This document shows, in pieces, positions 1 to 64,000 of a DNA stretch of 64,000 nucleotides. The notes beneath the pieces are model-generated. The model had not been told where the DNA came from, ran no database searches, and was given only the letters and a program-made list of their open reading frames with translations. This stretch comes from Alteromonadaceae bacterium M269 (lineage in GTDB: Bacteria > Pseudomonadota > Gammaproteobacteria > Enterobacterales > Alteromonadaceae). The stretch spans positions 372,001 to 436,000 of the forward strand of contig SMNZ01000002.1 of NCBI GenBank assembly GCA_004353515.1, read 5' to 3'. The translations under genes and the position numbers were made by a program. Each line of letters begins with the position of its first letter. Position 1 is the first letter of the stretch.

Positions 1-2
1 GA

Positions 3-881
3 CAATATATAGAGAACAATAGTTCATCACGTGAATTCGTTGGGTTCCTGGATAACGATGAATCAAAACATGAGACTTCATTTGAAGGCTTACCTATTTA
101 CGCCCCATTCATGTTGGGCGAATTAATCTACGATCAAATCGTTATCACCACGCAGTGGGCATTAGATGTTCAAAAACAACTTATCAATGACTTCGGTGTT
201 GATGTTAATAAAGTTGTTTTACCTGAAAAAAAGCAACTTAAAAAGCCAACGCCTTTCCTTAATCCAGTGAGCCTTGATTTAGCAAGACATATTGTTAAAG
301 CAATCAATACATTGGCGATAGAGCGAGAACTCCCGTTGGCAACTGATTTCGGTACGTTGCTCGGCATAGTGAGAGATGATGATATTATCCCCTGGGATGA
401 CGATATTGACTTTTCTGTACCTGTAGAACGCGCAGAGGCGGCAGAAGCAGTGTGTCAGAGATTTGTTGAGGAGCAGCCAAGAACCCTATTTTGGCGGCTT
501 GAAAAATTAAAGAATAATGCAGGAAAATCTGCTGGTTTACTGATTAAGTTCACCGACCCTAATGGTGAGGTCAGTGAGTTTACGACCTCTGTTTGTTTTA
601 GAGAAAATGTTGATGGTAATGCACTGCATATGCCTAGCCTAGGTATGTGGTATGCGCCAGTTGAGTATTTTGATCAAACTGAAGTATTCCTGTGGAAGGG
701 GACTCAAATTCAGGTTCCTAAAAACTATTTAAGCTACTTAAGTTTTGTTTATGGAGATTGGAAGGTACCCAAGAAGGATATCCAGCTTTCGGATTATGCG
801 CATACAAGGGAAGTTAGCTTCGAGGATGTTAAGAGTGCAGCGATGAGCTGTGAACTGCTCGAGCAGAGTAACGCGAGATAA
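3..881 (+). CDS. LicD-family phosphotransferase (5' end outside window)
   Basis: The reading frame is open from the first bases of the window, so the gene starts upstream. The first ATG inside the window (111) falls in the middle of a domain and should not be taken as the start. The N-terminal part has a GFLDND and GLPIYAP pattern followed by a YDQIVITT strand, like the Rossmann-type module of PglD/CapD proteins. The rest is LicD-like, with the family's acidic signature WDDDIDF at bases 393-413. LicD proteins attach phosphocholine or other phospho-substituents to cell-surface glycans. The gene overlaps the next one by one base (TAATG), so the two are translationally coupled. The family call is firm, but the donor and acceptor are unknown. 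Confidence 0.75.
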   Translation, partial: QYIENNSSSREFVGFLDNDESKHETSFEGLPIYAPFMLGELIYDQIVITTQWALDVQKQLINDFGVDVNKVVLPEKKQLKKPTPFLNPVSLDLARHIVKAINTLAIERELPLATDFGTLLGIVRDDDIIPWDDDIDFSVPVERAEAAEAVCQRFVEEQPRTLFWRLEKLKNNAGKSAGLLIKFTDPNGEVSEFTTSVCFRENVDGNALHMPSLGMWYAPVEYFDQTEVFLWKGTQIQVPKNYLSYLSFVYGDWKVPKKDIQLSDYAHTREVSFEDVKSAAMSCELLEQSNAR

Positions 882-2185
882 TGCCGATGTTTAATAGAGG
901 ATATCTCGCCAATAGCAGTTTGCAGGAAAAAGTTGCCATCATTGGTTGTGGAGAGTCAGCAAAGGTCTTTGCAGAGTGGAGCGAAGTCGAACATTTCGAT
1001 GTATTTACGACATTGGGCGGAGGGCAATTTAGAGATAAGGATGTCCTCGCGGTTGAAACGCTAAGAGAACCCAATGACTATCTACAAATCATCATAGCTA
1101 ATCAGTATGTAGATGAAATACTGGAGCAATGGGTTAACGATAATAAAAGCTTACAGAATGTGTTTTGGTTTGACTTCATGAACTTGAAGTTAGCCCAGGT
1201 GGATTCATTGTCGTATACGCAATCCGCGAAAGATTCATCATTACACGTGATATATGATCTTCATGTATTACCTGCAACTTTTGATATTGCTGCTTTTCTT
1301 GTTAGGGCCGAGTTAAGGCGAATTGAACTCGGGTTGGACAACATCAATCTTATTATTATTGGTGGTAATTTCGGTGGAGTGAGTGCAAGAGCGTGTCTTA
1401 ATCATGGGAGTGAGCAAGGAACTTGGCGGATTCAAAATGTGCTTATTCCAATGTCTCAAATGCTGAAAAGATGTCGTGGTGTTTCTTTTATTCCCAATAA
1501 AAAGTGTTTAAGTGATTTAACCCAAGGTGAAGCAACTTTCCCGCAGGATTTATCTGCAAGACCAGACTTTCGTTTTTATGCTCTTGCTCCCTTGCAGAAG
1601 CGCTTTGAGAGTGGTGCTGATATTCAGGTACTTGAGTCTCCAATGCAGGCAAAGGAATATGCGCGACAATTCCTAAAATCTCATGGGATAAGTAAGCAAT
1701 TTATTACCATTTCGTTAAGAGAATATACGCATCAGGCTTCTCGAAATAGTTGTATAGAGTGTTACCAGTATCTTGCAGAGAGAGTCCTAAATTTAGGGTT
1801 AGGTATTGTCCTAATAAGAGACACCAACAAAGCGTTAGAACAGAAGCTTAATTGGGAAGGGACAGTAGAATGCCCCGTTGCTTCTTTTAATGTGGCGATT
1901 CGGATGGCACTTTACGAATCCGCTTTTATGAATATATCCGTATCATCAGGCCCGTCGTTTGGGTTGATGTTATTGTCTAGGCATTGTGATTTTTTAATGA
2001 CGCACTTGGTTGATAATAGCCAAGTGGTTAGTAGTGAGGCGTTTCTCAAAGAACGGCAAGGTATCAGTGTTGGAGAACAATTCCCTTTTTGCGGTCGGTT
2101 CCAACGTGTTTGTTGGACTGAGGATGCGGAAGAAATAGCAAACGAATTTGAGTTGATGATTAAAGAGAAACTCTCAATTAATTAA
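881..2185 (+). CDS. Glycosyltransferase-like protein, paralogue of the gene at 11309-12610
   Basis: This 434-aa protein matches no family I can name with certainty. Residues 1 to about 110 look like a Rossmann module (VAIIGCGESAK, then IIIANQY). The remainder has a GT-B-like layout with LREY (279-282), RNS (288-290), RDT (313-315) and a late RMALYESA...SGPS segment. The same landmarks occur at equivalent places in the 433-aa product of 11309-12610, so the two are paralogues. The ATG overlaps the stop of the LicD gene. A sugar-transfer role is inferred from fold-like motifs and from the surrounding glycan genes; no catalytic residue is certain. Confidence 0.55.
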   Translation: MPMFNRGYLANSSLQEKVAIIGCGESAKVFAEWSEVEHFDVFTTLGGGQFRDKDVLAVETLREPNDYLQIIIANQYVDEILEQWVNDNKSLQNVFWFDFMNLKLAQVDSLSYTQSAKDSSLHVIYDLHVLPATFDIAAFLVRAELRRIELGLDNINLIIIGGNFGGVSARACLNHGSEQGTWRIQNVLIPMSQMLKRCRGVSFIPNKKCLSDLTQGEATFPQDLSARPDFRFYALAPLQKRFESGADIQVLESPMQAKEYARQFLKSHGISKQFITISLREYTHQASRNSCIECYQYLAERVLNLGLGIVLIRDTNKALEQKLNWEGTVECPVASFNVAIRMALYESAFMNISVSSGPSFGLMLLSRHCDFLMTHLVDNSQVVSSEAFLKERQGISVGEQFPFCGRFQRVCWTEDAEEIANEFELMIKEKLSIN

Positions 2186-2203
2186 AGATATGAGTGTATA
2201 AAT

Positions 2204-3142
2204 ATGAAAGTACTAGTGACAGGGGCATGTGGTTATAAAGGTTCGGTCTTGGTGCCGAAACTACTGAACGAAGGGCATGACGTCGTCGGCATTGATACAC
2301 AATGGTTTGGTAATTTTTTACCGGAACACCCTCGCCTTAGCGTGATTAAGCAGGATGTACGTGACACGGCCAATATAGATTTGACAGACGTTGATGTCAT
2401 TATTCATTTGGCTTCTATTGCTAATGATCCATGCGGTGATCTCAATCCTAAATTGACTTGGGAAGTGAGTGCTCTAGCAACAATGCAGCTCGCTGACAGA
2501 GCCCGTCGAGCCGGAGTGAAGCACTTTATTTATGCATCATCAGGCAGTGTTTATGGTTTAAAAGATGAGCTTCAAGTGACGGAAGATTTAACGCTTGAAC
2601 CAATTTCTGAATATAACAAAACAAAGATGGTTGCTGAACGCGTCATTCTGAGCTACCAAAACGACATGACGGTTCAAGTGGTTAGGCCCGCGACAGTTTG
2701 TGGTTTGTCACCCAGAATGAGATTAGATGTGTCGGTGAATATGCTGGCAATGCAAGCACTAGAAAATGGCAAAATTACTGTTTTTGGTGGCAAGCAAACA
2801 CGCCCAAATATTCATATTGATGATATTACCGATCTCTATATCTTCTTAGTTAACAATACTGATGTAACAGGGGTTTATAACGCAGGGTTTGAAAATATAT
2901 CTATTCTAGATATTGCTAACATGGTGGTTGCAACGACTCCTGCTGAGATTATTACTACACCTTCTAACGATCCTCGTTCTTACCGCATCAATTCTGATCG
3001 GCTGTTAAATACAGGTTTTAAACCTAAAAAGTGTGTCCAAGATGCTATCAACGAGATTGGCGATGCTTATCGGAGCAATGCACTCGTTAATGCAACCCAC
3101 TTCCATAACTTAAAATGGATGCAAGAGAATCAACTCGCATGA
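2204..3142 (+). CDS. NAD-dependent sugar epimerase/dehydratase (extended SDR)
   Basis: This 312-aa extended short-chain dehydrogenase/reductase has an N-terminal nucleotide-binding loop VTGACGYKG (residues 5-13), the ASSGSVYG strand with the catalytic serine, and the YxxxK pair at Y137/K141. A later RPNIHIDDI segment is typical of UDP- or GDP-sugar epimerases. The expected reaction is an NAD-dependent change at C4 or C6 of a nucleotide sugar in the cytoplasm. The exact sugar cannot be read from the sequence. It begins 18 bases after the preceding stop and its stop overlaps the start of the SIS isomerase gene. Confidence 0.85.
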   Translation: MKVLVTGACGYKGSVLVPKLLNEGHDVVGIDTQWFGNFLPEHPRLSVIKQDVRDTANIDLTDVDVIIHLASIANDPCGDLNPKLTWEVSALATMQLADRARRAGVKHFIYASSGSVYGLKDELQVTEDLTLEPISEYNKTKMVAERVILSYQNDMTVQVVRPATVCGLSPRMRLDVSVNMLAMQALENGKITVFGGKQTRPNIHIDDITDLYIFLVNNTDVTGVYNAGFENISILDIANMVVATTPAEIITTPSNDPRSYRINSDRLLNTGFKPKKCVQDAINEIGDAYRSNALVNATHFHNLKWMQENQLA

Positions 3143-3708
3143 TTGAACATAGCAAGAAATACTTAAACAAGCTTTACGCAACGACTGAAGCTTTTGATTG
3201 GTCAAAAGTAGAGCCTCTTGCAGAGCATATGATAAAAGCTGTACGAGAAGGTAGGCATGTATTTATATGTGGAAATGGAGGAAGCGCCGGAAATGCTATC
3301 CATTTAGCCAATGACTTTTTATATGGCATTGAGCCAAGTGGAAATGCAATGAAAGTTGAAGCATTAGCTGCAAACTCTGCTGTACTCACTTGCTTAGGTA
3401 ATGATATCGGTTATGAAAACATTTTTTCTCACCAGTTGAAGGTAAAAGCGAAGCCCGGTGATTTGCTGTTAGTACTTTCAGGTAGTGGTAATTCACCTAA
3501 TATCCTCAGAGCTTTGGAGCAAGCAAAGGAAAGTGAGATGATCAGTTTCGCTATCCTTGGTTACACTGGCGGCAAAGCGAAAGAGATGTCTGATTTTCCA
3601 ATGCACTTTGATGTTGACGACATGCAGATTTCCGAAGATCTCCAATTAATGATTGGGCATATGTTAATGCAATACCTATGTCAAAAATTGGGAGCAAAGG
3701 ATGAGTAA
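3139..3708 (+). CDS. SIS-domain phosphosugar isomerase, GmhA-like
   Basis: This 189-aa SIS-domain protein has the phosphosugar-binding loop CGNGGSAGNA near residue 45 and a second loop LSGSGNSPN. Both are characteristic of sedoheptulose-7-phosphate isomerase (GmhA) and its relatives, and the length fits GmhA. I chose the ATG at 3139 because it forms an ATGA overlap with the upstream stop. An in-frame ATG at 3115 would overlap the previous gene by 28 bases and has no visible ribosome binding site. If it is a true GmhA, it would convert sedoheptulose 7-phosphate to D-glycero-D-manno-heptose 7-phosphate. A split transketolase downstream could supply that substrate. Confidence 0.8.
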   Translation: MIEHSKKYLNKLYATTEAFDWSKVEPLAEHMIKAVREGRHVFICGNGGSAGNAIHLANDFLYGIEPSGNAMKVEALAANSAVLTCLGNDIGYENIFSHQLKVKAKPGDLLLVLSGSGNSPNILRALEQAKESEMISFAILGYTGGKAKEMSDFPMHFDVDDMQISEDLQLMIGHMLMQYLCQKLGAKDE

Positions 3709-4690
3709 TGTTGTTTGTGTTATAGGGAGTAACTCTTTTTCAGGCTCAAGTTTTTGTAAGCATTTACTAAAACTTGGATATGAGGTGATAGCGATTAGTC
3801 GTTCCGCTGAACCCGTATTTGCTTTAGCCCCTCATCAATGGGTTCAAGAGGCAAGTGTCCAGTTTCATCAACTCGATATTAATCACCATCTGGAAGAGAT
3901 AGAAGCATTACTTGATACAAGGAAGCCTTCGCATATCTATAACTTTGCTGCGCAAAGCATGGTTGGACAAAGTTGGGAGTTTCCTGAGCATTGGTTTATG
4001 ACCAACGCCGTATCCACTATTAAGCTACACAACCTGCTTCGTTTTAAAGATTACTTGGAACGCTATATACATATTACAACACCGGAGATTTATGGTAGTT
4101 GTAGTGGTTTTGTTAGTGAGGATCATCCTTACAATCCAAGTACGCCATATGCTGTGTCGAGAGCCGCAGCCGATATGAGTTTAAAAACGTTCTTTGATGT
4201 CCACCAATTCCCAGTTGTTAGCACAAGAGCAGCTAATGTTTATGGGGAAGGGCAACAGCTTTATCGTATTATTCCAAAGACTATTATCTCAATCTTAACC
4301 GGAGAAAAACTTCCTTTGCATGGTGGCGGTCATTCCGAACGGTCATTTATCCATATTGATGATGTTTCAGAAGCAACATTGAAAATAGGGGAGAAAGGAG
4401 TCCTCGGTGATTGTTATCACATTTCAACTCTCGACACGATTTCAATTCGCGGGCTTGTTCAGAAAATATGCGATAGCCTATCGGTTAACTTTGATGATGT
4501 ATGCGATATCGTTGGGGACCGTCCCGGAAAAGATGCTGCCTATTTATTAGATGCTACAAAACTAAGAACAACCTTAGATTGGCAAGATAAAATCACTCTA
4601 GATGTTGGGTTAGAACAGACAGTTGATTGGGTCAAGAACAACCTCACTGAGCTATCAAAGCAGCCAACAAGCTATATTCATAAGGCCTAG
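3701..4690 (+). CDS. NDP-sugar 4,6-dehydratase-like SDR with YxxxR in place of YxxxK
   Basis: This 329-aa extended SDR most resembles dTDP-glucose or GDP-mannose 4,6-dehydratases. It has an N-terminal VIGSNSFSG loop, a TPEIYG segment, an RAANVYGEGQ segment and an RSFIHIDD segment. The catalytic pair reads Y150-AVS-R154, so arginine replaces the usual lysine. GGAG lies six bases before the ATG, and the start overlaps the previous stop by 8 bases. A 4-keto-6-deoxy sugar from such an enzyme is the usual substrate of the C-methyltransferase family encoded further on. Function is inferred from the family, and the R154 change leaves activity open. Confidence 0.75.
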   Translation: MSNVVCVIGSNSFSGSSFCKHLLKLGYEVIAISRSAEPVFALAPHQWVQEASVQFHQLDINHHLEEIEALLDTRKPSHIYNFAAQSMVGQSWEFPEHWFMTNAVSTIKLHNLLRFKDYLERYIHITTPEIYGSCSGFVSEDHPYNPSTPYAVSRAAADMSLKTFFDVHQFPVVSTRAANVYGEGQQLYRIIPKTIISILTGEKLPLHGGGHSERSFIHIDDVSEATLKIGEKGVLGDCYHISTLDTISIRGLVQKICDSLSVNFDDVCDIVGDRPGKDAAYLLDATKLRTTLDWQDKITLDVGLEQTVDWVKNNLTELSKQPTSYIHKA

Positions 4691-4693
4691 TAA

Positions 4694-5347
4694 ATGGAAA
4701 TTGATTTATTAAAAAACTACCCCAAAAGTAAAAGAAATACTAAGGGCCGCAGTGAAATAATGAGTGAAGAAGTGAAAGCTATTGCTCGGCAATATGGTAA
4801 AGACTTCTTTGACGGTGACAGACTGTATGGTTATGGCGGTTTTAGTTATATGCCGCGGTTTTGGCAACCAGTCGTTCCTGACCTAATTTCCCATTTCAAT
4901 TTGAAAGCGGACAGCAGCTTGTTGGATGTAGGCTGCGCGAAAGGATTCATGCTGTACGATTTGCTTCAGCATATGCCGGAGATGCAAGTGTCAGGTTTGG
5001 ATATTTCTGAGTACGCAATTGAAAATGCAAAACCGGAAGTGAAGGATTTACTTCAAGTAGGTGATGCTAAAGCTTTGCCGTATGAGGATGATAGTTTCGA
5101 TGTAGTGATGAGTATCAATACAGTGCACAATCTTGAAAAAGATGAGTGTGCGGCAGCGCTGCAAGAGATTATGAGAGTGAGCCGTGGGAAAGCTTTTATA
5201 ACGGTTGATGCATACAGAAATGATGAAGAGCAAGAACGTATGATGCAATGGGCGTTGACTGCCAAAACCATTATGCATGTTGATGATTGGAAATCGTTCT
5301 TCAAAGAAGTGGGATATACGGGTGATTTTTATTGGTTTATTCCCTAA
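4694..5347 (+). CDS. Class I SAM-dependent methyltransferase
   Basis: This 217-aa protein has a Methyltransf_11/25-type core: motif I LLDVGCAKGF, an acidic residue ending the second strand (VSGLDIS), then VGDAKALPYEDDSFDVV and the post-motif VMSINTVHNL. A start at 4694 gives 22 residues before an alternative in-frame ATG at 4760; both are plausible. It starts three bases after the stop of the dehydratase-like gene. The substrate is probably a sugar or sugar nucleotide of this cluster, but nothing in the sequence specifies N-, O- or C-methylation. Confidence 0.8.
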   Translation: MEIDLLKNYPKSKRNTKGRSEIMSEEVKAIARQYGKDFFDGDRLYGYGGFSYMPRFWQPVVPDLISHFNLKADSSLLDVGCAKGFMLYDLLQHMPEMQVSGLDISEYAIENAKPEVKDLLQVGDAKALPYEDDSFDVVMSINTVHNLEKDECAAALQEIMRVSRGKAFITVDAYRNDEEQERMMQWALTAKTIMHVDDWKSFFKEVGYTGDFYWFIP

Positions 5348-5407
5348 CTCAAGGTTAGGTATGGGCACGATTAAATCAGAAAATGAAATTTATAGGTTGT
5401 AAATTAC

Positions 5408-6214
5408 ATGCACGACAACACCATTATTAACCAAGTCAGACATCAGCTCGTTGACCTGTCTCATCAAAATAAAGTGCCACATTTAGCATGCGCATTGTCT
5501 TGCGTTGATATTCTTTACGCTTTGTATTTCCATGCAATGAAGATAAAACCCTCAGAGCCTAATCATGCTCAAAGAGATAGATTTTTGTTGGGGAAAGGGC
5601 ATGCAGTGGCGGCACTATACTGTATGTTAGCGCAGCGTGATTTTTTCTCTCCAGATGACGTATATAGCCTTGGTCAAGATGGTAGCGCATTTGAAGAGCA
5701 CCCTGGTGTGAACTCACCTCCCGGTGTAGATAATATTTCCGGCTCTTTAGGGCATGCACTTGGCCTTGCTACTGGCATGGCAAAGGCTTCTAAGATTAAA
5801 GGAACAAAAGAGCATTTTTATGCGCTAGTCGGTGATGGCGAATTAAATGAAGGAACCAACTGGGAAGCTGCAATGTTTGCTCCAGCTCATCGGCTAGACA
5901 ATGTGACTCTCATTGTAGACTTTAATAAACTCCAAGGAACGGGGCGAAGTTGCGAAATCATGCAGCTGGATGACCTCGCCGAAAAATGGCGTGCATTTGG
6001 TTGGAATACCTTGGAGATTGATGGACATGACGTTGAACAACTTAAGGCTGCTCTCAGCAGTGATTCAAGTGTTGCTGGAAAACCCAAAGCGATAGTTGCA
6101 CACACAGTAAAAGGAGCGGGTATATCCTTTATGCAAGATGACAATAATTGGCATTATCGCATTCCTACCCTAGAGGAAGTTGAACTGTCTGCAAAGGAGT
6201 TGGGTTTAAGATGA
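5408..6214 (+). CDS. Transketolase N-terminal subunit (split transketolase)
   Basis: This 268-aa protein corresponds to the thiamine-diphosphate-binding half of transketolase. It has GKGHAVAALY, the GSLGHALGLATGMA segment and the cofactor/Mg motif GDGELNEG (D143) followed about 25 residues later by DFNKLQ. It overlaps the gene for the C-terminal half through ATGA, as expected for a two-subunit enzyme. Split transketolases of this sort are common in secondary or surface-sugar loci, separate from the full-length housekeeping enzyme. The reaction is transfer of a two-carbon ketol unit. Here the acceptor may be ribose 5-phosphate, giving sedoheptulose 7-phosphate, or a keto-sugar, giving a branch. 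Confidence 0.9.
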   Translation: MHDNTIINQVRHQLVDLSHQNKVPHLACALSCVDILYALYFHAMKIKPSEPNHAQRDRFLLGKGHAVAALYCMLAQRDFFSPDDVYSLGQDGSAFEEHPGVNSPPGVDNISGSLGHALGLATGMAKASKIKGTKEHFYALVGDGELNEGTNWEAAMFAPAHRLDNVTLIVDFNKLQGTGRSCEIMQLDDLAEKWRAFGWNTLEIDGHDVEQLKAALSSDSSVAGKPKAIVAHTVKGAGISFMQDDNNWHYRIPTLEEVELSAKELGLR

Positions 6215-7128
6215 GAAACAAATTTGCTGAATGCTTAACTCAGTTAGCCAAAACAAATGAAGATATATGCTTACTTTATGCGGATATAGGAAACCGGCTG
6301 TTCAACAATCTCAAAGAGATTGCTCCTGACCGAACAATCAACGCTGGGATTGCAGAAGCTAACATGGCAACCATGGCTTCTGGAATGGCACAAATGGGGT
6401 TTCGTCCATTTATTTACACTATCACTCCATTTACAACCGCACGAAACTTTGAACAGATAAAAATTGATCTCGCTTATGCCAATGTCCCTGTAGTTATCGT
6501 TGGTACAGGGTCTGGCTTGGCCTATGCGAATCTTGGGCCTACACATCATTCATTTGAAGATATAGCGCTTATGCGTGTGTTACCCAATATGAAGATCGTA
6601 TGCCCGGCAGATTCCATGGAATTGGAAGCATTAATGCCGGAATTGCTTAAAGAAACAGGGCCTGTTTATTTGCGTATAGGCAAGAAAAATGAGCCTCAAA
6701 ATTATTCTGATATCCCCAAATTAACTGTTGGGAAGGCACACTTGTGCAGAGAAGGGCAGCGCGTGACATTGCTGTGTACAGGAACCGCATTGCATATTGG
6801 TAATCAGGTTGCTGATGAGCTGTTGTCTAAAGGTATTTCTGCTGAGCTTGTTAGTATGCATACAGTGAAGCCGTTAGATACTGGTTTTTTATCTACAATC
6901 CCTGCTGATAAGCTTGTCGTCAGTATCGAGGAGCATAGCTTAAATGGCGGGTTTGGTAGTGCTCTCTGTGAGTGGTTTAATGATAGTGACTGGGAAGGTA
7001 AGGTGTTGCGTTTCGGGATCCCTGATACCTTTATTGATCAGTTAAGCGGACCTCAGGCAGCGAGAGATAGAATTGGTTTAACTGCACCTGACATAACATC
7101 TCGTATTCTTAAAAAGTTGTCTCTATGA
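6211..7128 (+). CDS. Transketolase C-terminal subunit (split transketolase)
   Basis: This 305-aa protein contains the pyrimidine-binding and C-terminal domains of transketolase. The NAGIAEANM segment carries the glutamate (E49) that activates thiamine diphosphate. LGPTHHSFEDIALMRVLPN and the C-terminal domain starting around residue 185 complete the family pattern. It is coupled by ATGA overlaps to both the N-terminal subunit upstream and the HAD gene downstream. The active enzyme is expected to be a heterotetramer with the 5408-6214 product. Confidence 0.9.
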   Translation: MRNKFAECLTQLAKTNEDICLLYADIGNRLFNNLKEIAPDRTINAGIAEANMATMASGMAQMGFRPFIYTITPFTTARNFEQIKIDLAYANVPVVIVGTGSGLAYANLGPTHHSFEDIALMRVLPNMKIVCPADSMELEALMPELLKETGPVYLRIGKKNEPQNYSDIPKLTVGKAHLCREGQRVTLLCTGTALHIGNQVADELLSKGISAELVSMHTVKPLDTGFLSTIPADKLVVSIEEHSLNGGFGSALCEWFNDSDWEGKVLRFGIPDTFIDQLSGPQAARDRIGLTAPDITSRILKKLSL

Positions 7129-7703
7129 GAATCGGTATAGACTTTGATAATACTATCGTTAACTACGATGGCGTATTTTATAAAGCTGGACGAAGATTAG
7201 AATGGCTTCCTAAGCTTGATGATGAAAGTAAACAAGCCGTTAAAAGTTATTTCATTTCGCGTGGTGAAGAGCCCCGCTGGACTGAATTGCAAGGTATTGT
7301 TTATGGTTCTGATATCCGTTTCGCTAAGCCTTATGAGGGTATCTACGAAATTTTAGGTAGATGGAAAGACGTAGGACATCAAATGTTCCTCGTGAGCCAT
7401 AAAACCAAGTTTCCTATCATCGGAGATAAATTAGACTTTCACCAAGCTGCTAGCAATTGGTTGAAGGAAAATGACCTTATGCCTTATTTTGAGGAAACGT
7501 ATTTTTGTCCTCAAAAAGATGAAAAAGTCGAAATGATAGGGAGGCTGGAACTGGACTATTTTATTGATGACCTACCTTCAATACTTAATGCTGTGAACTT
7601 TCCACAAAAGACTCACGGCGTTTTATTTTCTCCAGATAACCAAGATGGTAATGGCTTACGGTCTGTTTCCAAATGGGCTGAGCTATTAAAAGTAGTATGT
7701 TAG
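7125..7703 (+). CDS. HAD-superfamily hydrolase-like protein
   Basis: This 192-aa protein opens with MRIGIDFDNT, the DxDxT motif (D6, D8) of haloacid-dehalogenase phosphatases. The later motifs are VSHKTKF (Ser/Thr motif) and YFIDDLPS (motif IV). Phosphatases of this type remove phosphate from sugar phosphates in glycan pathways. It is not a clear GmhB, since the GmhB pattern LDRDGT is absent. It overlaps transketolase-C by ATGA and precedes a kinase-like gene, so it may act on the same phosphorylated intermediate. The substrate is unknown. Confidence 0.75.
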   Translation: MRIGIDFDNTIVNYDGVFYKAGRRLEWLPKLDDESKQAVKSYFISRGEEPRWTELQGIVYGSDIRFAKPYEGIYEILGRWKDVGHQMFLVSHKTKFPIIGDKLDFHQAASNWLKENDLMPYFEETYFCPQKDEKVEMIGRLELDYFIDDLPSILNAVNFPQKTHGVLFSPDNQDGNGLRSVSKWAELLKVVC

Positions 7704-7707
7704 CGCC

Positions 7708-8679
7708 GTGATTGAAGAGCATATCCTATCGTGGGCTTCAGGTAAGGTTGGTGCTAACTTTACTCAAATCGATAAAGCGTTTGGTGGGAAGAATAACAAG
7801 GCTTTTCACCTTCAATGTGATAAAGGGCAGTTTTTCCTAAAGCAGTATTTCTCTTACTCAGACTCTGATGGTTCGCGTTTTAAGCGTGAATGTGAATTCT
7901 ATACATTGCTTAATAAGCACGATATTAGAGATGTAGCGACTTTAGTTGCGAGTGACCAAAGATACGGTGTAGCACTTTTTAGTCATATTAGCGGAAAGTC
8001 TATTGAGTTCTGCTCGTCAGATGACATCCTTCAATCAGCTGATTTTATTAGACGTATTAACGTTCCTGCAATATGTTTGAGTGCCAAAAATATAGAATAT
8101 GCTCGAGGCGGTCTTAGCTCTCCTATGCTTTTTCTCGACGATATAAATGGTCGTTTGCGTATATTGAATGAGCTAGAGTCTGATAAGGATATCTACGATG
8201 AACTTAAAGTTTATTTGAATGAAGACGTTAAACCATTAGTAGAGGTATTAAAAAGTCGGTGGAAAGGCTTTTTTGCTAGTGATAATAAATTTGAACAAGT
8301 GCTATCACCTTCTGACTTTGGTTTTCACAATGTTTTGCGAGGTCAACACTTATACTTCTTTGACTTTGAGTATGCGGGTTGGGACAGCGCTGAGAAACTT
8401 GTGACAGACTTTTTTTGCCAACCTAGGTATCAGATCGATGGGGCGTTGATGCCAAATTTTATTGAAGCCGCTTTTCCTAAACCGACAAGACAAAAGTTGT
8501 TGGGGAATTGCAGGAAACTAGTTGATTTAGCAACAGTTAAGTGGGCCCTTATTTTTTTAAATGAATTTAAATCTAATGATATGAAACGAAGAGTTTTTTC
8601 CGGTGAACAGGATTGTGATGATTACCTTAGAAGGCAATTGGAAAAGTCGAAGCGTAAGCTATTTGAGGTAGAGGTATGA
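7708..8679 (+). CDS. Aminoglycoside phosphotransferase-fold kinase (APH/choline kinase-like)
   Basis: This 323-aa protein starts at GTG four bases after the previous stop. It has the APH/choline-kinase layout. The N-lobe contains FGGKNNKAF and QFFLKQYF, with the ATP-anchoring lysine. The catalytic loop SPSDFGFHN has D203 and N208, and FFDFEYAGWD supplies the metal-binding D219. The first histidine of the usual HGDxxxxN loop is replaced by serine. With LicD at the start of the cluster, a LicA-like choline or ethanolamine kinase is one possibility, and a sugar kinase is another. The stop overlaps the next start by ATGA. Confidence 0.7.
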   Translation: MIEEHILSWASGKVGANFTQIDKAFGGKNNKAFHLQCDKGQFFLKQYFSYSDSDGSRFKRECEFYTLLNKHDIRDVATLVASDQRYGVALFSHISGKSIEFCSSDDILQSADFIRRINVPAICLSAKNIEYARGGLSSPMLFLDDINGRLRILNELESDKDIYDELKVYLNEDVKPLVEVLKSRWKGFFASDNKFEQVLSPSDFGFHNVLRGQHLYFFDFEYAGWDSAEKLVTDFFCQPRYQIDGALMPNFIEAAFPKPTRQKLLGNCRKLVDLATVKWALIFLNEFKSNDMKRRVFSGEQDCDDYLRRQLEKSKRKLFEVEV

Positions 8680-9728
8680 CAACTAATACAATGAGAGCAG
8701 CGGTTCTCTTTGAAACATCTAAACCGTTAAGTATTGTCGAAGATATTAAAGTCCCCCCTTTGACTCGTGGTCAGGTGCAGGTGAAAACTTTGTACAGCGG
8801 ACTGTGTCACTCTCAACTTATGGAGGTGTCAGGAGGGCGCGGAGAAGATAAGTATTTGCCACATTTACTCGGCCATGAAGGTGTTGGTATTGTAGAGAAT
8901 GTCGGGGATGGGGTTACTAAAGTCAATGTAGGCGATAAAGTTGTTATCGGATGGATTAAAGGTGAAGGGCTTGATGCCCGGGGAGCTCAGTACCCTCACT
9001 TAGATTACGTGATTAATTCTGGCTCGGCGACGACTTTGTCAGACCGGACAATAGTTGCTGAGAATCGAGTTGTAGTATTACCCTCGGGGTTCCCAGATAG
9101 GTTGGCGATGTTGTTAGGGTGTGCGCTTCCGACGGGGTTAGGTTTGGTTTTAAATGAGCTAAAACCAGAAAGCAACCGAACTATAGCCGTATTTGGCTTG
9201 GGCGGCGTTGGCATGAGCGCATTGCTAGCCGCTAATTTAAGTAAGCCAAGCAAACTTATTGCCGTAGATGTTGCGGAAGAAAAGTTAACACTTGCTAAAG
9301 AACTCGGAGCGACCCATACCATTAACGCTGGGCAAGTTGATCCTGTTGCTGAAATTTTGAAGCTCACTGATGGCGTTGGTTTGGATTATAGCCTCGAAGC
9401 AGGTGGAACGACCGGAACTATTGAGCAAGCTTTTGCATCGGTGCGTGACGGTGGTGGTCAGTGCGTATTTGCTTCTCACCCCAAGGAAGGTGAATTCATT
9501 AAACTTGAACCTCATGCGTTTCACCGTGGGAAAAGTATCAGAGGGAGCTGGGGAGGAAGCAGTTTCCCTGATAGAGACATTAAAAAATTCGCCGAATTGT
9601 ATCGTCAAGGTGACATTAACCTCGAGGTATTAATTAGTCGTGAGTATAAGTTAGAGCAAGTCAACGATGCATTGGATGATTTGGCTAATAGACGAATTAT
9701 TAGAGCGTTAATCAATACGCAAATATAG
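8676..9728 (+). CDS. Zinc-type medium-chain alcohol dehydrogenase
   Basis: This 350-aa MDR-superfamily oxidoreductase carries the catalytic zinc ligands C44 (GLCHSQL) and H67/E68 (GHEGVG). Its NAD-binding fold is marked by AVFGLGGVGMSALLA around residue 170. The four-cysteine lobe that binds the structural zinc in classical alcohol dehydrogenases is missing; the corresponding stretch reads EGLDARGAQYPHLDYV. It would oxidise an alcohol or reduce a ketone or aldehyde using NAD(P). In this setting that may be a polyol phosphate or a keto-sugar. Its start overlaps the kinase gene. Confidence 0.85.
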   Translation: MTTNTMRAAVLFETSKPLSIVEDIKVPPLTRGQVQVKTLYSGLCHSQLMEVSGGRGEDKYLPHLLGHEGVGIVENVGDGVTKVNVGDKVVIGWIKGEGLDARGAQYPHLDYVINSGSATTLSDRTIVAENRVVVLPSGFPDRLAMLLGCALPTGLGLVLNELKPESNRTIAVFGLGGVGMSALLAANLSKPSKLIAVDVAEEKLTLAKELGATHTINAGQVDPVAEILKLTDGVGLDYSLEAGGTTGTIEQAFASVRDGGGQCVFASHPKEGEFIKLEPHAFHRGKSIRGSWGGSSFPDRDIKKFAELYRQGDINLEVLISREYKLEQVNDALDDLANRRIIRALINTQI

Positions 9729-9743
9729 AAGGTTAATAACGAT

Positions 9744-10436
9744 ATGGATAATTTTGCTGGAAAAACCAGTTCTGAAGAAATAAAAGACAAGTTTGAAGAA
9801 TCGTTACTTAAAGAGCAGCGGTATGGTGAATTTGCTCTAGGGGAAAATACTACTAAATTTTTCCTAGAAGACCCCAAGATGATGTTGTTTAGATTCGCAC
9901 GATACAAGTTTGTTGCAAAAATGTTTGACGGCTTTGAAAGTGCGATGGAAGTTGGTTGCCAAGAAGGGTTATGCGCACAAGTCATTCAGCAATCAGTGAA
10001 GAAAGTTCACTGCACGGATTTTTATAAACCCTTTATTGAGAGCTGTGAGCGACGGATAAAAAATCCCAATATTACGTTTGCAGCCCATGATATTTTGGAT
10101 TCCTGCACAGAAGAAAAGTACCAAGGGGTGTTCGCGCTCGATGTCTTTGAACATATTGAGCCCGAGTTTGAGAATATCTTTATTCAGAATATGATTAAGA
10201 GCATGCAGTCAGACGGGACTCTCATATTAGGTATTCCGTCTCTAGAATCTCAAGCATATGCATCAGAACCGTCAAAAATTGGACATGTTAACTGCAAATC
10301 AGGAAAAGATTTTAAAGCACTTTTGCAAAAGCATTTTGTTCACGTTTATTGCTTTAGCATGAATGATGAAGTCTTGCACACAGGGTTCTTTCCTATGTCG
10401 CATTACTTGTTCGTAGTTTGTAATACACCGAGGTAA
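9744..10436 (+). CDS. Class I SAM-dependent methyltransferase
   Basis: This 230-aa protein has a class I methyltransferase core. Motif I is AMEVGCQEGLCAQVI, followed by VHCTDFYKPF, then NITFAAHDILD and GVFALDVFEHIEPEFE, which is the typical post-motif with a histidine. An AGAAGG-like site precedes the ATG at some distance. The residues FHxP-like region near the C-terminus (GFFPMSHYLF) is common in Methyltransf_23 proteins. Substrate unknown. It lies between the dehydrogenase and the sulfotransferase-like gene and is spaced by only a few bases from the latter. Confidence 0.78.
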   Translation: MDNFAGKTSSEEIKDKFEESLLKEQRYGEFALGENTTKFFLEDPKMMLFRFARYKFVAKMFDGFESAMEVGCQEGLCAQVIQQSVKKVHCTDFYKPFIESCERRIKNPNITFAAHDILDSCTEEKYQGVFALDVFEHIEPEFENIFIQNMIKSMQSDGTLILGIPSLESQAYASEPSKIGHVNCKSGKDFKALLQKHFVHVYCFSMNDEVLHTGFFPMSHYLFVVCNTPR

Positions 10437-10439
10437 ATT

Positions 10440-11306
10440 TTGGAAAATATTCACTTGTTTAACGTCACAACCACTGGTAGTTCAGCATCTGTTTGGCTTA
10501 ATAGTTTACTGAATGAGCTTGGAGCTGTGTCTTTTCATGCTTTACGTTCGGACCCGTTTTCATCATTTGCTCAGGAGCTAAACAGAGCTGATACACCTCA
10601 ACTAAATCAAACTGAGTTATTCAGAGGGTTGCGTATGCTTGGGTATGCTAAGACTAGCAATCCTCCGCCTTGGGAGCAACATGAACAAAGACATCAATTA
10701 GCGATCGGTGTTGTTCATACTTTCTATAAGTCTAGCGAAGTTAAAGTTGCTTTTAATGATATTGGGGGTGGTCGAAATATCGCGATGTTCAGAAACCCAA
10801 TTCACAGGATTAATTCTCAGTTTCAAGCTAGCTATAAAGCAATGATTGGCAAAAAGTGGAAGTCACTTTTTGCTGAGCTTTTGAATGATTACGATAACCG
10901 GTTTTATCCAGCATTTGAGCAGTTAATATCTTTACAGCCTGAAGCAAAGGTAAATGCTGTAAAAATTTTTGATATTTTTGTTAACAGGATTATTGAATGT
11001 GATATTGATAATCAGAAAGTTTGTGATGAATCGGAGAGTCTTTATTATGAGCGTATGTTTACGAATGTCGATGAGACGATAAAAAAGCTAGGCATTTTGA
11101 TAAATCGAAGTATATCTCAGGTTCCTCTTGATGCATTTAAAACTAAGACTAACCAGCATATTACTAAGAAAAGTAATGTTTTAGAGTCATGGCAGGAATT
11201 ACCTGAGATCTTAAGGGATAGGCTTTCGAAGATTAGTGTTCCTAGGGAAGAGTATATTACCTGTTATAAAGAGCTTGGATACGATATAGAGACGCTCGGC
11301 TTTTAG
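10440..11306 (+). CDS. Sulfotransferase-like protein (TTG start)
   Basis: This 288-aa protein starts at TTG three bases after the preceding stop. Its N-terminus, LFNVTTTGSSASVWLNSLL, resembles the 5'-phosphosulfate loop of PAPS-dependent sulfotransferases. The later segment AMFRNPIHRINSQF resembles the 3'-phosphate-binding R-P-R-S helix. These two landmarks support a sulfotransferase fold, but overall similarity to any characterised member cannot be judged here. It could add sulfate to a hydroxyl of the glycan made by this cluster. No APS or PAPS synthesis genes lie nearby. The function is inferred. Confidence 0.5.
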   Translation: MENIHLFNVTTTGSSASVWLNSLLNELGAVSFHALRSDPFSSFAQELNRADTPQLNQTELFRGLRMLGYAKTSNPPPWEQHEQRHQLAIGVVHTFYKSSEVKVAFNDIGGGRNIAMFRNPIHRINSQFQASYKAMIGKKWKSLFAELLNDYDNRFYPAFEQLISLQPEAKVNAVKIFDIFVNRIIECDIDNQKVCDESESLYYERMFTNVDETIKKLGILINRSISQVPLDAFKTKTNQHITKKSNVLESWQELPEILRDRLSKISVPREEYITCYKELGYDIETLGF

Positions 11307-11308
11307 TT

Positions 11309-12610
11309 ATGATCTTACTTTATGGCATTAATGAGTATTCAATAGCCTATTTTGAAGAAAATGAGAGCTGTGATAGTGCTAAATTTGTCACAACTCAATC
11401 TGAGGAAAGGTTTGGAGTCTCGTCATTGAGTTTTGATGATGCGATTGCACAATTTCCAGATAGTGAAATTATAATCTTTTCCACTTTTTCTAAAGAAATT
11501 ATCTCTAGTTTAATACATAAGAATTACCCGTTAAAAAAAGTGAGTGTTTACAATCGCTTTTTGAAAAGAAGAGTGGAAACAGAGGGGCTAATTCATCGAT
11601 ATCAATACACTAACGATGAAGTTCTGCATTGTGTTTATGACTTGAATAATTGCCTTGTGACATTCGACTTCTTTCTTTATTTGGTGAATGCCGAAATAGA
11701 ACGAATAAAACGGGGGTTACAGTTCATTAAGGTTCATATCGTGCTTCCGTTAGACGGTACTGAAGGCTCCACTAATCTTGAAGATTCAACCTTTCGTAAT
11801 GGAGAACATGCGGATATCGATTATATTTTAGGAAGGGTCTCTGGAATTATTGAACCATTATGTCAATGTCATAAAAAAGTGCTCTCTGTTTCTCGCCATA
11901 CAAGAGACGACTTTGCAGCTTATTGCACAGCGCTAGGTGAGTTTGAAGCATTTCCAGTGGATTTCAGTAATAGTCGATTACTGCGTCAATACTACTATTC
12001 GAATATTGAATCTGACCTCAGACATTACGCTCATGAACTTGAAGGGTTTGTTAGTGCACCTAAGAGTACGATTGAGCTTGTAGATAGATTCTTATCTGAA
12101 TTTGGTGAAGGGCGAAAGCCTATCGTGATAACGTTACGTGAGTACGACTTTCAGCATCACCGAAATAGTAAACATGATGATTGGGTGAGGTTTATTGAGA
12201 ACTTAGACCATCAAGAGTACTTCCCTATAATCGTTAGAGATACTTATAAAGTTTATGCGCCTTTTCCTGAAACAAAAGCTTATATATTTAATGAAGCATC
12301 CATTGATTTAAAAGTCCGAATGGCTCTTTACCAGCGAGCCTATTTGAATTTGTCAGTAAATTGCGGACCAAGCTCTTTGTTCTATTTTCTTGATAATTGC
12401 CACTCTATCGAATTTAGAGATGTCAATCCCGAGAGCATCTCAACCACTTCTGAACAGATGTACAAAGCCAGCCTTATGGTTGAGGGCGAGCAGCCTTTTT
12501 ACGCCAAAAAGAATCGTAATTTGGTGCACTGGGCAGACGATACGTTTGACAATATTAACCAAGCCTTTAACCAATTTGTCAGTGAAGAGACCAAAAGGAA
12601 TACTGAGTGA
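11309..12610 (+). CDS. Glycosyltransferase-like protein, paralogue of the gene at 881-2185
   Basis: This 433-aa protein shares several landmarks with the 434-aa product of 881-2185. They are VYDL and TFD near residue 110, LVNAEIERIKRGL, LREY (276-279), RNS, RDT (310-312), and RMALYQRA...NCGPS. The N-terminal 100 residues form a diverged Rossmann-like module (ILLYGINEYS). It is probably a GT-B-type transferase, but no characterised family is recognised. Its stop overlaps the next start (GTGA). The retention of two copies in one cluster suggests two related transfer steps. Confidence 0.55.
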   Translation: MILLYGINEYSIAYFEENESCDSAKFVTTQSEERFGVSSLSFDDAIAQFPDSEIIIFSTFSKEIISSLIHKNYPLKKVSVYNRFLKRRVETEGLIHRYQYTNDEVLHCVYDLNNCLVTFDFFLYLVNAEIERIKRGLQFIKVHIVLPLDGTEGSTNLEDSTFRNGEHADIDYILGRVSGIIEPLCQCHKKVLSVSRHTRDDFAAYCTALGEFEAFPVDFSNSRLLRQYYYSNIESDLRHYAHELEGFVSAPKSTIELVDRFLSEFGEGRKPIVITLREYDFQHHRNSKHDDWVRFIENLDHQEYFPIIVRDTYKVYAPFPETKAYIFNEASIDLKVRMALYQRAYLNLSVNCGPSSLFYFLDNCHSIEFRDVNPESISTTSEQMYKASLMVEGEQPFYAKKNRNLVHWADDTFDNINQAFNQFVSEETKRNTE

Positions 12611-13899
12611 AAAAAATCACGGTAAAACATCGCTCAACCTGCAGATTATGTGATAGTCCAGACATTGTTTTGGCTGTCAAAATGGAACCTATACCCCCTC
12701 AAGAACTTTATCTTGAGAATGCAGAAGATGCGCGTGCTATCGAGCGACTTCCCGTTGATATCTACTTTTGTGAAGACTGTAGTCACGTACAACAACTGGA
12801 TATCTTAGACTCTGAGACGCTATGGCAAGACTATACCTATGAGTCGAGTAAAGCCAAGGGGATGATGCAGCACTTCCAAGAATTTACGGATGATGTACTT
12901 GAAGAGCATAATCTTCAAAAAGACAATGGTTATATTCTTGATATCGGGAGCAATGATGGTGCTCTTCTTTCATGCTTTAAGAACGAAGGGTTTCAAGTTA
13001 TAGGCGTAGACCCCGCTAAAAACTTAGCTGAACAAGCAACAAAAGCAGGAATTCCTACCTACGCAGATTTATTTGATGTTGAGACAGCGAAACGCATACT
13101 TGATAGTGATGGAAAAGCAGCGGTCATTACAGCCTTTAATGCCTTTGCTCATGCAGATAACTTGAATGATATTGCTGATGGTATCCGTCTTCTATTGAAA
13201 AACGATGGGCTTTTCTATTTTGAGGTGCAGTATCTACTCGACGTGTTAGATAAAGTTTTAATTGGGACAATCTTTCACGAACACCTAAGCCATCACTCTC
13301 TGCTTCCTATGATGCAATTTTTGTCCTCCCATGGCCTTGAACTCATAGATGTTAAACGCGTTGAAGTTCAGCATGGTGCGTTGATAGGTAAAGTTCAATT
13401 GAAAGGTGGGCCCTACCATGAAAACAAACGTGTTAGCGAATTGGTTTCTTTGGAAAAAGAGCGTGGACTGGATAGGTTAGAAACGGTCCAGTCATTAGAC
13501 AAGCACCTTGACGAACTTAAAATCCAAGCAAATGCTTTTAGAGCCAAGGTACAAAATGAAAATGCTCTTGTAGCTGCTTATGGTGCTGCACGCAGTGGTC
13601 AAAGTTTGATATCTCAACTTCAATTGGATGGAATTATTGAGTTTATTGTCGATAACCACCCTCAAAAAATAGGTAAGTTTCCGGCAGGCGACGGTATCCC
13701 AGTTGTTTCGACGGAATTGTTGCAAACCAAAAAGCCGGATTACACAGTAATACTGGCTTGGGTTCATGTAAAAGTCATTGTTGCAAATAACCGCGATTAT
13801 TTGCAACGGGGCGGGGTGTTCGTTGTTTTGACACCTCAATTAACGTTAGTGACTGAAGATAACGTTAACAGCTTTCTTGATGATTATGGAGTGCGTTAG
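12607..13899 (+). CDS. Sugar C-methyltransferase family protein (zinc-binding, SAM-dependent)
   Basis: This 430-aa protein has the three-part layout of sugar C-methyltransferases such as TylCIII and NovU. The N-terminal zinc knuckle has CRLC (near residue 11) and CEDC. The central SAM domain carries ILDIGSNDGALL. The C-terminal Rossmann-like domain begins at about residue 315 (VAAYGAARSGQS). Characterised members methylate C3 or C5 of 4-keto-6-deoxy nucleotide sugars, giving branched sugars. The start is GTG with a GTGA overlap to the upstream stop. Its probable substrate source is the dehydratase-like SDR at 3701-4690. Confidence 0.8.
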   Translation: MKKITVKHRSTCRLCDSPDIVLAVKMEPIPPQELYLENAEDARAIERLPVDIYFCEDCSHVQQLDILDSETLWQDYTYESSKAKGMMQHFQEFTDDVLEEHNLQKDNGYILDIGSNDGALLSCFKNEGFQVIGVDPAKNLAEQATKAGIPTYADLFDVETAKRILDSDGKAAVITAFNAFAHADNLNDIADGIRLLLKNDGLFYFEVQYLLDVLDKVLIGTIFHEHLSHHSLLPMMQFLSSHGLELIDVKRVEVQHGALIGKVQLKGGPYHENKRVSELVSLEKERGLDRLETVQSLDKHLDELKIQANAFRAKVQNENALVAAYGAARSGQSLISQLQLDGIIEFIVDNHPQKIGKFPAGDGIPVVSTELLQTKKPDYTVILAWVHVKVIVANNRDYLQRGGVFVVLTPQLTLVTEDNVNSFLDDYGVR

Positions 13900-13900
13900 G

Positions 13901-14827
13901 ATGGAAAGGTTACGTATTCTCGTTGTGGGTGGAGATAGCTTTCTTGGAAAGACTCTGGCAAGTTCATTGATAGCCGATGGACATTATGTAGTCACAACAA
14001 CTCGTCGACCTGAAGAGGTCGATGGATCAAAAATTTTACTCGATCTAGCGATACTACCTACTGAATTACCAACCGGGTTTGACCATGTCATATTGCTGGC
14101 TGGTATATGGAACTATCAAGCGTGTGAAACATCGGCTGATGCCTGGTTAGTGAATGTCGAAAATATGAGTAAGCTTTCCGCTCAATTTGTCGAGCAGGGG
14201 AGTTTCGTTACTTTCGTCTCGTCAAATACTGTGTTTGGGGGAGAACGACCATGGTGTCATGAAGATGATGACCATACTCCTCAATTCGCTTATGCCAAGC
14301 ACAAAGCTGCTGGTGAAGCCGCAATTATTGAAGCTGTCACAGCTGTAAAAGGCATACAACGACTTAACATTGTTAGACTGACAAAAATTTTATCTATCGA
14401 TACTCCCCCTTTACCGAGTTGGCTAGAAGATTTTGAACAAGGAAAGGTGGTGACTCCTTTTGCCGATCTAATTTTTGCTCCTATTAGTGTTGAGTTTGCC
14501 GCGAGTGGCGTTGCGAAAGTATCGTTGAGTCGTGAGCCAGGCAACTTCCATTTATCGGGTAGTGAAAATATTAACTATGTTGAATTCTCACGTAAACTGG
14601 CTGAGCAGTTTGGGTTTCCTCTTGATCTGATAGAAGCAACAACTTCTCAAGAAAAAGGCGTTTCTATACCGTTTTTGCCAAAGTACAGTGGCTTAGGTAT
14701 GGAACGAACGCAGTCTGTGCTTGGTATAACCCCTCAAACTATTGGTAGCGTATTTGATGATCTTAGCAAACAAAGAGACTTAGGAGTTTCGAATGGCACA
14801 AACTCATGCTTTTTGTACTCTTTGTGA
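13901..14827 (+). CDS. NAD(P)-dependent epimerase/reductase (RmlD-like SDR)
   Basis: This protein of about 308 aa begins MERLRILVVGGDSFLG, a Rossmann loop typical of RmlD-type 4-keto-sugar reductases and epimerases. FVSSNTVFGG corresponds to the catalytic serine region, and the Y-x3-K pair is YAKHK. I chose the ATG at 13901, one base after the preceding stop and nine bases after GGAG. An in-frame TTG at 13877 would run into the upstream gene. Such enzymes reduce the 4-keto group after C-methylation, which fits the position between two C-methyltransferase family genes. The 3' end overlaps the next gene by 35 bases. Confidence 0.78.
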   Translation: MERLRILVVGGDSFLGKTLASSLIADGHYVVTTTRRPEEVDGSKILLDLAILPTELPTGFDHVILLAGIWNYQACETSADAWLVNVENMSKLSAQFVEQGSFVTFVSSNTVFGGERPWCHEDDDHTPQFAYAKHKAAGEAAIIEAVTAVKGIQRLNIVRLTKILSIDTPPLPSWLEDFEQGKVVTPFADLIFAPISVEFAASGVAKVSLSREPGNFHLSGSENINYVEFSRKLAEQFGFPLDLIEATTSQEKGVSIPFLPKYSGLGMERTQSVLGITPQTIGSVFDDLSKQRDLGVSNGTNSCFLYSL

Positions 14828-15989
14828 ATCTAAGAGTGTTAGGGCCGGGTTGGCATTTTGGGGGCAACCTCTATCCAACCGGTTTATTGACCAAGCTCAA
14901 AACGATATTCCGCCAGTGGATATTCAGTTGGGACTTTGTGTGTCTTGTGGAGTAATACAGTTAGCAACATTACCCAATATTGACGATGTTAGGCCCATAT
15001 ACAACTGGCTGACTTATAACGAGCCTGAAGGGCATCTAGACAACGTCGTTGAACATTTAATGCCTTTACTCTCTCAAGATGCAAATATTATTGGCGCAAC
15101 CTATAAAGATGAAACAACACTACGTAGGTTGAGTGAAAAAGGCTTTAGTAAGACAGAAGTTATCGATTATAAGCAGTTGAAGATGCCTTACGGCTTGGAA
15201 ACTATTCAGTATGCACTAAGTGACAAGGTTGAAGCTTTGTATGCTGATATGCCAGAAAAAAGCGCTGATCTCCTCATTGCGAGACATATTATTGAGCATG
15301 CACATAGAGCAAAAGTGATGCTGTCAAATTTAAGCTCTTTGGTGAAAGACGGGGGCTTATTGGTACTTGAGTTCCCTGAGAGCAGTGCATTATTAAATAA
15401 GAAAAACTACCCATTCCTATGGGAGGAGCACATTAGTTATTTTACAGAAGATGATTGTCAAACGCTGGCAGATGCTATTAATGCTGAGTTGATTGGGCAA
15501 TATCGATACCCTTATGCATATGAGGATAGTATGGTGATTGTCTTGAGAATCAACCATACCCCAAATAAAGGTGAAAAGGCGGTTCAGTCAGCTAATGTTA
15601 GTAAAAAATCATGTTTACTGAATGAGTTTGAACAAAGCTTTAACACAGAAAAACAACGCTGGCAGGACAGGTTGGCTGCGGTCAATGCACAAGGCAAAAA
15701 AGTGACGGTTTTTGGTGCTGGTCATTTGAGTATCAAGTTTATTAACTTTTTCGAGTTAGGTGAATATATTGACTGTGTTGTTGACGACAATACAAATAAA
15801 GTGGGTAGTTACATGCCTGGCTCACATGTTCCTATTGTTGCATCTGAGTCAGTTTCTGCGGATAGCCATCCGTACTGTATATCAACGTTGAGCCCTGAAA
15901 GTAAAAAAAGAGTACTGCAGCTCAACGATTACCTTAAATCAGGTGTAGAACTGATCGATGCTTTCAATAGTCGGGATGATGTCTTATGA
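14793..15989 (+). CDS. C-methyltransferase family protein with altered SAM-binding loop
   Basis: This 398-aa protein has the same three-part plan as the 12607-13899 product: an N-terminal zinc knuckle (CTLC and CVSC), a methyltransferase-like centre and a C-terminal Rossmann-like domain (KVTVFGAGHLSIKF). At the position of motif I it reads IIGATYKDETTLRRL instead of the expected DIGSNDG pattern, so the glycine-rich SAM loop is not recognisable. The later LIARHIIEHAHRAK and LLVLEFPES segments are normal. It may bind a different cofactor, be inactive, or serve as a partner. TAGGAG precedes the ATG, and the start lies inside the previous gene. Confidence 0.7.
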   Translation: MAQTHAFCTLCESKSVRAGLAFWGQPLSNRFIDQAQNDIPPVDIQLGLCVSCGVIQLATLPNIDDVRPIYNWLTYNEPEGHLDNVVEHLMPLLSQDANIIGATYKDETTLRRLSEKGFSKTEVIDYKQLKMPYGLETIQYALSDKVEALYADMPEKSADLLIARHIIEHAHRAKVMLSNLSSLVKDGGLLVLEFPESSALLNKKNYPFLWEEHISYFTEDDCQTLADAINAELIGQYRYPYAYEDSMVIVLRINHTPNKGEKAVQSANVSKKSCLLNEFEQSFNTEKQRWQDRLAAVNAQGKKVTVFGAGHLSIKFINFFELGEYIDCVVDDNTNKVGSYMPGSHVPIVASESVSADSHPYCISTLSPESKKRVLQLNDYLKSGVELIDAFNSRDDVL

Positions 15990-16522
15990 GTTTAGACAAT
16001 CTTCAACTAATGAAAGAGAGCGAAGGTGTATACAGAACAACAACCTCAGTGTCTGTTATCTCACAAGAACATTTAGCGCTTATAAAAAGAGAGGCAGAAA
16101 GTGTCAGTCGCAAGAGAGCACGGATCTGCTTACACCCAACTAATGACTCTCCGTTGCATGAAATGTTTATAGCATTATCAGGACAAGGGTACGTTAAGCC
16201 GCATAAGCACTTGAAAAAGAGCGAATCTTTTCATCTTGTTGAAGGAGATATTGCCGTTATATTGTTCGACGACAATGGACATGTGACTCAATCAATACGT
16301 CTATCAACGTTGAATACTAGGTACTATCGCTTGGAGGCAGGAACTTTCCATACCATTGTTGTTTTATCTGAATTAGCGGTTATTCATGAAGTGACTGACG
16401 GGCCTTTTGTTGCCTCTGAAACCGAGTATGCCGATTTTGCACCGGATGAAGGGAGCCCTGACGTTGGCGTGTATTTGGATAGCTTTGTTGAAGCGGCTAA
16501 TGGCGTAACCAATTTAACTTGA
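15986..16522 (+). CDS. WbuC-like cupin-fold protein
   Basis: This 178-aa protein resembles the WbuC family found at the ends of O-antigen loci. It has an N-terminal helical part followed by a cupin barrel with KPHKHLKKSESFHLVEG, which supplies two metal-ligand histidines and a glutamate. AGTFHTIVVLSE supplies the third histidine. The biochemical role of WbuC is not well defined, and a metal-dependent step on a sugar intermediate is assumed. It is the last gene of the plus-strand run, overlapping the preceding stop by ATGA and facing a minus-strand gene 25 bases away. Confidence 0.75.
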   Translation: MSLDNLQLMKESEGVYRTTTSVSVISQEHLALIKREAESVSRKRARICLHPTNDSPLHEMFIALSGQGYVKPHKHLKKSESFHLVEGDIAVILFDDNGHVTQSIRLSTLNTRYYRLEAGTFHTIVVLSELAVIHEVTDGPFVASETEYADFAPDEGSPDVGVYLDSFVEAANGVTNLT

Positions 16523-16547
16523 ACACGCCGTTTGAATTGAATACTTT

Positions 16548-17465
16548 CTATTTAGGTTCTATGAATCTGTACCCTATTGGAGATTTAATGAATTGAGCAT
16601 CCGTAGATTGATGCAGATCAAGCGAAGATTTGCTCACTTTTTGTAAATTATCTCTATACAGTTTACGATGTTCATCGTTTCTGTATTGTGCTTGAACTGG
16701 AAAAACATATTTGTTCTCAATATTGCTCGCGTTTTTTTTGGCATAAAAAGAAATGCCAATAACATCACTTGCATGATTTGTTTTTAAAATAGGAACAAAG
16801 CCATGTCGTAACTTGTCGTCGTATGAATAAGTCCTTAATAGCTCCTCAGGGTCTATTGCAAAAACATTCTTGCTACGCTTTCCTGTGTCGTACCATTCTC
16901 GGTAAACATATAAATAGACTTCAAATTCTTCAAATTCGTTGTATACAAAGAAATCATAGATCATAGCTGGTAATACAACCGAATAGGGTTGATAGTGTAA
17001 GCTAGCGACATTTAGAGAATATAATACTCCGCCTTCGTCAAGCATTGATACCATGTTCAACAAAGCTTGCGCGGGATTAAAAACATTATCCAGTGTGCTT
17101 CCATCAAGGATAAAGCCAGCTACATTGTGATGCTCAGAAGCAATTGGGTAGTTTAGATCTAAAAGAATTGAAGCACCTTCGTAATCTGTTACATCAAACG
17201 ATTCCAAAGGTTCATCATGAATTAACGAGAAAAATGAACGATCGGATATAAATCTTTCACCTTTCTCATCTGTTTGGACTTTTGCTGCTCTAGTATCTTC
17301 ATCTATGTTCAAGTTGTCTGAGCAAGTTTTTGCAGCAGTCACTTCGATTGCGCGGTCTCGAGATATTTGTATTGTTTGACGACCAGCTGAAAATATCCGT
17401 CCACTTATATTGCTCTTGTTGAAGAGCTTTACTATTGCCTTAGCTTGATGAATACTAATTCCCAT
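16548..17465 (-). CDS. Methyltransferase-like protein of unknown function
   Basis: This 305-aa protein is not confidently recognised. The central region has features of a worn class I methyltransferase fold: SILLDLNYPIASEHHNVAGFILDGSTLDN, split here as an acidic strand then a helix, followed by ALLNMVSMLDEGGVLYSLN, which resembles the post-motif strand. No glycine-rich SAM loop is visible. A good ribosome site (AGGAG) precedes the ATG. It lies downstream of the giant Maf gene on the same strand, so it may be co-expressed and act in the same flagellin or glycan pathway. The function is a guess. Confidence 0.45.
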   Translation of the reverse strand: MGISIHQAKAIVKLFNKSNISGRIFSAGRQTIQISRDRAIEVTAAKTCSDNLNIDEDTRAAKVQTDEKGERFISDRSFFSLIHDEPLESFDVTDYEGASILLDLNYPIASEHHNVAGFILDGSTLDNVFNPAQALLNMVSMLDEGGVLYSLNVASLHYQPYSVVLPAMIYDFFVYNEFEEFEVYLYVYREWYDTGKRSKNVFAIDPEELLRTYSYDDKLRHGFVPILKTNHASDVIGISFYAKKNASNIENKYVFPVQAQYRNDEHRKLYRDNLQKVSKSSLDLHQSTDAQFIKSPIGYRFIEPK

Positions 17466-17584
17466 AAGTTCTCCTATGCTTAATTACTCTGACTTCCAGA
17501 AATATTAGGTTTATATACATAGCGGCTATTGTTTGTCTTCCTTTAATTATTCGATTGGAAAACTATAGCTTCTCTTAAATCACT

Positions 17585-20500
17585 CTAACTTGTTCTATTG
17601 ATGACGTACTTTTGACCGAAAAACTCTTTATCAGGCTGGGTGGTGTTTGAGATGCCAAGGTGATTTTGAAGGCGCTCATCAAATACTCGCTCAGTCAAAT
17701 AAGCCAATACAAAATCTTTTGTTGAGAGGGGCTTGTGTACTCTTCGGTTTCTTGTTCCAAATGGTGATATTAATGCTTCTGGACTTGGCGGCGATTTGTA
17801 TGCTACATAATAGGAGTTGCATGGCTCATAGATATATAGTGATTCACGCATTGAATCTGTGGGTACTACTTTATCTGATAAACTACCTTCAACAGTACTG
17901 TACTTTAAGAAGATAGTACTAGGTTGGTAAACTGCTAAACATGCATTCATTGCTCTATGAGCCACAAAAACTAAGCTAGTAAATATAGGTAGTTTCTCTT
18001 GATTAAGATTTATCCGAACTGGCATCCTAATTATCTTTTCTGCAATCGGGATTGATGCAGGTTTACTTCTTAGATCAATATTTTCTATAAGTAGAGTAGA
18101 TTGGGAGCCAAAAATAAAATTGCCCACTTTTGAAGCTTTAAAATCTGGCTTGTCAATTATTTTATGTGGTTCATTGAAATAGTAGATAACAAAATCAAAC
18201 CTATCGGCTAAGAGTTTGCAGGCTTCTGATAAGCTGCAAACCAATACTTGCCTTAACATATTGAAACTTGCCGATTCACTGATATTCTTTACGGCTTTTA
18301 AAAAGTGCGTTGAATCAGTAATTACAAGGACTCTTTTGTTGGATAGCTCCGTTTTCCTTAACAATAACTCGCGATTGTGCTTGTTAAACGACGATGTATC
18401 GAATTGATGTTCATTCAACCTGATCAATCGACTTATTTGTTTAAAGCTTTGTTTCCAAGTCTCTAATGCGTCATGGAAAAATGTTGCTTGTTGAGTTTCC
18501 TCATCCAGTGTATGCAATAACTTAGATAAGACAGCATTAGCATAGTTGACCGTTCCATATAGATAATAGAATAAGAGTGAGTTTCCGTTTTGATATGAAT
18601 TAAATAACTTCTCTTTTTGGCCTGCGATAAGAGAAGCTCCTTGCTTACGGCTATCAATCGGTGTTTCCAAAAACTCTTCAAAATTGATTAATTCTTGTTC
18701 TAATACATTAGGATCGAATTTTTCTCGATGGAGGCTTACTGTGCTATCGCCACTCTTATGTTGATACGCTTTATTCTTGATGTTTTCGACAGCGAGTTGC
18801 TTTTCATTTGAACTTGTTGTGATGAGGATATCGTCTAATTGTAGAGGATGTGTACCATTTACCTTGGCACCATCACTGCAATTGTAAAAGGTGCATTCTT
18901 TCGCTTTCTTTAAGATGATATGTTCTAAGATCTCTTTAGAAATCTTAAATTCATGTTTAGTATAAACTAGCGGCCTGAAGTTTCCTGGGACCTGTATTGA
19001 GGTGTTGTTTGCTTCAGCATAATCATAAAACTCAGAACCATCATCGTTATAGTATGAAGACGACTTCGAATGGTGGTGTTTATTATCAATAAAGCCAAGA
19101 TCAATACCGATAAAGTAGAGGCTTTTAAATCCAAGTACTGAAAAAAGGTTAGTCGCAAAGTTCGCTACTGTTGGAAAAGCGTCCTCTAGCACCTCGAAGT
19201 GACTGCGGCCTAAAATTTCCAAGCTTGATATTGTTGATGATTCACCTTCCTTAAACGAGATATAAACATCTTTGTAAAGCGATACAGTGTCTGGGTGCAC
19301 GCCGTTACATGAAATAAGACTAACTTGCTTTAAGTACTCTTTATCGCCAATTAAGGATGCCCAATCATAAGTCGTACGGTTTTGTTCAATCTCAGCATGG
19401 AAGTCAGGTGTGATGTTGTTGCTGTGAAGAACTTTTAGAGATGTTCCACAAGAAACCACAATAACCTTATCTCGATACTCTTTTATATATTCTATTGAGT
19501 GATCTAATGATGGGCCATTACCGACTAGGAATATGGGTGTTTCCTGATTGTCATATGTTAATTTCTTATTTGGCTTACTTGTCAGAAGAGGGAAGTCTTG
19601 CTTTAACCCTTCTAGGGTTTGTGAGATACCGTAATAAGCGTGGTCGAAGTTTTCGCCCATCGCTATAACAACCTTAAGTTGCTCCCTCAGTTGGGCAATT
19701 GCAGTGTTTAGCGCTGCATTATAGTAACTTTGATAAAAATAGGTGTTGTTCAAAATATAGGGACCAATAACATGGAATTGGCTTAAAAGATCCCTAAACA
19801 GGTTAGTGCCGTCGTCTCCGATATTGAGGTAAATACGATGTTCGGATTTATCAATATCAGAGAGTATAGATGCCCAATCAACAGCAAATAGGGATGCATA
19901 GAAGAAGTCCCTGTTGGGTTCACAAATAAAGAGGTTCTCAATATTATGCTCTTTTACCAGATCCTCCAGCTGATAGCCGACTCCAAGACCGAAAATAATT
20001 ATTGATTGGATATCCTCTGGAAGAAGTCCGCTTTCTTCTCTAACACGCTCGATAAGATCTTCTGTCGCTTTAACAAACTGGTTATGTTCGTAATGAGCAA
20101 GTTTTTTGCCTTTATATCCAAGTACTAAACCATCTTTTAATGGATGTTTTCTGAAACTTTCATAGTTGAGCTTACATTCGTCTATTGTGTCAGTTGAATA
20201 CCACCCCGCAAGTTTATCTTTTTCAAGGATGTTGACTTCACCGTTATTAGATAAAATTGGAAGCCAATCTGACGGTTCATAAGATTCGAACTGCTCAGCT
20301 ATATCTGGAAAGTACTTTTTGAATGCCACTATATTTTTCTGATATCGAGGCAAGCTTGTCGAACACAACTGATAGTTACTTAAATCTATTTGAGGGAGCC
20401 AAGGAGGACAGTACTTATTAACGCTTTGAGTAGCATTAAAGTGTAAGCCTTCAGAAACTAGTTTGTCCCATGGAGTACTTAATAGCTGGTCATAAACGGA

Positions 20501-21232
20501 GTCATAGACTAAATGATGATAGTGTTTGTAAACATGAAAACCTTCAATTTGGAAATGTTCAGTGAGTTGCTGAATGTCGGAAAGCAGATCTCTTCCATCC
20601 TGACCAACTTGAATGAATAAATTTGTTCCTTTCCGTTTTGCTGTTTCTAAGATATTTTTCCAGCTCACAACGGAAACTGAATTAGATAAGTACTGAGGTT
20701 CGGCTTCATAGATGATCAGGTGTTTTATATCCGAGCGCTCGATTAGCTGTTCTATATGAACTCCAAGCCCACAACCTAATACGACTAAACACTCAATTGT
20801 ATCTTTAATTGATGGCGCATTGATAAGCTGCTTGAGTGCTGTACTTGCATTTTGTAATGCTTCATCAATGAACAGAGTTGCGTCACTTTCTCTTTCTTTG
20901 TTTGCGGCTACATCAATGTTTTTAATTGGTACATACATCGGGTATTTATAAAAATGGTCTACCTGTTTAATGATCTCCTCCACAGGGTGGAAGCCATAAA
21001 ATGCCTTACCAATACTGAAGTCAACCAGGTTAAATTCACCGTATTTATTATTAAAAACAGCAATGCTTTTTCTTTCAATAGCATTTAGTGTATTGAGGAT
21101 AGCGGGAATATGTCGTTGAAATGAATTAACATTTTCTTTATGTGTTTTAGTTATGTGCTCGGCTAATTCCTCGTCTAGCCGAGCCTGTATCTGCTCATTC
21201 TCGTCTAAGTGTAAGTGTATGTTTTTTAACAT
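17585..21232 (-). CDS. Giant Maf/DUF115 motility accessory glycosyltransferase
   Basis: This 1215-aa protein belongs to the motility-associated factor (Maf, DUF115/MptE-like) family, which transfers nonulosonic or related sugars to flagellin. Typical members are about 600-700 aa. The DUF115 core lies around residues 560-800 and is marked by FLVGNGPSLDHSIEYIK, VSCGTSLKVL, TPDFHAEIEQNR and YFIGIDLGF. In front of it are two related Rossmann-like segments: VLGCGLGVHIEQLI with IYEAEPQYL, and IFGLGVGYQLEDLV with ICEPNRDFF. They suggest an internal duplication. The C-terminal 400 residues have no recognised domain. The nearby flagellin gene at 24896 is the obvious target protein. Confidence 0.8.
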   Translation of the reverse strand: MLKNIHLHLDENEQIQARLDEELAEHITKTHKENVNSFQRHIPAILNTLNAIERKSIAVFNNKYGEFNLVDFSIGKAFYGFHPVEEIIKQVDHFYKYPMYVPIKNIDVAANKERESDATLFIDEALQNASTALKQLINAPSIKDTIECLVVLGCGLGVHIEQLIERSDIKHLIIYEAEPQYLSNSVSVVSWKNILETAKRKGTNLFIQVGQDGRDLLSDIQQLTEHFQIEGFHVYKHYHHLVYDSVYDQLLSTPWDKLVSEGLHFNATQSVNKYCPPWLPQIDLSNYQLCSTSLPRYQKNIVAFKKYFPDIAEQFESYEPSDWLPILSNNGEVNILEKDKLAGWYSTDTIDECKLNYESFRKHPLKDGLVLGYKGKKLAHYEHNQFVKATEDLIERVREESGLLPEDIQSIIIFGLGVGYQLEDLVKEHNIENLFICEPNRDFFYASLFAVDWASILSDIDKSEHRIYLNIGDDGTNLFRDLLSQFHVIGPYILNNTYFYQSYYNAALNTAIAQLREQLKVVIAMGENFDHAYYGISQTLEGLKQDFPLLTSKPNKKLTYDNQETPIFLVGNGPSLDHSIEYIKEYRDKVIVVSCGTSLKVLHSNNITPDFHAEIEQNRTTYDWASLIGDKEYLKQVSLISCNGVHPDTVSLYKDVYISFKEGESSTISSLEILGRSHFEVLEDAFPTVANFATNLFSVLGFKSLYFIGIDLGFIDNKHHHSKSSSYYNDDGSEFYDYAEANNTSIQVPGNFRPLVYTKHEFKISKEILEHIILKKAKECTFYNCSDGAKVNGTHPLQLDDILITTSSNEKQLAVENIKNKAYQHKSGDSTVSLHREKFDPNVLEQELINFEEFLETPIDSRKQGASLIAGQKEKLFNSYQNGNSLLFYYLYGTVNYANAVLSKLLHTLDEETQQATFFHDALETWKQSFKQISRLIRLNEHQFDTSSFNKHNRELLLRKTELSNKRVLVITDSTHFLKAVKNISESASFNMLRQVLVCSLSEACKLLADRFDFVIYYFNEPHKIIDKPDFKASKVGNFIFGSQSTLLIENIDLRSKPASIPIAEKIIRMPVRINLNQEKLPIFTSLVFVAHRAMNACLAVYQPSTIFLKYSTVEGSLSDKVVPTDSMRESLYIYEPCNSYYVAYKSPPSPEALISPFGTRNRRVHKPLSTKDFVLAYLTERVFDERLQNHLGISNTTQPDKEFFGQKYVINRTS

Positions 21233-21365
21233 TGCTTCTTCGAAATCTAGTGTTGTTATTTGCTAAGCTGCACATCTTTTATTTAGCAGTCGAGCCGGCA
21301 CCATATATGTATTTTAAGCACTTAATTTCAGGGAAACGAGTACTTGTTGAGCTTTAAAGTGAAAA

Positions 21366-22181
21366 TTATGGTTTGATGATTATTCCTTGGCCTGTTGGCA
21401 AAGCGAGGATAGTTACGTCTTTTTCTTTTGCAAATATGTCAAATGCGACTTTTTGCTCTTCGTATTGTACTAGGCCATAGTCGTCTAAAAGAATGACTCC
21501 ACCTGATATTATTTTATCCCAAAAAAAGTTAGCTGCTGCTATTTCAGGCGCAGCGCAGTTCATATCTAGTGATAAATAGCAAACTTTATTAATCTCAACA
21601 TTCTCAAGCGTTTTGGGGATCATGCCTTTGATCAATTTGACATTTTTATAGGTGGAAAAATGATTGTTCACTTGGTCGAATTGGTCAGCATAAAATTTGT
21701 TTAAGTAGTTAATCTTACCTATTTGCTGCTTTTCATTCTTGTTTAATTGTTCGTTATCCAGCCCTTCCCAACTATCAAAAAGGTAGAAATGCCTCTCTGG
21801 CATAGGCCAGTTAATATAATTCAATATAGCTGTTGTATAGAAACCTCGCCATACGCCGCACTCTACAAAGTCACCTTCTAGCTTTTCTGCAACAGAAGCG
21901 CACCATAATGCAACGTGTGTCGTCCAATATTTTTTATTTGGTGACTCTGAAACTGTTTCACTTGCTTTTTTATAGGAACGAACATATTTGTCATCTAATA
22001 AAAAGTCGTGATTGTGGATTTTTTGAGGATCAATTGACAAGCCATCATAATCGTAATTAGACGTGTATATATTCTTATTCGTATAGGATGTGGCTTGTTC
22101 TGTTGTTTCTTGTTTTTCTACACTAACTCGTTCGATTCTGTACCCTAAATGCCTAATAAGGCTATTTAAAAAGTGAGGCAT
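21366..22181 (-). CDS. TylF/MycF-family O-methyltransferase
   Basis: This 271-aa protein resembles macrocin O-methyltransferase (TylF) and MycF. Motif I is FVECGVWRGFYTTAIL, followed by YLFDSWEGL, then YLSLDMNCAAPEIAA. The metal-binding pair lies in GGVILLDDYG. Family members methylate sugar hydroxyls using SAM and Mg2+, and relatives are frequent in lipopolysaccharide and flagellin-glycosylation loci. AGGAG lies about nine bases before the ATG. The gene is divergent from the HldE-like gene and probably precedes the Maf gene in the same direction, separated by 133 bases. Confidence 0.82.
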   Translation of the reverse strand: MPHFLNSLIRHLGYRIERVSVEKQETTEQATSYTNKNIYTSNYDYDGLSIDPQKIHNHDFLLDDKYVRSYKKASETVSESPNKKYWTTHVALWCASVAEKLEGDFVECGVWRGFYTTAILNYINWPMPERHFYLFDSWEGLDNEQLNKNEKQQIGKINYLNKFYADQFDQVNNHFSTYKNVKLIKGMIPKTLENVEINKVCYLSLDMNCAAPEIAAANFFWDKIISGGVILLDDYGLVQYEEQKVAFDIFAKEKDVTILALPTGQGIIIKP

Positions 22182-22487
22182 TATTTATGCTCCTATGCAT
22201 ATCTTTAGTGGTGGAGTTATGATTAATGTTCATTTTTGTTACAAGCCGAAATATATCGAATATCTAGCCACTTCTTATCGGTAATATTGTATTTTTCCTG
22301 AGAAATTACTTTTATATCGAGCTTCTCAGAGAATTACTGCACAGAATATTGAAGGGCTTACGTTAAGTAAATCACCTATATGCCGATACAAATAAATAGG
22401 CGATGTATGCAATGTTTTGTAGTATCACTGTTTTTACTGATTTATCTGTGGTTACGCAGAATAAGAACTCAAGAGTAGTGTAATAAA
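22182..22487. other. 306-base divergent intergenic region
   Basis: This AT-rich gap separates the minus-strand TylF-like gene from the plus-strand HldE-like gene, so it should carry promoters for both. On the plus strand a sigma-28-like site is visible at 22363-22389. On the minus strand only a lone CCGATAA-type element (22275-22282) is visible, without a convincing partner box. No small coding frame with a ribosome site was recognised. Confidence 0.6.
22363..22389 (+). promoter_or_regulatory. Candidate sigma-28 (FliA) promoter upstream of the HldE-like gene
   Basis: The sequence reads TTAAGTAA, then 11 bases, then GCCGATAC. The sigma-28 consensus is TAAAGTTT-N11-GCCGATAA, so the -10 element matches 7 of 8 positions and the -35 element 5 of 8 at exact spacing. 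Transcription would start about 90 bases before the TTG of the downstream gene. This is a by-eye match only. Confidence 0.5.
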
Positions 22488-23966
22488 TTGTCCACATTAA
22501 TTACGTTTGAACAATTATTAAATAAGCGAGCAGAACTGGATAAAGTTGTGCTGGTAACCGGTAATTTTAATATTCTCCACCCAGGGCATATTAGGCTGTT
22601 ACGGTTTGCGAAAGAGTGTGGTCAAACATTAATTGTCGGTGTTAATGAGAATAATAGTGAAAGCACATCAGAGCATTTAGATGCGAAGCACCGGCTTGAA
22701 GTCGTCGCATCTTTGGAGTACGTAGATTTCGGTTTTATCAACACTAAGAGTAGTGTTGAGTTGATAGATGCGCTGAAACCTTGGGCTGTAGTGAAAGGTA
22801 AAGAGTATGAAAACCTCAATAATGCAGAAGAAGCGGCATTAAAAGCCTATGGTGGACGGCTAATTTTTAGTTCCGGTGATAGTGGCGCGAGTTCGCAGTC
22901 TTATCTCAAGACGCGCGCAGTTAAGGATGTTCATGTATCAAATCTAAATGGTTATCTGGAACGACAAAATATTGACCTTGATAGAGTTAATGAGGTTATA
23001 GACCGATTTTCGAAGAAAAGGGTGCTGGTCATTGGTGACACTATAGTCGACCAATATATGCAGTGTAATGCGGTTGGTATGTCCCAAGAAGACCCTACAA
23101 TAGTTGTAACACCCGATGAGTCTAAGTTCTTCTTAGGTGGAGCTGGGATCGTTGCAGGTCATGCGAAGTCATTGGGCGCTTCTGAGGTTAGTTACTTTAG
23201 CGTATTAGGTCATGACAAACAGGCTGACTTTGCTGAAACAAAGTTATTGGAGTACGGGATATCACCTCATGTTTTCTTTGATGAGACTCGCCCCACGAAT
23301 TTGAAAACACGATACCGTGTTGGTAGTAAAACACTTTTGCGTGTAAACGAAGTTAGGTCTCATGATATTTCGAAAGAGATCCAAGCAAGGATTTTAAGTG
23401 ACCTCGAAGCAAAAATAGCCAATGCGGATTTGTTGTTATTCTCTGATTTTAACTACGGCATGTTGCCACAAGAGCTTGTTGATGAAATCACTACATTAGG
23501 TGTTAAGCACGGTGTTGTTATGGCTGCAGATAGCCAAACATCTTCTCAAGTTGGGGATATTGCAAGATTTAAAGGAATGGATTTTGCTTCACCTACTGAG
23601 AGGGAGGTGAGAGTAGCACTTAAAAATGACAAGGATGGCTTAGTTGTTCTTGGACAGAAGTTGACAGAAATTTCGAGATGTAAAAACTTGTTGATAACCT
23701 TGGCTGAAGAGGGGATTTTTATACATAAGCCTAGCGGTACTAGCTGGGAAAATGATCGAATAAAAGCCTTAGCAGCAAACCCCATTGACCCAGCAGGCGC
23801 TGGCGATTGCCTGTTTACCGCTACTACACTGGCAATGACCTCCGGGGCATCTATATGGGAAGCATCCTTTATTGGTTCGGTTGCAGCGGCTTGTCAGGTA
23901 GCCAATGTGGGAAATTTGCCTATAGATTCAAATCGATTCAGGCAAGCAGTTAATCAGTTTCGATAA
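22488..23966 (+). CDS. HldE-like bifunctional enzyme with reversed domain order (nucleotidyltransferase then PfkB kinase)
   Basis: This 492-aa protein has two domains. Residues 1 to about 150 are a cytidylyltransferase-fold nucleotidyltransferase with VTGNFNILHPGH, where HPGH is the HxGH motif at 31-34. Residues from about 178 to the end are a PfkB/ribokinase-family sugar kinase: VLVIGDTIVDQY at the start, FFLGGAGIVAGHAKSLGA, and the catalytic DPAGAGD (GAGD 437-440). E. coli HldE has the same two activities in the opposite order. The likely product is an ADP- or other NDP-activated heptose or related sugar. The start is TTG. A sigma-28-like promoter lies upstream and no gene is coupled to it. 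Confidence 0.75.
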   Translation: MSTLITFEQLLNKRAELDKVVLVTGNFNILHPGHIRLLRFAKECGQTLIVGVNENNSESTSEHLDAKHRLEVVASLEYVDFGFINTKSSVELIDALKPWAVVKGKEYENLNNAEEAALKAYGGRLIFSSGDSGASSQSYLKTRAVKDVHVSNLNGYLERQNIDLDRVNEVIDRFSKKRVLVIGDTIVDQYMQCNAVGMSQEDPTIVVTPDESKFFLGGAGIVAGHAKSLGASEVSYFSVLGHDKQADFAETKLLEYGISPHVFFDETRPTNLKTRYRVGSKTLLRVNEVRSHDISKEIQARILSDLEAKIANADLLLFSDFNYGMLPQELVDEITTLGVKHGVVMAADSQTSSQVGDIARFKGMDFASPTEREVRVALKNDKDGLVVLGQKLTEISRCKNLLITLAEEGIFIHKPSGTSWENDRIKALAANPIDPAGAGDCLFTATTLAMTSGASIWEASFIGSVAAACQVANVGNLPIDSNRFRQAVNQFR

Positions 23967-23998
23967 AGAAGTGGCTTCACCATTTAATGCAAGAAAGC

Positions 23999-24706
23999 TT
24001 ATGGAATAAATGCTAGAAACTCCTCTTGAGCTAATTTGTAGCTTTTAGGGGTTCCTATATCACGATGATATATTTCATTGACCCATGAGTACATCTTGCC
24101 TTCAAGGTAAGGAATAACTTCTAAGCTTATGTCGCTTGCATTGTTTTTCTTAATCCAGTCGATAATAGCTGGTGTCAGTATATAGACGGCTGCATTTGCT
24201 AAATCACCCGGTGGCTCCTCAACTTTTTCATGCATTTTAAGGACGATATTATTTATGTCCCGTTCTACAATGCCGCATTCTTTGGGATACTGCGTTCTGA
24301 ATAACATCATTGTAGCTTGGCTTGTGGGTGGCCTTTTTTTGTGAGCTTGAATAAAAGTGTTTAAGTCAAATTTTGAAAGGTTATCCGCATGTATGACGAG
24401 GGTATCCTTATTCGTTAATAACGAGGCATTTTCTCGCAGAGTTCCAGCAGTACCTAAAAGATCCTTTTCTCTCCAAATCACCAATTTTGTGCATGTTTTC
24501 CATTTAGCTTCTAGGTGAGAAACGACAACCTCTTCTAGGTAACATACATTGATAAATATGCGGTCAATATTATTATTTTCGGTTAACATTTCTAACCAAT
24601 AATCTAGTAGAGGTTTACCACAGATTGGTACCATACATTTAGGTATGTCATTGGTTAATGGACGAAGCCTCGTCCCCATTCCAGCAGCAAGCAATACAGC
24701 GTTCAT
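23999..24706 (-). CDS. Sugar-1-phosphate nucleotidyltransferase
   Basis: This 235-aa NTP_transferase-fold enzyme has the signature LLAAGMGTRLRPLT at the N-terminus, then KCMVPICGKPLLDYW. The metal-binding aspartate lies in VIHADNLS, and a late NAAVYIL segment is present. Such proteins activate a sugar 1-phosphate (mannose, glucosamine or heptose type) with GTP, CTP or dTTP. The length and opening resemble HddC- and PtmE-like enzymes. I prefer the ATG at 24706 over an upstream TTG at 24709. It converges with the HldE-like gene, with 32 bases between the stops, and diverges from flagellin. Substrate uncertain. Confidence 0.78.
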   Translation of the reverse strand: MNAVLLAAGMGTRLRPLTNDIPKCMVPICGKPLLDYWLEMLTENNNIDRIFINVCYLEEVVVSHLEAKWKTCTKLVIWREKDLLGTAGTLRENASLLTNKDTLVIHADNLSKFDLNTFIQAHKKRPPTSQATMMLFRTQYPKECGIVERDINNIVLKMHEKVEEPPGDLANAAVYILTPAIIDWIKKNNASDISLEVIPYLEGKMYSWVNEIYHRDIGTPKSYKLAQEEFLAFIP

Positions 24707-24895
24707 CAAATGGCTATCCTGTACCTTTGTCTTAATCTAATTATTTTGCTTAAGCTCTTATCTTAAAAGCTATTTTTGCATTCTACGCATATAGGTATAG
24801 AAATACATCCCTAGTTATAACTAGCTAATGTGCCAGTTGGTTACCATTTGAGCGGTTCTCTGCTATTATTTATGGAGGTATATGAGGGTAGGGCT

Positions 24896-25699
24896 ATGGT
24901 TGATTTCAACACGAATGTCGGTTTTTCACCGCTAGAACAATTACGCGAACGTCAAGAATCTGTTTTTGAACGATTATCATCTGGAAGACGGATAAATGAC
25001 GCGAGTGACGGCGCTGCTGCTCAACAGATCATCGACCGACTGACGTCTAATGTAGAAGGTAATCGTCAATCTATTGCCAATGCTTTTGATGGTGTGTCTT
25101 TGGCACAAGTTGCTGAAGGCGGATTATCTGGTATCAATGACAGCGTCCAGCGTATTCGTGAATTATCCATCCAAGCTGGTAGCGGTATATTAACGGATGC
25201 CGATCGTTCAGCAATTCAAGCTGAGGTTGCCCAGCTTCAAGAAGGGATTGTTGATACCATCAATAGTACAGAGTTTGCTGGCCAATCCCTCTTAAGTTCT
25301 GATTCAGAAATAAATTTCCAGGTTGGTGCAAATCCAGGTCAAACAATTAGCGTCGGAACTCAAGATTTTGAAGCTGCATTAGACGGTATTCTTAATGTTG
25401 ATTTAAGTACTGCTGAAGGCGCACAGAACGCTCTTGCTGAAGCAGATGCTGCTCAAGATCTTGTTGGTGCAGCTCAGTCTGAGCTCGGTGCTACTCAGAA
25501 TCAATTTGAATCAGCAGCACGAAATTTGGCAACGGCTGATGTTAACGCCGCTGCAGCTCGAAGCCGTATTCAAGATACTGATTTTGCTCAAGCAACGGCA
25601 GAGAGTATTGCACTAGGTGTTAGAACTGATGCTGCGATAGCAATTCAAGCACAGGCAAATCAGCAAGAAGGGCAGGTGTTAGCACTGCTTGGACAATAA
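24896..25699 (+). CDS. fliC: Flagellin (short, D0/D1 only)
   Basis: This 267-aa protein has the conserved flagellin ends. The N-terminal D0/D1 has FERLSSGRRINDASDGAAA and the helices up to QSLLSSD near residue 140. The C-terminal part has SRIQDTDFAQATAES and ends in LALLGQ. The middle is short, so the variable D2/D3 domains are absent. I placed the start at the ATG 24896 because GAGG lies eight bases upstream and the protein then begins MVDFNTNVG. An in-frame GTG at 24830 would add 22 unflagellin-like residues. It is the only flagellin in the window and the probable acceptor of the neighbouring glycan. No clear sigma-28 or sigma-54 promoter was found in the 189 bases upstream. Confidence 0.92.
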   Translation: MVDFNTNVGFSPLEQLRERQESVFERLSSGRRINDASDGAAAQQIIDRLTSNVEGNRQSIANAFDGVSLAQVAEGGLSGINDSVQRIRELSIQAGSGILTDADRSAIQAEVAQLQEGIVDTINSTEFAGQSLLSSDSEINFQVGANPGQTISVGTQDFEAALDGILNVDLSTAEGAQNALAEADAAQDLVGAAQSELGATQNQFESAARNLATADVNAAAARSRIQDTDFAQATAESIALGVRTDAAIAIQAQANQQEGQVLALLGQ

Positions 25700-25733
25700 G
25701 CAACATTATAATCAGCCCTTACATTTCAATATT

Positions 25734-25761
25734 ACGCACTTGTTGTTTGATGCAAGTGCGT
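25734..25761 (+). terminator. Hairpin downstream of flagellin
   Basis: ACGCACTTG and CAAGTGCGT form a perfect 9-bp stem around a 10-base loop, 35 bases after the flagellin stop. No clear U-run follows, so it may be a transcript-end stabiliser instead of a classical intrinsic terminator. Confidence 0.6.
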
Positions 25762-25912
25762 TACCACCTCCCTAAGTAAAAACTAAAGCAAAGATCAACA
25801 CGCTCTATTGTATTTCATTTATTTCTAGCATCTTAATAATAACGAAACATGAGTTGATATAGACTAGCGCGCCTTATCGCTATGTTGTTTTGTTTTTCGT
25901 TAATAATTGATC

Positions 25913-26530
25913 ATGTTTGATTTCGCTTTGCTTCTCGCATTTTTACCAACTGTTTTCTTTGTATCTGTTACTCCAGGTTTGTGTATGACACTTGCTATGA
26001 CGTTAGGCATGCGCATCGGTGTTCGAAGGACGTTATGGATGATGTACGGAGAATTAATCGGTGTCGCAATTGTTGCTACCGCGTCAGCTATGGGCGTGGC
26101 GAGTGTTATGAAGAATTACCCAGAAGTGTTTCAAGTGCTGAAGTATTTTGGGGCACTCTACTTGATATATATGGGATGGCAGATGTGGAGTGCTGAAGCT
26201 AAATTAGCGGACGTTGATGGTGTTGAATCGTTAGTGAAACGACGCACACTTGCTACCCAAGGCTTTATTACCGCTATTGCTAACCCAAAAGGTTGGGTTT
26301 TTATGGTGTCACTTCTTCCACCATTCATTAATGTTAATAAGCCTATTGCTATACAAATGGTTGGCTTGATTACAGTGATTACAATCACAGAGTTGTGCTG
26401 CATGTTAGCTTACGCAAGTGGCGGTAAAGGGTTAAGAGTATTTTTAGGACAAGGTGAGAATATCAAATGGATGAATAGAATCGCAGGCCTTTTGATGTTG
26501 GCTATCGCAATCTGGTTGGTGTTGGGCTAG
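25913..26530 (+). CDS. LysE/RhtB-family amino-acid exporter
   Basis: This 205-aa inner-membrane protein has about six hydrophobic segments. Its opening, LLLAFLPTVFFVSVTPGLCM, contains the TPG-type motif of the LysE family. GALYLIYMGWQMW and ITAIANPKGWVFMVSLLPPF are further family landmarks. Members export amino acids or homoserine lactones with proton exchange. I take the ATG at 25913, not the TTG two codons earlier. It is flanked by hairpins and has no evident functional link to the flagellar genes on either side. Confidence 0.88.
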   Translation: MFDFALLLAFLPTVFFVSVTPGLCMTLAMTLGMRIGVRRTLWMMYGELIGVAIVATASAMGVASVMKNYPEVFQVLKYFGALYLIYMGWQMWSAEAKLADVDGVESLVKRRTLATQGFITAIANPKGWVFMVSLLPPFINVNKPIAIQMVGLITVITITELCCMLAYASGGKGLRVFLGQGENIKWMNRIAGLLMLAIAIWLVLG

Positions 26531-26559
26531 AAGATCGCTGATTCATCTATAATTCCCAC

Positions 26560-26595
26560 AAAAATTTCATTAGCATGCACGCTTATGAAATTTTT
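26560..26595. terminator. Hairpin with A- and T-tracts between LysE and trxC genes
   Basis: AAAAATTTCAT and ATGAAATTTTT form an 11-bp inverted repeat around a 14-base loop, 30 bases after the exporter stop. The stem ends in a T-run, fitting an intrinsic terminator, though the stem is AT-rich and therefore weak. Confidence 0.5.
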
Positions 26596-26651
26596 GGCTT
26601 CCTATTCTGTACTAGTCTTTTGTTTAGGTGTTCCATAAGGTATTAATTATT

Positions 26652-27092
26652 ATGCATATTGTTTGTCCAAGCTGCTCCGCCATTAATCGAGTTAAAGAAG
26701 GAAAGTCGCATTTAGAAGCTAAATGTGGGAAGTGCGATGCTTTGCTTCACACACACGAGCCAGCTGAACTTACTGATCAAAACTTTTTTAAGTACATACA
26801 GAAAAATGACATGCCAGTCCTAGTTGATTATTGGGCGAGCTGGTGTGGGCCATGCCAACAAATGTTACCTGTCTTTACCAAGGTTGCGGGTGAAACTGAC
26901 GAAATTCTATTCGCTAAAGTCAATACAGAAACCGCTCAGGAAGTTTCTCGAGCTGCTGGTATTCGCAGCATACCTACGATGATTTTCTTCCGTAACGGTC
27001 AGGAAGTAAATCGCGTATCTGGCGCATTAAGTGAAGCGCAACTTAAGCAGTGGATTATGCAAACTGTATTGTCTTCTCCAATGCAACACTAA
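26652..27092 (+). CDS. trxC: Thioredoxin 2 (zinc-binding thioredoxin)
   Basis: This 146-aa protein has an N-terminal zinc-ribbon with CPSC and CGKC, followed by a thioredoxin fold with the active site WASWCGPCQ and the cis-proline region IRSIPTM. This two-part structure defines TrxC, a cytoplasmic disulfide reductase in oxidative-stress defence. The ATG at 26652 gives the usual length. An in-frame GTG at 26628 would add eight residues before the zinc ribbon. It is a stand-alone gene between the exporter and the flagellar regulators. Confidence 0.93.
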   Translation: MHIVCPSCSAINRVKEGKSHLEAKCGKCDALLHTHEPAELTDQNFFKYIQKNDMPVLVDYWASWCGPCQQMLPVFTKVAGETDEILFAKVNTETAQEVSRAAGIRSIPTMIFFRNGQEVNRVSGALSEAQLKQWIMQTVLSSPMQH

Positions 27093-27362
27093 AAAAGATC
27101 AACAAAATTTACGTAAAGAGCTTAAGTTTTCTGGCGTAAGTGTTGAAATTGTATGAGAATATAGTCAGAGAGGTCGTGATTTTTAGATTGATTAAAATTC
27201 ATACCGCAAAGAACAAGCACGTTGTGTTCAAGGAGTAATAACGTCATTGTATAGTCATTACTTCCAATCTATGAGCCAACGTGAGTGTTGCCTGAAGGGG
27301 ATGACAATATCTTCGGTTTTTCAATAATAAGCACAATAATCGAACTGCGGAGCCAATAAAGA

Positions 27363-28802
27363 ATGAGTAAAATTCTAATTATCAGTGAGGATGAATCTCG
27401 CAAGATAAATATGGAAACTATTCTTTCTTTTGTTGGTGAAGTATACGAGTCATTATCAATAGAAAGCGCTAAGTCTGCATTGAACGGGCAAAGTGATATT
27501 AAAGCAGCGATATTAGATACTGAAAATGTTGAAGTCGCTAACGAACTCATTAATAGCTACCCTCATCATCCCTTTATAGCCATTAGTCAGGAAACTCAAA
27601 CATTCTCTGAGAGTGGGAATCTTGTCGGGCAAATGCAAGCCCCGGTAACTTACCCTGTCTTAACTCAATTCTTACATCGCTGCCAAGAATACTTGAGACA
27701 AAAGCCTACTAGTGCACCTGGGTTCAATACCAAAACGCGCTTGTTTAGAAGCTTGGTAGGTAAAAGTGCTGAAATTCAGCAAGTTAGGCAGATGATTGAA
27801 AAAGTCTCTCCGACAGAAGCTAATGTGTTGGTTTTAGGCGAATCAGGTACGGGTAAGGAAGTTGTTGCGCGTAATATTCACTTCATGTCTAAGCGTAAGG
27901 ACGGTCCTTTTATCCCCGTTAATTGTGGTGCAATTCCCGGTGAGTTACTTGAAAGCGAGCTTTTTGGTCATGAGAAAGGTGCGTTTACTGGCGCTATTAG
28001 TATGCGTAAAGGGCGCTTCGAATTAGCGAAGGGCGGTACATTATTCCTTGATGAAATCGGCGATATGCCACTGCAAATGCAGGTTAAGTTGCTACGAGTA
28101 TTGCAAGAAAGGTTGTTCGAACGGGTTGGCGGAAGCAGTTCCATCCAAAGCGACGTGAGGATTGTCGCGGCAACGCATAGAAATCTGGAAAGCATGATCG
28201 AGACCGGTAAATTTAGGGAAGACCTTTTTTATCGCTTGAACGTCTTTCCTATAGACAGCCCAGCCTTACGTGAACGCAAGGAAGATATTCCTTTGCTGCT
28301 TCAGGAACTCGTTTCTCGAATGGAGAACGAGTCGGAAGTATCGGTCAAGTTCACCGAGAAAGCTTTGAAATCCTTGATGGAACATAAGTGGGCAGGCAAC
28401 GTAAGAGAGCTGTCTAACTTGGTTGAGCGTCTCATTATTTTATATCCTAATCAGGTTGTTGATGTTCAGGATCTGCCTGCTAAATACCAACATCTTGATG
28501 GAGACACTTACGAACCTGACTATCCTGAAGAATTGCTCGAAAGAGAAGCGCTCAATGCGTTATTCCGCGATAATGATGACGATGAGGAAGAAGAGTCAGC
28601 GCCGGAGCAATTGGGTTTGAATGGTTCGCTTCCGCCCGAAGGTGTCAATCTGAAGGAGTATTTGTCAGACTTGGAAGTTAGCCTTATTACTCAAGCACTT
28701 GAACAACAAGAATGGGTTGTTGCTCGTGCTGCAGAGCAAATTGGTATGCGCAGAACGACCTTGGTTGAGAAAATGCGCAAATACAATATTTCCAAAGAAT
28801 AG
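27363..28802 (+). CDS. flrA: FlrA/FleQ sigma-54-dependent flagellar master regulator
   Basis: This 479-aa activator has a FleQ-type N-terminal domain (1-120), an AAA+ domain and a Fis-type helix-turn-helix at the C-terminus ([16 protein letters not shown]). Walker A is GESGTGKE (159-166), GAFTGA is at 206-211 and Walker B is [10 protein letters not shown]. The linker carries LFRSLVG at 127-133. The same motif in Pseudomonas FleQ is part of the c-di-GMP binding site, so c-di-GMP control is likely. It should switch on flrBC, fliE and flhA operons with sigma-54. It is transcribed alone; the next gene has its own promoter region. Confidence 0.93.
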
Positions 28803-28886
28803 AACTAATTGCGACTCTAACATTGCAGTAAGTCTTTTTTATTTACTTCAAGTCACCCTAATCTTAGCTAGCTGAAAATCATGGGA

Positions 28887-28900
28887 GTCAACCATTTGAC
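28887..28900. promoter_or_regulatory. FlrA/FleQ-like binding box upstream of flrB
   Basis: GTCAACCATTTGAC is an inverted repeat closely matching the FleQ consensus GTCAnTAAATTGAC in both half sites. It lies inside a longer palindrome (GGAGTCAA and TTGACTCC, 28884-28903) and about 80 bases before the expected start of the sigma-54 promoter, which is a normal enhancer distance. Confidence 0.65.
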
Positions 28901-28946
28901 TCCATAATTGTTGGTTAAAATCCTTGTAAATCAATGGTGTATAATT

Positions 28947-28962
28947 TGGCATGTTTGCTGCT
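28947..28962 (+). promoter_or_regulatory. Sigma-54 promoter of flrBC
   Basis: TGGCATGTTTGCTGCT has GG and GC separated by exactly ten bases (28948-28961) and a near-consensus -24 box (TGGCATG against TGGCACG). The -12 box is CTGC rather than TTGC. It lies about 45 bases before the flrB start. Confidence 0.65.
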
Positions 28963-29003
28963 TTATCACATGCGTTAAAGTTTTGACGTGAGATGTGGTA
29001 GAA

Positions 29004-30203
29004 ATGAATAACAGCGCAAATAATGCAGCAAATGCCTTCGATAAGATAGACAGTCATGTCTCGTCTTCTTTGTTCAATCATGCCCCTACTGATCTTTCAA
29101 TCGATAATGCCGAACCACTAGAAGAGATCTCACGAGCAGAAGCACACAGCTTAAGGCAGCAAGCTGATAGGCTTCAAAATTTATTAAAAGTCATGCCAGC
29201 AGGTGTCGTCGTCGTTGATGGACGTGGACAGGTTAAACAAGCTAATCAAGTTGCCTTGGATTTTCTTGGGGAACCTTTAGAAGGTGAAGCTTGGAGAACG
29301 ATCATCCAGCGCTCATTCAAACCGCAAGCTGATGACGGACATGAAGTTTCATTGCGAGATGGCCGTAAAGTAAAACTCTCAATCACTCCCCTCGCGAATG
29401 AACCGGGACAGATTATTGTTTTAACCGACCTCACCGAAACAAGAAAGCTGCAACAACGCATGAGCCATCTTCAGCGCCTATCTTCTTTAGGGAATATGGT
29501 GGCTTCTCTGGCGCATCAAATTCGCACACCTCTGTCTGCAGCGATGTTATATGGCGCTAACCTAAACAACCAGAATTTACCCGAACAATCACGCCAGCAG
29601 TTCAATGAGAAATTAATGTCTCGCCTGCAAGACTTGGAAAGCCAAGTTAATGACATGTTGTTATTTGCCAAAAGCGGAGACCACGAAGTTGTTTCGGAGT
29701 TGTCGTTACAAACGCTATTAACTGAAGTTGAAGCTGGTGCCGAAGCGATGCTGAAGAAGAGCGATGCAAAACTTGAAGTAACGCTACCTGAACCTGATGT
29801 CCAAATTTTAGGAAATAAAACAGCACTCGCTGGGGCGCTTCAAAACCTGATACAGAATGCTTTGCACGTAAAACCTGATGGTGCGGTGATTAAATTATCA
29901 GCAGTAAGGCGCGAACAGGGCAGCAACATAGTTGATATAACAGTTGCAGACAATGGCCCTGGAATCAAAAAAGAATATATGAATCGAATTTTCGAACCCT
30001 TCTTTACTACGAAATCTCAAGGTACTGGTTTAGGACTTGCTGTAGTAAAAGCAGTTGCTCAATCTCATCACGGCAGCGTTGGCTTGAAAAGCCAACTAGG
30101 TAAAGGAACGGCTATAAGCTTATGTTTACCTATGCTGAACCATGATGAGAATGGAGAAAATTGCTACGAAGAATTTGAACAACCTATAGCTGTTGGAGCA
30201 TAA
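29004..30203 (+). CDS. flrB: FlrB/FleS flagellar sensor histidine kinase
   Basis: This protein of about 399 aa has no membrane segment, so it is a cytoplasmic kinase. A PAS domain (about 55-150) is followed by a HisKA domain with SLAHQIRTPL (H171) and an HATPase domain with the N box NLIQNALH, DNGPGIK and GTGLGLAVVK. In Vibrio and Pseudomonas the homologue phosphorylates FlrC/FleR to turn on later flagellar genes. The ATG at 29004 is preferred; a GTG three codons earlier is possible. The stop is followed after two bases by flrC. Confidence 0.9.
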   Translation: MNNSANNAANAFDKIDSHVSSSLFNHAPTDLSIDNAEPLEEISRAEAHSLRQQADRLQNLLKVMPAGVVVVDGRGQVKQANQVALDFLGEPLEGEAWRTIIQRSFKPQADDGHEVSLRDGRKVKLSITPLANEPGQIIVLTDLTETRKLQQRMSHLQRLSSLGNMVASLAHQIRTPLSAAMLYGANLNNQNLPEQSRQQFNEKLMSRLQDLESQVNDMLLFAKSGDHEVVSELSLQTLLTEVEAGAEAMLKKSDAKLEVTLPEPDVQILGNKTALAGALQNLIQNALHVKPDGAVIKLSAVRREQGSNIVDITVADNGPGIKKEYMNRIFEPFFTTKSQGTGLGLAVVKAVAQSHHGSVGLKSQLGKGTAISLCLPMLNHDENGENCYEEFEQPIAVGA

Positions 30204-30205
30204 CC

Positions 30206-31552
30206 ATGAGCCAAACTCGGATAATGATAGTTGAAGATGATGCAGGGCTGCGCGAAGCGCTGGTCGACACCTTGTTATTGGGTGACTATCAAGTTGTAGA
30301 AGCCGATAGTGCTGAATCTGCGATGATATTACTCAACCAAACAAGTGTGGATTTGGTGGTGAGTGACGTACAAATGGGCGATACCAATGGGTTAACGCTA
30401 CTAAAAAATATCAAACAGAAGTTGCCAAACTTGCCCGTGTTACTGATGACAGCATTCGCAAAAATAGACGATGCTGTGCAAGCGATGAGAGATGGCGCTA
30501 CTGATTATTTAGCTAAGCCATTTGCTCCCGAGGTTTTGCTAAACCTAGTTAATCGTTATGCACCTGCCAAACAGGTACTATCGACCAGACCGATTGTTGG
30601 CGATCCTTCGAGTAAAAAGTTATTGGAACTTGCACAGAAAGTCGCTGTATCAGAAGCGACAGTCATGGTTCTTGGACCTAGTGGTTCTGGTAAAGAGGTG
30701 TTAGCACGTTACATTCATGATCAATCTAAACGTGCCAATGAGAATTTTGTCGCGATAAACTGCGCAGCTATTCCCGAAAATATGTTGGAAGCGACCTTGT
30801 TTGGCTATGACAAAGGGGCATTTACGGGGGCCTTACAAGCGTGCCCTGGTAAGTTTGAACAAGCACAGGACGGCACTATCCTGCTTGATGAAATCACGGA
30901 GATGGACTTAGGGCTACAGGCCAAATTATTAAGAGTACTTCAGGAACGAGAAGTCGAGCGTTTGGGAAGCCGTAAGACTATCGAACTCAATGTTCGCGTA
31001 ATAGCAACCAGTAACAGAGATTTGAAAGAAGCTGTTCAGCAGGGCACTTTTAGAGAAGACCTTTACTACCGTCTTAATGTATTCCCATTAATGTGGGCGC
31101 CATTGAACGACCGTAAAGGAGATATTGTCCCGTTGGCCGAACACTTAATCAGGCGTCATACAAACCACGATTCACAGGAACCAACGTTATCATCGTCTGC
31201 AAGGGTTAAACTGGAACAGTATAACTGGCCGGGTAACGTCAGAGAGTTAGAAAATGTGATTCAACGTGCGCTTATTTTATCAAGTGAAGGAAAAATTGAC
31301 GCAGGTGATTTGCTTATTGATGTAGAGCAACAGCCTACGTTTTCGGTCGAAGAGTCGGAATCTGAAAATGCAGATTTAAGCAGTAAGCTTGGGTCTGAAC
31401 TGCAACAACAAGAGCATCAAATCATCTTAGAAACGCTGACTCAATGTAATGGGCGTCGTAAAGATGTTGCTGAGCAACTCGGTATTAGCCCCCGTACTCT
31501 GCGTTATAAGTTAGCTAAGATGCGTGAAGTTGGTATCGAAGTACCTAATTAA
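30206..31552 (+). CDS. flrC: FlrC/FleR sigma-54-dependent response regulator
   Basis: This 448-aa NtrC-type regulator has a receiver domain with phospho-acceptor D54 (VVSDVQM). The AAA+ domain has GPSGSGKEV, GAFTGA and GTILLDEITE, and the C-terminal Fis-type DNA-binding domain has GISPRTLRYKL. It is the partner of FlrB and activates class III genes such as those for the hook-basal body. A strong hairpin follows the stop at 31578-31603, ending the flrBC transcript. Confidence 0.93.
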   Translation: MSQTRIMIVEDDAGLREALVDTLLLGDYQVVEADSAESAMILLNQTSVDLVVSDVQMGDTNGLTLLKNIKQKLPNLPVLLMTAFAKIDDAVQAMRDGATDYLAKPFAPEVLLNLVNRYAPAKQVLSTRPIVGDPSSKKLLELAQKVAVSEATVMVLGPSGSGKEVLARYIHDQSKRANENFVAINCAAIPENMLEATLFGYDKGAFTGALQACPGKFEQAQDGTILLDEITEMDLGLQAKLLRVLQEREVERLGSRKTIELNVRVIATSNRDLKEAVQQGTFREDLYYRLNVFPLMWAPLNDRKGDIVPLAEHLIRRHTNHDSQEPTLSSSARVKLEQYNWPGNVRELENVIQRALILSSEGKIDAGDLLIDVEQQPTFSVEESESENADLSSKLGSELQQQEHQIILETLTQCNGRRKDVAEQLGISPRTLRYKLAKMREVGIEVPN

Positions 31553-31577
31553 ACCTGTTTTATAACAATATTGACGA

Positions 31578-31603
31578 AAGCCGTGTGTTAATAGACACGG
31601 CTT
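31578..31603 (+). terminator. Hairpin terminator after flrC
   Basis: AAGCCGTGT and ACACGGCTT form a perfect 9-bp stem around an 8-base loop, 26 bases after the flrC stop. The following bases are only moderately T-rich. Confidence 0.65.
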
Positions 31604-31672
31604 ACACTATTTCTATTCAGCTAACGCTACTTCGCTACAGTTCAAAATTCATCCCTAGATTCTTTTTTAAGT

Positions 31673-31686
31673 GTCAACAATGTGAC
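31673..31686. promoter_or_regulatory. FlrA/FleQ-like binding box upstream of fliE
   Basis: GTCAACAATGTGAC matches the FleQ consensus GTCAnTAAATTGAC at most fixed positions and keeps the GTCA/TGAC symmetry. It lies about 94 bases before the expected start of the fliE sigma-54 promoter. Confidence 0.6.
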
Positions 31687-31747
31687 GCTAGCACTATCAA
31701 CCTATCTTTATGCCTCTAAGTATATGAAAATAAAGAATTAAAATTAT

Positions 31748-31763
31748 TGGCATCGGGATTGCT
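31748..31763 (+). promoter_or_regulatory. Sigma-54 promoter of the fliE operon
   Basis: TGGCATCGGGATTGCT matches TGGCACG-N4-TTGCW at 10 of 12 fixed positions, with GG and GC ten bases apart. It lies about 50 bases before the fliE start and is the best sigma-54 site in the window. Confidence 0.8.
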
Positions 31764-31814
31764 TTGTACCCCTTATCAAAAGACAAATAGTCAATTATTT
31801 GAATGAAGGGGTAA

Positions 31815-32147
31815 ATGACGATGGATATCAAAGCACAGAATTTATATAGCGAGCTCCAGTCATTAGCAACGCAAGCACAGTCAATAACACCAGAAGCGAA
31901 TCCTATTCAAGGTGGTTCGTCAGGCCAAAATTTTGCTGACATGCTGTCGAGTGCTATCGGCAAAGTGAACAGTATGCAACTCCATTCAAAATCTCAAGCT
32001 ATGGCCTTCGAATTAGGTGATCCCAATCTCAGCTTAGCTGAAGTCATGATTGCGAAAGAGAAAGCCGGTATTGCTTTTGAAGCAACCGTTCAAGTGCGTA
32101 ATAAAGTATTAGAAGCGTACAAAGAAATTATCAATATGCCAGTGTAG
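31815..32147 (+). CDS. fliE: Flagellar hook-basal body protein FliE
   Basis: This 110-aa protein joins the MS ring to the rod and helps assemble the export gate. The C-terminal half has the family signature: LAEVMIAKEKAGIAFEATV and then RNKVLEAYKEIINMPV. GAAGG lies five bases before the ATG at 31815. A second in-frame ATG at 31821 is also possible. It is the first gene of an operon read from a sigma-54 promoter and is followed by fliF after 25 bases. Confidence 0.92.
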   Translation: MTMDIKAQNLYSELQSLATQAQSITPEANPIQGGSSGQNFADMLSSAIGKVNSMQLHSKSQAMAFELGDPNLSLAEVMIAKEKAGIAFEATVQVRNKVLEAYKEIINMPV

Positions 32148-32172
32148 TGTTGAGTTTAGGTAGGAGATTATA

Positions 32173-33864
32173 GTGGCAGAAGCAACAGGCACAGAGTTAG
32201 CACTAAGCTCGAGTGATTTAGATACGGACCAGGAGCAAAAATCCGGCTTCATGGACACCTTGGGTAGTGCAGATATGATGCGGCAGATTACCATGGTTGT
32301 TGCATTGGTCATCTGTATTACTATTGCGGTGTTTATCGTGATTTGGGCGCAAGAGCCGGATTACCGTCCACTTGCAAAAATGGAAACCCGCGAGCTTATT
32401 GAAACACTGGATTATCTCGATACCGCTCAAATTGAATATAACCTCGAAGGCGATACCATTTACGTTAAGGAAAACGATTATCAGAACATCAAGCTAGGTT
32501 TAGCGCGTCAGGGGTTGTCTTCAGATCCAGGTACCGGTGCTGACATCATTATGCAGGACATGGGGTTTGGTGTTAGTCAGCGTTTAGAGAAAGAGCGTTT
32601 GAAGCACGCCCGTGAACAAACGCTTGCTCGAACCATTGAAGAAATGGCGTCAATTAATCGAGCGCGCGTACTACTTGCTCTGCCTGTTGCTAACGTTTTT
32701 GCCCGTAGAGAGAAAAAGGCCAGCGCCACTATCGTTGTTACCATGCGAAGAGGGAGTTTGCTATCCGGTGAAGAAGTGGATGCGGTGGTTGATATCGTTG
32801 CATCAGCGGTTCAAGGGCTTGAACCAAGTCGCGTTACTGTGACAGATAGTAACGGGCGTTTGTTAAATTCAGGATCTCAAGACGCTGCATCTTCAAGAGC
32901 TCGTAAAGAATATGCGATGGAGAAGCAACGAGAATCTGAATATCGTGAAAAAATTGATTCTATATTGATTCCTGTTTTAGGGCTCGGTAATTATACGGCT
33001 CAAGTCAATGTCGCTATGGACTTCACGTCAGTCGAGCAAACACAGAAGCGTTATAACCCTGATCTGCCAGCTGTTAGAAGTGAAATGACAGTGGAAGACA
33101 ACAGCGTCGGAAGCGTTATCGCCGGTATCCCTGGTGCACTGACTAATCAACCTCCTCTGGATTCTAATATTCCTGAACGTGCTGGTGGTGGTAATGGCCA
33201 AGCGAGTCAGCCAGGCCGTAATCACAAAGAAGAAACACGGAACTATGAACTAGATACAACCATTAGCCACACCAAGCAGCAAACGGGTGTTATAAGTCGT
33301 TTGACGGTGTCGGTAGCGGTAGATTACCTGAATACAACAGCAGAAGATGGAACAGTTACTAACGAACCAAGAGCTCAAGCTGAATTGCTTAATATTCGTC
33401 GTTTGCTGCAAGGCGGAATCGGTTTTGATGTCACTCGTGGAGACTCATTAGAGGTTGTTAGTATTCCATTTAATCGCAGTGACGACTTACTGGCGACTGA
33501 GGTTCCAATTTGGGAACAGCCATGGGCTATGCGTGCATTGCGTCTGATAGTGGGTGGCATTGTTATTATTGTCCTTATCTTGGCTATAGTTAAACCTATG
33601 CTTAAGAAATTGATTTACCCAGATGACACCAAAGAAACTGAAGAATACGATGCAGACATGGGTCTTGATCTGGGAGACGAAACTATCAGCATGTTGTCGC
33701 AAGAATTTGATGAAGGTCAGGTGGGGTTTGCTGCTGATGGCTCCTTGATGCTACCTGATTTACACAAAGATGAAGACGTACTGAAAGCTGTTAGAGCCTT
33801 AGTCGCCAATGAACCTGAGTTATCGTCTCAGGTGGTGAAAGGCTGGTTGATGATGGACGAATAA
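32173..33864 (+). CDS. fliF: Flagellar MS-ring protein FliF
   Basis: This 563-aa inner-membrane protein forms the MS ring. An N-terminal membrane segment lies near residue 40 (TMVVALVICITIAVFIVIW). It is followed by the ring-building motifs with VKENDYQNIKLGLARQG, a large periplasmic part and a second membrane segment near residue 460. The C-terminal tail, with DEDVLKAVRALVANEP, contacts FliG. The start is GTG, preceded by AGGAG. The length is normal for the family. Confidence 0.95.
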   Translation: MAEATGTELALSSSDLDTDQEQKSGFMDTLGSADMMRQITMVVALVICITIAVFIVIWAQEPDYRPLAKMETRELIETLDYLDTAQIEYNLEGDTIYVKENDYQNIKLGLARQGLSSDPGTGADIIMQDMGFGVSQRLEKERLKHAREQTLARTIEEMASINRARVLLALPVANVFARREKKASATIVVTMRRGSLLSGEEVDAVVDIVASAVQGLEPSRVTVTDSNGRLLNSGSQDAASSRARKEYAMEKQRESEYREKIDSILIPVLGLGNYTAQVNVAMDFTSVEQTQKRYNPDLPAVRSEMTVEDNSVGSVIAGIPGALTNQPPLDSNIPERAGGGNGQASQPGRNHKEETRNYELDTTISHTKQQTGVISRLTVSVAVDYLNTTAEDGTVTNEPRAQAELLNIRRLLQGGIGFDVTRGDSLEVVSIPFNRSDDLLATEVPIWEQPWAMRALRLIVGGIVIIVLILAIVKPMLKKLIYPDDTKETEEYDADMGLDLGDETISMLSQEFDEGQVGFAADGSLMLPDLHKDEDVLKAVRALVANEPELSSQVVKGWLMMDE

Positions 33865-33868
33865 GATT

Positions 33869-34915
33869 ATGGCAACCGAATTAGTAGAACAATCAGAAGT
33901 CAGTGAAGATTATGACATCAGTAAGCTGGAAGGTGTCGAGAAAGCTGCAATATTGCTTCTGAGCTTAACAGAAGAAGATGCTGCGCAAATCTTAAAACAC
34001 CTCGAGCCTAAACAAGTTCAAAAACTTGGTCAGGCAATGGCTGCTATTGATGATATGACGCAGGCAAAAATTACTGCGGTACATAAGCACTTTATTGAAG
34101 AGATACAGAACTACAGTACGATAGGCTTCCAGAGCCAAGACTTCGTGAAGCGCGCATTAACCGCAGCATTGGGTGAAGACAAAGCGGCTAACCTGATTGA
34201 TCAAATCCTATTAGGTGGTGGCGCCAAAGGTCTTGATTCGCTGAAATGGATGGATTCCAAGCAAGTTGCCAGCATTATTCGTAATGAGCACCCGCAAATC
34301 CAAACTATTGTTTTATCCTATCTTGATGCGGAGCAATCTGCCGAAATACTCGGACAGTTCCCTGAGAAAGTCAGGCTTGATCTAATGATGCGTATTGCGA
34401 ATCTTGAAGAAGTTCAACCTGCAGCACTCCAAGAGTTGAATGAGATCATGGAGAAACAGTTTGCTGGTCAAGCTGGAACGCAAGCTGCGAAAATGGGCGG
34501 CTTGAAGTCAGCAGCCGAAATCATGAACTACTTAGATACCAATGTTGAAGGTCAGTTGATGGATGCTATCCGTGAGCAAGATGAAGAGATGAGTCAGCAG
34601 ATTCAAGACCTCATGTTTGTCTTCGATAACCTCGCGGATGTCGATGATAGAGCGATACAAGCGATCTTGAGAGAAGTTCAGCAAGATTCATTGCTTAAAG
34701 CAATCAAAGGTGCTGACGATGACCTACGCGACAAGATTACGTCGAACATGTCTAAGAGAGCGGCTGAGATGCTTATCGATGACCTCGAAGCGCTGGGTCC
34801 TGTTCGAATCAGTGAAGTTGAAACTGCCCAGAAAGAAATTCTTTCTGTGGCGAGGCGATTGGCTGATTCAGGTGAAATCATGCTTGGCGGCGGTGGCGGC
34901 GAAGAGTTCTTATAA
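33869..34915 (+). CDS. fliG: Flagellar motor switch protein FliG
   Basis: This 348-aa switch protein links the MS ring to FliM and supplies the torque residues that face the stator. The pattern LEGVEKAAILLLSL at the N-terminus, the EHPQIQTIVLSYL segment in the middle domain and the C-terminal charged helix with DDRAIQAILREV and DLEALGPV are all characteristic. The tail ends in a glycine-rich stretch. It begins four bases after the fliF stop. Confidence 0.95.
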   Translation: MATELVEQSEVSEDYDISKLEGVEKAAILLLSLTEEDAAQILKHLEPKQVQKLGQAMAAIDDMTQAKITAVHKHFIEEIQNYSTIGFQSQDFVKRALTAALGEDKAANLIDQILLGGGAKGLDSLKWMDSKQVASIIRNEHPQIQTIVLSYLDAEQSAEILGQFPEKVRLDLMMRIANLEEVQPAALQELNEIMEKQFAGQAGTQAAKMGGLKSAAEIMNYLDTNVEGQLMDAIREQDEEMSQQIQDLMFVFDNLADVDDRAIQAILREVQQDSLLKAIKGADDDLRDKITSNMSKRAAEMLIDDLEALGPVRISEVETAQKEILSVARRLADSGEIMLGGGGGEEFL

Positions 34916-34939
34916 CATGACAGGAATGCCGGCACCTTT

Positions 34940-35767
34940 ATGAAAAATACATACGCACCTGCGAATGTGAGTGCTACTAGGATATCGCATAAAACGGTTG
35001 CAGAAGCAAAAGTTGACGATTGGCAATTCCCTTACATGGAAGACGCAAAAAAAGTCGACTCGGATAAAACCAACGCGATTAATAAAAAAAGTGATTGGAA
35101 GTATGAGCCTCCTGAGCCTGAAGAAGAGATTCTGCCTCCAACTGCTGAAGAAATAGAAGCGATTCGCCAGGCTGCTTATCAGGAAGGCTTTGAACAGGGA
35201 AAGAGTGAAGGCTTCGAAAAAGGTCTTAGCCAAGGTCGTGAACAAGGGCTTGAAGAAGGTAAGACCCAAGGGTTTGAAGAAGGGCATGCCGAGGGAATCG
35301 AAAAAGCCCTAGAAGATATAGAACAACAACTGTCTGTATGGAAGCAGTTAATCGAACAGCTTCATAATCCTCTACAGATGGTGGAGAAAGAGCTGCAAAC
35401 AGAGCTTGTTTATTTAGCTGTAAGCTTAGCTAAAGGTGTCATTAAAACTGAACTCGAAACTAATGATAACGTGATATTTCAGGCACTCAGTGAAGGTTTA
35501 AAAGCGCTACCCATAGGTGAAAAGGCTTATCAAATTAGGCTCAATCCAGACGATCTAAAACTGGTGAAAACCCACTTCAGCGAAGATGAAATTGCTAAAC
35601 ACAATTGGCAGTTCATAGAAGAGGCATCATTACTTCGGGGTGGTTGCGATATCGTCACCAATAGCAATGGTGTTGATGTCACTATTGAACGCCGATTAAA
35701 AGATGTTATCGACCAATTTATGACACAACAGGGCTTAACGCATTTCGACCTGAAGTTAGACGAGTAG
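34940..35767 (+). CDS. fliH: Flagellar export ATPase regulator FliH
   Basis: This 275-aa protein controls the FliI ATPase. After a variable N-terminus it has a run of GxxxG-type repeats (EGFEQGKSEGFEKG and similar, about residues 75-120), a hallmark of FliH helices. The C-terminal domain contains LVYLAVSLAKGVIKTEL and GGCDIVTNS, shared with FliH/YscL proteins. It starts 24 bases after fliG. The repeats also create a long antisense open frame, which is an artefact. Confidence 0.92.
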   Translation: MKNTYAPANVSATRISHKTVAEAKVDDWQFPYMEDAKKVDSDKTNAINKKSDWKYEPPEPEEEILPPTAEEIEAIRQAAYQEGFEQGKSEGFEKGLSQGREQGLEEGKTQGFEEGHAEGIEKALEDIEQQLSVWKQLIEQLHNPLQMVEKELQTELVYLAVSLAKGVIKTELETNDNVIFQALSEGLKALPIGEKAYQIRLNPDDLKLVKTHFSEDEIAKHNWQFIEEASLLRGGCDIVTNSNGVDVTIERRLKDVIDQFMTQQGLTHFDLKLDE

Positions 35768-35777
35768 TAGTAGCCTT

Positions 35778-37109
35778 ATGACCAGTTCAATCCTAGCTAA
35801 TATCAAGAATATCGGACAACACATTCCACAATCTAATGCTGTTGCTGCAGGTAAGCTAGTCAGAGGGATTGGTTTAACACTTGAAGCCGTTGGATGTCAG
35901 CTACCGGTTGGCAGCCAATGTTTGGTGCAGACGGTAGATGGGCAAATTGAAGCCGAAGTTGTCGGCTTTGCAGATGATATTACTTACTTAATGCCTACCG
36001 AGGGCGTTAAAGGTATTGTACCGGGATCACGAGTACAACCGCTTAATAAAGAAAACGGTTTAGCGGTTGGTATGGAATTATTAGGTCGTGTCGTTGATGG
36101 AAATGGCCAACCTTTAGATGGTTTAGGCCCCATAAAAACAACACGCCGAGTTTCCCTTGTTGCTCCACCGATGAATCCTCTCATCAGAAAACCCATCACT
36201 CAACCGCTGGATGTTGGGGTACGTTCGATCAATTCGCTAATTACGGTTGGTGTCGGGCAGCGAATGGGTTTATTTGCAGGAAGTGGTGTTGGTAAAAGTG
36301 TCTTGCTCGGCATGATGACGCGTGGTACCAGTGCTGACGTTGTAGTCGTTGGTCTAGTTGGGGAACGTGGTCGAGAAGTTAAAGAGTTTATCCAAGATAT
36401 CCTAACAGAAGAAGAGCGGAAAAAGTCTGTCGTTGTTGCAGCTCCCGCTGATACCTCACCTTTGATGAGGTTGAAAGGCTGTGAGACGGCTGTTGCTATT
36501 GCTGAGTACTTTCGTGATCAAGGGCTGAATGTTCTATTGCTCATTGATTCGTTAACGCGTTATGCCATGGCTCAACGTGAAATTGCATTGGCCGTGGGTG
36601 AGCCGCCGGCAACAAAAGGTTATCCGCCTTCTGTTTTTGCTAGGTTACCTGCTTTAGTCGAAAGAGCCGGTAATGGTGCTGAACATCAAGGCTCGATTAC
36701 TGCTTTTTATACCGTGCTAGTTGAAGGTGATGATTTGCAAGACCCTATCGCAGATGCGGCACGAGCAATTCTCGATGGACATATTGTTTTATCGCGCCAA
36801 CTTTCCGACTCGGGACATTACCCTTCTATTGACATAGAAAGCTCGATTAGCCGTGTAATGCCTATGGTTGTTGATGATGAGCAACTTCAGGCTGCTCGTC
36901 GGATTAGGCAGGTTTATTCAAACTATCAACAGAATAAGGACTTAATCAATATCGGTGCTTATACCAAAGGCACTGATCAGCGTATTGATTTAGCGATTGC
37001 TGCGGAACCTGCTATTAATACATTTCTGCAACAAGGCATGAAGCAAGTTATTCCCTATGCGCAGAGTCTTGATGATATGAATAAACTTAAAACCGGGCTT
37101 AGAGGTTAA
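35778..37109 (+). CDS. fliI: Flagellar export ATPase FliI
   Basis: This 443-aa protein is the F1-beta-like ATPase of the flagellar type III export apparatus. The P-loop reads GLFAGSGVGKSVLL near residue 170. LLIDSLTRYAMAQREIALAVGEPP and the KGYPPSVFARLPALVERAG region are diagnostic for FliI/YscN, and GHIVLSRQLSD follows. The gene lies between fliH and fliJ, as is usual, with spacings of 10 and 2 bases. Confidence 0.96.
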   Translation: MTSSILANIKNIGQHIPQSNAVAAGKLVRGIGLTLEAVGCQLPVGSQCLVQTVDGQIEAEVVGFADDITYLMPTEGVKGIVPGSRVQPLNKENGLAVGMELLGRVVDGNGQPLDGLGPIKTTRRVSLVAPPMNPLIRKPITQPLDVGVRSINSLITVGVGQRMGLFAGSGVGKSVLLGMMTRGTSADVVVVGLVGERGREVKEFIQDILTEEERKKSVVVAAPADTSPLMRLKGCETAVAIAEYFRDQGLNVLLLIDSLTRYAMAQREIALAVGEPPATKGYPPSVFARLPALVERAGNGAEHQGSITAFYTVLVEGDDLQDPIADAARAILDGHIVLSRQLSDSGHYPSIDIESSISRVMPMVVDDEQLQAARRIRQVYSNYQQNKDLINIGAYTKGTDQRIDLAIAAEPAINTFLQQGMKQVIPYAQSLDDMNKLKTGLRG

Positions 37110-37111
37110 TT

Positions 37112-37558
37112 ATGGCAAGGTCACAGTTGCAGTTAGTCGCCGATTGGGAGCGTGAGAAAGAAGATAAGCTTGCTAACGATTTGAGTAGGTCGAGACAAGA
37201 GTTGTTATTGCATCAACAAAAATTGCAGGGACTTGAGCAGTATAAACGCGAATACCTTGAGCAGCTAAAAGCTAAAGGTGCCGACGGCTTAGGTTCCCTT
37301 TCGTTCGGGCAGCATCAATCTTTCATTGAGAAGTTGGATAAAGCTTGTGAACAACAGCGTTACGCGATTCACCAAGCGCAACGTGTTGTTGAGCATAAGA
37401 TGTCACTATGGCTTACGCAGCAAAGTAAGCGTAAGGCTGTTGAATCTCTGTTGGAGAAAAAGCGCCAAGAGCAGAAATTGAAGCAGGATAAAGCCGAGCA
37501 GCAGCTATTGGATGAAATATCTATTCAGCGCTTTTTCCGTGCTAAAAAAACAGCATAG
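37112..37558 (+). CDS. fliJ: Flagellar export chaperone FliJ
   Basis: This 148-aa protein is almost wholly helical and charged, consistent with the antiparallel coiled coil of FliJ that sits in the FliI ring. Recognisable segments are QLQLVADWEREKEDKLA and SFGQHQSFIEKLD, and the C-terminus is lysine- and glutamine-rich. It begins two bases after fliI and ends the fliEFGHIJ run. A sigma-54 promoter for the next operon begins 16 bases downstream. Confidence 0.9.
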   Translation: MARSQLQLVADWEREKEDKLANDLSRSRQELLLHQQKLQGLEQYKREYLEQLKAKGADGLGSLSFGQHQSFIEKLDKACEQQRYAIHQAQRVVEHKMSLWLTQQSKRKAVESLLEKKRQEQKLKQDKAEQQLLDEISIQRFFRAKKTA

Positions 37559-37574
37559 ATTTTTTTAGTTATGT

Positions 37575-37590
37575 TGGAACAGGAATTGCT
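37575..37590 (+). promoter_or_regulatory. Sigma-54 promoter of the fliK operon
   Basis: TGGAACAGGAATTGCT has GG and GC ten bases apart (37576-37589) and a perfect TTGCT -12 box; the -24 box is TGGAAC. It lies between fliJ and fliK, about 100 bases before the fliK start. Confidence 0.65.
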
Positions 37591-37689
37591 TTGTTAATCC
37601 TACAATGTCGTGATTTAACACCGGAAACGAAAGATTTTTTGACTTAATGGTAATAAAAACATTGGGTTAGAGTACTGAGGAATCGTATT

Positions 37690-39414
37690 ATGCTGCAACA
37701 CCTTGCCACACCAAAACTAGATATTGCCGCTCCTGCTGCGCCAGTATCTGACACTGACGTGCAAAATAATGAAGTGGATGGAAGCGGGTTTTCCAAACAC
37801 TTAGCAGATATTCAAGCAAATACGACATCGCGGGAATCAGAACCTCGCAACTACAACAGAAATAACGACAGTGCTTCAAATTCTGTACAAGCGCCACAGG
37901 AAGATGATGTGTTAGTTGCTGATGGAACTGAAGTTGGGCAAGAAACAGAATCTCAGAGCGAATCCGATAACGACTTGTTTAGGTTTTTACAACGCGTTAA
38001 TGGAGCTAATGGTAACTATGATCCCGCAGGTGAGGCAGGTAAGAAGCAAAATGGCGGAGTTCTTCAAAATACGACAAGCGAAGAAACAGGTAAAGTCAGC
38101 GAAGAGTTACTAAACGCTCGACTAGAAAACGGTGAGACAGCATTAATCAATGTTACATCGACCGAAAACCTCGCTGGGTTAAACTCACTCGCCTCTGAAA
38201 ATGAAGAGCTAGCGTTGAATGAAGAAGATGAGAATGAGCTCGTAGAGCCAGCAGGTCTTGGTTTAGACGTTATCTACTTGGATGTGCATTATGAATTAAC
38301 CGATGATAATCCTGCTGACCAAGAGCCAACGGAAAGCGAGGACATTGATTTCTCTGAGTTGGTAACACTAGAAGAAAACAACGATGATGATGAATTAGAT
38401 GTTGAATCAGAGAGTATTGGTGACTCCAACGCTGTAACAACATCCTCGTCAGCTAACGAAACTCAACCAGTTAACGTGCAGCCGACAGTTAATCAAACAC
38501 AGCCTGATACTGAAAACACAGTAAATATTGAACCAGAAGTTACGCCTGTTGATGAAGTTGCTATTCAATCGTTATTGGAACAAACCCCTCAACAGCAAGA
38601 AAACACCTTTAATCAGATTAGTGCGATAGCAGGGTTAAATGCAGCAGAAAAGGCAGCAAAAGATTTTGTCTCTGCATTAAAAGCGGGTTTAGATGACATT
38701 AAGGCGCAAGCTAAGGCTGGACAAGATATTGGTAGTGAGTTCTCTCAACTGGTTAGTCAGGTTACCGAGTCGTTACAAGAAAGTGGCCAACTGACTGAAC
38801 AACAAGCGAATCAAGTATCTCAATCTTTGGGGCAAGTGACTCAATCGATACTGGCTCAGGGTGAATTGGCTAGTCAGTCAAATCTTTCGCGAGGGGACGG
38901 ACGGTCAAGCTCCTCTCTTGGCAGTATCGAACAATTAGAAGCGAATAAAGTAGCTCAACAGAATACAGCTTTTGATAAGGCTGTGAATTTAGCTAAGCCG
39001 GAAGCTGCAGTTCAGTTAGCTGAGAAAGTTGTTTTTGCGGTAAATGCGAGGAACTTAGTCGCTGATATACGTCTCGACCCAGCGGATTTAGGTAGTATTC
39101 AAGCTCGAGTTAGCTTGCAGGGTGACCAAGCGAGCGTCAATTTTGTGACTCAGTCCCAACAAGCCAGAGATTTGTTGGAACAACAAACACCTAAGTTAAG
39201 AGAATTGTTGGATGAACAAGGCATTGAGCTTGGGCAATCTTCAGTTCAACAAGAAAGTCAACAAACTGAAGATGGTCGTGGTACTGGGCAGTTCGCTAAT
39301 GCTGGGACCGGTGGCACAACGACGGAAGATAACGCAGTTGAAGAAGCCGCAGATGAGATTGGAGCTGCCCCAGTAACCAACGGGCATGTAGGAGCTATTG
39401 ATTACTTTGTGTAG
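37690..39414 (+). CDS. fliK: Flagellar hook-length control protein FliK
   Basis: This 574-aa secreted ruler protein sets hook length and switches export to filament proteins. The long N-terminal and central parts are of low complexity, acidic and rich in Q, E, N and T, as usual. The conserved C-terminal domain (about 425-530) has IRLDPADLGSIQARVSLQ and LRELLDEQGIELG, the Flg_hook signature. It is first in a second operon running fliK to fliR. Confidence 0.9.
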   Translation: MLQHLATPKLDIAAPAAPVSDTDVQNNEVDGSGFSKHLADIQANTTSRESEPRNYNRNNDSASNSVQAPQEDDVLVADGTEVGQETESQSESDNDLFRFLQRVNGANGNYDPAGEAGKKQNGGVLQNTTSEETGKVSEELLNARLENGETALINVTSTENLAGLNSLASENEELALNEEDENELVEPAGLGLDVIYLDVHYELTDDNPADQEPTESEDIDFSELVTLEENNDDDELDVESESIGDSNAVTTSSSANETQPVNVQPTVNQTQPDTENTVNIEPEVTPVDEVAIQSLLEQTPQQQENTFNQISAIAGLNAAEKAAKDFVSALKAGLDDIKAQAKAGQDIGSEFSQLVSQVTESLQESGQLTEQQANQVSQSLGQVTQSILAQGELASQSNLSRGDGRSSSSLGSIEQLEANKVAQQNTAFDKAVNLAKPEAAVQLAEKVVFAVNARNLVADIRLDPADLGSIQARVSLQGDQASVNFVTQSQQARDLLEQQTPKLRELLDEQGIELGQSSVQQESQQTEDGRGTGQFANAGTGGTTTEDNAVEEAADEIGAAPVTNGHVGAIDYFV

Positions 39415-39492
39415 ATTTGTCAGAGAAAGCATTGCTATATGACAACGCGTTGCGATAATAAAAGGCAAAGACCACATAATTAAGAGAAAACT

Positions 39493-40029
39493 ATGGCTGA
39501 CGAAAAAGAACTCGAAATGGAAGAAGGCGGTAAGAAGAAGAGCAAAATGATGCTCATCATCATTATTGCTGTGGTTGTGCTCGCTGGTGGCGGGGCAGCA
39601 GCCTACTTCCTTTTGGGAAGCTCTGATGAGCCGGTTATGGAAGAAGGCGAAATGATGGAGAAAGAAGGTGGAGATACTATGGAGGAACCTCAGGGAAGTG
39701 CAGATTTTGGTTCAGCCTTATATGTAGCGATGCCTCGTCCATTCGTCTTCAATGTGCCTGGTGCATCTAGAGAACGCCTTGTACAAATTAGAGTACAGTT
39801 GTTGGTGCGCGGTGCCGATAACGAAGAATCAGCCAAGATACATATACCCAGTATCGAAGGTGCATTACTACAGGTGTTTAGTAGTGCTAATGCCGATGAC
39901 CTCGTAACAGAGGCGGGTAAAGTTGAGTTGAGAGATAAGTCTTTGACTGAGGTTCAGGCGAAGATGCAAGATTTAGTCGGTACGAACGTGGTGGAGCAGG
40001 TGTTGTTTACCGGCTTTGTCATGCAATAA
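39493..40029 (+). CDS. fliL: Flagellar basal body-associated protein FliL
   Basis: This 178-aa single-pass inner-membrane protein surrounds the stator. A lysine-rich start is followed by a membrane helix (MLIIIIAVVVLAGGGAAAYF, about 20-40), an acidic linker with two EEGEMMEKE-like stretches, and a periplasmic domain ending in QVLFTGFVMQ, the normal FliL terminus. It is 78 bases downstream of fliK and 18 upstream of fliM. Confidence 0.93.
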   Translation: MADEKELEMEEGGKKKSKMMLIIIIAVVVLAGGGAAAYFLLGSSDEPVMEEGEMMEKEGGDTMEEPQGSADFGSALYVAMPRPFVFNVPGASRERLVQIRVQLLVRGADNEESAKIHIPSIEGALLQVFSSANADDLVTEAGKVELRDKSLTEVQAKMQDLVGTNVVEQVLFTGFVMQ

Positions 40030-40047
40030 CTAGGAGTATTAGAGAGC

Positions 40048-41109
40048 GTGACCGATTTACTATCACAAGATGAAATCGACGCCCTATTGCATGGTGTTGA
40101 TGACGTTGAGGAAGAAGAAACTGAAGAGGTCTCTGAATCAAGTGAGTCTGCGTTAGAATACGACTTCTCTTCTCAGGATCGTATTGTTCGTGGGCGTATG
40201 CCTACGCTCGAAATCGTGAATGAAAGGTTTGCTCGTCATATGCGTGTGAGCCTGTTCAACATGATGCGTCGCTCAGCTGAGGTTTCCATCAACGGCATCC
40301 AAATGATTAAATTTGGTGAATACATTCATACGCTTTTCGTACCTACCAGTTTAAACATGGTTCGTTTCAGACCGCTTAAAGGAACTGGATTGATTACCAT
40401 GGAAGCAAGGTTGGTTTTCATTCTAGTGGATAACTTTTTTGGTGGAGACGGGCGTTACCACGCAAAAATAGAAGGTCGAGAATTTACACCAACAGAAAGA
40501 CGTATTATCCAGATGCTGCTTAAGATTATCTTTGAGGACTATAAAGAAGCTTGGGCGCCTGTTATGGATGTGTCTTTTGAATATTTGGATTCAGAAGTGA
40601 ATCCCGCAATGGCGAATATTGTCAGCCCAACTGAGGTTGTGGTGATAAGTTCGTTCCATATTGAATTGGATGGCGGCGGAGGTGATTTCCATGTTTCGTT
40701 ACCGTATTCAATGCTGGAACCGATACGCGAACTCTTGGACGCTGGTGTTCAGAGTGATAAAGAAGATACCGATATGCGCTGGAGTAAGGCGTTACGCGAC
40801 GAAATCATGGATGTAAAGGTAGCGCTATCGACTCACCTTCTAGACTTAGATCTTCCTCTGAGTCAGGTGATGGAGTTGGAAAGTGGTGACATTATTCCGA
40901 TTGAACTGCCTGAGCATGTCACTTTATTTGTTGAAGATTTACCAACTTTTAGAACGAAGATGGGACGTTCACGAGACAATATTGCACTTCAGGTTGTTGA
41001 AAAGATTGAAAGGCCAACTTCGGTTAAGTCAGAACTACAGTTGTTGACGAAGAATGGCCGCAGATTGGATAGCGATGCTGAATTACAAATTCTTGAAGAA
41101 GACTTATAA
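40048..41109 (+). CDS. fliM: Flagellar motor switch protein FliM
   Basis: This 353-aa C-ring protein begins with LLSQDEIDALLHG, the peptide to which phosphorylated CheY binds. The middle CheC-like domain carries MRVSLFNMMRRSAEVSI and RIIQMLLKIIFEDYKEAW, and the C-terminal SpoA-type domain has LDLPLSQVMELESGDIIPIELP. The start is GTG. Together with FliG and FliN it forms the rotor switch. Confidence 0.95.
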   Translation: MTDLLSQDEIDALLHGVDDVEEEETEEVSESSESALEYDFSSQDRIVRGRMPTLEIVNERFARHMRVSLFNMMRRSAEVSINGIQMIKFGEYIHTLFVPTSLNMVRFRPLKGTGLITMEARLVFILVDNFFGGDGRYHAKIEGREFTPTERRIIQMLLKIIFEDYKEAWAPVMDVSFEYLDSEVNPAMANIVSPTEVVVISSFHIELDGGGGDFHVSLPYSMLEPIRELLDAGVQSDKEDTDMRWSKALRDEIMDVKVALSTHLLDLDLPLSQVMELESGDIIPIELPEHVTLFVEDLPTFRTKMGRSRDNIALQVVEKIERPTSVKSELQLLTKNGRRLDSDAELQILEEDL

Positions 41110-41172
41110 ACAACGGTCAGTTGAAGCGAGTAGGTGGGTTTGACTGATGATATTGATTAAGAGAGGTAGCCT

Positions 41173-41601
41173 ATGAGTGAAGAAGATGATGCTATGGATG
41201 ATTGGGCTGCGGCAATGGCAGAACAAGCTGACGCCGAAGAAGGGGAACAAGAATCTCCTGATATGGGAGCGAATGAGTTAGATGTTCAAGTAGCTGAACT
41301 AGATGAGCTTAGTGATGATAAAAGCATCACCGTAGAAGAAAAACGGAAACTTGACACTATTCTTGATATTCCGGTGACCATATCGATGGAAGTTGGTCGC
41401 AGCAATATCAGTATCCGTAATTTATTGCAGTTAAACCAAGGTTCTGTTGTCGAATTAGACCGAGTTGCGGGTGAACCGCTTGATGTTTTAGTGAATGGCA
41501 CGTTGATTGCTCATGGAGAAGTAGTAGTCGTCAACGATAAATTTGGTATTCGCTTAACAGATGTCATTAGTCAAATCGAGAGAATCAAAAAACTTAGATA
41601 A
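41173..41601 (+). CDS. fliN: Flagellar motor switch protein FliN
   Basis: This 142-aa protein has an acidic N-terminal extension followed by a SpoA domain, with ILDIPVTISMEVGRSNISIRNLL and then GSVVELDRVAGEPLDVLVNG. FliN forms the base of the C ring and docks FliH. GAGAGG precedes the ATG. The fliO start follows after 16 bases, within a hairpin. Confidence 0.94.
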   Translation: MSEEDDAMDDWAAAMAEQADAEEGEQESPDMGANELDVQVAELDELSDDKSITVEEKRKLDTILDIPVTISMEVGRSNISIRNLLQLNQGSVVELDRVAGEPLDVLVNGTLIAHGEVVVVNDKFGIRLTDVISQIERIKKLR

Positions 41602-41608
41602 ATCAAGG

Positions 41609-41626
41609 GCTCAGCGCATGCTGAGC
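41609..41626 (+). other. Hairpin over the fliO start codon
   Basis: GCTCAGC, loop GCAT, GCTGAGC forms a 7-bp GC-rich stem followed by a T-rich stretch. The fliO ATG (41618-41620) sits in the loop and the first stem base. It could limit fliO translation or partly end transcription after fliN. Confidence 0.5.
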
Positions 41627-42028
41627 GCTTTTCTTTTCATTTCTCTACCCGCTACGGCGCAAAGTACAACTCCGACTGTACCGCCTTATGTGTCAATTTT
41701 ACTGTCGTTATTCGTTGTAATTGCGATAATTTTCGCCATGGCGTTCATTATGCGTCGGTTTAATGTCACTCAATCAGGATCGTCTGACTTAAAATCTGTT
41801 GCGACCATGATGGTCGGCACCAAAGAGCGCATTATGGTAATTGAGGTGGGTGATGAACAACACTTAGTTGGAATCACTGCGAACTCAATTAATCACCTTT
41901 CTAAACTTGATACACCGATTAATGCTGCTAACAAGCCAAATCCTGGCGATGTATTCAAATCAAAGCTCGCACAATTTATCCAACCTCATGTTGCCCAGGT
42001 TAATGCTAACAGTAAGGAGAAAAACTGA
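41618..42028 (+). CDS. fliO: Flagellar export-gate protein FliO
   Basis: This 136-aa membrane protein helps assemble the FliP ring. I place the start at ATG 41618, giving a short signal-like hydrophobic start ([15 protein letters not shown]). A membrane helix ([20 protein letters not shown]) and a cytoplasmic domain with [21 protein letters not shown] follow. An in-frame ATG at 41561 would overlap fliN by 41 bases and add unlikely charged residues. Its stop overlaps fliP (TGATG). Confidence 0.88.
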
Positions 42029-42780
42029 TGAGAGCCTTTTTTATCCTTGCTCTAATTGCTATCTCATTCGTATTTCCTGCAGAAGCACAACAGGTACCTG
42101 GCGGTGTTAAAGCATTGACTGTGACATCCAATGCAGATGGAACTCAAGATTATACGATGACGTTACAAGCGTTAGCGATTATGACATCGCTAAGCTTGAT
42201 CCCTGCTTTTGTTTTGATGATGACCTCGTTTACGCGGATTATTGTTGTGCTTTCCATTCTTCGACAAGCGATAGGTCTACAACAATCTCCTTCAAACCAG
42301 ATTTTGGTTGGCGTTAGTTTGTTCTTGAGTATATTCATCATGGCGCCAGTGTTTGAAGAGATGAATGAACAGGCACTGCAACCTTATTTGAATGAAGGTG
42401 CGACATTCCAACAGACTTATGAAGCAGCAAAAATGCCGCTGCGAGCGTTTATGTTGGCTCAGACTCGGGTCAAAGATTTGGAAACTTTTGTTCGAATTGG
42501 TGGTTATGAAGATAAGTTTCAGGACCCGCAAGATGTTCCTATGAGTGTCCTGGTGCCTGCGTTTGTAACGAGTGAATTAAAAACAGCGTTTCAGATAGGT
42601 TTTATGTTGTTCATCCCTTTCCTAATTCTAGATTTAGTTGTTGCGTCCATTCTGATGGCAATGGGGATGATGATGTTGTCACCCATGATTGTATCTCTGC
42701 CCTTTAAGCTGATGCTTTTTGTCCTTGTTGATGGGTGGAATTTAATTTTTGGCACATTGGCCAACAGTTTTGGTCTTTGA
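42028..42780 (+). CDS. fliP: Flagellar export-gate protein FliP
   Basis: This 250-aa membrane protein has a signal-like N-terminus ending near AEAQQ. It has the FliP landmarks [23 protein letters not shown] and [18 protein letters not shown], and the second FliP signature near [20 protein letters not shown]. Five FliP copies form the export-gate core with FliQ and FliR. The length and four membrane segments are typical. Confidence 0.95.
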
Positions 42781-42795
42781 CGAGAGAGGTTCGCC

Positions 42796-43065
42796 ATGTC
42801 TCCAGAAGTTTTTGTAGAAATACTCAATGATGCGCTGAGCCTAGTTATCTTGTTGGTATCTGCCATTATTTTGCCGAGCTTATGTGTTGGTCTGATTGTT
42901 TCGATATTTCAGGCTGCAACTTCGATTAACGAACAAACCCTGAGTTTTTTACCACGTTTGATTGTGACCTTGATTGCATTAAGTTGGGGTGGTCACTGGA
43001 TTACTCAGAAATTAATGGATTTCACCTTCATGATGGTAGAACGTATTCCACAGGTGGTTGGCTAA
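42796..43065 (+). CDS. fliQ: Flagellar export-gate protein FliQ
   Basis: This 89-aa protein has two membrane helices. The conserved pattern VGLIVSIFQAATSINEQTLSF, with its charged and polar turn between helices, identifies FliQ. GAGAGG lies upstream of the ATG. It is 15 bases downstream of fliP and 7 upstream of fliR. Confidence 0.95.
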   Translation: MSPEVFVEILNDALSLVILLVSAIILPSLCVGLIVSIFQAATSINEQTLSFLPRLIVTLIALSWGGHWITQKLMDFTFMMVERIPQVVG

Positions 43066-43072
43066 ATAAGCT

Positions 43073-43855
43073 ATGGATATTGTTTTAGAGACAATTTTCC
43101 AGGCATTAGCAGACTTTTTGTTGCCATATATGCGGATCATTGGTTTGTTTGCCGCTATGGTGGGAATCAGTGCTAACTCCGTACCGCGCAGAGTTAGAGG
43201 TGGACTTGCGTTGGTGCTGACACTGATGATAGTGCCTGTTGTTAAACCTGTTCCTGTTGACAACTTATTTAGCTTGGGCACGTTTATATTAGCAATGCAG
43301 CAAGCCATTATTGGTATTGGCATCGGCTTTGTCTCGACTATGGTGTTGAATACTTTTGTACTGGCAGGCCAAGTTATTGCGATGCAGACAGGGTTAGGTT
43401 TTGCATCGATAGTTGATCCTGTTAACGGCATCAACGTTCCCGCGGTTGGTCAGTTTTATTTGATCTTAGCAACATTACTGTTTTGGACCATCGATGGTCA
43501 CCTTGCCATGATTCAGATGATTGTTATGAGCCTTGAAGCCTTTCCCATTGGTTCAGGGTGGTGGCAGCCGGGGCAGTTTGAGGCCATTGCTCTCTGGGGA
43601 GGGTGGATGTTTATTTCAGCCCTAACGCTTTCATTAGCCCCTATTGTGAGCCTACTTATTATTAATTTATCTTTCGGTGTTATGACCAAAGCAGCTCCGC
43701 AACTAAACATTTTCTCTATTGGTTTTGCGATGGCGCAAATCATGGGGCTATTAATTATTTGGTTGACCATTGGCAACTTTGGATCTCACTTCCAAACCCA
43801 GTGGGATAGAGCACAAATGATGATGTGTCAGTTATTACAAATCTGTCCAGCGTAG
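43073..43855 (+). CDS. fliR: Flagellar export-gate protein FliR
   Basis: This 260-aa protein has about six hydrophobic segments. It shows the FliR landmarks GIGFVSTMVLNTFVLAGQVI, MQTGLGFASIVDPVNG, and TKAAPQLNIFSIGF. It is the gate component that accompanies FliP and FliQ and contacts FlhB. It begins 7 bases after fliQ and is followed by flhB after 33 bases. Confidence 0.95.
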   Translation: MDIVLETIFQALADFLLPYMRIIGLFAAMVGISANSVPRRVRGGLALVLTLMIVPVVKPVPVDNLFSLGTFILAMQQAIIGIGIGFVSTMVLNTFVLAGQVIAMQTGLGFASIVDPVNGINVPAVGQFYLILATLLFWTIDGHLAMIQMIVMSLEAFPIGSGWWQPGQFEAIALWGGWMFISALTLSLAPIVSLLIINLSFGVMTKAAPQLNIFSIGFAMAQIMGLLIIWLTIGNFGSHFQTQWDRAQMMMCQLLQICPA

Positions 43856-43888
43856 CGACAGTTTTGTCTTGATATGAGGTAAGCCGAC

Positions 43889-45016
43889 ATGGCTGATGAG
43901 TCACAAGAAAAAACAGAAGACCCCACGGCCAAACGAAAATCCGAGGCCAAGAAGAAAGGGCAGATTGCACGTTCTAAAGAGCTTGGAACGACGCTTGTAC
44001 TGGTTTCCAGCGCAATTGCGTTCTTATTGTTAGGCCAGAGCTTAGGCCAAGCGATGATGAATATTATGCGTCGTACTTTTACTTTGTCTCATGACGAAGC
44101 TTATGACTATACACATATGTTCCAGGCGTGGGGTGCAGTTATCCAGGAAATCACGGTTCCTATGGCTTTCTATATGGTCATTGTTGCGATTGGTGGTATC
44201 TATGGAAGCATTGCTTTAGGTGGCTACAACTTTTCTTGGGAAGCTGCTGGCCCGAAAGCTAATAAATTAAACCCTATCAGTGGTTTAAAGCGGATGTTTG
44301 GACCAAATGGCTTAGTTGAGTTGTTTAAAGCCGTCGCTAAGTTTACCGTGGTGGGAACCTCAACTTATGTTGCGTTGAGTTTGTTTCAAGATGAAGCATT
44401 GCATTTGGATTTGGAAGTCTACCCAGCGAACTTGTTTCATGCACTTGAACTCATTGGTTGGATTTTTTTGATTATCTGTTGCGCGACAATTCCTATTGCT
44501 GTTTTTGATGTGCCTTATCAAAGCTATAAGCACAACAAAGAAATGAAGATGTCTAAACAGGAAGTGAAGGATGAGCATAAAAACGCGGATGGTGACCCGC
44601 AGGTTAAGAGCCGTATTCGTAAGTTGCAGTATCAGGCTGCCGCTAACCGTATGATGAAAGCTGTACCTGAAGCTGATGTTGTTGTTACTAACCCGACTCA
44701 CTTCTCTGTCGCACTTAAGTATGATCAAGATGGAGAAATGGCGCCTTTTGTTGTTGCTAAAGGTGGAGATGAGCTTGCTATGCACATTCGTAAGATAGCG
44801 ACAGCGCATGATGTACCTATCATTGAGTCACCTATGCTAGCCAGGGCGATTTTCTTTACGACAGAAGTTGATCAACAAATCCCAGACAAGTTATTTATGG
44901 CTGTGGCTCAAGTTCTTGCTTATGTCTATCAGTTGAAACAGTTTAAAGCTGGTAAAGGACATAGGCCTAAACCTCTGGCTAAAGACTTACCAATTCCTGC
45001 TGAATTGCATTATTAA
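43889..45016 (+). CDS. flhB: Flagellar export switch protein FlhB
   Basis: This 375-aa protein begins with the charged ESQEKTEDPTAKRKSEAKKKG segment that is typical of FlhB (quoted in part). It has four membrane helices and a cytoplasmic domain with the self-cleaving motif NPTH at residues 268-271 (VVTNPTHFSVALKYD). Cleavage there switches the substrate from rod/hook to filament. The gene is followed by a hairpin and not by flhA, which is unusual for this cluster type. Confidence 0.95.
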   Translation: MADESQEKTEDPTAKRKSEAKKKGQIARSKELGTTLVLVSSAIAFLLLGQSLGQAMMNIMRRTFTLSHDEAYDYTHMFQAWGAVIQEITVPMAFYMVIVAIGGIYGSIALGGYNFSWEAAGPKANKLNPISGLKRMFGPNGLVELFKAVAKFTVVGTSTYVALSLFQDEALHLDLEVYPANLFHALELIGWIFLIICCATIPIAVFDVPYQSYKHNKEMKMSKQEVKDEHKNADGDPQVKSRIRKLQYQAAANRMMKAVPEADVVVTNPTHFSVALKYDQDGEMAPFVVAKGGDELAMHIRKIATAHDVPIIESPMLARAIFFTTEVDQQIPDKLFMAVAQVLAYVYQLKQFKAGKGHRPKPLAKDLPIPAELHY

Positions 45017-45034
45017 TTCAGTCGTCACTGTGAG

Positions 45035-45058
45035 TTTGAGAGGAATTTTCCTCTCGAA
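45035..45058 (+). terminator. Hairpin terminator after flhB
   Basis: GAGAGGAA and TTCCTCTC form a near-perfect stem, extendable to about 11 bp with one wobble pair, starting 19 bases after the flhB stop. It separates the flagellar transcript from the transporter operon that follows. The U-run is weak. Confidence 0.65.
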
Positions 45059-45096
45059 TCTCTGCCTCCAAATGCTTGAATGGTATCCGTACTAAC

Positions 45097-45124
45097 TGTC
45101 CGTTTAGTGTCCGCTGTCCGTCCG
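45097..45124 (+). promoter_or_regulatory. Triple TGTCCG direct repeat upstream of the transporter operon
   Basis: TGTCCG occurs at 45097, 45108 and 45115, and a fourth partial copy TCCG follows at 45121. The cluster is about 60-90 bases upstream of the sigma-54-like promoter, the normal place for an activator's enhancer. The NtrC-type regulator in the same operon is the natural candidate to bind it. Confidence 0.55.
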
Positions 45125-45184
45125 AAATTTAATTGTCTCTATTCAAAGTTTAAGAAATACCTTTTAAATCAGTATTTTATTGTT

Positions 45185-45200
45185 TGGCACGCGACTTGTA
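45185..45200 (+). promoter_or_regulatory. Sigma-54-like promoter of the transporter/two-component operon
   Basis: TGGCACGCGACTTGTA has a perfect TGGCACG -24 box and a TTGT -12 box at exact spacing (GG-N10-GT). Only the usual C of TTGC is changed. It lies about 40 bases before the GTG start of the first gene. Confidence 0.65.
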
Positions 45201-45238
45201 ATACTTAGCGCATATTATTCCTATTTCGGAGGTGAGCG

Positions 45239-46513
45239 GTGATTCGGGATACGTCTGCTCAAGATAAAGCGCTCAATAGAAATCGATACAGTTTGAAAGG
45301 AAAGCTTAGTTTTGTCTTTGTTCTAAGCTTTGTGGTAGGTATTTCAGCTTATGCCTATCCTAAGATTTCTGAACTATATCGCTCAGAAGCGCAGCTTGAT
45401 GCTTCTTTATTGCGTTTTGCGACCGTTCAGCGTGGTGATTTAGAACACGATATTGCGGCTCCTGGGCGAATAGTGGCTGCAATCAACCCTACGTTTTACG
45501 CACGTGCAGATGGGACAGTGACACTTTATGTAAGAGCTGGGGATGCCGTTGAGCAAGGGCAAAAGCTTGCGAGCGTCGATAGCCCCCAAATCAATAGTTT
45601 ATTGTCTCAGGAGTCTTCAACACTAGAAGCTCTAGCGTTGGCAATTGGTCGGCAAAAGATAGAGCTAAAGAGTCACAAGTTGAGTTTAAAGCAAGCAGTC
45701 GAAGTGGCTCATGTTGATTTGCTGGCTGCGCAGAGGGAAATGAGTAGAGCGGACGCCAGTATGGACAGTCATTTAATCAGTGACGTGGAGTATCGACAAA
45801 TTGAAGTGGTTTTGGACAAAGCAAAACTCACTTATGAACACGCGAAGCAAGTTCAGGCGTTGGAGAATGAACGATTGGAGTTTGAGCTACTGAGTCGCCA
45901 AGAAGAGCATTTTCGACAAAAACTCATTGTTGAGGACTTAGAAAGGCAGGTTAGTGAACTGACTGTCTATGCGCCTTTTAGAGGCGTGGTGGGCACCATT
46001 GATGTTGAACAAAAACAGGCTGTTGTGAGAAATGCCCCGCTGTTATCTGCTGTGGATATGAGTGCTTTTGAGGTTGAGGTGCAAATTCCGGAAATCTATG
46101 CTGATTTGCTGGGGCAAGGTATGGCTGCTGACGTTTCTATTGGAAATGAAACACTTGAAGCCAGCCTGGTAGCAGTATCTCCAGAGGTGAATAACGGTCA
46201 AGTGTCAGGGCGAATTCGGTTTAATCAAAATGTTGATGGTTTACGCCAGAACCAGCGCGTGAATACCCGGATCCTGATCGAGTCTAAACCTGATGTTTTA
46301 AAGGTAAAACGAGGGCCTTTCGTTAGCTCATCGGGTGGCAAAATTGCCTATAAAGTTGAAGGTAATACTGCAAACAGAATCAACGTCTCTTTAGGACTAA
46401 GTAGTATCGGTGAAGTAGAAGTGCTTTCGGGTCTAAAAGCAGGCGATAGAATCATTATATCTAGTCATGAACAATACGCTAAGAACGAGCGTCTCTTTAT
46501 AACGAATTTATAA
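45239..46513 (+). CDS. Membrane fusion protein (HlyD/MacA type)
   Basis: This 424-aa periplasmic adaptor has one N-terminal membrane helix (SFVFVLSFVVGISAYAYP, about residues 23-42). A biotinyl-lipoyl-like half follows (APGRIVAAINPTFYARADG), then a long coiled-coil hairpin with many E, Q and R residues (about 130-230), the returning half LTVYAPFRGVVGTID, and beta-barrel and membrane-proximal domains. It would link the ABC transporter encoded next to an outer-membrane channel. No outer-membrane gene is present here. GGAGG lies six bases before the GTG start. Confidence 0.88.
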   Translation: MIRDTSAQDKALNRNRYSLKGKLSFVFVLSFVVGISAYAYPKISELYRSEAQLDASLLRFATVQRGDLEHDIAAPGRIVAAINPTFYARADGTVTLYVRAGDAVEQGQKLASVDSPQINSLLSQESSTLEALALAIGRQKIELKSHKLSLKQAVEVAHVDLLAAQREMSRADASMDSHLISDVEYRQIEVVLDKAKLTYEHAKQVQALENERLEFELLSRQEEHFRQKLIVEDLERQVSELTVYAPFRGVVGTIDVEQKQAVVRNAPLLSAVDMSAFEVEVQIPEIYADLLGQGMAADVSIGNETLEASLVAVSPEVNNGQVSGRIRFNQNVDGLRQNQRVNTRILIESKPDVLKVKRGPFVSSSGGKIAYKVEGNTANRINVSLGLSSIGEVEVLSGLKAGDRIIISSHEQYAKNERLFITNL

Positions 46514-46523
46514 GGAAATCAGA

Positions 46524-47219
46524 ATGTTAAAAATGAACAATGTGAGTAAGTTTTATCGAACAAACTTGATAGAAACACACGCGTTAAAAAACGTCAATAT
46601 TCAGGTAAAAGATGGGGAGTTTGTCACTATTACAGGACCCTCTGGTTCAGGTAAAACAACCTTTCTCAATTTGGCGGGATTACTTGAAAATTTCGATGAA
46701 GGGGAATACTTCCTTGACGGAATTGATGTCACTGGATTAGACGACAATGCGCTCTCTCATTTAAGAAATGAAAAGATAGGTTTTATTTTCCAGTCTTTTA
46801 ATTTGTTGTCTGATTTGTCCTTGTATAACAACGTAGAGGTTCCGCTTAATTTTCGGGGGCTGTCTCGTAAAGAGCGTAAGGAACGGATTGAGCACGCGCT
46901 TGAGATTGTAGGGCTTGCCGCACGTAAGCATCATTATCCAAATCAGTTATCTGGTGGGCAACAGCAACGGGTTGCAATCGCGAGAGCTATAGCTGGCGAG
47001 CCGCGTTTCTTGTTAGCCGATGAGCCGACTGGAAATCTCGACTCCGTTATGGCGAGACAGGTCATGGAGCTTTTGGAAGACATCAACGATAAAGGGACTA
47101 CCATTGTGATGGTTACCCATGATCCGCAATTGGCTAAGCGTGCTAATCGCAATATTCATATTCTTGATGGCCAAGTAAATGACATCAGAGAGCAACGTCT
47201 AACTGACCTCGCAGTTTAG
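46524..47219 (+). CDS. MacB/LolD-type ABC transporter ATPase
   Basis: This 231-aa ATPase has Walker A GPSGSGKTT, Q loop GFIFQSFNLL, signature LSGGQQQRVAIARA, and Walker B FLLADEPTGNLDS followed by the switch histidine in VTHD. These are typical of the MacB/LolD/FtsE group that powers mechanotransmission-type exporters. It sits between the adaptor gene and two permease genes with spacings of about ten bases. Confidence 0.93.
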   Translation: MLKMNNVSKFYRTNLIETHALKNVNIQVKDGEFVTITGPSGSGKTTFLNLAGLLENFDEGEYFLDGIDVTGLDDNALSHLRNEKIGFIFQSFNLLSDLSLYNNVEVPLNFRGLSRKERKERIEHALEIVGLAARKHHYPNQLSGGQQQRVAIARAIAGEPRFLLADEPTGNLDSVMARQVMELLEDINDKGTTIVMVTHDPQLAKRANRNIHILDGQVNDIREQRLTDLAV

Positions 47220-47227
47220 GTAATCTT

Positions 47228-48586
47228 ATGAATATCCAACATTTCAAAGAAGCAAAACAAAGCTTAAAGACCCGGCCCGGCTTATCAATCCTTGTGGTTA
47301 TGACCATGGGCGTTGGTATAGCGCTATTAATGACAATGTTCACTACCGTTTACCAACAAATGAGAGTACCTGTACCTCATATCAGTCAAGAGAGGTATCT
47401 TGTTCTTGCTGATGCGAGACCAGTCGAAGATGAATCCCTTATGGAGGCTTGGCAACTTCCATCTTTTTCTTGGAACGATGCTCAATTACTGCTGAATATG
47501 GAATCTCCAGCAGTTCGGCAGTCGATTAATTTTACATCTAGAGCGGTACTAGAAGTTGATGACCCCTCTATTCGACCTGTGTGGGCGGAAGGCTCAGCTA
47601 CAGATAGTGAGTTCTTTACTATTTTTGATGCGCCATTTTTGTTTGGTGGGCCATGGACGAAAGAAACCGATATGAGCGGTGAAGCCGTGATGGTGATTAG
47701 CAAAGATTTGAACGACATCTTGTTTGGTGGCGAAAACAGCGTTGGGCAAACGATAAGTGCACAAGGTGTGCGAACCACCATTATCGGGGTGATGGATGAC
47801 TGGCCGATTAAGGCGGCTTTTTACGACAGGAGTTTCTCTGATAGGGAAATGCATCAGATGTTCATACCTCTTGGATTCGCTATACAAAATAACTTAATGC
47901 GCTCTGGCGTTATGTACTGTACGCCTGAACAAAGACAGGCAATAGGAGATGTTCGCAGAGATGATATTAACCAACTGATGGCGTCGGATTGCGGGTGGAT
48001 CAATGTATGGGCTCATATGAACTCCCAGAGTAGTGTTCAGGAATACGAGGCCATGCTTAGTCAGCTAGTTCAGCAGCAAAAAGATTTTGGGCGTTATCAA
48101 CGAGAAAATGTCACGACGCTGGTTGCCAATATTAATGACGTTGTATCAATGCGTGGCGCCGATGATTGGAGCCGAACTTTATTGGTCATGGCTTATTTAT
48201 TCTTTGGTGTTTGTTTGGTGAATACAGTAGGTATTTTACTGGCGAAATTCCTTAATCAAAGCAAGAGAGTCAGTCTTTATCGAGCTTTGGGCGCAAGCAA
48301 ATCTTATATATTGAAGCAGTACCTTATTGAAGTGCTATGTCTTGGATTAATTGGCGGTGTTGCTGGGCTTTTGTTGGCCAATTTAGGGTTGGAGGTGATG
48401 TTTCAAGTCGAGATGTATCAATCAGACTATGACGGAGATCCTAAAGTCGTTAGACAGTATTTCACCCTTGACTGGCAGTTAATTCTAACGGCAGTCGCCA
48501 TTGCTGTCTCGAGTATTGTTGTCGCAGGGTTATATCCGATTTGGAAAATCTGCAACATTCCGCCAGCTGGCCAGTTGAAGAGTTAA
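47228..48586 (+). CDS. MacB/FtsX-type ABC permease, first subunit
   Basis: This 452-aa permease has one N-terminal membrane helix (LSILVVMTMGVGIALLMTM), a large periplasmic domain of about 270 residues and three C-terminal helices. The last part shows the FtsX-like SLYRALGASKSYILKQYLIE segment. It would pair with the following 407-aa permease around the shared ATPase. Its substrate is unknown; characterised relatives export antimicrobial peptides, macrolides or lipoproteins. Confidence 0.88.
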   Translation: MNIQHFKEAKQSLKTRPGLSILVVMTMGVGIALLMTMFTTVYQQMRVPVPHISQERYLVLADARPVEDESLMEAWQLPSFSWNDAQLLLNMESPAVRQSINFTSRAVLEVDDPSIRPVWAEGSATDSEFFTIFDAPFLFGGPWTKETDMSGEAVMVISKDLNDILFGGENSVGQTISAQGVRTTIIGVMDDWPIKAAFYDRSFSDREMHQMFIPLGFAIQNNLMRSGVMYCTPEQRQAIGDVRRDDINQLMASDCGWINVWAHMNSQSSVQEYEAMLSQLVQQQKDFGRYQRENVTTLVANINDVVSMRGADDWSRTLLVMAYLFFGVCLVNTVGILLAKFLNQSKRVSLYRALGASKSYILKQYLIEVLCLGLIGGVAGLLLANLGLEVMFQVEMYQSDYDGDPKVVRQYFTLDWQLILTAVAIAVSSIVVAGLYPIWKICNIPPAGQLKS

Positions 48587-48610
48587 GGCTAGTAACCCTT
48601 AGGAGTTAAC

Positions 48611-49834
48611 ATGGAAATTAGACATATACTTTCGTCTCTTAAACGCAACAATGCGTTATCAATACTGATTGTTTTACAAATATCCATTACCTTAGTGATG
48701 GTCAGTAATTCTGTATTCATCACTCTAGACGTTCTAAAAGGGTGGCGCCAACCGACTGGACTTAAAGAACAGAATTTAGTTTGGGTCTACAATCAATTCT
48801 ATGACCCGAATCTGAATCTAGAAGACCAAATTCAGCGAGATCTTCAAGACATTAAGAACCTGCCTGGTGTGATGTCGGTGACAACCACACTAGAAGTACC
48901 CTTTGAAAGCGTTAGCTCTTTTCGCTGGGTGTTTGATTCAGACAAGGAAAATGCTGCACGTTACCAAATAAGCTTGCTTGATTTAGATGAGAATGGCCGA
49001 GGAGTGTTAGACGTCGAATTAATCGAAGGTCGCTGGTATTCACCTAATGAAATTGCCTATGGTGATATATCTACTGTGACTTTACCTAGCGTTGTTCTTA
49101 TCAGTGAAACCTTGGCTTCTGAAGTTTTCCCTGGAGAATCAGCTTTAGGAAAAACGATATACCTTCAGCCTAACGGTTTAGAAGGCGCAGAAGTTATCGG
49201 GGTTTACAGAGATTTTATGGGCGGCGATACCGCTGTGTATAGAGAAGTCCCGTACAACACTGTTATTAGACCGATGAGAGCTTGGGGACAGGATTATACA
49301 ACTAATTATCTTATCAAGACTGAGCCTGGTGCAGCGGCAGGTTTACTCGACCATATCGAAGAAGCCTTGTATGGTACTCGTGGACGTTACATTGTATTTA
49401 CTGAAGTATTAACTCGTACTTTGAAACGTCTTTATGATGGGCGAACGAGCTTTGCCTTCACTATGCTAGGTGTGAGCGCGATTTGTATCTTAATTACGGC
49501 GCTAGGTATTATTGGTTTAGTTGGGTTATCGGTTTCTCAGCGTTATAAGCAGATTGGAACGAGAAGAGCGCTTGGTGCAACTAAATGGCAAGTGGTTCGC
49601 TATTTTCTGGTCGAGAATAGTGTATTGACCAGCATAGGTTTAGTTATCGGCTTTATCTTGTCGTATGGCCTAAATTATATTTTAGCGACAGAGTTTAATA
49701 ACCCTAGTTTGATTGAAGTAGAGTATTGGTTGGTCATTGCGTTAACGCTTTGGCTAATTAATTTGTTGGCAGCCAGGATACCTGCAAAACGTGCTGCAGA
49801 TATTGATCCTGCAATTGTCACTCGAACTGTTTGA
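48611..49834 (+). CDS. MacB/FtsX-type ABC permease, second subunit
   Basis: This 407-aa protein has the same plan as the preceding permease: an N-terminal helix (LSILIVLQISITLVMVSNSVF), a periplasmic MacB-like domain and three C-terminal helices with the FtsX pattern YKQIGTRRALGATKWQVVRYF. Two unlike permease genes sharing one ATPase gene indicate a heterodimeric membrane part. AGGAG precedes the ATG. Confidence 0.88.
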   Translation: MEIRHILSSLKRNNALSILIVLQISITLVMVSNSVFITLDVLKGWRQPTGLKEQNLVWVYNQFYDPNLNLEDQIQRDLQDIKNLPGVMSVTTTLEVPFESVSSFRWVFDSDKENAARYQISLLDLDENGRGVLDVELIEGRWYSPNEIAYGDISTVTLPSVVLISETLASEVFPGESALGKTIYLQPNGLEGAEVIGVYRDFMGGDTAVYREVPYNTVIRPMRAWGQDYTTNYLIKTEPGAAAGLLDHIEEALYGTRGRYIVFTEVLTRTLKRLYDGRTSFAFTMLGVSAICILITALGIIGLVGLSVSQRYKQIGTRRALGATKWQVVRYFLVENSVLTSIGLVIGFILSYGLNYILATEFNNPSLIEVEYWLVIALTLWLINLLAARIPAKRAADIDPAIVTRTV

Positions 49835-49882
49835 CTTCTGGAAGAAATAAAAGTCCTAAGTGTTTGATAAAAAGCGAGAATA

Positions 49883-51220
49883 ATGAAACCTAATTTACTG
49901 GTTATTGATGATAATCCTGATGTCATAAAAGCATTGAAGGTTTTATTTCATCTGGATGATATTCATTGCCATGGTGCTCTATCGCCTCAGGAAGGGTTAC
50001 GATTACTCTCTGAGCATAAGTTTGATTTGGTGATTCAGGATATGAACTTTAGTACAGATACCATATCTGGAGAGGAAGGGATTCAGCTCTTTCGCGATAT
50101 TCGTGCTCAATATGTTGATATGCCTATCATTCTGCTTACAGCTTGGGCAAATTTAGAATCTGCGGTGCAACTGGTAAAAGCTGGCGCGGCAGATTATCTG
50201 TCCAAGCCTTGGGACGACGACAAGTTGTTGGTGACAGTTAAAAACCTTATTGAACTTAATCAATTACAGTCTGCGCATCAGGGGAATCAAAGAAAGAAGA
50301 GTTCTAGGGTACAACAGCTACAATCAAAGTTTGATTTGTGCGGATTGCAGTTCGCCAGTGATGTGATGATTAACCTTCTGGAAATGGCGACGCAGGTAGC
50401 GAACTCTGATGTACCTGTGTTGATTAGAGGGCCGAACGGAGCTGGTAAAGAAAAAATAGCAGAAGTTTTACAGGCAAATTCACGCTTTAGGGACGCCCCT
50501 TTCGTTAAGGTTAATATTGGTGCTTTACCCAATGATTTGATGGAAGCAGAGCTATTCGGCGCGGAGGCGGGGGCTTTCACTGGCAACACAAAGCGCAGGA
50601 TAGGGCGCTTCGAGGCGGCTAATAACGGAACTTTATTTCTGGATGAGATTGGTAATCTGTCACTTGAAGGGCAAAAAAAGCTATTACGTGTTTTGGAACT
50701 CGGGGAATTTGAGCGTTTAGGCAGTACGGAGACCCAAAAAGTAAGAGTAAGAATCTTAAGTGCCACTAATACCGATTTATCTACGGCTATTAAGGAGGGA
50801 ACCTTTAGAGAGGACCTATACTATCGTTTGAACCTGATTGAACTGTCTTTACCTCCACTTAGCGAGCGTATGGATGATCTTCCCTTACTGTCCCAATTCT
50901 TTTTGGAAGATGATTTTGAACTCAGTGAAGAAGCTGAGGAACTCCTGCATAATTATCACTGGCCAGGTAATGTTCGCGAACTACAAAACTGTATGAAGCG
51001 AGCTATGCTGTTGAGTCAATCTCATCTAATAGAGCCTCTGCAATTAGGGATTCAACTGGATAGTCAGAAAATGAAGGATGCCAGAGAAGCACTAACTAAG
51101 AATGATATTATTGAAGCGCTTGAGCAGCATGATCACGTTATCGCTAAAACCGCTAAGGCACTAAATCTAAGTAGACAGGCGCTTTATCGACGTATGGATA
51201 AGTTTGGTATTGAAACTTAA
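49883..51220 (+). CDS. NtrC-family sigma-54-dependent response regulator
   Basis: This 445-aa regulator has a receiver with D53 (VIQDMNF). The AAA+ domain has the P-loop GPNGAGKEK, the sigma-54 contact loop GAFTGN (GAFTGA in most relatives) and [10 protein letters not shown], and there is a C-terminal Fis-type helix-turn-helix (NLSRQALYRRM). It is encoded with its kinase in the transporter operon, whose own promoter is sigma-54-like, so autoregulation is likely. It is distinct from FlrA and FlrC. Confidence 0.92.
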   Translation: MKPNLLVIDDNPDVIKALKVLFHLDDIHCHGALSPQEGLRLLSEHKFDLVIQDMNFSTDTISGEEGIQLFRDIRAQYVDMPIILLTAWANLESAVQLVKAGAADYLSKPWDDDKLLVTVKNLIELNQLQSAHQGNQRKKSSRVQQLQSKFDLCGLQFASDVMINLLEMATQVANSDVPVLIRGPNGAGKEKIAEVLQANSRFRDAPFVKVNIGALPNDLMEAELFGAEAGAFTGNTKRRIGRFEAANNGTLFLDEIGNLSLEGQKKLLRVLELGEFERLGSTETQKVRVRILSATNTDLSTAIKEGTFREDLYYRLNLIELSLPPLSERMDDLPLLSQFFLEDDFELSEEAEELLHNYHWPGNVRELQNCMKRAMLLSQSHLIEPLQLGIQLDSQKMKDAREALTKNDIIEALEQHDHVIAKTAKALNLSRQALYRRMDKFGIET

Positions 51221-52530
51221 TGATGCGTCAATCAATACGTGGCAAAATTCTATTAATTACTCTGCTGAGCCTCGCACTCCATAGTGCCATTACCTATATA
51301 GGTTTGAGTATTCTGCTCCCTCTGGTATTGACGATTCCCGTAGCGACTTTAGTCAGCCTCATATTTCTGTTGTTTGCTCTAAAAGCATTTTACGGACCCA
51401 TCGAAGATATTATCTCTGCTATTGAGACTGGCGTTAGCAGTTTCAAGGACAAAGATTTTAGTATCCGAATCCATAAACAACGTAACGACGAATTAGGTAG
51501 TGTCATAGAAGCTTATAATGAGATGGCGCATACTTTGTGTAATGAGAGATTGTCTCTTTTTCAACGCGAACTTTTGCTCGACACCATTATTCAGAGTACA
51601 CCGGTTTCTATTGTCTTAACGGATAGCAAAGATTTTATTGTTTACGCAAATAACGCTTCTAAAGACTTGTTTAATCATAAGAAAAAGCTTGAAGGCGTTA
51701 GTTTTTCTGAACTGACGAAAAACTTACCTAATGAACTTAGGGAAGCAACAGTACAAATGCAGGGTGGCCTGATTAACCTCTCTCACGAAAGTGAACGCTC
51801 TTCTTTTTATTTGCATTGCCAAAGTTTTAACCTCAACTCTCGTGAGCATAGGTTATATCTCTACAAGAATTTGACGACTGAGATTTCTAGGCAAGAAATC
51901 GATTTGTGGAAGAATGCCATTAGGCTAATTAGTCATGAGCTCAATAATTCTTTGGCGCCTATTACCTCAATGGCAAATTCAGCAAAGAAAATTTTAGATT
52001 CAAATAACAACACTGAAATATTGCCCGATTTGATTGATACGATTCAGATGCGTACTGAGAGGTTGAAAGCATTTTTGGTCGAATATGCGGATTTTGCGCG
52101 GTTGCCGGCACCGAATAAGGAGAATGTAGAGCTTCAACCATTTATTCATAACCTTTTAAACCTTTGCCCTTTTAATGTTGTTGATCAAGTTCCTTCAATA
52201 AATGCCTGCTTTGACCCTGCTCAGATGGAACAGGTGCTGATTAATCTTTATAAAAACGCGGTTGAATCAGGAAGTGACCAAGCTCACATAAAACTACATG
52301 TCAAATGCGATAACAGTAGTTTGTTGTGGTGTGTTTCTGATGCTGGAAGGGGGATGACAGAGCAACAGTTACAGAAGGCACAGTTGCCTTTCTTCTCAAC
52401 TAAACAAGGTGGAACTGGGTTGGGATTGTCGTTGTGCAACGAAATTGTTGCAGCACATGACGGATACCTGCGTATCCAGAATAAAAAAGACGGCGGATTG
52501 TCTATCCGATTTATTATTCCTACGGAATGA
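51220..52530 (+). CDS. Membrane sensor histidine kinase (NtrY-like)
   Basis: This 436-aa kinase has a hydrophobic N-terminus with two close membrane helices (about 8-58) and little periplasmic sequence. A HAMP-like segment and a PAS domain (about 120-200) follow. The HisKA box has ISHELNNSLAPI (H239) and the ATPase domain has LINLYKNAVES and GTGLGLSLCNE. The NNSLAPI form resembles NtrY-type kinases. It overlaps the regulator stop (TAATG). The signal may be sensed in or near the membrane, since the extracellular loop is minimal. Confidence 0.9.
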   Translation: MMRQSIRGKILLITLLSLALHSAITYIGLSILLPLVLTIPVATLVSLIFLLFALKAFYGPIEDIISAIETGVSSFKDKDFSIRIHKQRNDELGSVIEAYNEMAHTLCNERLSLFQRELLLDTIIQSTPVSIVLTDSKDFIVYANNASKDLFNHKKKLEGVSFSELTKNLPNELREATVQMQGGLINLSHESERSSFYLHCQSFNLNSREHRLYLYKNLTTEISRQEIDLWKNAIRLISHELNNSLAPITSMANSAKKILDSNNNTEILPDLIDTIQMRTERLKAFLVEYADFARLPAPNKENVELQPFIHNLLNLCPFNVVDQVPSINACFDPAQMEQVLINLYKNAVESGSDQAHIKLHVKCDNSSLLWCVSDAGRGMTEQQLQKAQLPFFSTKQGGTGLGLSLCNEIVAAHDGYLRIQNKKDGGLSIRFIIPTE

Positions 52531-52533
52531 GTT

Positions 52534-52549
52534 TGGCCTGGTAGTTGCA
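52534..52549 (+). promoter_or_regulatory. Sigma-54 promoter of the flhA operon
   Basis: TGGCCTGGTAGTTGCA has a TTGCA -12 box and GG-N10-GC spacing (52535-52548), only a few bases after the histidine-kinase stop and about 40 before flhA. It lets flhA be transcribed independently of the inserted operon. A partial FlrA-like half box, GTCAACTATTTGTT, lies just downstream at 52564-52577. Confidence 0.7.
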
Positions 52550-52586
52550 TTGTTGGCGATAGTGTCAACTATTTGTTATCTCAGGT

Positions 52587-54686
52587 ATGCAGTTAGCCGC
52601 TTATTTTTCTCAGTTTGATAAAGCTCAAGCCAAACAGTTAACGTCTGGGCTCGGTACACCCGTCATATTACTCGCGATCATGGGCATGGTTATTTTGCCG
52701 ATGCCCGCTTTCCTGCTGGATATTCTTTTTAGCTTCAATATCGCGTTGTCATTAGTCGTTATCCTCGTCAGCTTATTTACTAAGAAGCCTGTCGATTTCG
52801 GTATTTTTCCGTTTATTTTGCTTATTGCCACCGTACTCCGATTAGCTCTAAATATTGCGTCTACGCGAGTTGTTTTGCTCGATGGACATAATGGTGGTGA
52901 TGCTGCAGGTAAGGTTATTCAAGCTTTTGGTGAGGTCGTTATTGGGGGCAACTACGCTGTAGGTATCGTTGTTTTCGCGATACTACTCATCATTAACTTT
53001 AAAGTTGTTACAGCAGGTGCTGGAAGGATATCAGAAGTTAGTGCTCGCTTTACGTTAGACGCTATGCCTGGTAAGCAAATGGCAATTGATGCTGATCTGA
53101 ATGCTGGTTATATCGATTCAGATGAAGCGCGTAAACGCCGCATGGAAATCACCGCTGAAGCAGACTTTTATGGCTCGATGGACGGTGCATCTAAGTTTGT
53201 TAAAGGCGATGCGATGGCTGGGCTTTTCATCATGTTGATAAACATTGTTGGTGGATTGTTCATCGGCATGATTCAGCATGACCTGACCTTCACCTCCGCC
53301 ATCGAAATCTATACCTTGTTGACTATTGGTGATGGTTTGGTGGCACAAATTCCATCACTACTTTTGTCTGTGGCAACAGCGATTATCGTAACGCGTGAGA
53401 ACGATAGCCAAGAAATGAATGTCGAGATGCAAAAGCAACTTGGCAATAGACGTGCTTTGGTTATTACTGCTGGTGTTTTATTTGTGATGGGGATTGTTCC
53501 TGGAATGCCTCACCTCGCATTCTTGGGCCTAAGTGCCGTTGTTTCTGCTTTTACTTATTATCAATACTGGTTGGAACAGAAACAAAAAGAGCAACCCAAA
53601 GAAGTTAGTAAACAACCTGATCAAAATCTACCTTCAACTGAAGTTAAAGAACTAAGCTGGGACGATGTTCAGCATGTCGATACTATTGGTTTAGAAGTTG
53701 GTTATCGCTTAATACCACTTGTTGATAAGAGCCAAGGTGGTGAGTTGCTGACGCGAATTAAGGGCGTTCGTAAGAAGTTGTCTCAAGAACTTGGCTTCCT
53801 TATACCACCTGTGCATATCCGCGATAACTTGGATTTGAGTCCAAATAATTACACCATTTCGCTGCTAGGCGTTAATGTCGGTGACGCAGAGATAAGCCAC
53901 GATGATGAGCTTGCAATCAACCCTGGGCAAGTATTCGGTAAGCTAGAAGGCACAGCAACCAAAGATCCTGCATTTGGTTTGGATGCGGTTTGGATAAGAC
54001 CCAATAAACGTGAACATGCACAAACCCTAGGTTATACCGTTGTTGATACAGCCACTGTAGTTGCCACACATTTGAGCCAGCTGTTAACCAATAATGCTTA
54101 TCAGTTATTGGGACATGAGGAAGTGCAAGAGCTACTTGATATGCTAGCTAAGAATAACCCTAAGCTGGTTGAAGGCTTAGTTCCAGACGTTATCTCTCTC
54201 AGTACGTTAGTGAAAGTCCTCCAGACATTACTGTATGAAGGTATTCCAATCAGAGATATGCGCACTATCGTTCAGACGTTAGCTGAATATGGTCCTAAGA
54301 GTCAGGATCCTGATGTCCTTGTCTCTGCGGTACGTATCTCACTTAAACGACTAATCATTCAAGAAATTAATAGTGGTGCGGCAGAAATTCCCGTCATTAC
54401 CTTGTCGCCAGATCTGGAACAGATGTTGCACCAGTCTCTTCAAGCTGGTGGACAAGATGGCGCAGGTATCGAACCCGGCTTGGCAGAAAGAATTCAAACA
54501 TCGCTTAGTGAAGCGTCTCAACAACAAGAAATTGCAGGTGAGCCTTCTGTGTTGTTGACGTCGGGAATGTTAAGACCCGTCTTATCGAGATTCTTGAAAA
54601 CAGCGATTTCTGGACTTCATGTAGTTTCTTATCAAGAAATTCCAGATGACAAACAAATTAGGATAGTGAGCTCTGTAGGCCAATAG
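52587..54686 (+). CDS. flhA: Flagellar export-gate protein FlhA
   Basis: This 699-aa protein has an N-terminal half with about eight membrane helices, including the FHIPEP signature region ATVLRLALNIASTRVVLLDG. The large cytoplasmic domain (about 350-699) docks export chaperones. Landmarks are MPGKQMAIDADLNAG, KGDAMAGLF and DPDVLVSAVRISLKR. The ATG follows the sigma-54 promoter by about 40 bases. It heads flhAFG-fliA. Confidence 0.96.
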   Translation: MQLAAYFSQFDKAQAKQLTSGLGTPVILLAIMGMVILPMPAFLLDILFSFNIALSLVVILVSLFTKKPVDFGIFPFILLIATVLRLALNIASTRVVLLDGHNGGDAAGKVIQAFGEVVIGGNYAVGIVVFAILLIINFKVVTAGAGRISEVSARFTLDAMPGKQMAIDADLNAGYIDSDEARKRRMEITAEADFYGSMDGASKFVKGDAMAGLFIMLINIVGGLFIGMIQHDLTFTSAIEIYTLLTIGDGLVAQIPSLLLSVATAIIVTRENDSQEMNVEMQKQLGNRRALVITAGVLFVMGIVPGMPHLAFLGLSAVVSAFTYYQYWLEQKQKEQPKEVSKQPDQNLPSTEVKELSWDDVQHVDTIGLEVGYRLIPLVDKSQGGELLTRIKGVRKKLSQELGFLIPPVHIRDNLDLSPNNYTISLLGVNVGDAEISHDDELAINPGQVFGKLEGTATKDPAFGLDAVWIRPNKREHAQTLGYTVVDTATVVATHLSQLLTNNAYQLLGHEEVQELLDMLAKNNPKLVEGLVPDVISLSTLVKVLQTLLYEGIPIRDMRTIVQTLAEYGPKSQDPDVLVSAVRISLKRLIIQEINSGAAEIPVITLSPDLEQMLHQSLQAGGQDGAGIEPGLAERIQTSLSEASQQQEIAGEPSVLLTSGMLRPVLSRFLKTAISGLHVVSYQEIPDDKQIRIVSSVGQ

Positions 54687-54715
54687 TGGCGGGCAATACA
54701 GACAAGGGGTAAACA

Positions 54716-56101
54716 ATGAAAATTAGACGATTTTATGGCAAAGACATGCGCGAAGCTCTCAAGCAGGTCAAAGACGAGCTCGGAAAAGACGCTGTTATTA
54801 TGTCAAATAAACGCCTTGCTGATGGCGTTGAGATTGTTGCTGCTTATGATCAAGAGCCCGTTAGTCCTAAGAAAGAAGTGGCTAGCAATAATAGAAATGC
54901 TCGCAACAACGTATTAAATATTGAGTCGACTAATTTTAGGAATGAACCAAGCGTCAGAAATACGTCACTGAGCAGTGGGCAGGGTGATGCTCCTACGAGC
55001 TTGAGCGAAATTATTGGTGATTCTGGCCCCGACAGCTTGAGGGAGTTACTTGAAAAACAAGCCGGAGCCGCTTTAGCCGACCCTGCAAAACCAGCCACGA
55101 CAGAAAAATTAACATCAGTTTCAGAGACTCAAGCTCAGCCTGTTTTTGAATCCCCTGCAATTCCTGCTGCAGTCAATGACGATATTAACGATATCAAATT
55201 AGAACTTCAGTCACTTAGAAGTGTTCTAGAACATCAAGTGTCAGGTCTCGTTAATCAAAAGAAACGCAACATTCACCCTTTACAAGGCTACTTAACTGAT
55301 CATTTACAGAAAATGGGAATAAGCTCGTCGCTTGCTGACGAAGCTGTGGCATACATGCCGGCCAATTGTAATGAAAGGGAAGCCTGGCTATTTTTGCTAA
55401 AACTATTGGCTAATAGACTTAAAACGAACCGTAACGATATTCTAAACGAAGCTGGTGTTGTTGCATTAGTTGGTCCAACAGGGACAGGCAAAACAACGAC
55501 TATCGCGAAGCTTGCTGCGAGGTATGCGCAAAAACATGGGCCTGAATCCGTACTTTTAATTACAACCGATACTTATAGAATTGCTGCCTATGAGCAATTG
55601 GCAACTTACGGTAAAATCATTGGCTGTACAGTAAAAAAAGCGACTGATGCCAAAGATTTATCGGATCTTTTGTTTCAATATCGAATGAAGTCGCTCATTA
55701 TGATAGATACAGCAGGCTTTGGACAAAGAGATGTGCGTTTAGTTAGTCAACTTGATACGTTAAAAGACAGTAGTTGTGCTAATATCAAAAAATATGTTGT
55801 TATGCAGGCCAACGCTCAGTATCGCGTAATGTCCAATATTTTAGATAGTTATAAAAAGATTTCTTTGCAGGGATGTATTTTCACTAAACTAGATGAATGC
55901 TACAGTTTGGGAGAAGCAGTTTCTGCTGCTATCGAGTTTGGCATACCATTAAGCTATGTAACTGATGGTCAAAAGGTACCTGAAGACATTAAGGTGGCGG
56001 ACGCAAAACAATTGATATCAATGGCAGCTAAGTTATTAAGAAAGAATACTTCGGTGCCAATGGCTAGGAAAAAAGTAGTCAATGCAACAGTGGCACTATG
56101 A
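54716..56101 (+). CDS. flhF: FlhF, SRP-type GTPase for polar flagellum placement
   Basis: This 461-aa protein has an N-terminal basic domain (MKIRRFYGKDMREAL). A long linker follows, then an SRP-like GTPase domain from about residue 245: P-loop GPTGTGKTTTIAKLAARYA, then LITTDTYRIAAYEQL, MIDTAGFGQRD and FTKLDE. FlhF marks the pole where the flagellum is built. Its stop overlaps flhG by ATGA. Confidence 0.95.
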   Translation: MKIRRFYGKDMREALKQVKDELGKDAVIMSNKRLADGVEIVAAYDQEPVSPKKEVASNNRNARNNVLNIESTNFRNEPSVRNTSLSSGQGDAPTSLSEIIGDSGPDSLRELLEKQAGAALADPAKPATTEKLTSVSETQAQPVFESPAIPAAVNDDINDIKLELQSLRSVLEHQVSGLVNQKKRNIHPLQGYLTDHLQKMGISSSLADEAVAYMPANCNEREAWLFLLKLLANRLKTNRNDILNEAGVVALVGPTGTGKTTTIAKLAARYAQKHGPESVLLITTDTYRIAAYEQLATYGKIIGCTVKKATDAKDLSDLLFQYRMKSLIMIDTAGFGQRDVRLVSQLDTLKDSSCANIKKYVVMQANAQYRVMSNILDSYKKISLQGCIFTKLDECYSLGEAVSAAIEFGIPLSYVTDGQKVPEDIKVADAKQLISMAAKLLRKNTSVPMARKKVVNATVAL

Positions 56102-56970
56102 TTGAAGATCAGGCAAGCAGCTTAAGAAAAATGGCATCAAATAATTTAATTAAAGTGATAGCCGTTACAGGTGGTAAAGGCGGTGTTGGCAAAACAAATG
56201 TGACACTGAATACAGCAATATCAATGGCTAAAATGGGCAAGCGAGTGTTAGTACTTGATGCTGACCTTGGCTTAGCAAACATTGATGTGATGCTGGGTTT
56301 ACGAGTTGAGAAGAACTTATCTCACGTATTAAGTGGAGAGTGCTTACTCGAAGACATACTTGTGCATGGCCCAAATGGAGTGATGATTGCACCCGCAACA
56401 TCAGGCACAAAATCTATGACAGAGCTATCATCTGTCGAACATGCAGGCTTAATTAGAGCATTTAGCGAATTACGGACTAAGATAGATGTATTGATTGTCG
56501 ATACGGCAGCAGGTATTTCTGACATGGTCATCAGTTTTTCCAGAGCAGCGCAAGACATTATGGTTGTTGTTTGTGACGAGCCGACCTCATTAACTGATGC
56601 TTATGCGCTAATTAAAATACTCAACAGAGACCATGGTGTATTCCGTTTTAAAGTTGTGGCTAATATGGTCAGGAATATGCGTGAAGGTCAGGAACTTTTT
56701 GCTAAACTATCTAAGGTATCGAACCGATTCTTAGATGTCGCTTTAGAACTGGTAGCAACAGTACCTTTTGATGAGAACATACGTAAGTCAGTACGTAAGC
56801 AAAAGTGTATTGTGGATGCATTTCCTAATTCGCCTGCATCCAATGCGATCAATACGTTGGCTAAGAATGCTATGGCTTGGCCTATCCCAAGTCAGCCAGG
56901 TGGGCATTTGGAGTTTTTCCTGGAGCAGCTGGTTGGACAGAATAACTCGACGGTAAGTGAGAAGTTGTGA
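56098..56970 (+). CDS. flhG: FlhG/FleN, MinD-like regulator of flagellar number
   Basis: This 290-aa MinD/ParA ATPase has the deviant Walker A motif TGGKGGVGKTN near residue 25, then VLVLDADLGLANIDVMLGL and VDTAAGIS. A C-terminal amphipathic helix region follows. It counts flagella by restraining FlhF and FlrA. The start overlaps flhF, and the stop overlaps the GTG of fliA. Confidence 0.94.
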   Translation: MIEDQASSLRKMASNNLIKVIAVTGGKGGVGKTNVTLNTAISMAKMGKRVLVLDADLGLANIDVMLGLRVEKNLSHVLSGECLLEDILVHGPNGVMIAPATSGTKSMTELSSVEHAGLIRAFSELRTKIDVLIVDTAAGISDMVISFSRAAQDIMVVVCDEPTSLTDAYALIKILNRDHGVFRFKVVANMVRNMREGQELFAKLSKVSNRFLDVALELVATVPFDENIRKSVRKQKCIVDAFPNSPASNAINTLAKNAMAWPIPSQPGGHLEFFLEQLVGQNNSTVSEKL

Positions 56971-57692
56971 GTAATAAAGTAGCAGCCTATCAACAAGTTG
57001 ACGATAAACAGAAATTAGTTGAGACGCATACTTCATTAGTTAAGCGTATTGCCCATCATTTGATAGCTCGCTTACCCGCTAGTGTCATAGTCGATGACCT
57101 TATTCAGGCAGGAATGATTGGCTTATTGGAAGCCTCACGTAATTTTGATGGCAGTAAAGGTGCTAGCTTTGAAACCTTTGCCGGTATTAGGATTCGAGGT
57201 GCCATGCTTGATGAAATTCGTAAGGGTGATTGGACGCCGCGCTCCGTGCATAAGAATGGCCGATCTATAGCGGAAGCTATTGCACAGGTTGAGCGTGAGA
57301 CTGGCGGTGATGCTAAAGACGTCGATGTCGCTGCAAAATTAGAAGTAAGCTTAGATGATTATCATCAAATGCTTAATGAGGTGAATGCTGGAAAGCTAGT
57401 CGGAATTGAAGACCTTGGCGTGACAGAAGATGTCATTGTCTCTGACCAAAATAGAGGCGGTGATGAGCCTTACGACGACCTCGTGCAAGGCGCTTTTCAG
57501 AAAGCGTTGGCGAATGCCATAACAACCTTACCCGAAAGGGAAGCCATAGTGCTATCTTTGTACTATGATGAAGAATTGAATTTACGTGAAATAGGCAGTG
57601 TGCTGGATGTGAGCGAATCGCGTGTCAGTCAGATACATAGTCAGGCTATGTTGAGATTGAAGTCGCGCATGCAGACATGGCGTGCTGTATAA
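56967..57692 (+). CDS. fliA: RNA polymerase sigma-28 factor FliA
   Basis: This 241-aa factor has region 2 (DDLIQAGMIGLLEASRNFD, with RGAMLDEIRKGDWTPRSV), region 3, and region 4 with LPEREAIVLSLYYDEELNLREIG and SESRVSQIHSQAMLRL. FliA transcribes late flagellar and chemotaxis genes. The start is GTG, coupled to flhG through GTGA. No anti-sigma flgM lies in this window. Confidence 0.95.
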   Translation: MSNKVAAYQQVDDKQKLVETHTSLVKRIAHHLIARLPASVIVDDLIQAGMIGLLEASRNFDGSKGASFETFAGIRIRGAMLDEIRKGDWTPRSVHKNGRSIAEAIAQVERETGGDAKDVDVAAKLEVSLDDYHQMLNEVNAGKLVGIEDLGVTEDVIVSDQNRGGDEPYDDLVQGAFQKALANAITTLPEREAIVLSLYYDEELNLREIGSVLDVSESRVSQIHSQAMLRLKSRMQTWRAV

Positions 57693-57739
57693 TAACAAAT
57701 TTACTTTAGCTATTTTTATAATCCTCATCGGAGGCCGTT

Positions 57740-58123
57740 TTGGATAAAAACATGAAAATTCTTGTTGTTGATGATTTTTCAACAATGAGACGTATCATCA
57801 AGAACTTGTTAAAAGATTTGGGTTTTTCCAACATCCAGGAAGCAGATGACGGAAGTACTGCACTTCCTATGTTGCAACAAGGCGATTTTGATTTTGTTGT
57901 AACTGATTGGAATATGCCTGGCATGCAAGGTATCGACTTGCTGCGCAATATAAGGGCTGATGATAATTTGAAACACCTTCCTGTTTTAATGGTGACAGCT
58001 GAAGCGAAGAAAGAACAGATAGTTGCAGCTGCGCAAGCAGGTGTTAACGGTTACGTTGTGAAGCCATTCACAGCGGCTACATTGAAAGAAAAGCTTGCTA
58101 AGATATTCGAGCGCCTTGGATAG
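57740..58123 (+). CDS. cheY: Chemotaxis response regulator CheY
   Basis: This 127-aa single receiver domain has the acidic pair in [10 protein letters not shown], phospho-acceptor D56 ([11 protein letters not shown]), MVTAEAK and the lysine in VVKPFTA. I chose the TTG at 57740 because GGAGG lies five bases before it and the protein then begins MDKNMKIL, the usual CheY length. It binds the N-terminal FliM peptide when phosphorylated. Confidence 0.95.
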
Positions 58124-58157
58124 ATTCAGCTTCCCGCTGACAGATTGGAGAAACTGA

Positions 58158-58907
58158 ATGAGTTCCAACGCGCCCATTTCGTTAGAAGATGCGAAGCAGT
58201 TAGTTACTTTCCTTGAGGATGGTAATAACGAAGCAGCATCGGCCCTATTAGAAGCTCTAAGCCTCAAAGACTCAGTTGAACTTTTTGCCGAAGTCGGAAA
58301 ATTGACTCGGCAACTTCATGATTCACTTAATAATTTTAACTTAGATGATCGCATTGTTAACCTGACGGAAGAGATTCCTGATGCGCAGTCGCGTTTAGAA
58401 TATGTTATCGAAACAACTGAACAAGCTGCGAATACCACTATGGATGCTGTTGAGTCCAGTATGCCTATTGCTGAAAAGCTTAACGATAGTATCGAAAGTA
58501 TTCTTCCTGAGTGGAAAAAGTTAATGAATCGACAGCTTGAATTAGGCGAATTTAAAACGCTTTGCCTAAACTTGGACAAGCTGCTTGAACAATCTTGTGA
58601 AGATAGCGCTAAACTAAATCAACTTTTGACCGAAATATTAATGGCACAGGGGTATCAAGATATTACTGGTCAGGTCATTAAACGAGTGATTGAACTTGTT
58701 AAAGAAGTTGAGGAAAGCCTAGTGAATATGTTGACCGTTTTCAGTTTTTCTGAGCGTGTTGATGAAGATAAAAAAGCACCTGCCGAATTAACGAGTGAAA
58801 AAGCCGGCGTTGAAGCAGAAGGCCCGATAATTGATGCGGAATCACGTGATGATGCAGTATCAGGGCAAGATGACGTTGATGATTTACTCTCAAGTCTTGG
58901 ATTTTAA
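58158..58907 (+). CDS. cheZ: CheY phosphatase CheZ
   Basis: This 249-aa helical protein has the CheZ pattern ILMAQGYQDITGQVIKRVIE, where the D and Q residues that act in CheY dephosphorylation are found. The C-terminal peptide VDDLLSSLGF is the CheY-binding tail. It lies between cheY and cheA, as in Vibrio and Pseudomonas. Confidence 0.93.
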   Translation: MSSNAPISLEDAKQLVTFLEDGNNEAASALLEALSLKDSVELFAEVGKLTRQLHDSLNNFNLDDRIVNLTEEIPDAQSRLEYVIETTEQAANTTMDAVESSMPIAEKLNDSIESILPEWKKLMNRQLELGEFKTLCLNLDKLLEQSCEDSAKLNQLLTEILMAQGYQDITGQVIKRVIELVKEVEESLVNMLTVFSFSERVDEDKKAPAELTSEKAGVEAEGPIIDAESRDDAVSGQDDVDDLLSSLGF

Positions 58908-58920
58908 GTGGAGCTAATGC

Positions 58921-61104
58921 ATGTCATATGAAGTCGATGAGGATATTCTTCAGGATTTTTTGGTAGAGGCAGGAGAAATTCTGGAACAACTGCAAGAGCA
59001 GTTGGTTGATCTCGAAAACAATCCTAGTGATGCCGATTTGCTCAATGCAATTTTCCGTGGATACCACACCGTCAAAGGGGGAGCTGGGTTCTTAGCGTTG
59101 ACTGAACTCGTCGATGTTTGCCATGGTGCAGAAAACGTATTTGACGTCATGCGCAATGGTCAGAGAAGCTTAAATCCAGAGCTGATGGACATCATTCTTC
59201 AAGCGACAGATACAGTTGTTGATATGTTTGAACGAGTGAAAACTCGTGAGCCGTTAGATGCGGCTGATCCAGATTTGCTCGCAACATTAACCCGCTTAAG
59301 TAAACCCGAGTCTGAAGATGAATTAGAGGAAGCCGCAGCACCTGCTGAAGAGGTAGTTGAAGAAGCGTCTGTAGAAGTTGAAGAAGAAGCTGTCGAAGTA
59401 TCAGAAGCTTCTGAAGGCGGTGTTGATGAGATCACAGAAGATGAATTCGAAGCCCTCCTCGATGAATTACATGGTCCTGCCTCAGGCCCTAGCGCCAAAG
59501 CAGAAACACCAGCTCCTGCTGCTGAACCAGCAGCGAGTGAGAGTGATGATGAAATCTCAGACGATGAGTTTGAAGCATTGCTTGATCAGCTCCATGGTGA
59601 AGGTAAGTTCGCAGCACCTAAAGCTGAAGCGGAAGCTAAAGCATCAGCTCCGGCACCAGCATCTGAAGCTTCTGGTGGTGATGATGAAATCAGTGATGAT
59701 GAATTTGAGGCACTATTAGACGAACTTCATGGATCGGGTAAAGGCCCAGGTGAAGCCAAAGCGGAACCTAAAGCTGAAGCTCCAAAAGCACCAGAGCCTG
59801 CTCCTGCAGCGAAACCGAAACCTGCGGCTGCACCTAAGGCTTCAGAAAAGCCCGCTGCTAAGAAAGCGGCTCCAGCAAAAGCTGCTGCTAAGAAAGATGA
59901 TAAGAAGCCTGCTGCTGCTGCTCCTGCCGCTGAAACTACGGTAAGGGTAGATACTAAACGACTTGACCAGATAATGAATATGGTTGGGGAATTAGTGCTT
60001 GTGCGTAACCGATTGTTGAGTTTAGGTATTAATCTCAACGACGAGAACATGTCTAAAGCAATTGCTAACTTAGATGTTGTGACCGGTGACCTGCAAGGTG
60101 CGGTAATGAAAACCCGGATGCAGCCAATTAAGAAAGTATTTGGTCGATTCCCTAGGGTTGTTCGAGATCTTGCCAGAAGCTTGAAGAAAGAGATTACCCT
60201 TGAGTTAGAGGGTGAAGAAACAGATTTAGATAAAAACCTTGTTGAAGCTTTGGCTGATCCCTTGGTTCACTTAGTTAGAAACTCTGTTGACCATGGTATT
60301 GAGATGCCAGATGACCGTGCCGATGCTGGTAAGCCCAGAATGGGGACAGTGCGACTAGCGGCGTCTCAACAAGGTGATCATATTCTTCTTACTATCGAAG
60401 ATGATGGTAAGGGGATGGATCCAGACAAACTCAAAGACATTGCTATCAGTAGAGGTGTACTTGATGCCGATGCTGCGGCGAGAATGTCTGATGTGGAAGC
60501 GTTCAACCTGATTTTCGCACCTGGTTTCTCAACCAAAACTGAAATTTCTGATATCTCGGGCCGAGGTGTTGGAATGGACGTTGTGAAAACCAAAATCAAT
60601 CAGCTCAACGGTACAGTTAATATCGACTCAGAGCTAGGTAAAGGAACGCGTTTAGATATTAAAGTTCCGTTAACCTTGGCGATTCTGCCAACACTAATGA
60701 TTGTGGTCGGTGAGCAGACGTTTGCGCTTCCATTAGGTGCAGTTAATGAAATCATTAATATGGACCTTTCGAAAACAAATACTGTTGATAATCAACTGAC
60801 AATGATTGTGCGCTCCAAAGCGATACCGCTATTTTATCTGGGAGAGTGGTTAACTCGCTCGAACAGAGAGATTGAACGCGGTAATGGCCATGTGGTTGTT
60901 GTACAAATAGGTACTCAGCAAGTAGGTTTTGTCGTTGATTCCTTGATAGGGCAAGAAGAGGTTGTTATCAAACCACTCGATGCTTTACTTCAAGGTACTC
61001 CTGGTATGGCAGGCGCAACTATTACGAGTGATGGCGGTATTGCTCTAATTATTGATATTCCTAGCTTATTGAAACGGTACGCTAAAAAAGCGCTTAATAA
61101 ATAA
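58921..61104 (+). CDS. cheA: Chemotaxis histidine kinase CheA, lacking P2
   Basis: This 727-aa protein has an Hpt domain (1 to about 105) with H49 in YHTVKGGAGF. A disordered acidic and Ala/Pro/Lys-rich stretch follows (about 115-340). The dimerisation helices start near 341 (VDTKRLDQIMNMVGELVLV). The ATPase domain has LVRNSVDHGIE, DDGKGMD and GRGVGMDVVKT, and a CheW-like P5 domain runs from about 580 to 727. The usual P2 domain for CheY/CheB is not recognisable. In its place are three copies of a 17-residue acidic motif at residues 169-185, 210-226 and 255-271. It is part of cheYZAB. Confidence 0.93.
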   Translation: MSYEVDEDILQDFLVEAGEILEQLQEQLVDLENNPSDADLLNAIFRGYHTVKGGAGFLALTELVDVCHGAENVFDVMRNGQRSLNPELMDIILQATDTVVDMFERVKTREPLDAADPDLLATLTRLSKPESEDELEEAAAPAEEVVEEASVEVEEEAVEVSEASEGGVDEITEDEFEALLDELHGPASGPSAKAETPAPAAEPAASESDDEISDDEFEALLDQLHGEGKFAAPKAEAEAKASAPAPASEASGGDDEISDDEFEALLDELHGSGKGPGEAKAEPKAEAPKAPEPAPAAKPKPAAAPKASEKPAAKKAAPAKAAAKKDDKKPAAAAPAAETTVRVDTKRLDQIMNMVGELVLVRNRLLSLGINLNDENMSKAIANLDVVTGDLQGAVMKTRMQPIKKVFGRFPRVVRDLARSLKKEITLELEGEETDLDKNLVEALADPLVHLVRNSVDHGIEMPDDRADAGKPRMGTVRLAASQQGDHILLTIEDDGKGMDPDKLKDIAISRGVLDADAAARMSDVEAFNLIFAPGFSTKTEISDISGRGVGMDVVKTKINQLNGTVNIDSELGKGTRLDIKVPLTLAILPTLMIVVGEQTFALPLGAVNEIINMDLSKTNTVDNQLTMIVRSKAIPLFYLGEWLTRSNREIERGNGHVVVVQIGTQQVGFVVDSLIGQEEVVIKPLDALLQGTPGMAGATITSDGGIALIIDIPSLLKRYAKKALNK
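59425..59733 (+). repeat. Three in-frame repeats of DEFEALLDELHG within cheA
   Basis: Bases 59425-59475, 59548-59598 and 59683-59733 encode DEI(T/S)(E/D)DEFEALLD(E/Q)LHG, about 41-45 residues apart and separated by Ala/Pro/Lys-rich linkers. The DNA of the copies has diverged at third positions while the peptide is nearly identical, so selection is preserving the peptide. Confidence 0.85.
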
Positions 61105-61128
61105 TTTTGTCAGTTAACGGATTAATCC

Positions 61129-62247
61129 ATGTCATTTAAGGTCTTAGTCGTTGATGACTCGACTTTCTTTCGTCGGCGTGTAACGGAAATCCTGAATCAG
61201 GACCCTCTACTCGAAGTGATTGGTGAAGCGAGAGATGGTCAAGATGCAATTGAAAAAGTAACTAGGTTAAAGCCCGACGTCGTTACTATGGATGTAGAAA
61301 TGCCGGTTATGGACGGCATTACATCTGTTCGTAATATCATGAAAACGACGCCGGTACCTATCTTAATGTTTTCTTCTCTTACTACGGATGGGGCTCAATC
61401 TACCTTTGATGCCATGGAAGCTGGTGCTTTGGATTTTATCCCAAAGAAGTTTGAAGACATTGTAAGCAATCGCAAAGAAGCGATAGAGCTATTGCAACAA
61501 CGGGTTAAAGCGATTGCTAGACGCAAAGGCAGTTTAGCAAGAGCGTTTGCAGGAAAGCATGAAGCGCCTAAACCTATGATTGCTAAGCCGATGTTTTACG
61601 GCGAGTCAGCAAAAAAAACGCCTGAGACAAAGTCTCTTGCTACGGGACGTTTGAGCAGCCGTTCTGGTAAGAAGTATCGAGTTTTAGCGATTGGTTCTTC
61701 AACAGGCGGGCCTATTGCGTTACAACAAATTTTGACAGAGCTTCCGGCTGGATTTTCTCTTCCGATTATTATTGTTCAACATATGCCGGGAAGCTTTACC
61801 AAAGCTTTTGCTGAAAGGTTGAACAACTTGTGCCAAATTTCAGTTAAAGAAGCGGAAACTGGTGATGTGCTGAAACCAGGGCATGCCTATGTTGCACCCG
61901 GTGGAAGACAAATGTTTTTAGAAGAATCTGGTCGCTCAGTGAGAGTTTCTATTTCGGATGCACCAGAAGGGTCGAAAGTTACTTATAAACCAAGTGTCGA
62001 TTTAACTTTTAATACAGTTGCCGATATATATAAAAGTGAGGCTTTGGGGCTTATTTTGACGGGCATGGGAGCTGATGGTCGAGAAGGGTGCAGAAAAATG
62101 CATCAGAGAGGCGCCAGAATCTGGGCTCAAGATGAAAAAAGCTCGGTGGTTTATGGAATGCCTCAAGCCGTGACTCGCGCAAATTTAGCAGAAGCGAACT
62201 ATGCTTTGGATGATATCGCCGCTAACGTACTAACGGAAATGGGTTAG
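61129..62247 (+). CDS. cheB: Chemotaxis methylesterase CheB
   Basis: This 372-aa protein has a receiver domain (D55 in VVTMDVEMPVMDGI) followed by the methylesterase domain from about residue 180. The catalytic triad is S in IGSSTGGP, H in VQHMPGSF and D in TGMGADG. It removes methyl groups from, or deamidates, chemoreceptors. The linker of about 60 residues is longer than usual but not unique. Confidence 0.95.
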   Translation: MSFKVLVVDDSTFFRRRVTEILNQDPLLEVIGEARDGQDAIEKVTRLKPDVVTMDVEMPVMDGITSVRNIMKTTPVPILMFSSLTTDGAQSTFDAMEAGALDFIPKKFEDIVSNRKEAIELLQQRVKAIARRKGSLARAFAGKHEAPKPMIAKPMFYGESAKKTPETKSLATGRLSSRSGKKYRVLAIGSSTGGPIALQQILTELPAGFSLPIIIVQHMPGSFTKAFAERLNNLCQISVKEAETGDVLKPGHAYVAPGGRQMFLEESGRSVRVSISDAPEGSKVTYKPSVDLTFNTVADIYKSEALGLILTGMGADGREGCRKMHQRGARIWAQDEKSSVVYGMPQAVTRANLAEANYALDDIAANVLTEMG

Positions 62248-62292
62248 TTAGCGTGTTTAGGCGTTTAGTTATTGCAACACCGAGGCTTTAAT

Positions 62293-63066
62293 ATGGTTGT
62301 ATGGAGTGTTGCAAATCAAAAGGGCGGTGTTGGGAAAACGACAACGACTGTAACTTTAGGTTCCTTGCTAGCGCTGCGTGGTGAGAAAGTTATATTAGTC
62401 GATACTGACCCACAGGCGTCCTTGAGTTATTACTTTGGGATTGATTCTGAAGAGCTGTCTGCCGGAGTTTATGACGTCTTTATGGCGGGGCAGGAGCTTA
62501 CAAAAGAGAAAGTATTGGATTGTTTGTGTCCAACTAAGTTGGATTCATTGTTTATCTTGCCTGCAACCATGGCTTTGTCCACATTGGACCGTTCATTGGG
62601 CTCGCAAGAAGGTATGGGCTTGATACTTAAAAGAGCCCTACAGCTCGTTGATGATGAATTTAGCTATGCATTGATCGATTGTCCTCCGGTACTCGGAGTG
62701 TTAATGGTTAATGCGATCGCTGCTAGCAGTAAAGTGCTGGTGCCGGTACAGACAGAGTTCTTAGCCTTGAAGGGGCTTGAGCGAATGATTCATACATTGA
62801 AGATAATGGAGAAGTCGCAGTCTAGGAATTTTGACTTTACCATTGTACCGACTATGTATGATAAAAGAACTAACGCAGCTCTTGATGCTTATAAAGATCT
62901 AATTGCGACTTACGGTCGGTCAGTTTGGTCCGGTGTTATACCAGTCGATACCCGGTTCAGAGATGCGAGTCAGGCACAAACGCCTGCACCTAGCCATAGC
63001 CCTAGGTGCCGAGGTGTTTATGCGTACAATAAATTATTAAACTTCTTATGCACAACAGGTAAATAA
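62293..63066 (+). CDS. parC: ParA-like ATPase for polar chemotaxis arrays (ParC)
   Basis: This 257-aa ParA-family ATPase opens MVVWSVANQKGGVGKTTT with the deviant Walker A motif, then VDTDPQASLSYYFG and LIDCPPVLGVL. In Vibrio the protein at this exact place, ParC, positions chemotaxis arrays at the pole together with ParP; in Pseudomonas it is PA1462-like. GAGG lies seven bases before the ATG at 62293. A TTG at 62272 would add seven residues. Not to be confused with topoisomerase IV ParC. Confidence 0.85.
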   Translation: MVVWSVANQKGGVGKTTTTVTLGSLLALRGEKVILVDTDPQASLSYYFGIDSEELSAGVYDVFMAGQELTKEKVLDCLCPTKLDSLFILPATMALSTLDRSLGSQEGMGLILKRALQLVDDEFSYALIDCPPVLGVLMVNAIAASSKVLVPVQTEFLALKGLERMIHTLKIMEKSQSRNFDFTIVPTMYDKRTNAALDAYKDLIATYGRSVWSGVIPVDTRFRDASQAQTPAPSHSPRCRGVYAYNKLLNFLCTTGK

Positions 63067-63069
63067 AAA

Positions 63070-63768
63070 GTGACCAAGGGTAGCTTTTCTAATGAAGAAG
63101 TCATGGAAGATTATCTATCTAACTTGCTAACAGAGAAGCCTGTAGACGAGCTTCACCAGCAGACTGTTGCGCGGTTGCTAGAAAAAGTTGAACCTGAGAG
63201 TCAGGTTCAGGCAGTTAATACGACTAAAGAGAGTATCGAAGAAGTTGCAGTACCTGAAACTAATGCCGATACTGAAGGTAGCGGTGGCTCTGTTGATGTA
63301 GCAACAGATTCACACATACAGACAGAGTTATTTCAGGCATTGTACTTTTCAGTTGCAGGATTGACATTAGCAGTGCCGTTAACAGAACTAGGTGGAATAC
63401 ATAAGTTAGAGAAAGTATCGCCTTTGTTTGGAAAGCCATCGTGGTTTAACGGTGTGATGATACATAGGGATGAAAAGCTTAACGTTGTAGATACGGCTAA
63501 ATGGGTAATGCCAGAAAAATATGATGAAAAACTGGCAGAATCTGTAAATTATCAATATCTTATAATGTTAGATGAGAGTCCTTGGGGATTATCGTGTGAG
63601 TCTTTGGTGAATACGGTAAATTTGCACCCCGATGATGTTAAATGGCGAACCAATGATAGTAAAAGACCGTGGTTAGCCGGAATGGTAAAAGAAAAAATGT
63701 GTGCCTTGGTTAATGTAAAGCAATTAATCTCAATGCTTAATCAAGGACTTGGCAGTAATGACGAGTAG
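63070..63768 (+). CDS. parP: CheW-like polar array protein ParP
   Basis: This 232-aa protein has an unstructured acidic N-terminus (about 1-95) followed by a CheW-like domain: LYFSVAGLTLAVPLTELGGI, then WFNGVMIHRDEKLNVVD and the C-terminal RPWLAGMVKEKMCALVNV. In Vibrio, ParP links the ParA-like ATPase to CheA and the receptors. The start is GTG, three bases after parC. The symbol is given from gene order and domain layout. Confidence 0.78.
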   Translation: MTKGSFSNEEVMEDYLSNLLTEKPVDELHQQTVARLLEKVEPESQVQAVNTTKESIEEVAVPETNADTEGSGGSVDVATDSHIQTELFQALYFSVAGLTLAVPLTELGGIHKLEKVSPLFGKPSWFNGVMIHRDEKLNVVDTAKWVMPEKYDEKLAESVNYQYLIMLDESPWGLSCESLVNTVNLHPDDVKWRTNDSKRPWLAGMVKEKMCALVNVKQLISMLNQGLGSNDE

Positions 63769-63794
63769 CGACAGCTTGCAACGGAGCGGGTCTA

Positions 63795-64000
63795 ATGAGT
63801 GACGATAGAAATACAAATAACACTGTAGCTGATAGTAACGACGAAGTGCTGCAATGGGTAACTTACCGATTAGGTGAAGAGACCTATGGTATTAACGTAA
63901 TGCAAGTTCAAGAAGTATTGCGCTATACCGAAATAGCACCTGTCCCGGGTGCTCCTGATTATGTGCTCGGCATTATCAACTTACGTGGTAATGTTGTAAC
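63795..64000 (+). CDS. cheW: Chemotaxis coupling protein CheW (3' end outside window)
   Basis: Sixty-eight codons are visible after an ATG preceded by GGAG. They contain VTYRLGEETYGINVMQVQEVLR and PVPGAPDYVLGIINLRGNV, the standard CheW opening that couples receptors to CheA. The gene is cut by the window end. It lies 26 bases after parP. Confidence 0.92.
   Translation, partial: MSDDRNTNNTVADSNDEVLQWVTYRLGEETYGINVMQVQEVLRYTEIAPVPGAPDYVLGIINLRGNVV

Follow-up and report, generated by a model that had tools for sequence, protein, structure and literature searches.

The window analysed here is a stretch of 64,000 nucleotides from Alteromonadaceae bacterium M269 whose first base is C11:372001 (positions on the contig are written with C11; all others are counted from the window start). 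It holds the right part of a single island of about 38 kb, which runs from fliS (ending at C11:358394) to a divergent flagellin gene and fleQ (from C11:396830). The remainder lies to the left, where the island reaches fliS, fliD and four ordinary flagellin genes, the latter located 16-21 kb from the window. Read from its left end, the island consists first of a complete pseudaminic acid pathway and then of a phosphonate block (a cytidylyltransferase-PEP mutase fusion, a phosphonopyruvate decarboxylase, an iron alcohol dehydrogenase and LicD), which lies left of the window except for LicD, the window's first gene. Genes for an acyl carrier protein, an AMP-ligase and a ketoreductase are also present. 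Within the window, a run of sugar genes (3 to 24709) is closed by a flagellin-family gene, in agreement with a preliminary description of this DNA.

All six enzymes of the PseB-C-F-I-G-H set scored above the curated NCBIfam cut-offs. The genome's only NeuB-family match (C11:362624-363346) belongs to the same gene run and lies to the left, about 9 kb away from the window edge. The pathway was also found in the islands of relatives.

In the phosphonate block, the PEP mutase scored 409 bits (model cut-off 320), its motif EDKXXXXXNS was present in 12 of 12 aligned sequences, and the phosphonopyruvate decarboxylase also exceeded its model cut-off. The cytidylyltransferase half carries an HxGH motif, and its closest solved relative is chain 5x3d, which we take to be the Fom1 cytidylyltransferase domain; 89 of 134 residues are identical (66 %) in a gap-free alignment of 212 bits, versus 71 bits for the next family. 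It is predicted to be a 2-hydroxyethylphosphonate (HEP) cytidylyltransferase of the Fom1 type, which would yield CMP-HEP. The best model for the iron alcohol dehydrogenase was TIGR03405 (phosphonate Fe-ADH; 279 of 424 bits, below cut-off), and its context suggests a phosphonoacetaldehyde reductase that forms HEP. 2-Aminoethylphosphonate (AEP) was considered as the likeliest phosphonate and rejected, as nothing exceeded the cut-off of TIGR03301, the only AEP transaminase model used. The last gene of the block, LicD, begins at C11:371958, so that 43 of its bases precede the window and its C-terminal 881 bases occupy positions 1..881 (forward strand). Its product is a putative phosphotransferase with 51 bits to PF04991 (cut-off 22.6) and the motif LLGIVRDDDIIPWDDDID (DDDID motif). 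The phosphonate block was also found in two culturable bacteria, Paraglaciecola hydrolytica S66 and Alteromonas lipotrueae.

The sugar genes of the window lie on the forward strand unless stated otherwise. The first (881..2185) encodes a 434-aa protein with no Pfam family over cut-off, possibly, with uncertainty, a GT-B glycosyltransferase; its model is of low confidence (pLDDT 63) and weakly like GT9/TibC. A 433-aa paralogue with 25 % identity is encoded at 11309..12610. The protein between PseF and PseI, modelled at pLDDT 77, weakly resembles GT9 heptosyltransferases. Because the GT9 likeness is weak, no substrate was named for this protein or for the 434-aa protein.

The following genes encode an NAD-dependent sugar epimerase/dehydratase (SDR; 2204..3142; PF01370; 75-79 % identical in genomes G143, G074 and G288), a GmhA-like SIS isomerase (3115..3708) and a split transketolase, with the N-terminal half at 5408..6214 (PF00456, 133 bits; GDG motif) and the C-terminal half at 6211..7128 (PF02779, PF02780; GIAE motif). 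Family matches identified a GDP-mannose/dTDP-glucose 4,6-dehydratase-like enzyme (3701..4690), two methyltransferases (4694..5347 and 9744..10436), a zinc alcohol dehydrogenase (8676..9728) and an RmlD-like SDR (13877..14827). Two sugar C-methyltransferase family proteins (12607..13899 and 14793..15989; PF08484, 106 and 63 bits) and a WbuC-family cupin (15986..16522; TIGR04366, 138 bits, cut-off 42) were also found. Weak matches below cut-off suggest a HAD-like phosphatase (7125..7703; HAD_2, E 0.0033) and an APH-like kinase (7708..8679; APH, E 0.021). Towards the right end lie an HldE-like kinase/nucleotidyltransferase (22488..23966) and, on the reverse strand, a TylF-family O-methyltransferase (21366..22181; PF05711), a sugar-1-phosphate nucleotidyltransferase (23999..24709; PF00483, 116 bits) and a 305-aa protein (16548..17465), for which neither a family match nor a relative among the relatives' sequences compared was found. 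According to excerpts of a review (PMC12247030), split transketolases have been proposed to attach a hydroxyacetyl branch to keto-sugars.

The Maf flagellin glycosyltransferase (17585..21232, reverse strand; PF20157 389 bits, PF01973 105 bits) is the only PF01973 match of the genome. Among solved chains its sequence matches one, 5mu5 (E 1.4e-53; table label 'uncharacterized'), presumably a Maf protein. No protein of the island has more than two membrane-span-like segments. The right border is formed by the flagellin gene at 24830..25699 (forward strand; by eye, a start at 24896 is likelier), a relative of which stands beside fleQ in other genomes. Its product, a divergent paralogue, aligns with the Flagellin_N profile from position 21 onwards only; it was rejected as the main filament protein in view of this divergence and of the four ordinary flagellins to the left of the window. 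The giant Maf-family protein, the split transketolase, the two C-methyltransferase family members and the WbuC-like cupin had all been named in the preliminary description and were recovered here. Other genes that it named were recovered with qualifications: the GmhA-like isomerase is a SIS protein that, at 117 of 209 bits, stays below the cut-off for gmhA, its canonical paralogue GmhA being encoded on contig C26; the HldE-like enzyme resembles HldE, but scores below cut-off and has its domains in reversed order (cytidylyltransferase first, PfkB second), the canonical HldE being encoded separately on contig C22; and the possible sulfotransferase (10440..11306) has a match, but a weak one below cut-off (Sulfotransfer_2, E 0.0015). 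By position and by Maf, the locus is very probably a flagellin glycosylation island, as had been proposed, and it very probably decorates flagella with pseudaminic acid.

We consider it probable, on gene content, conservation, linkage and a natural cassette swap, that Maf transfers a pseudaminic acid glycan that bears HEP together with a heptose-like or branched sugar made by the window's genes; the identity of the products, the site of HEP and flagellin as the acceptor are predictions. PseB-C-F-I-G-H would produce CMP-pseudaminic acid, with an acyl group probably supplied by the acyl carrier protein, AMP-ligase and ketoreductase. PEP would be converted to HEP by PEP mutase, phosphonopyruvate decarboxylase and the iron alcohol dehydrogenase, and CMP-HEP would come from the other half of the fusion protein, the Fom1-like cytidylyltransferase. 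LicD may then place the HEP ester onto pseudaminic acid or onto a sugar attached to it, and the window's other genes would add a further sugar, probably heptose-derived or C2-branched and C-methylated. Maf would attach the glycan to flagellin in the cytoplasm. The earlier expectation of an unusual flagellar glycan is supported as probable; the oddest part of the island is the phosphonate pathway.

Alternatively, the locus may be a pseudaminic acid flagellin island of the ordinary kind, its phosphonate genes lying there by chance or serving another surface polymer (O-antigen or capsule, for example). We regard this as unlikely. The PEP mutase triad is widespread near other surface-glycan genes: a PseI-like gene was present in the flank of only 11 of 80 named relatives, so that the triad mostly serves other surface glycans. 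The cytidylyltransferase-PEP mutase fusion was found in 12 of 295 family genomes and is away from PseI in two of them (G159 and G237). Against this, in the other 10 it lies 5-9 kb from PseI with flagellar genes beside it, these Alteromonadaceae cases being mutually related and not independent. LicD relatives are near PseI in at least 44 of 49 LicD-bearing genomes, mostly without PEP mutase (the LicD-PseI counts are lower bounds, with G167, unplaced, and G205 left out). Flippase-family genes, moreover, lie on other contigs. A natural cassette swap was also observed: in the congeners G182 and G163 the first 13 kb of the island are nearly identical, and the difference that follows falls exactly on the cassette. 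The whole block has thus been replaced at once, while the flagellar island around it is nearly the same in both. On the linkage of the fusion and of LicD to PseI and on this swap, pure chance co-location was rejected.

Less probable still is a decorated flagellin on which HEP is not carried by pseudaminic acid, either because the phosphonate is processed or is another one, or because LicD targets a separate (e.g. heptose-like) sugar. The dehydrogenase score below its model's cut-off and the position of LicD directly before the window's sugar genes are consistent with this. LicD is also usually found where the fusion is absent (31 of 41 placed cases), so that its donors vary between genomes; in G074 the phosphonate block is present, but LicD is just 31 % identical. 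However, the cytidylyltransferase is Fom1-like, no AEP transaminase was over the cut-off, and LicD stands immediately after PseI in several genomes of the family that lack the phosphonate block. In Nitrincola, LicD overlaps PseI in an operon of PseI, LicD and a PF01973 protein that adjoins the PEP mutase triad, with no flagellar gene within the 10-kb flanks.

A flagellar glycan without any nonulosonic acid, as first proposed from the lack of a nonulosonate synthase among the window's own genes and compatible with their paralogues of canonical heptose enzymes, is very improbable given the complete pathway in this and relatives' islands, and was rejected with PseI (C11:362453-363580) inside the island. 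The statement that no such synthase was in view is true of the window and misleading for the island, and the conclusion that the sugar falls outside the well-known nonulosonic acids is an edge artefact, because the complete pse set sits just outside the window.

The proposed pseudaminic acid glycan with HEP was compared with systems already described. In excerpts of PMC7874193, the polar flagellin islands of Aeromonas Group II likewise combine pse genes, Maf, a variable sugar-gene stretch and genes for acyl carrier protein, 3-oxoacyl-ACP reductase and AMP-dependent synthetase. Phosphonate genes are unmentioned in those excerpts, whereas the present island continues after its acyl genes with the PEP mutase block and LicD. 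The Aeromonas islands carry luxE and luxC and then the fgi-1 glycosyltransferase (PMC7874193, excerpts). Because luxE and luxC are absent among the genes of the present island, we regard it as a variant and not a Group II member; both genes are present in relatives such as G182. In the case of Fom1, excerpts of PMC6697681 describe the same PF01467 cytidylyltransferase at the N-terminus of PEP mutase, in fosfomycin biosynthesis; it belongs to an antibiotic pathway, while the fusion here belongs to a glycan island that also contains LicD. Clostridioides difficile type A flagellin also has a phosphonate on its glycan, namely AEP, as a minor form on GlcNAc and with no pepM found in the species (PMC8861647, in part). 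A phosphodiester-linked substituent is likewise found on the sugar of Pseudomonas aeruginosa b-type flagellin, a deoxyhexose with dimethylthreonine, but the linkage is phosphate, not phosphonate (PMC11833859, in part). LicABCD similarly uses a cytidylyltransferase and LicD transfer to a glycan, with CDP-choline as donor; the words 'flagell' and 'phosphonate' are absent from that paper (PMC10434233). In titles, abstract openings and passages of the papers found by literature search, no phosphonate pathway joined to a flagellin island was found.

Phosphonates make up a sizeable share of marine dissolved phosphorus. Surface glycoproteins have been proposed as the cell structures that carry them, and in Prochlorococcus and SAR11 phosphonate genes likewise stand beside protein glycosylation genes (PMC8931226, in part). 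The phosphonylated O-glycoproteins proposed there differ by their PglL oligosaccharyltransferase route and an acceptor that is not named; in that paper, 'pseudaminic' is absent and 'flagell' is confined to the titles of two references, which deal with flagellates. Through its link to flagellin, the phosphonate gene set described here points to a candidate carrier that can be purified easily. More tentatively, and with rather more doubt than for the island itself, marine Alteromonadaceae and some other gammaproteobacteria may share an HEP-substituted pseudaminic acid flagellar glycan whose substituent is a recombination-swapped module in the LicD slot (phosphonate, CDP-activated group or Stealth-type phosphate transfer), with shed flagella as one source of HEP in marine dissolved organic phosphorus. 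The cassette swap suggests an exchange of flagellar phospho-substituents in the manner of antigen types, with possible consequences for phages that bind flagella and for grazers.

The glycan genes reported in the preliminary description are real, with qualifications from the gene check, and belong to a longer run on contig C11 of the 5.6 Mb genome, on which the window spans 372001-436000. Leftward of and into the window the order is flgL, four ordinary flagellins (C11:350815-355902), flaG, fliD, fliS, PseB, PseC, PseF, a 313-aa protein, PseI, PseG, PseH, an 84-aa acyl carrier protein, an AMP-ligase, a ketoreductase, a minus-strand gene, a cytidylyltransferase-PEP mutase (PepM) fusion, phosphonopyruvate decarboxylase (Ppd), an iron alcohol dehydrogenase (FeADH) and LicD, whose final 881 bases open the window (flaG, fliD and fliS were named by eye). 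PseB (561 bits; NCBIfam cut-off 408), PseC (533; 424), PseF (333; 206), PseI (510; 340), PseG (223; 154) and PseH (135; 93) all exceeded their cut-offs, and the pseudaminic acid pathway is therefore complete within the island. The only NeuB-family match in the genome is located some 9 kb to the left of the window in this same run, so the earlier reading of a glycan other than the well-known nonulosonic acids was an edge artefact. The minus-strand gene named above (L011:11625-12164), encoded opposite to its neighbours, specifies a 179-aa protein with a weak PEP-CTERM match (E-value 0.047, below cut-off).

PEP mutase (409 bits; cut-off 320) and Ppd (459 bits; cut-off 312.5) also exceeded their cut-offs. 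The best model for FeADH was the phosphonate Fe-ADH, yet the score was below cut-off (279 vs 424 bits). The first half of the fusion is a PF01467 domain, and its closest solved relative is chain 5x3d (E-value 1.6e-62, 212 bits, 89 of 134 residues identical without gaps), which we take to be the Fom1 cytidylyltransferase domain (structure table entry: phosphoenolpyruvate phosphomutase). The same half scored 71 bits against ethanolamine-phosphate cytidylyltransferase and 32 bits against choline-phosphate cytidylyltransferase. The EDKXXXXXNS motif was intact in all 12 aligned fusions. No match above cut-off to TIGR03301, the single 2-aminoethylphosphonate (AEP) transaminase model used, was found in the genome (best 196 vs 361 bits). 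CMP-2-hydroxyethylphosphonate is the product of Fom1 according to excerpts of PMC6697681, and 2-hydroxyethylphosphonate (HEP) is the likeliest predicted product of the block.

Among systems described in open-licence PMC papers, the Aeromonas Group II island comes closest (excerpts of PMC7874193). Phosphonylated glycoproteins, made via another route, have been proposed in marine bacteria (PMC8931226, in part). The phosphonate reported on C. difficile flagellin is AEP, without a known pathway (PMC8861647, in part).

When a family set of 295 genomes (G-numbers) was compared, a full-length fusion (68-100 % identity) was found in 12, including the window's own, and PseI above cut-off in 183. In 10 of these 12 genomes PseI and the fusion share a contig, 5-9 kb apart; G159 and G237 have them on separate contigs, with the fusion in a different type of locus. 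Fusion neighbourhoods were read for all 11 relatives. Nine share one arrangement, in which PseB-C-F is followed by PseI and PseG in either order, by PseH-like and acyl-type genes and then by PepM-Ppd-FeADH, and the same nine islands adjoin fliD-fliS and/or a divergent flagellin with fleQ. LicD directly follows the block in seven of these; G207 and G175 carry it on the opposite strand, with the block beginning at the fleQ side. Maf, the PF01973 flagellin glycosyltransferase, is present in eight of the nine (immediately ahead of PepM in G288), the contig of G175 ending too soon. Relatives of the divergent flagellin (24830-25699) stand directly beside fleQ in G182, G238, G195, G288, G207, G175, G214 and G074. 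Variable cargo in L049 (G195), L052 (G288), L063 (G214) and L070 (G074) includes a PseF-like protein together with another PseI-like synthase, a distant one (30-35 % identity), which makes a second nonulosonic acid likely in these islands.

Named relatives of the PEP mutase occur in Paraglaciecola, Alteromonas, Aliiglaciecola and Rheinheimera, which suggests a position of the family close to Alteromonadaceae. In a quick PEP mutase tree (n = 88), the family island copies formed one group (SH-aLRT 94, 15 rows), and the island cases are thus related rather than independent. This group takes in the non-flagellar G159, and its rows L074 and L079, labelled flagellar in the tree, showed Pse genes but no flagellar gene in the flanks examined.

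A scan of named genomes gave at least 577 PEP mutase relatives, of which 80, many with short flanks, were kept. A PseI-like gene (at least 45 % identity) was in the flank of 11 (stretches L074-L077, L079, L080, L082, L086, L093, L099 and L139), although L075, L076, L080 and L099 are the same records as G195, G143, G214 and G175. The Nitrincola alkalilacustris stretch (L082) has the order PseH, ACP, AMP-ligase, ketoreductase, PseI, LicD and a Maf-like PF01973 protein; PseI and LicD overlap, a divergent PEP mutase triad adjoins, and no flagellar gene was found in the flanks searched. Its PEP mutase clusters with Marinospirillum (support 88), and the pairing here looks independent. Other lineages, too, pair phosphonate with pseudaminic acid genes, with PEP mutase triads near PseB- and PseC-like genes in L127 (Prochlorococcus SCGC AAA795-I06) and L134 (an archaeal MAG), and near PseB, PseF, PseG and PseI-like genes in L093 (Desulfobotulus).

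Relatives of the island's LicD (E-value up to 1e-12) were present in 49 of the 295 genomes. Judged by the PseI places listed, at least 41 of them have LicD and PseI no more than 15 kb apart (10 with the fusion and at least 31 without it). PseI also adjoins LicD in examined stretches of G128, G222 and G135, giving at least 44 of 49. The remaining five are G159, G237, G115 (no PseI within the examined LicD stretch), G205 and G167, the G205 stretch and the G167 PseI place falling outside the count. LicD is associated with pseudaminic acid, and not solely with phosphonate.

Slot neighbours were sampled in stretches from 16 of the 37 fusion-less LicD genomes (L164-L179), where they vary between pseudaminic acid flagellar islands, and eight proteins from six of the 16 were searched against Pfam. 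A PF01467 cytidylyltransferase follows LicD in G211 and G163, a second LicD is found in G211 and G294, a Stealth protein stands directly after LicD in G112 and after Maf in G122, and G186 has ATP-grasp and HAD proteins. The LicD slot therefore seems to hold interchangeable phospho-transfer modules, the phosphonate block being one of them.

A natural cassette swap was observed within one genus, between G182, which has the phosphonate block, and G163, which has LicD and the PF01467 protein. In 500-base windows their DNA is 98-100 % identical (one window 93 %) over a segment that starts at the last flagellin gene and reaches into luxE, to about position 16000 of the G182 stretch; identity then drops to 70-79 %, homology stops at 17823 near the luxC end, and the cassettes differ past this point. 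G238 and G294, a pair with lower overall identity, show the same type of change past the ketoreductase.

The predicted acceptor of the glycan is flagellin. We infer this because the island is flanked on both sides by flagellar genes, contains the single PF01973 match of the genome and encodes proteins with at most two membrane-span-like segments each in a crude hydropathy scan; flippase-family genes are on other contigs.

The least certain part of this account concerns the heptose-like sugar genes. The SDR-GmhA-dehydratase genes and the HldE-like/nucleotidyltransferase pair recur together in G143, G074 and G288, and SDR and GmhA also in the fusion-less island of G081. G143 was the only one of the 11 relatives in which the two transketolase halves, HAD, APH and the zinc ADH had strong matches. 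Canonical GmhA and HldE, above their cut-offs, are on other contigs; the island copies are therefore dedicated paralogues, and probably serve a heptose-derived sugar. A two-carbon branch may be the contribution of the split transketolase, by analogy with miharamycin, for which such an addition is itself a proposal (PMC12247030, in part). The HldE-like protein (22488-23966) has its domains in reversed order compared with canonical HldE, with full-length relatives in G288, G143 and G074.

Elsewhere in the window, 45239-52530 appears to be an insertion in the flagellar cluster, between flhB-like (43889-45016) and flhA-like (52587-54686) genes. It carries an efflux-adaptor-like protein, an ABC ATPase, two permeases, a sigma-54 type response regulator and a sensor kinase (all named by eye).
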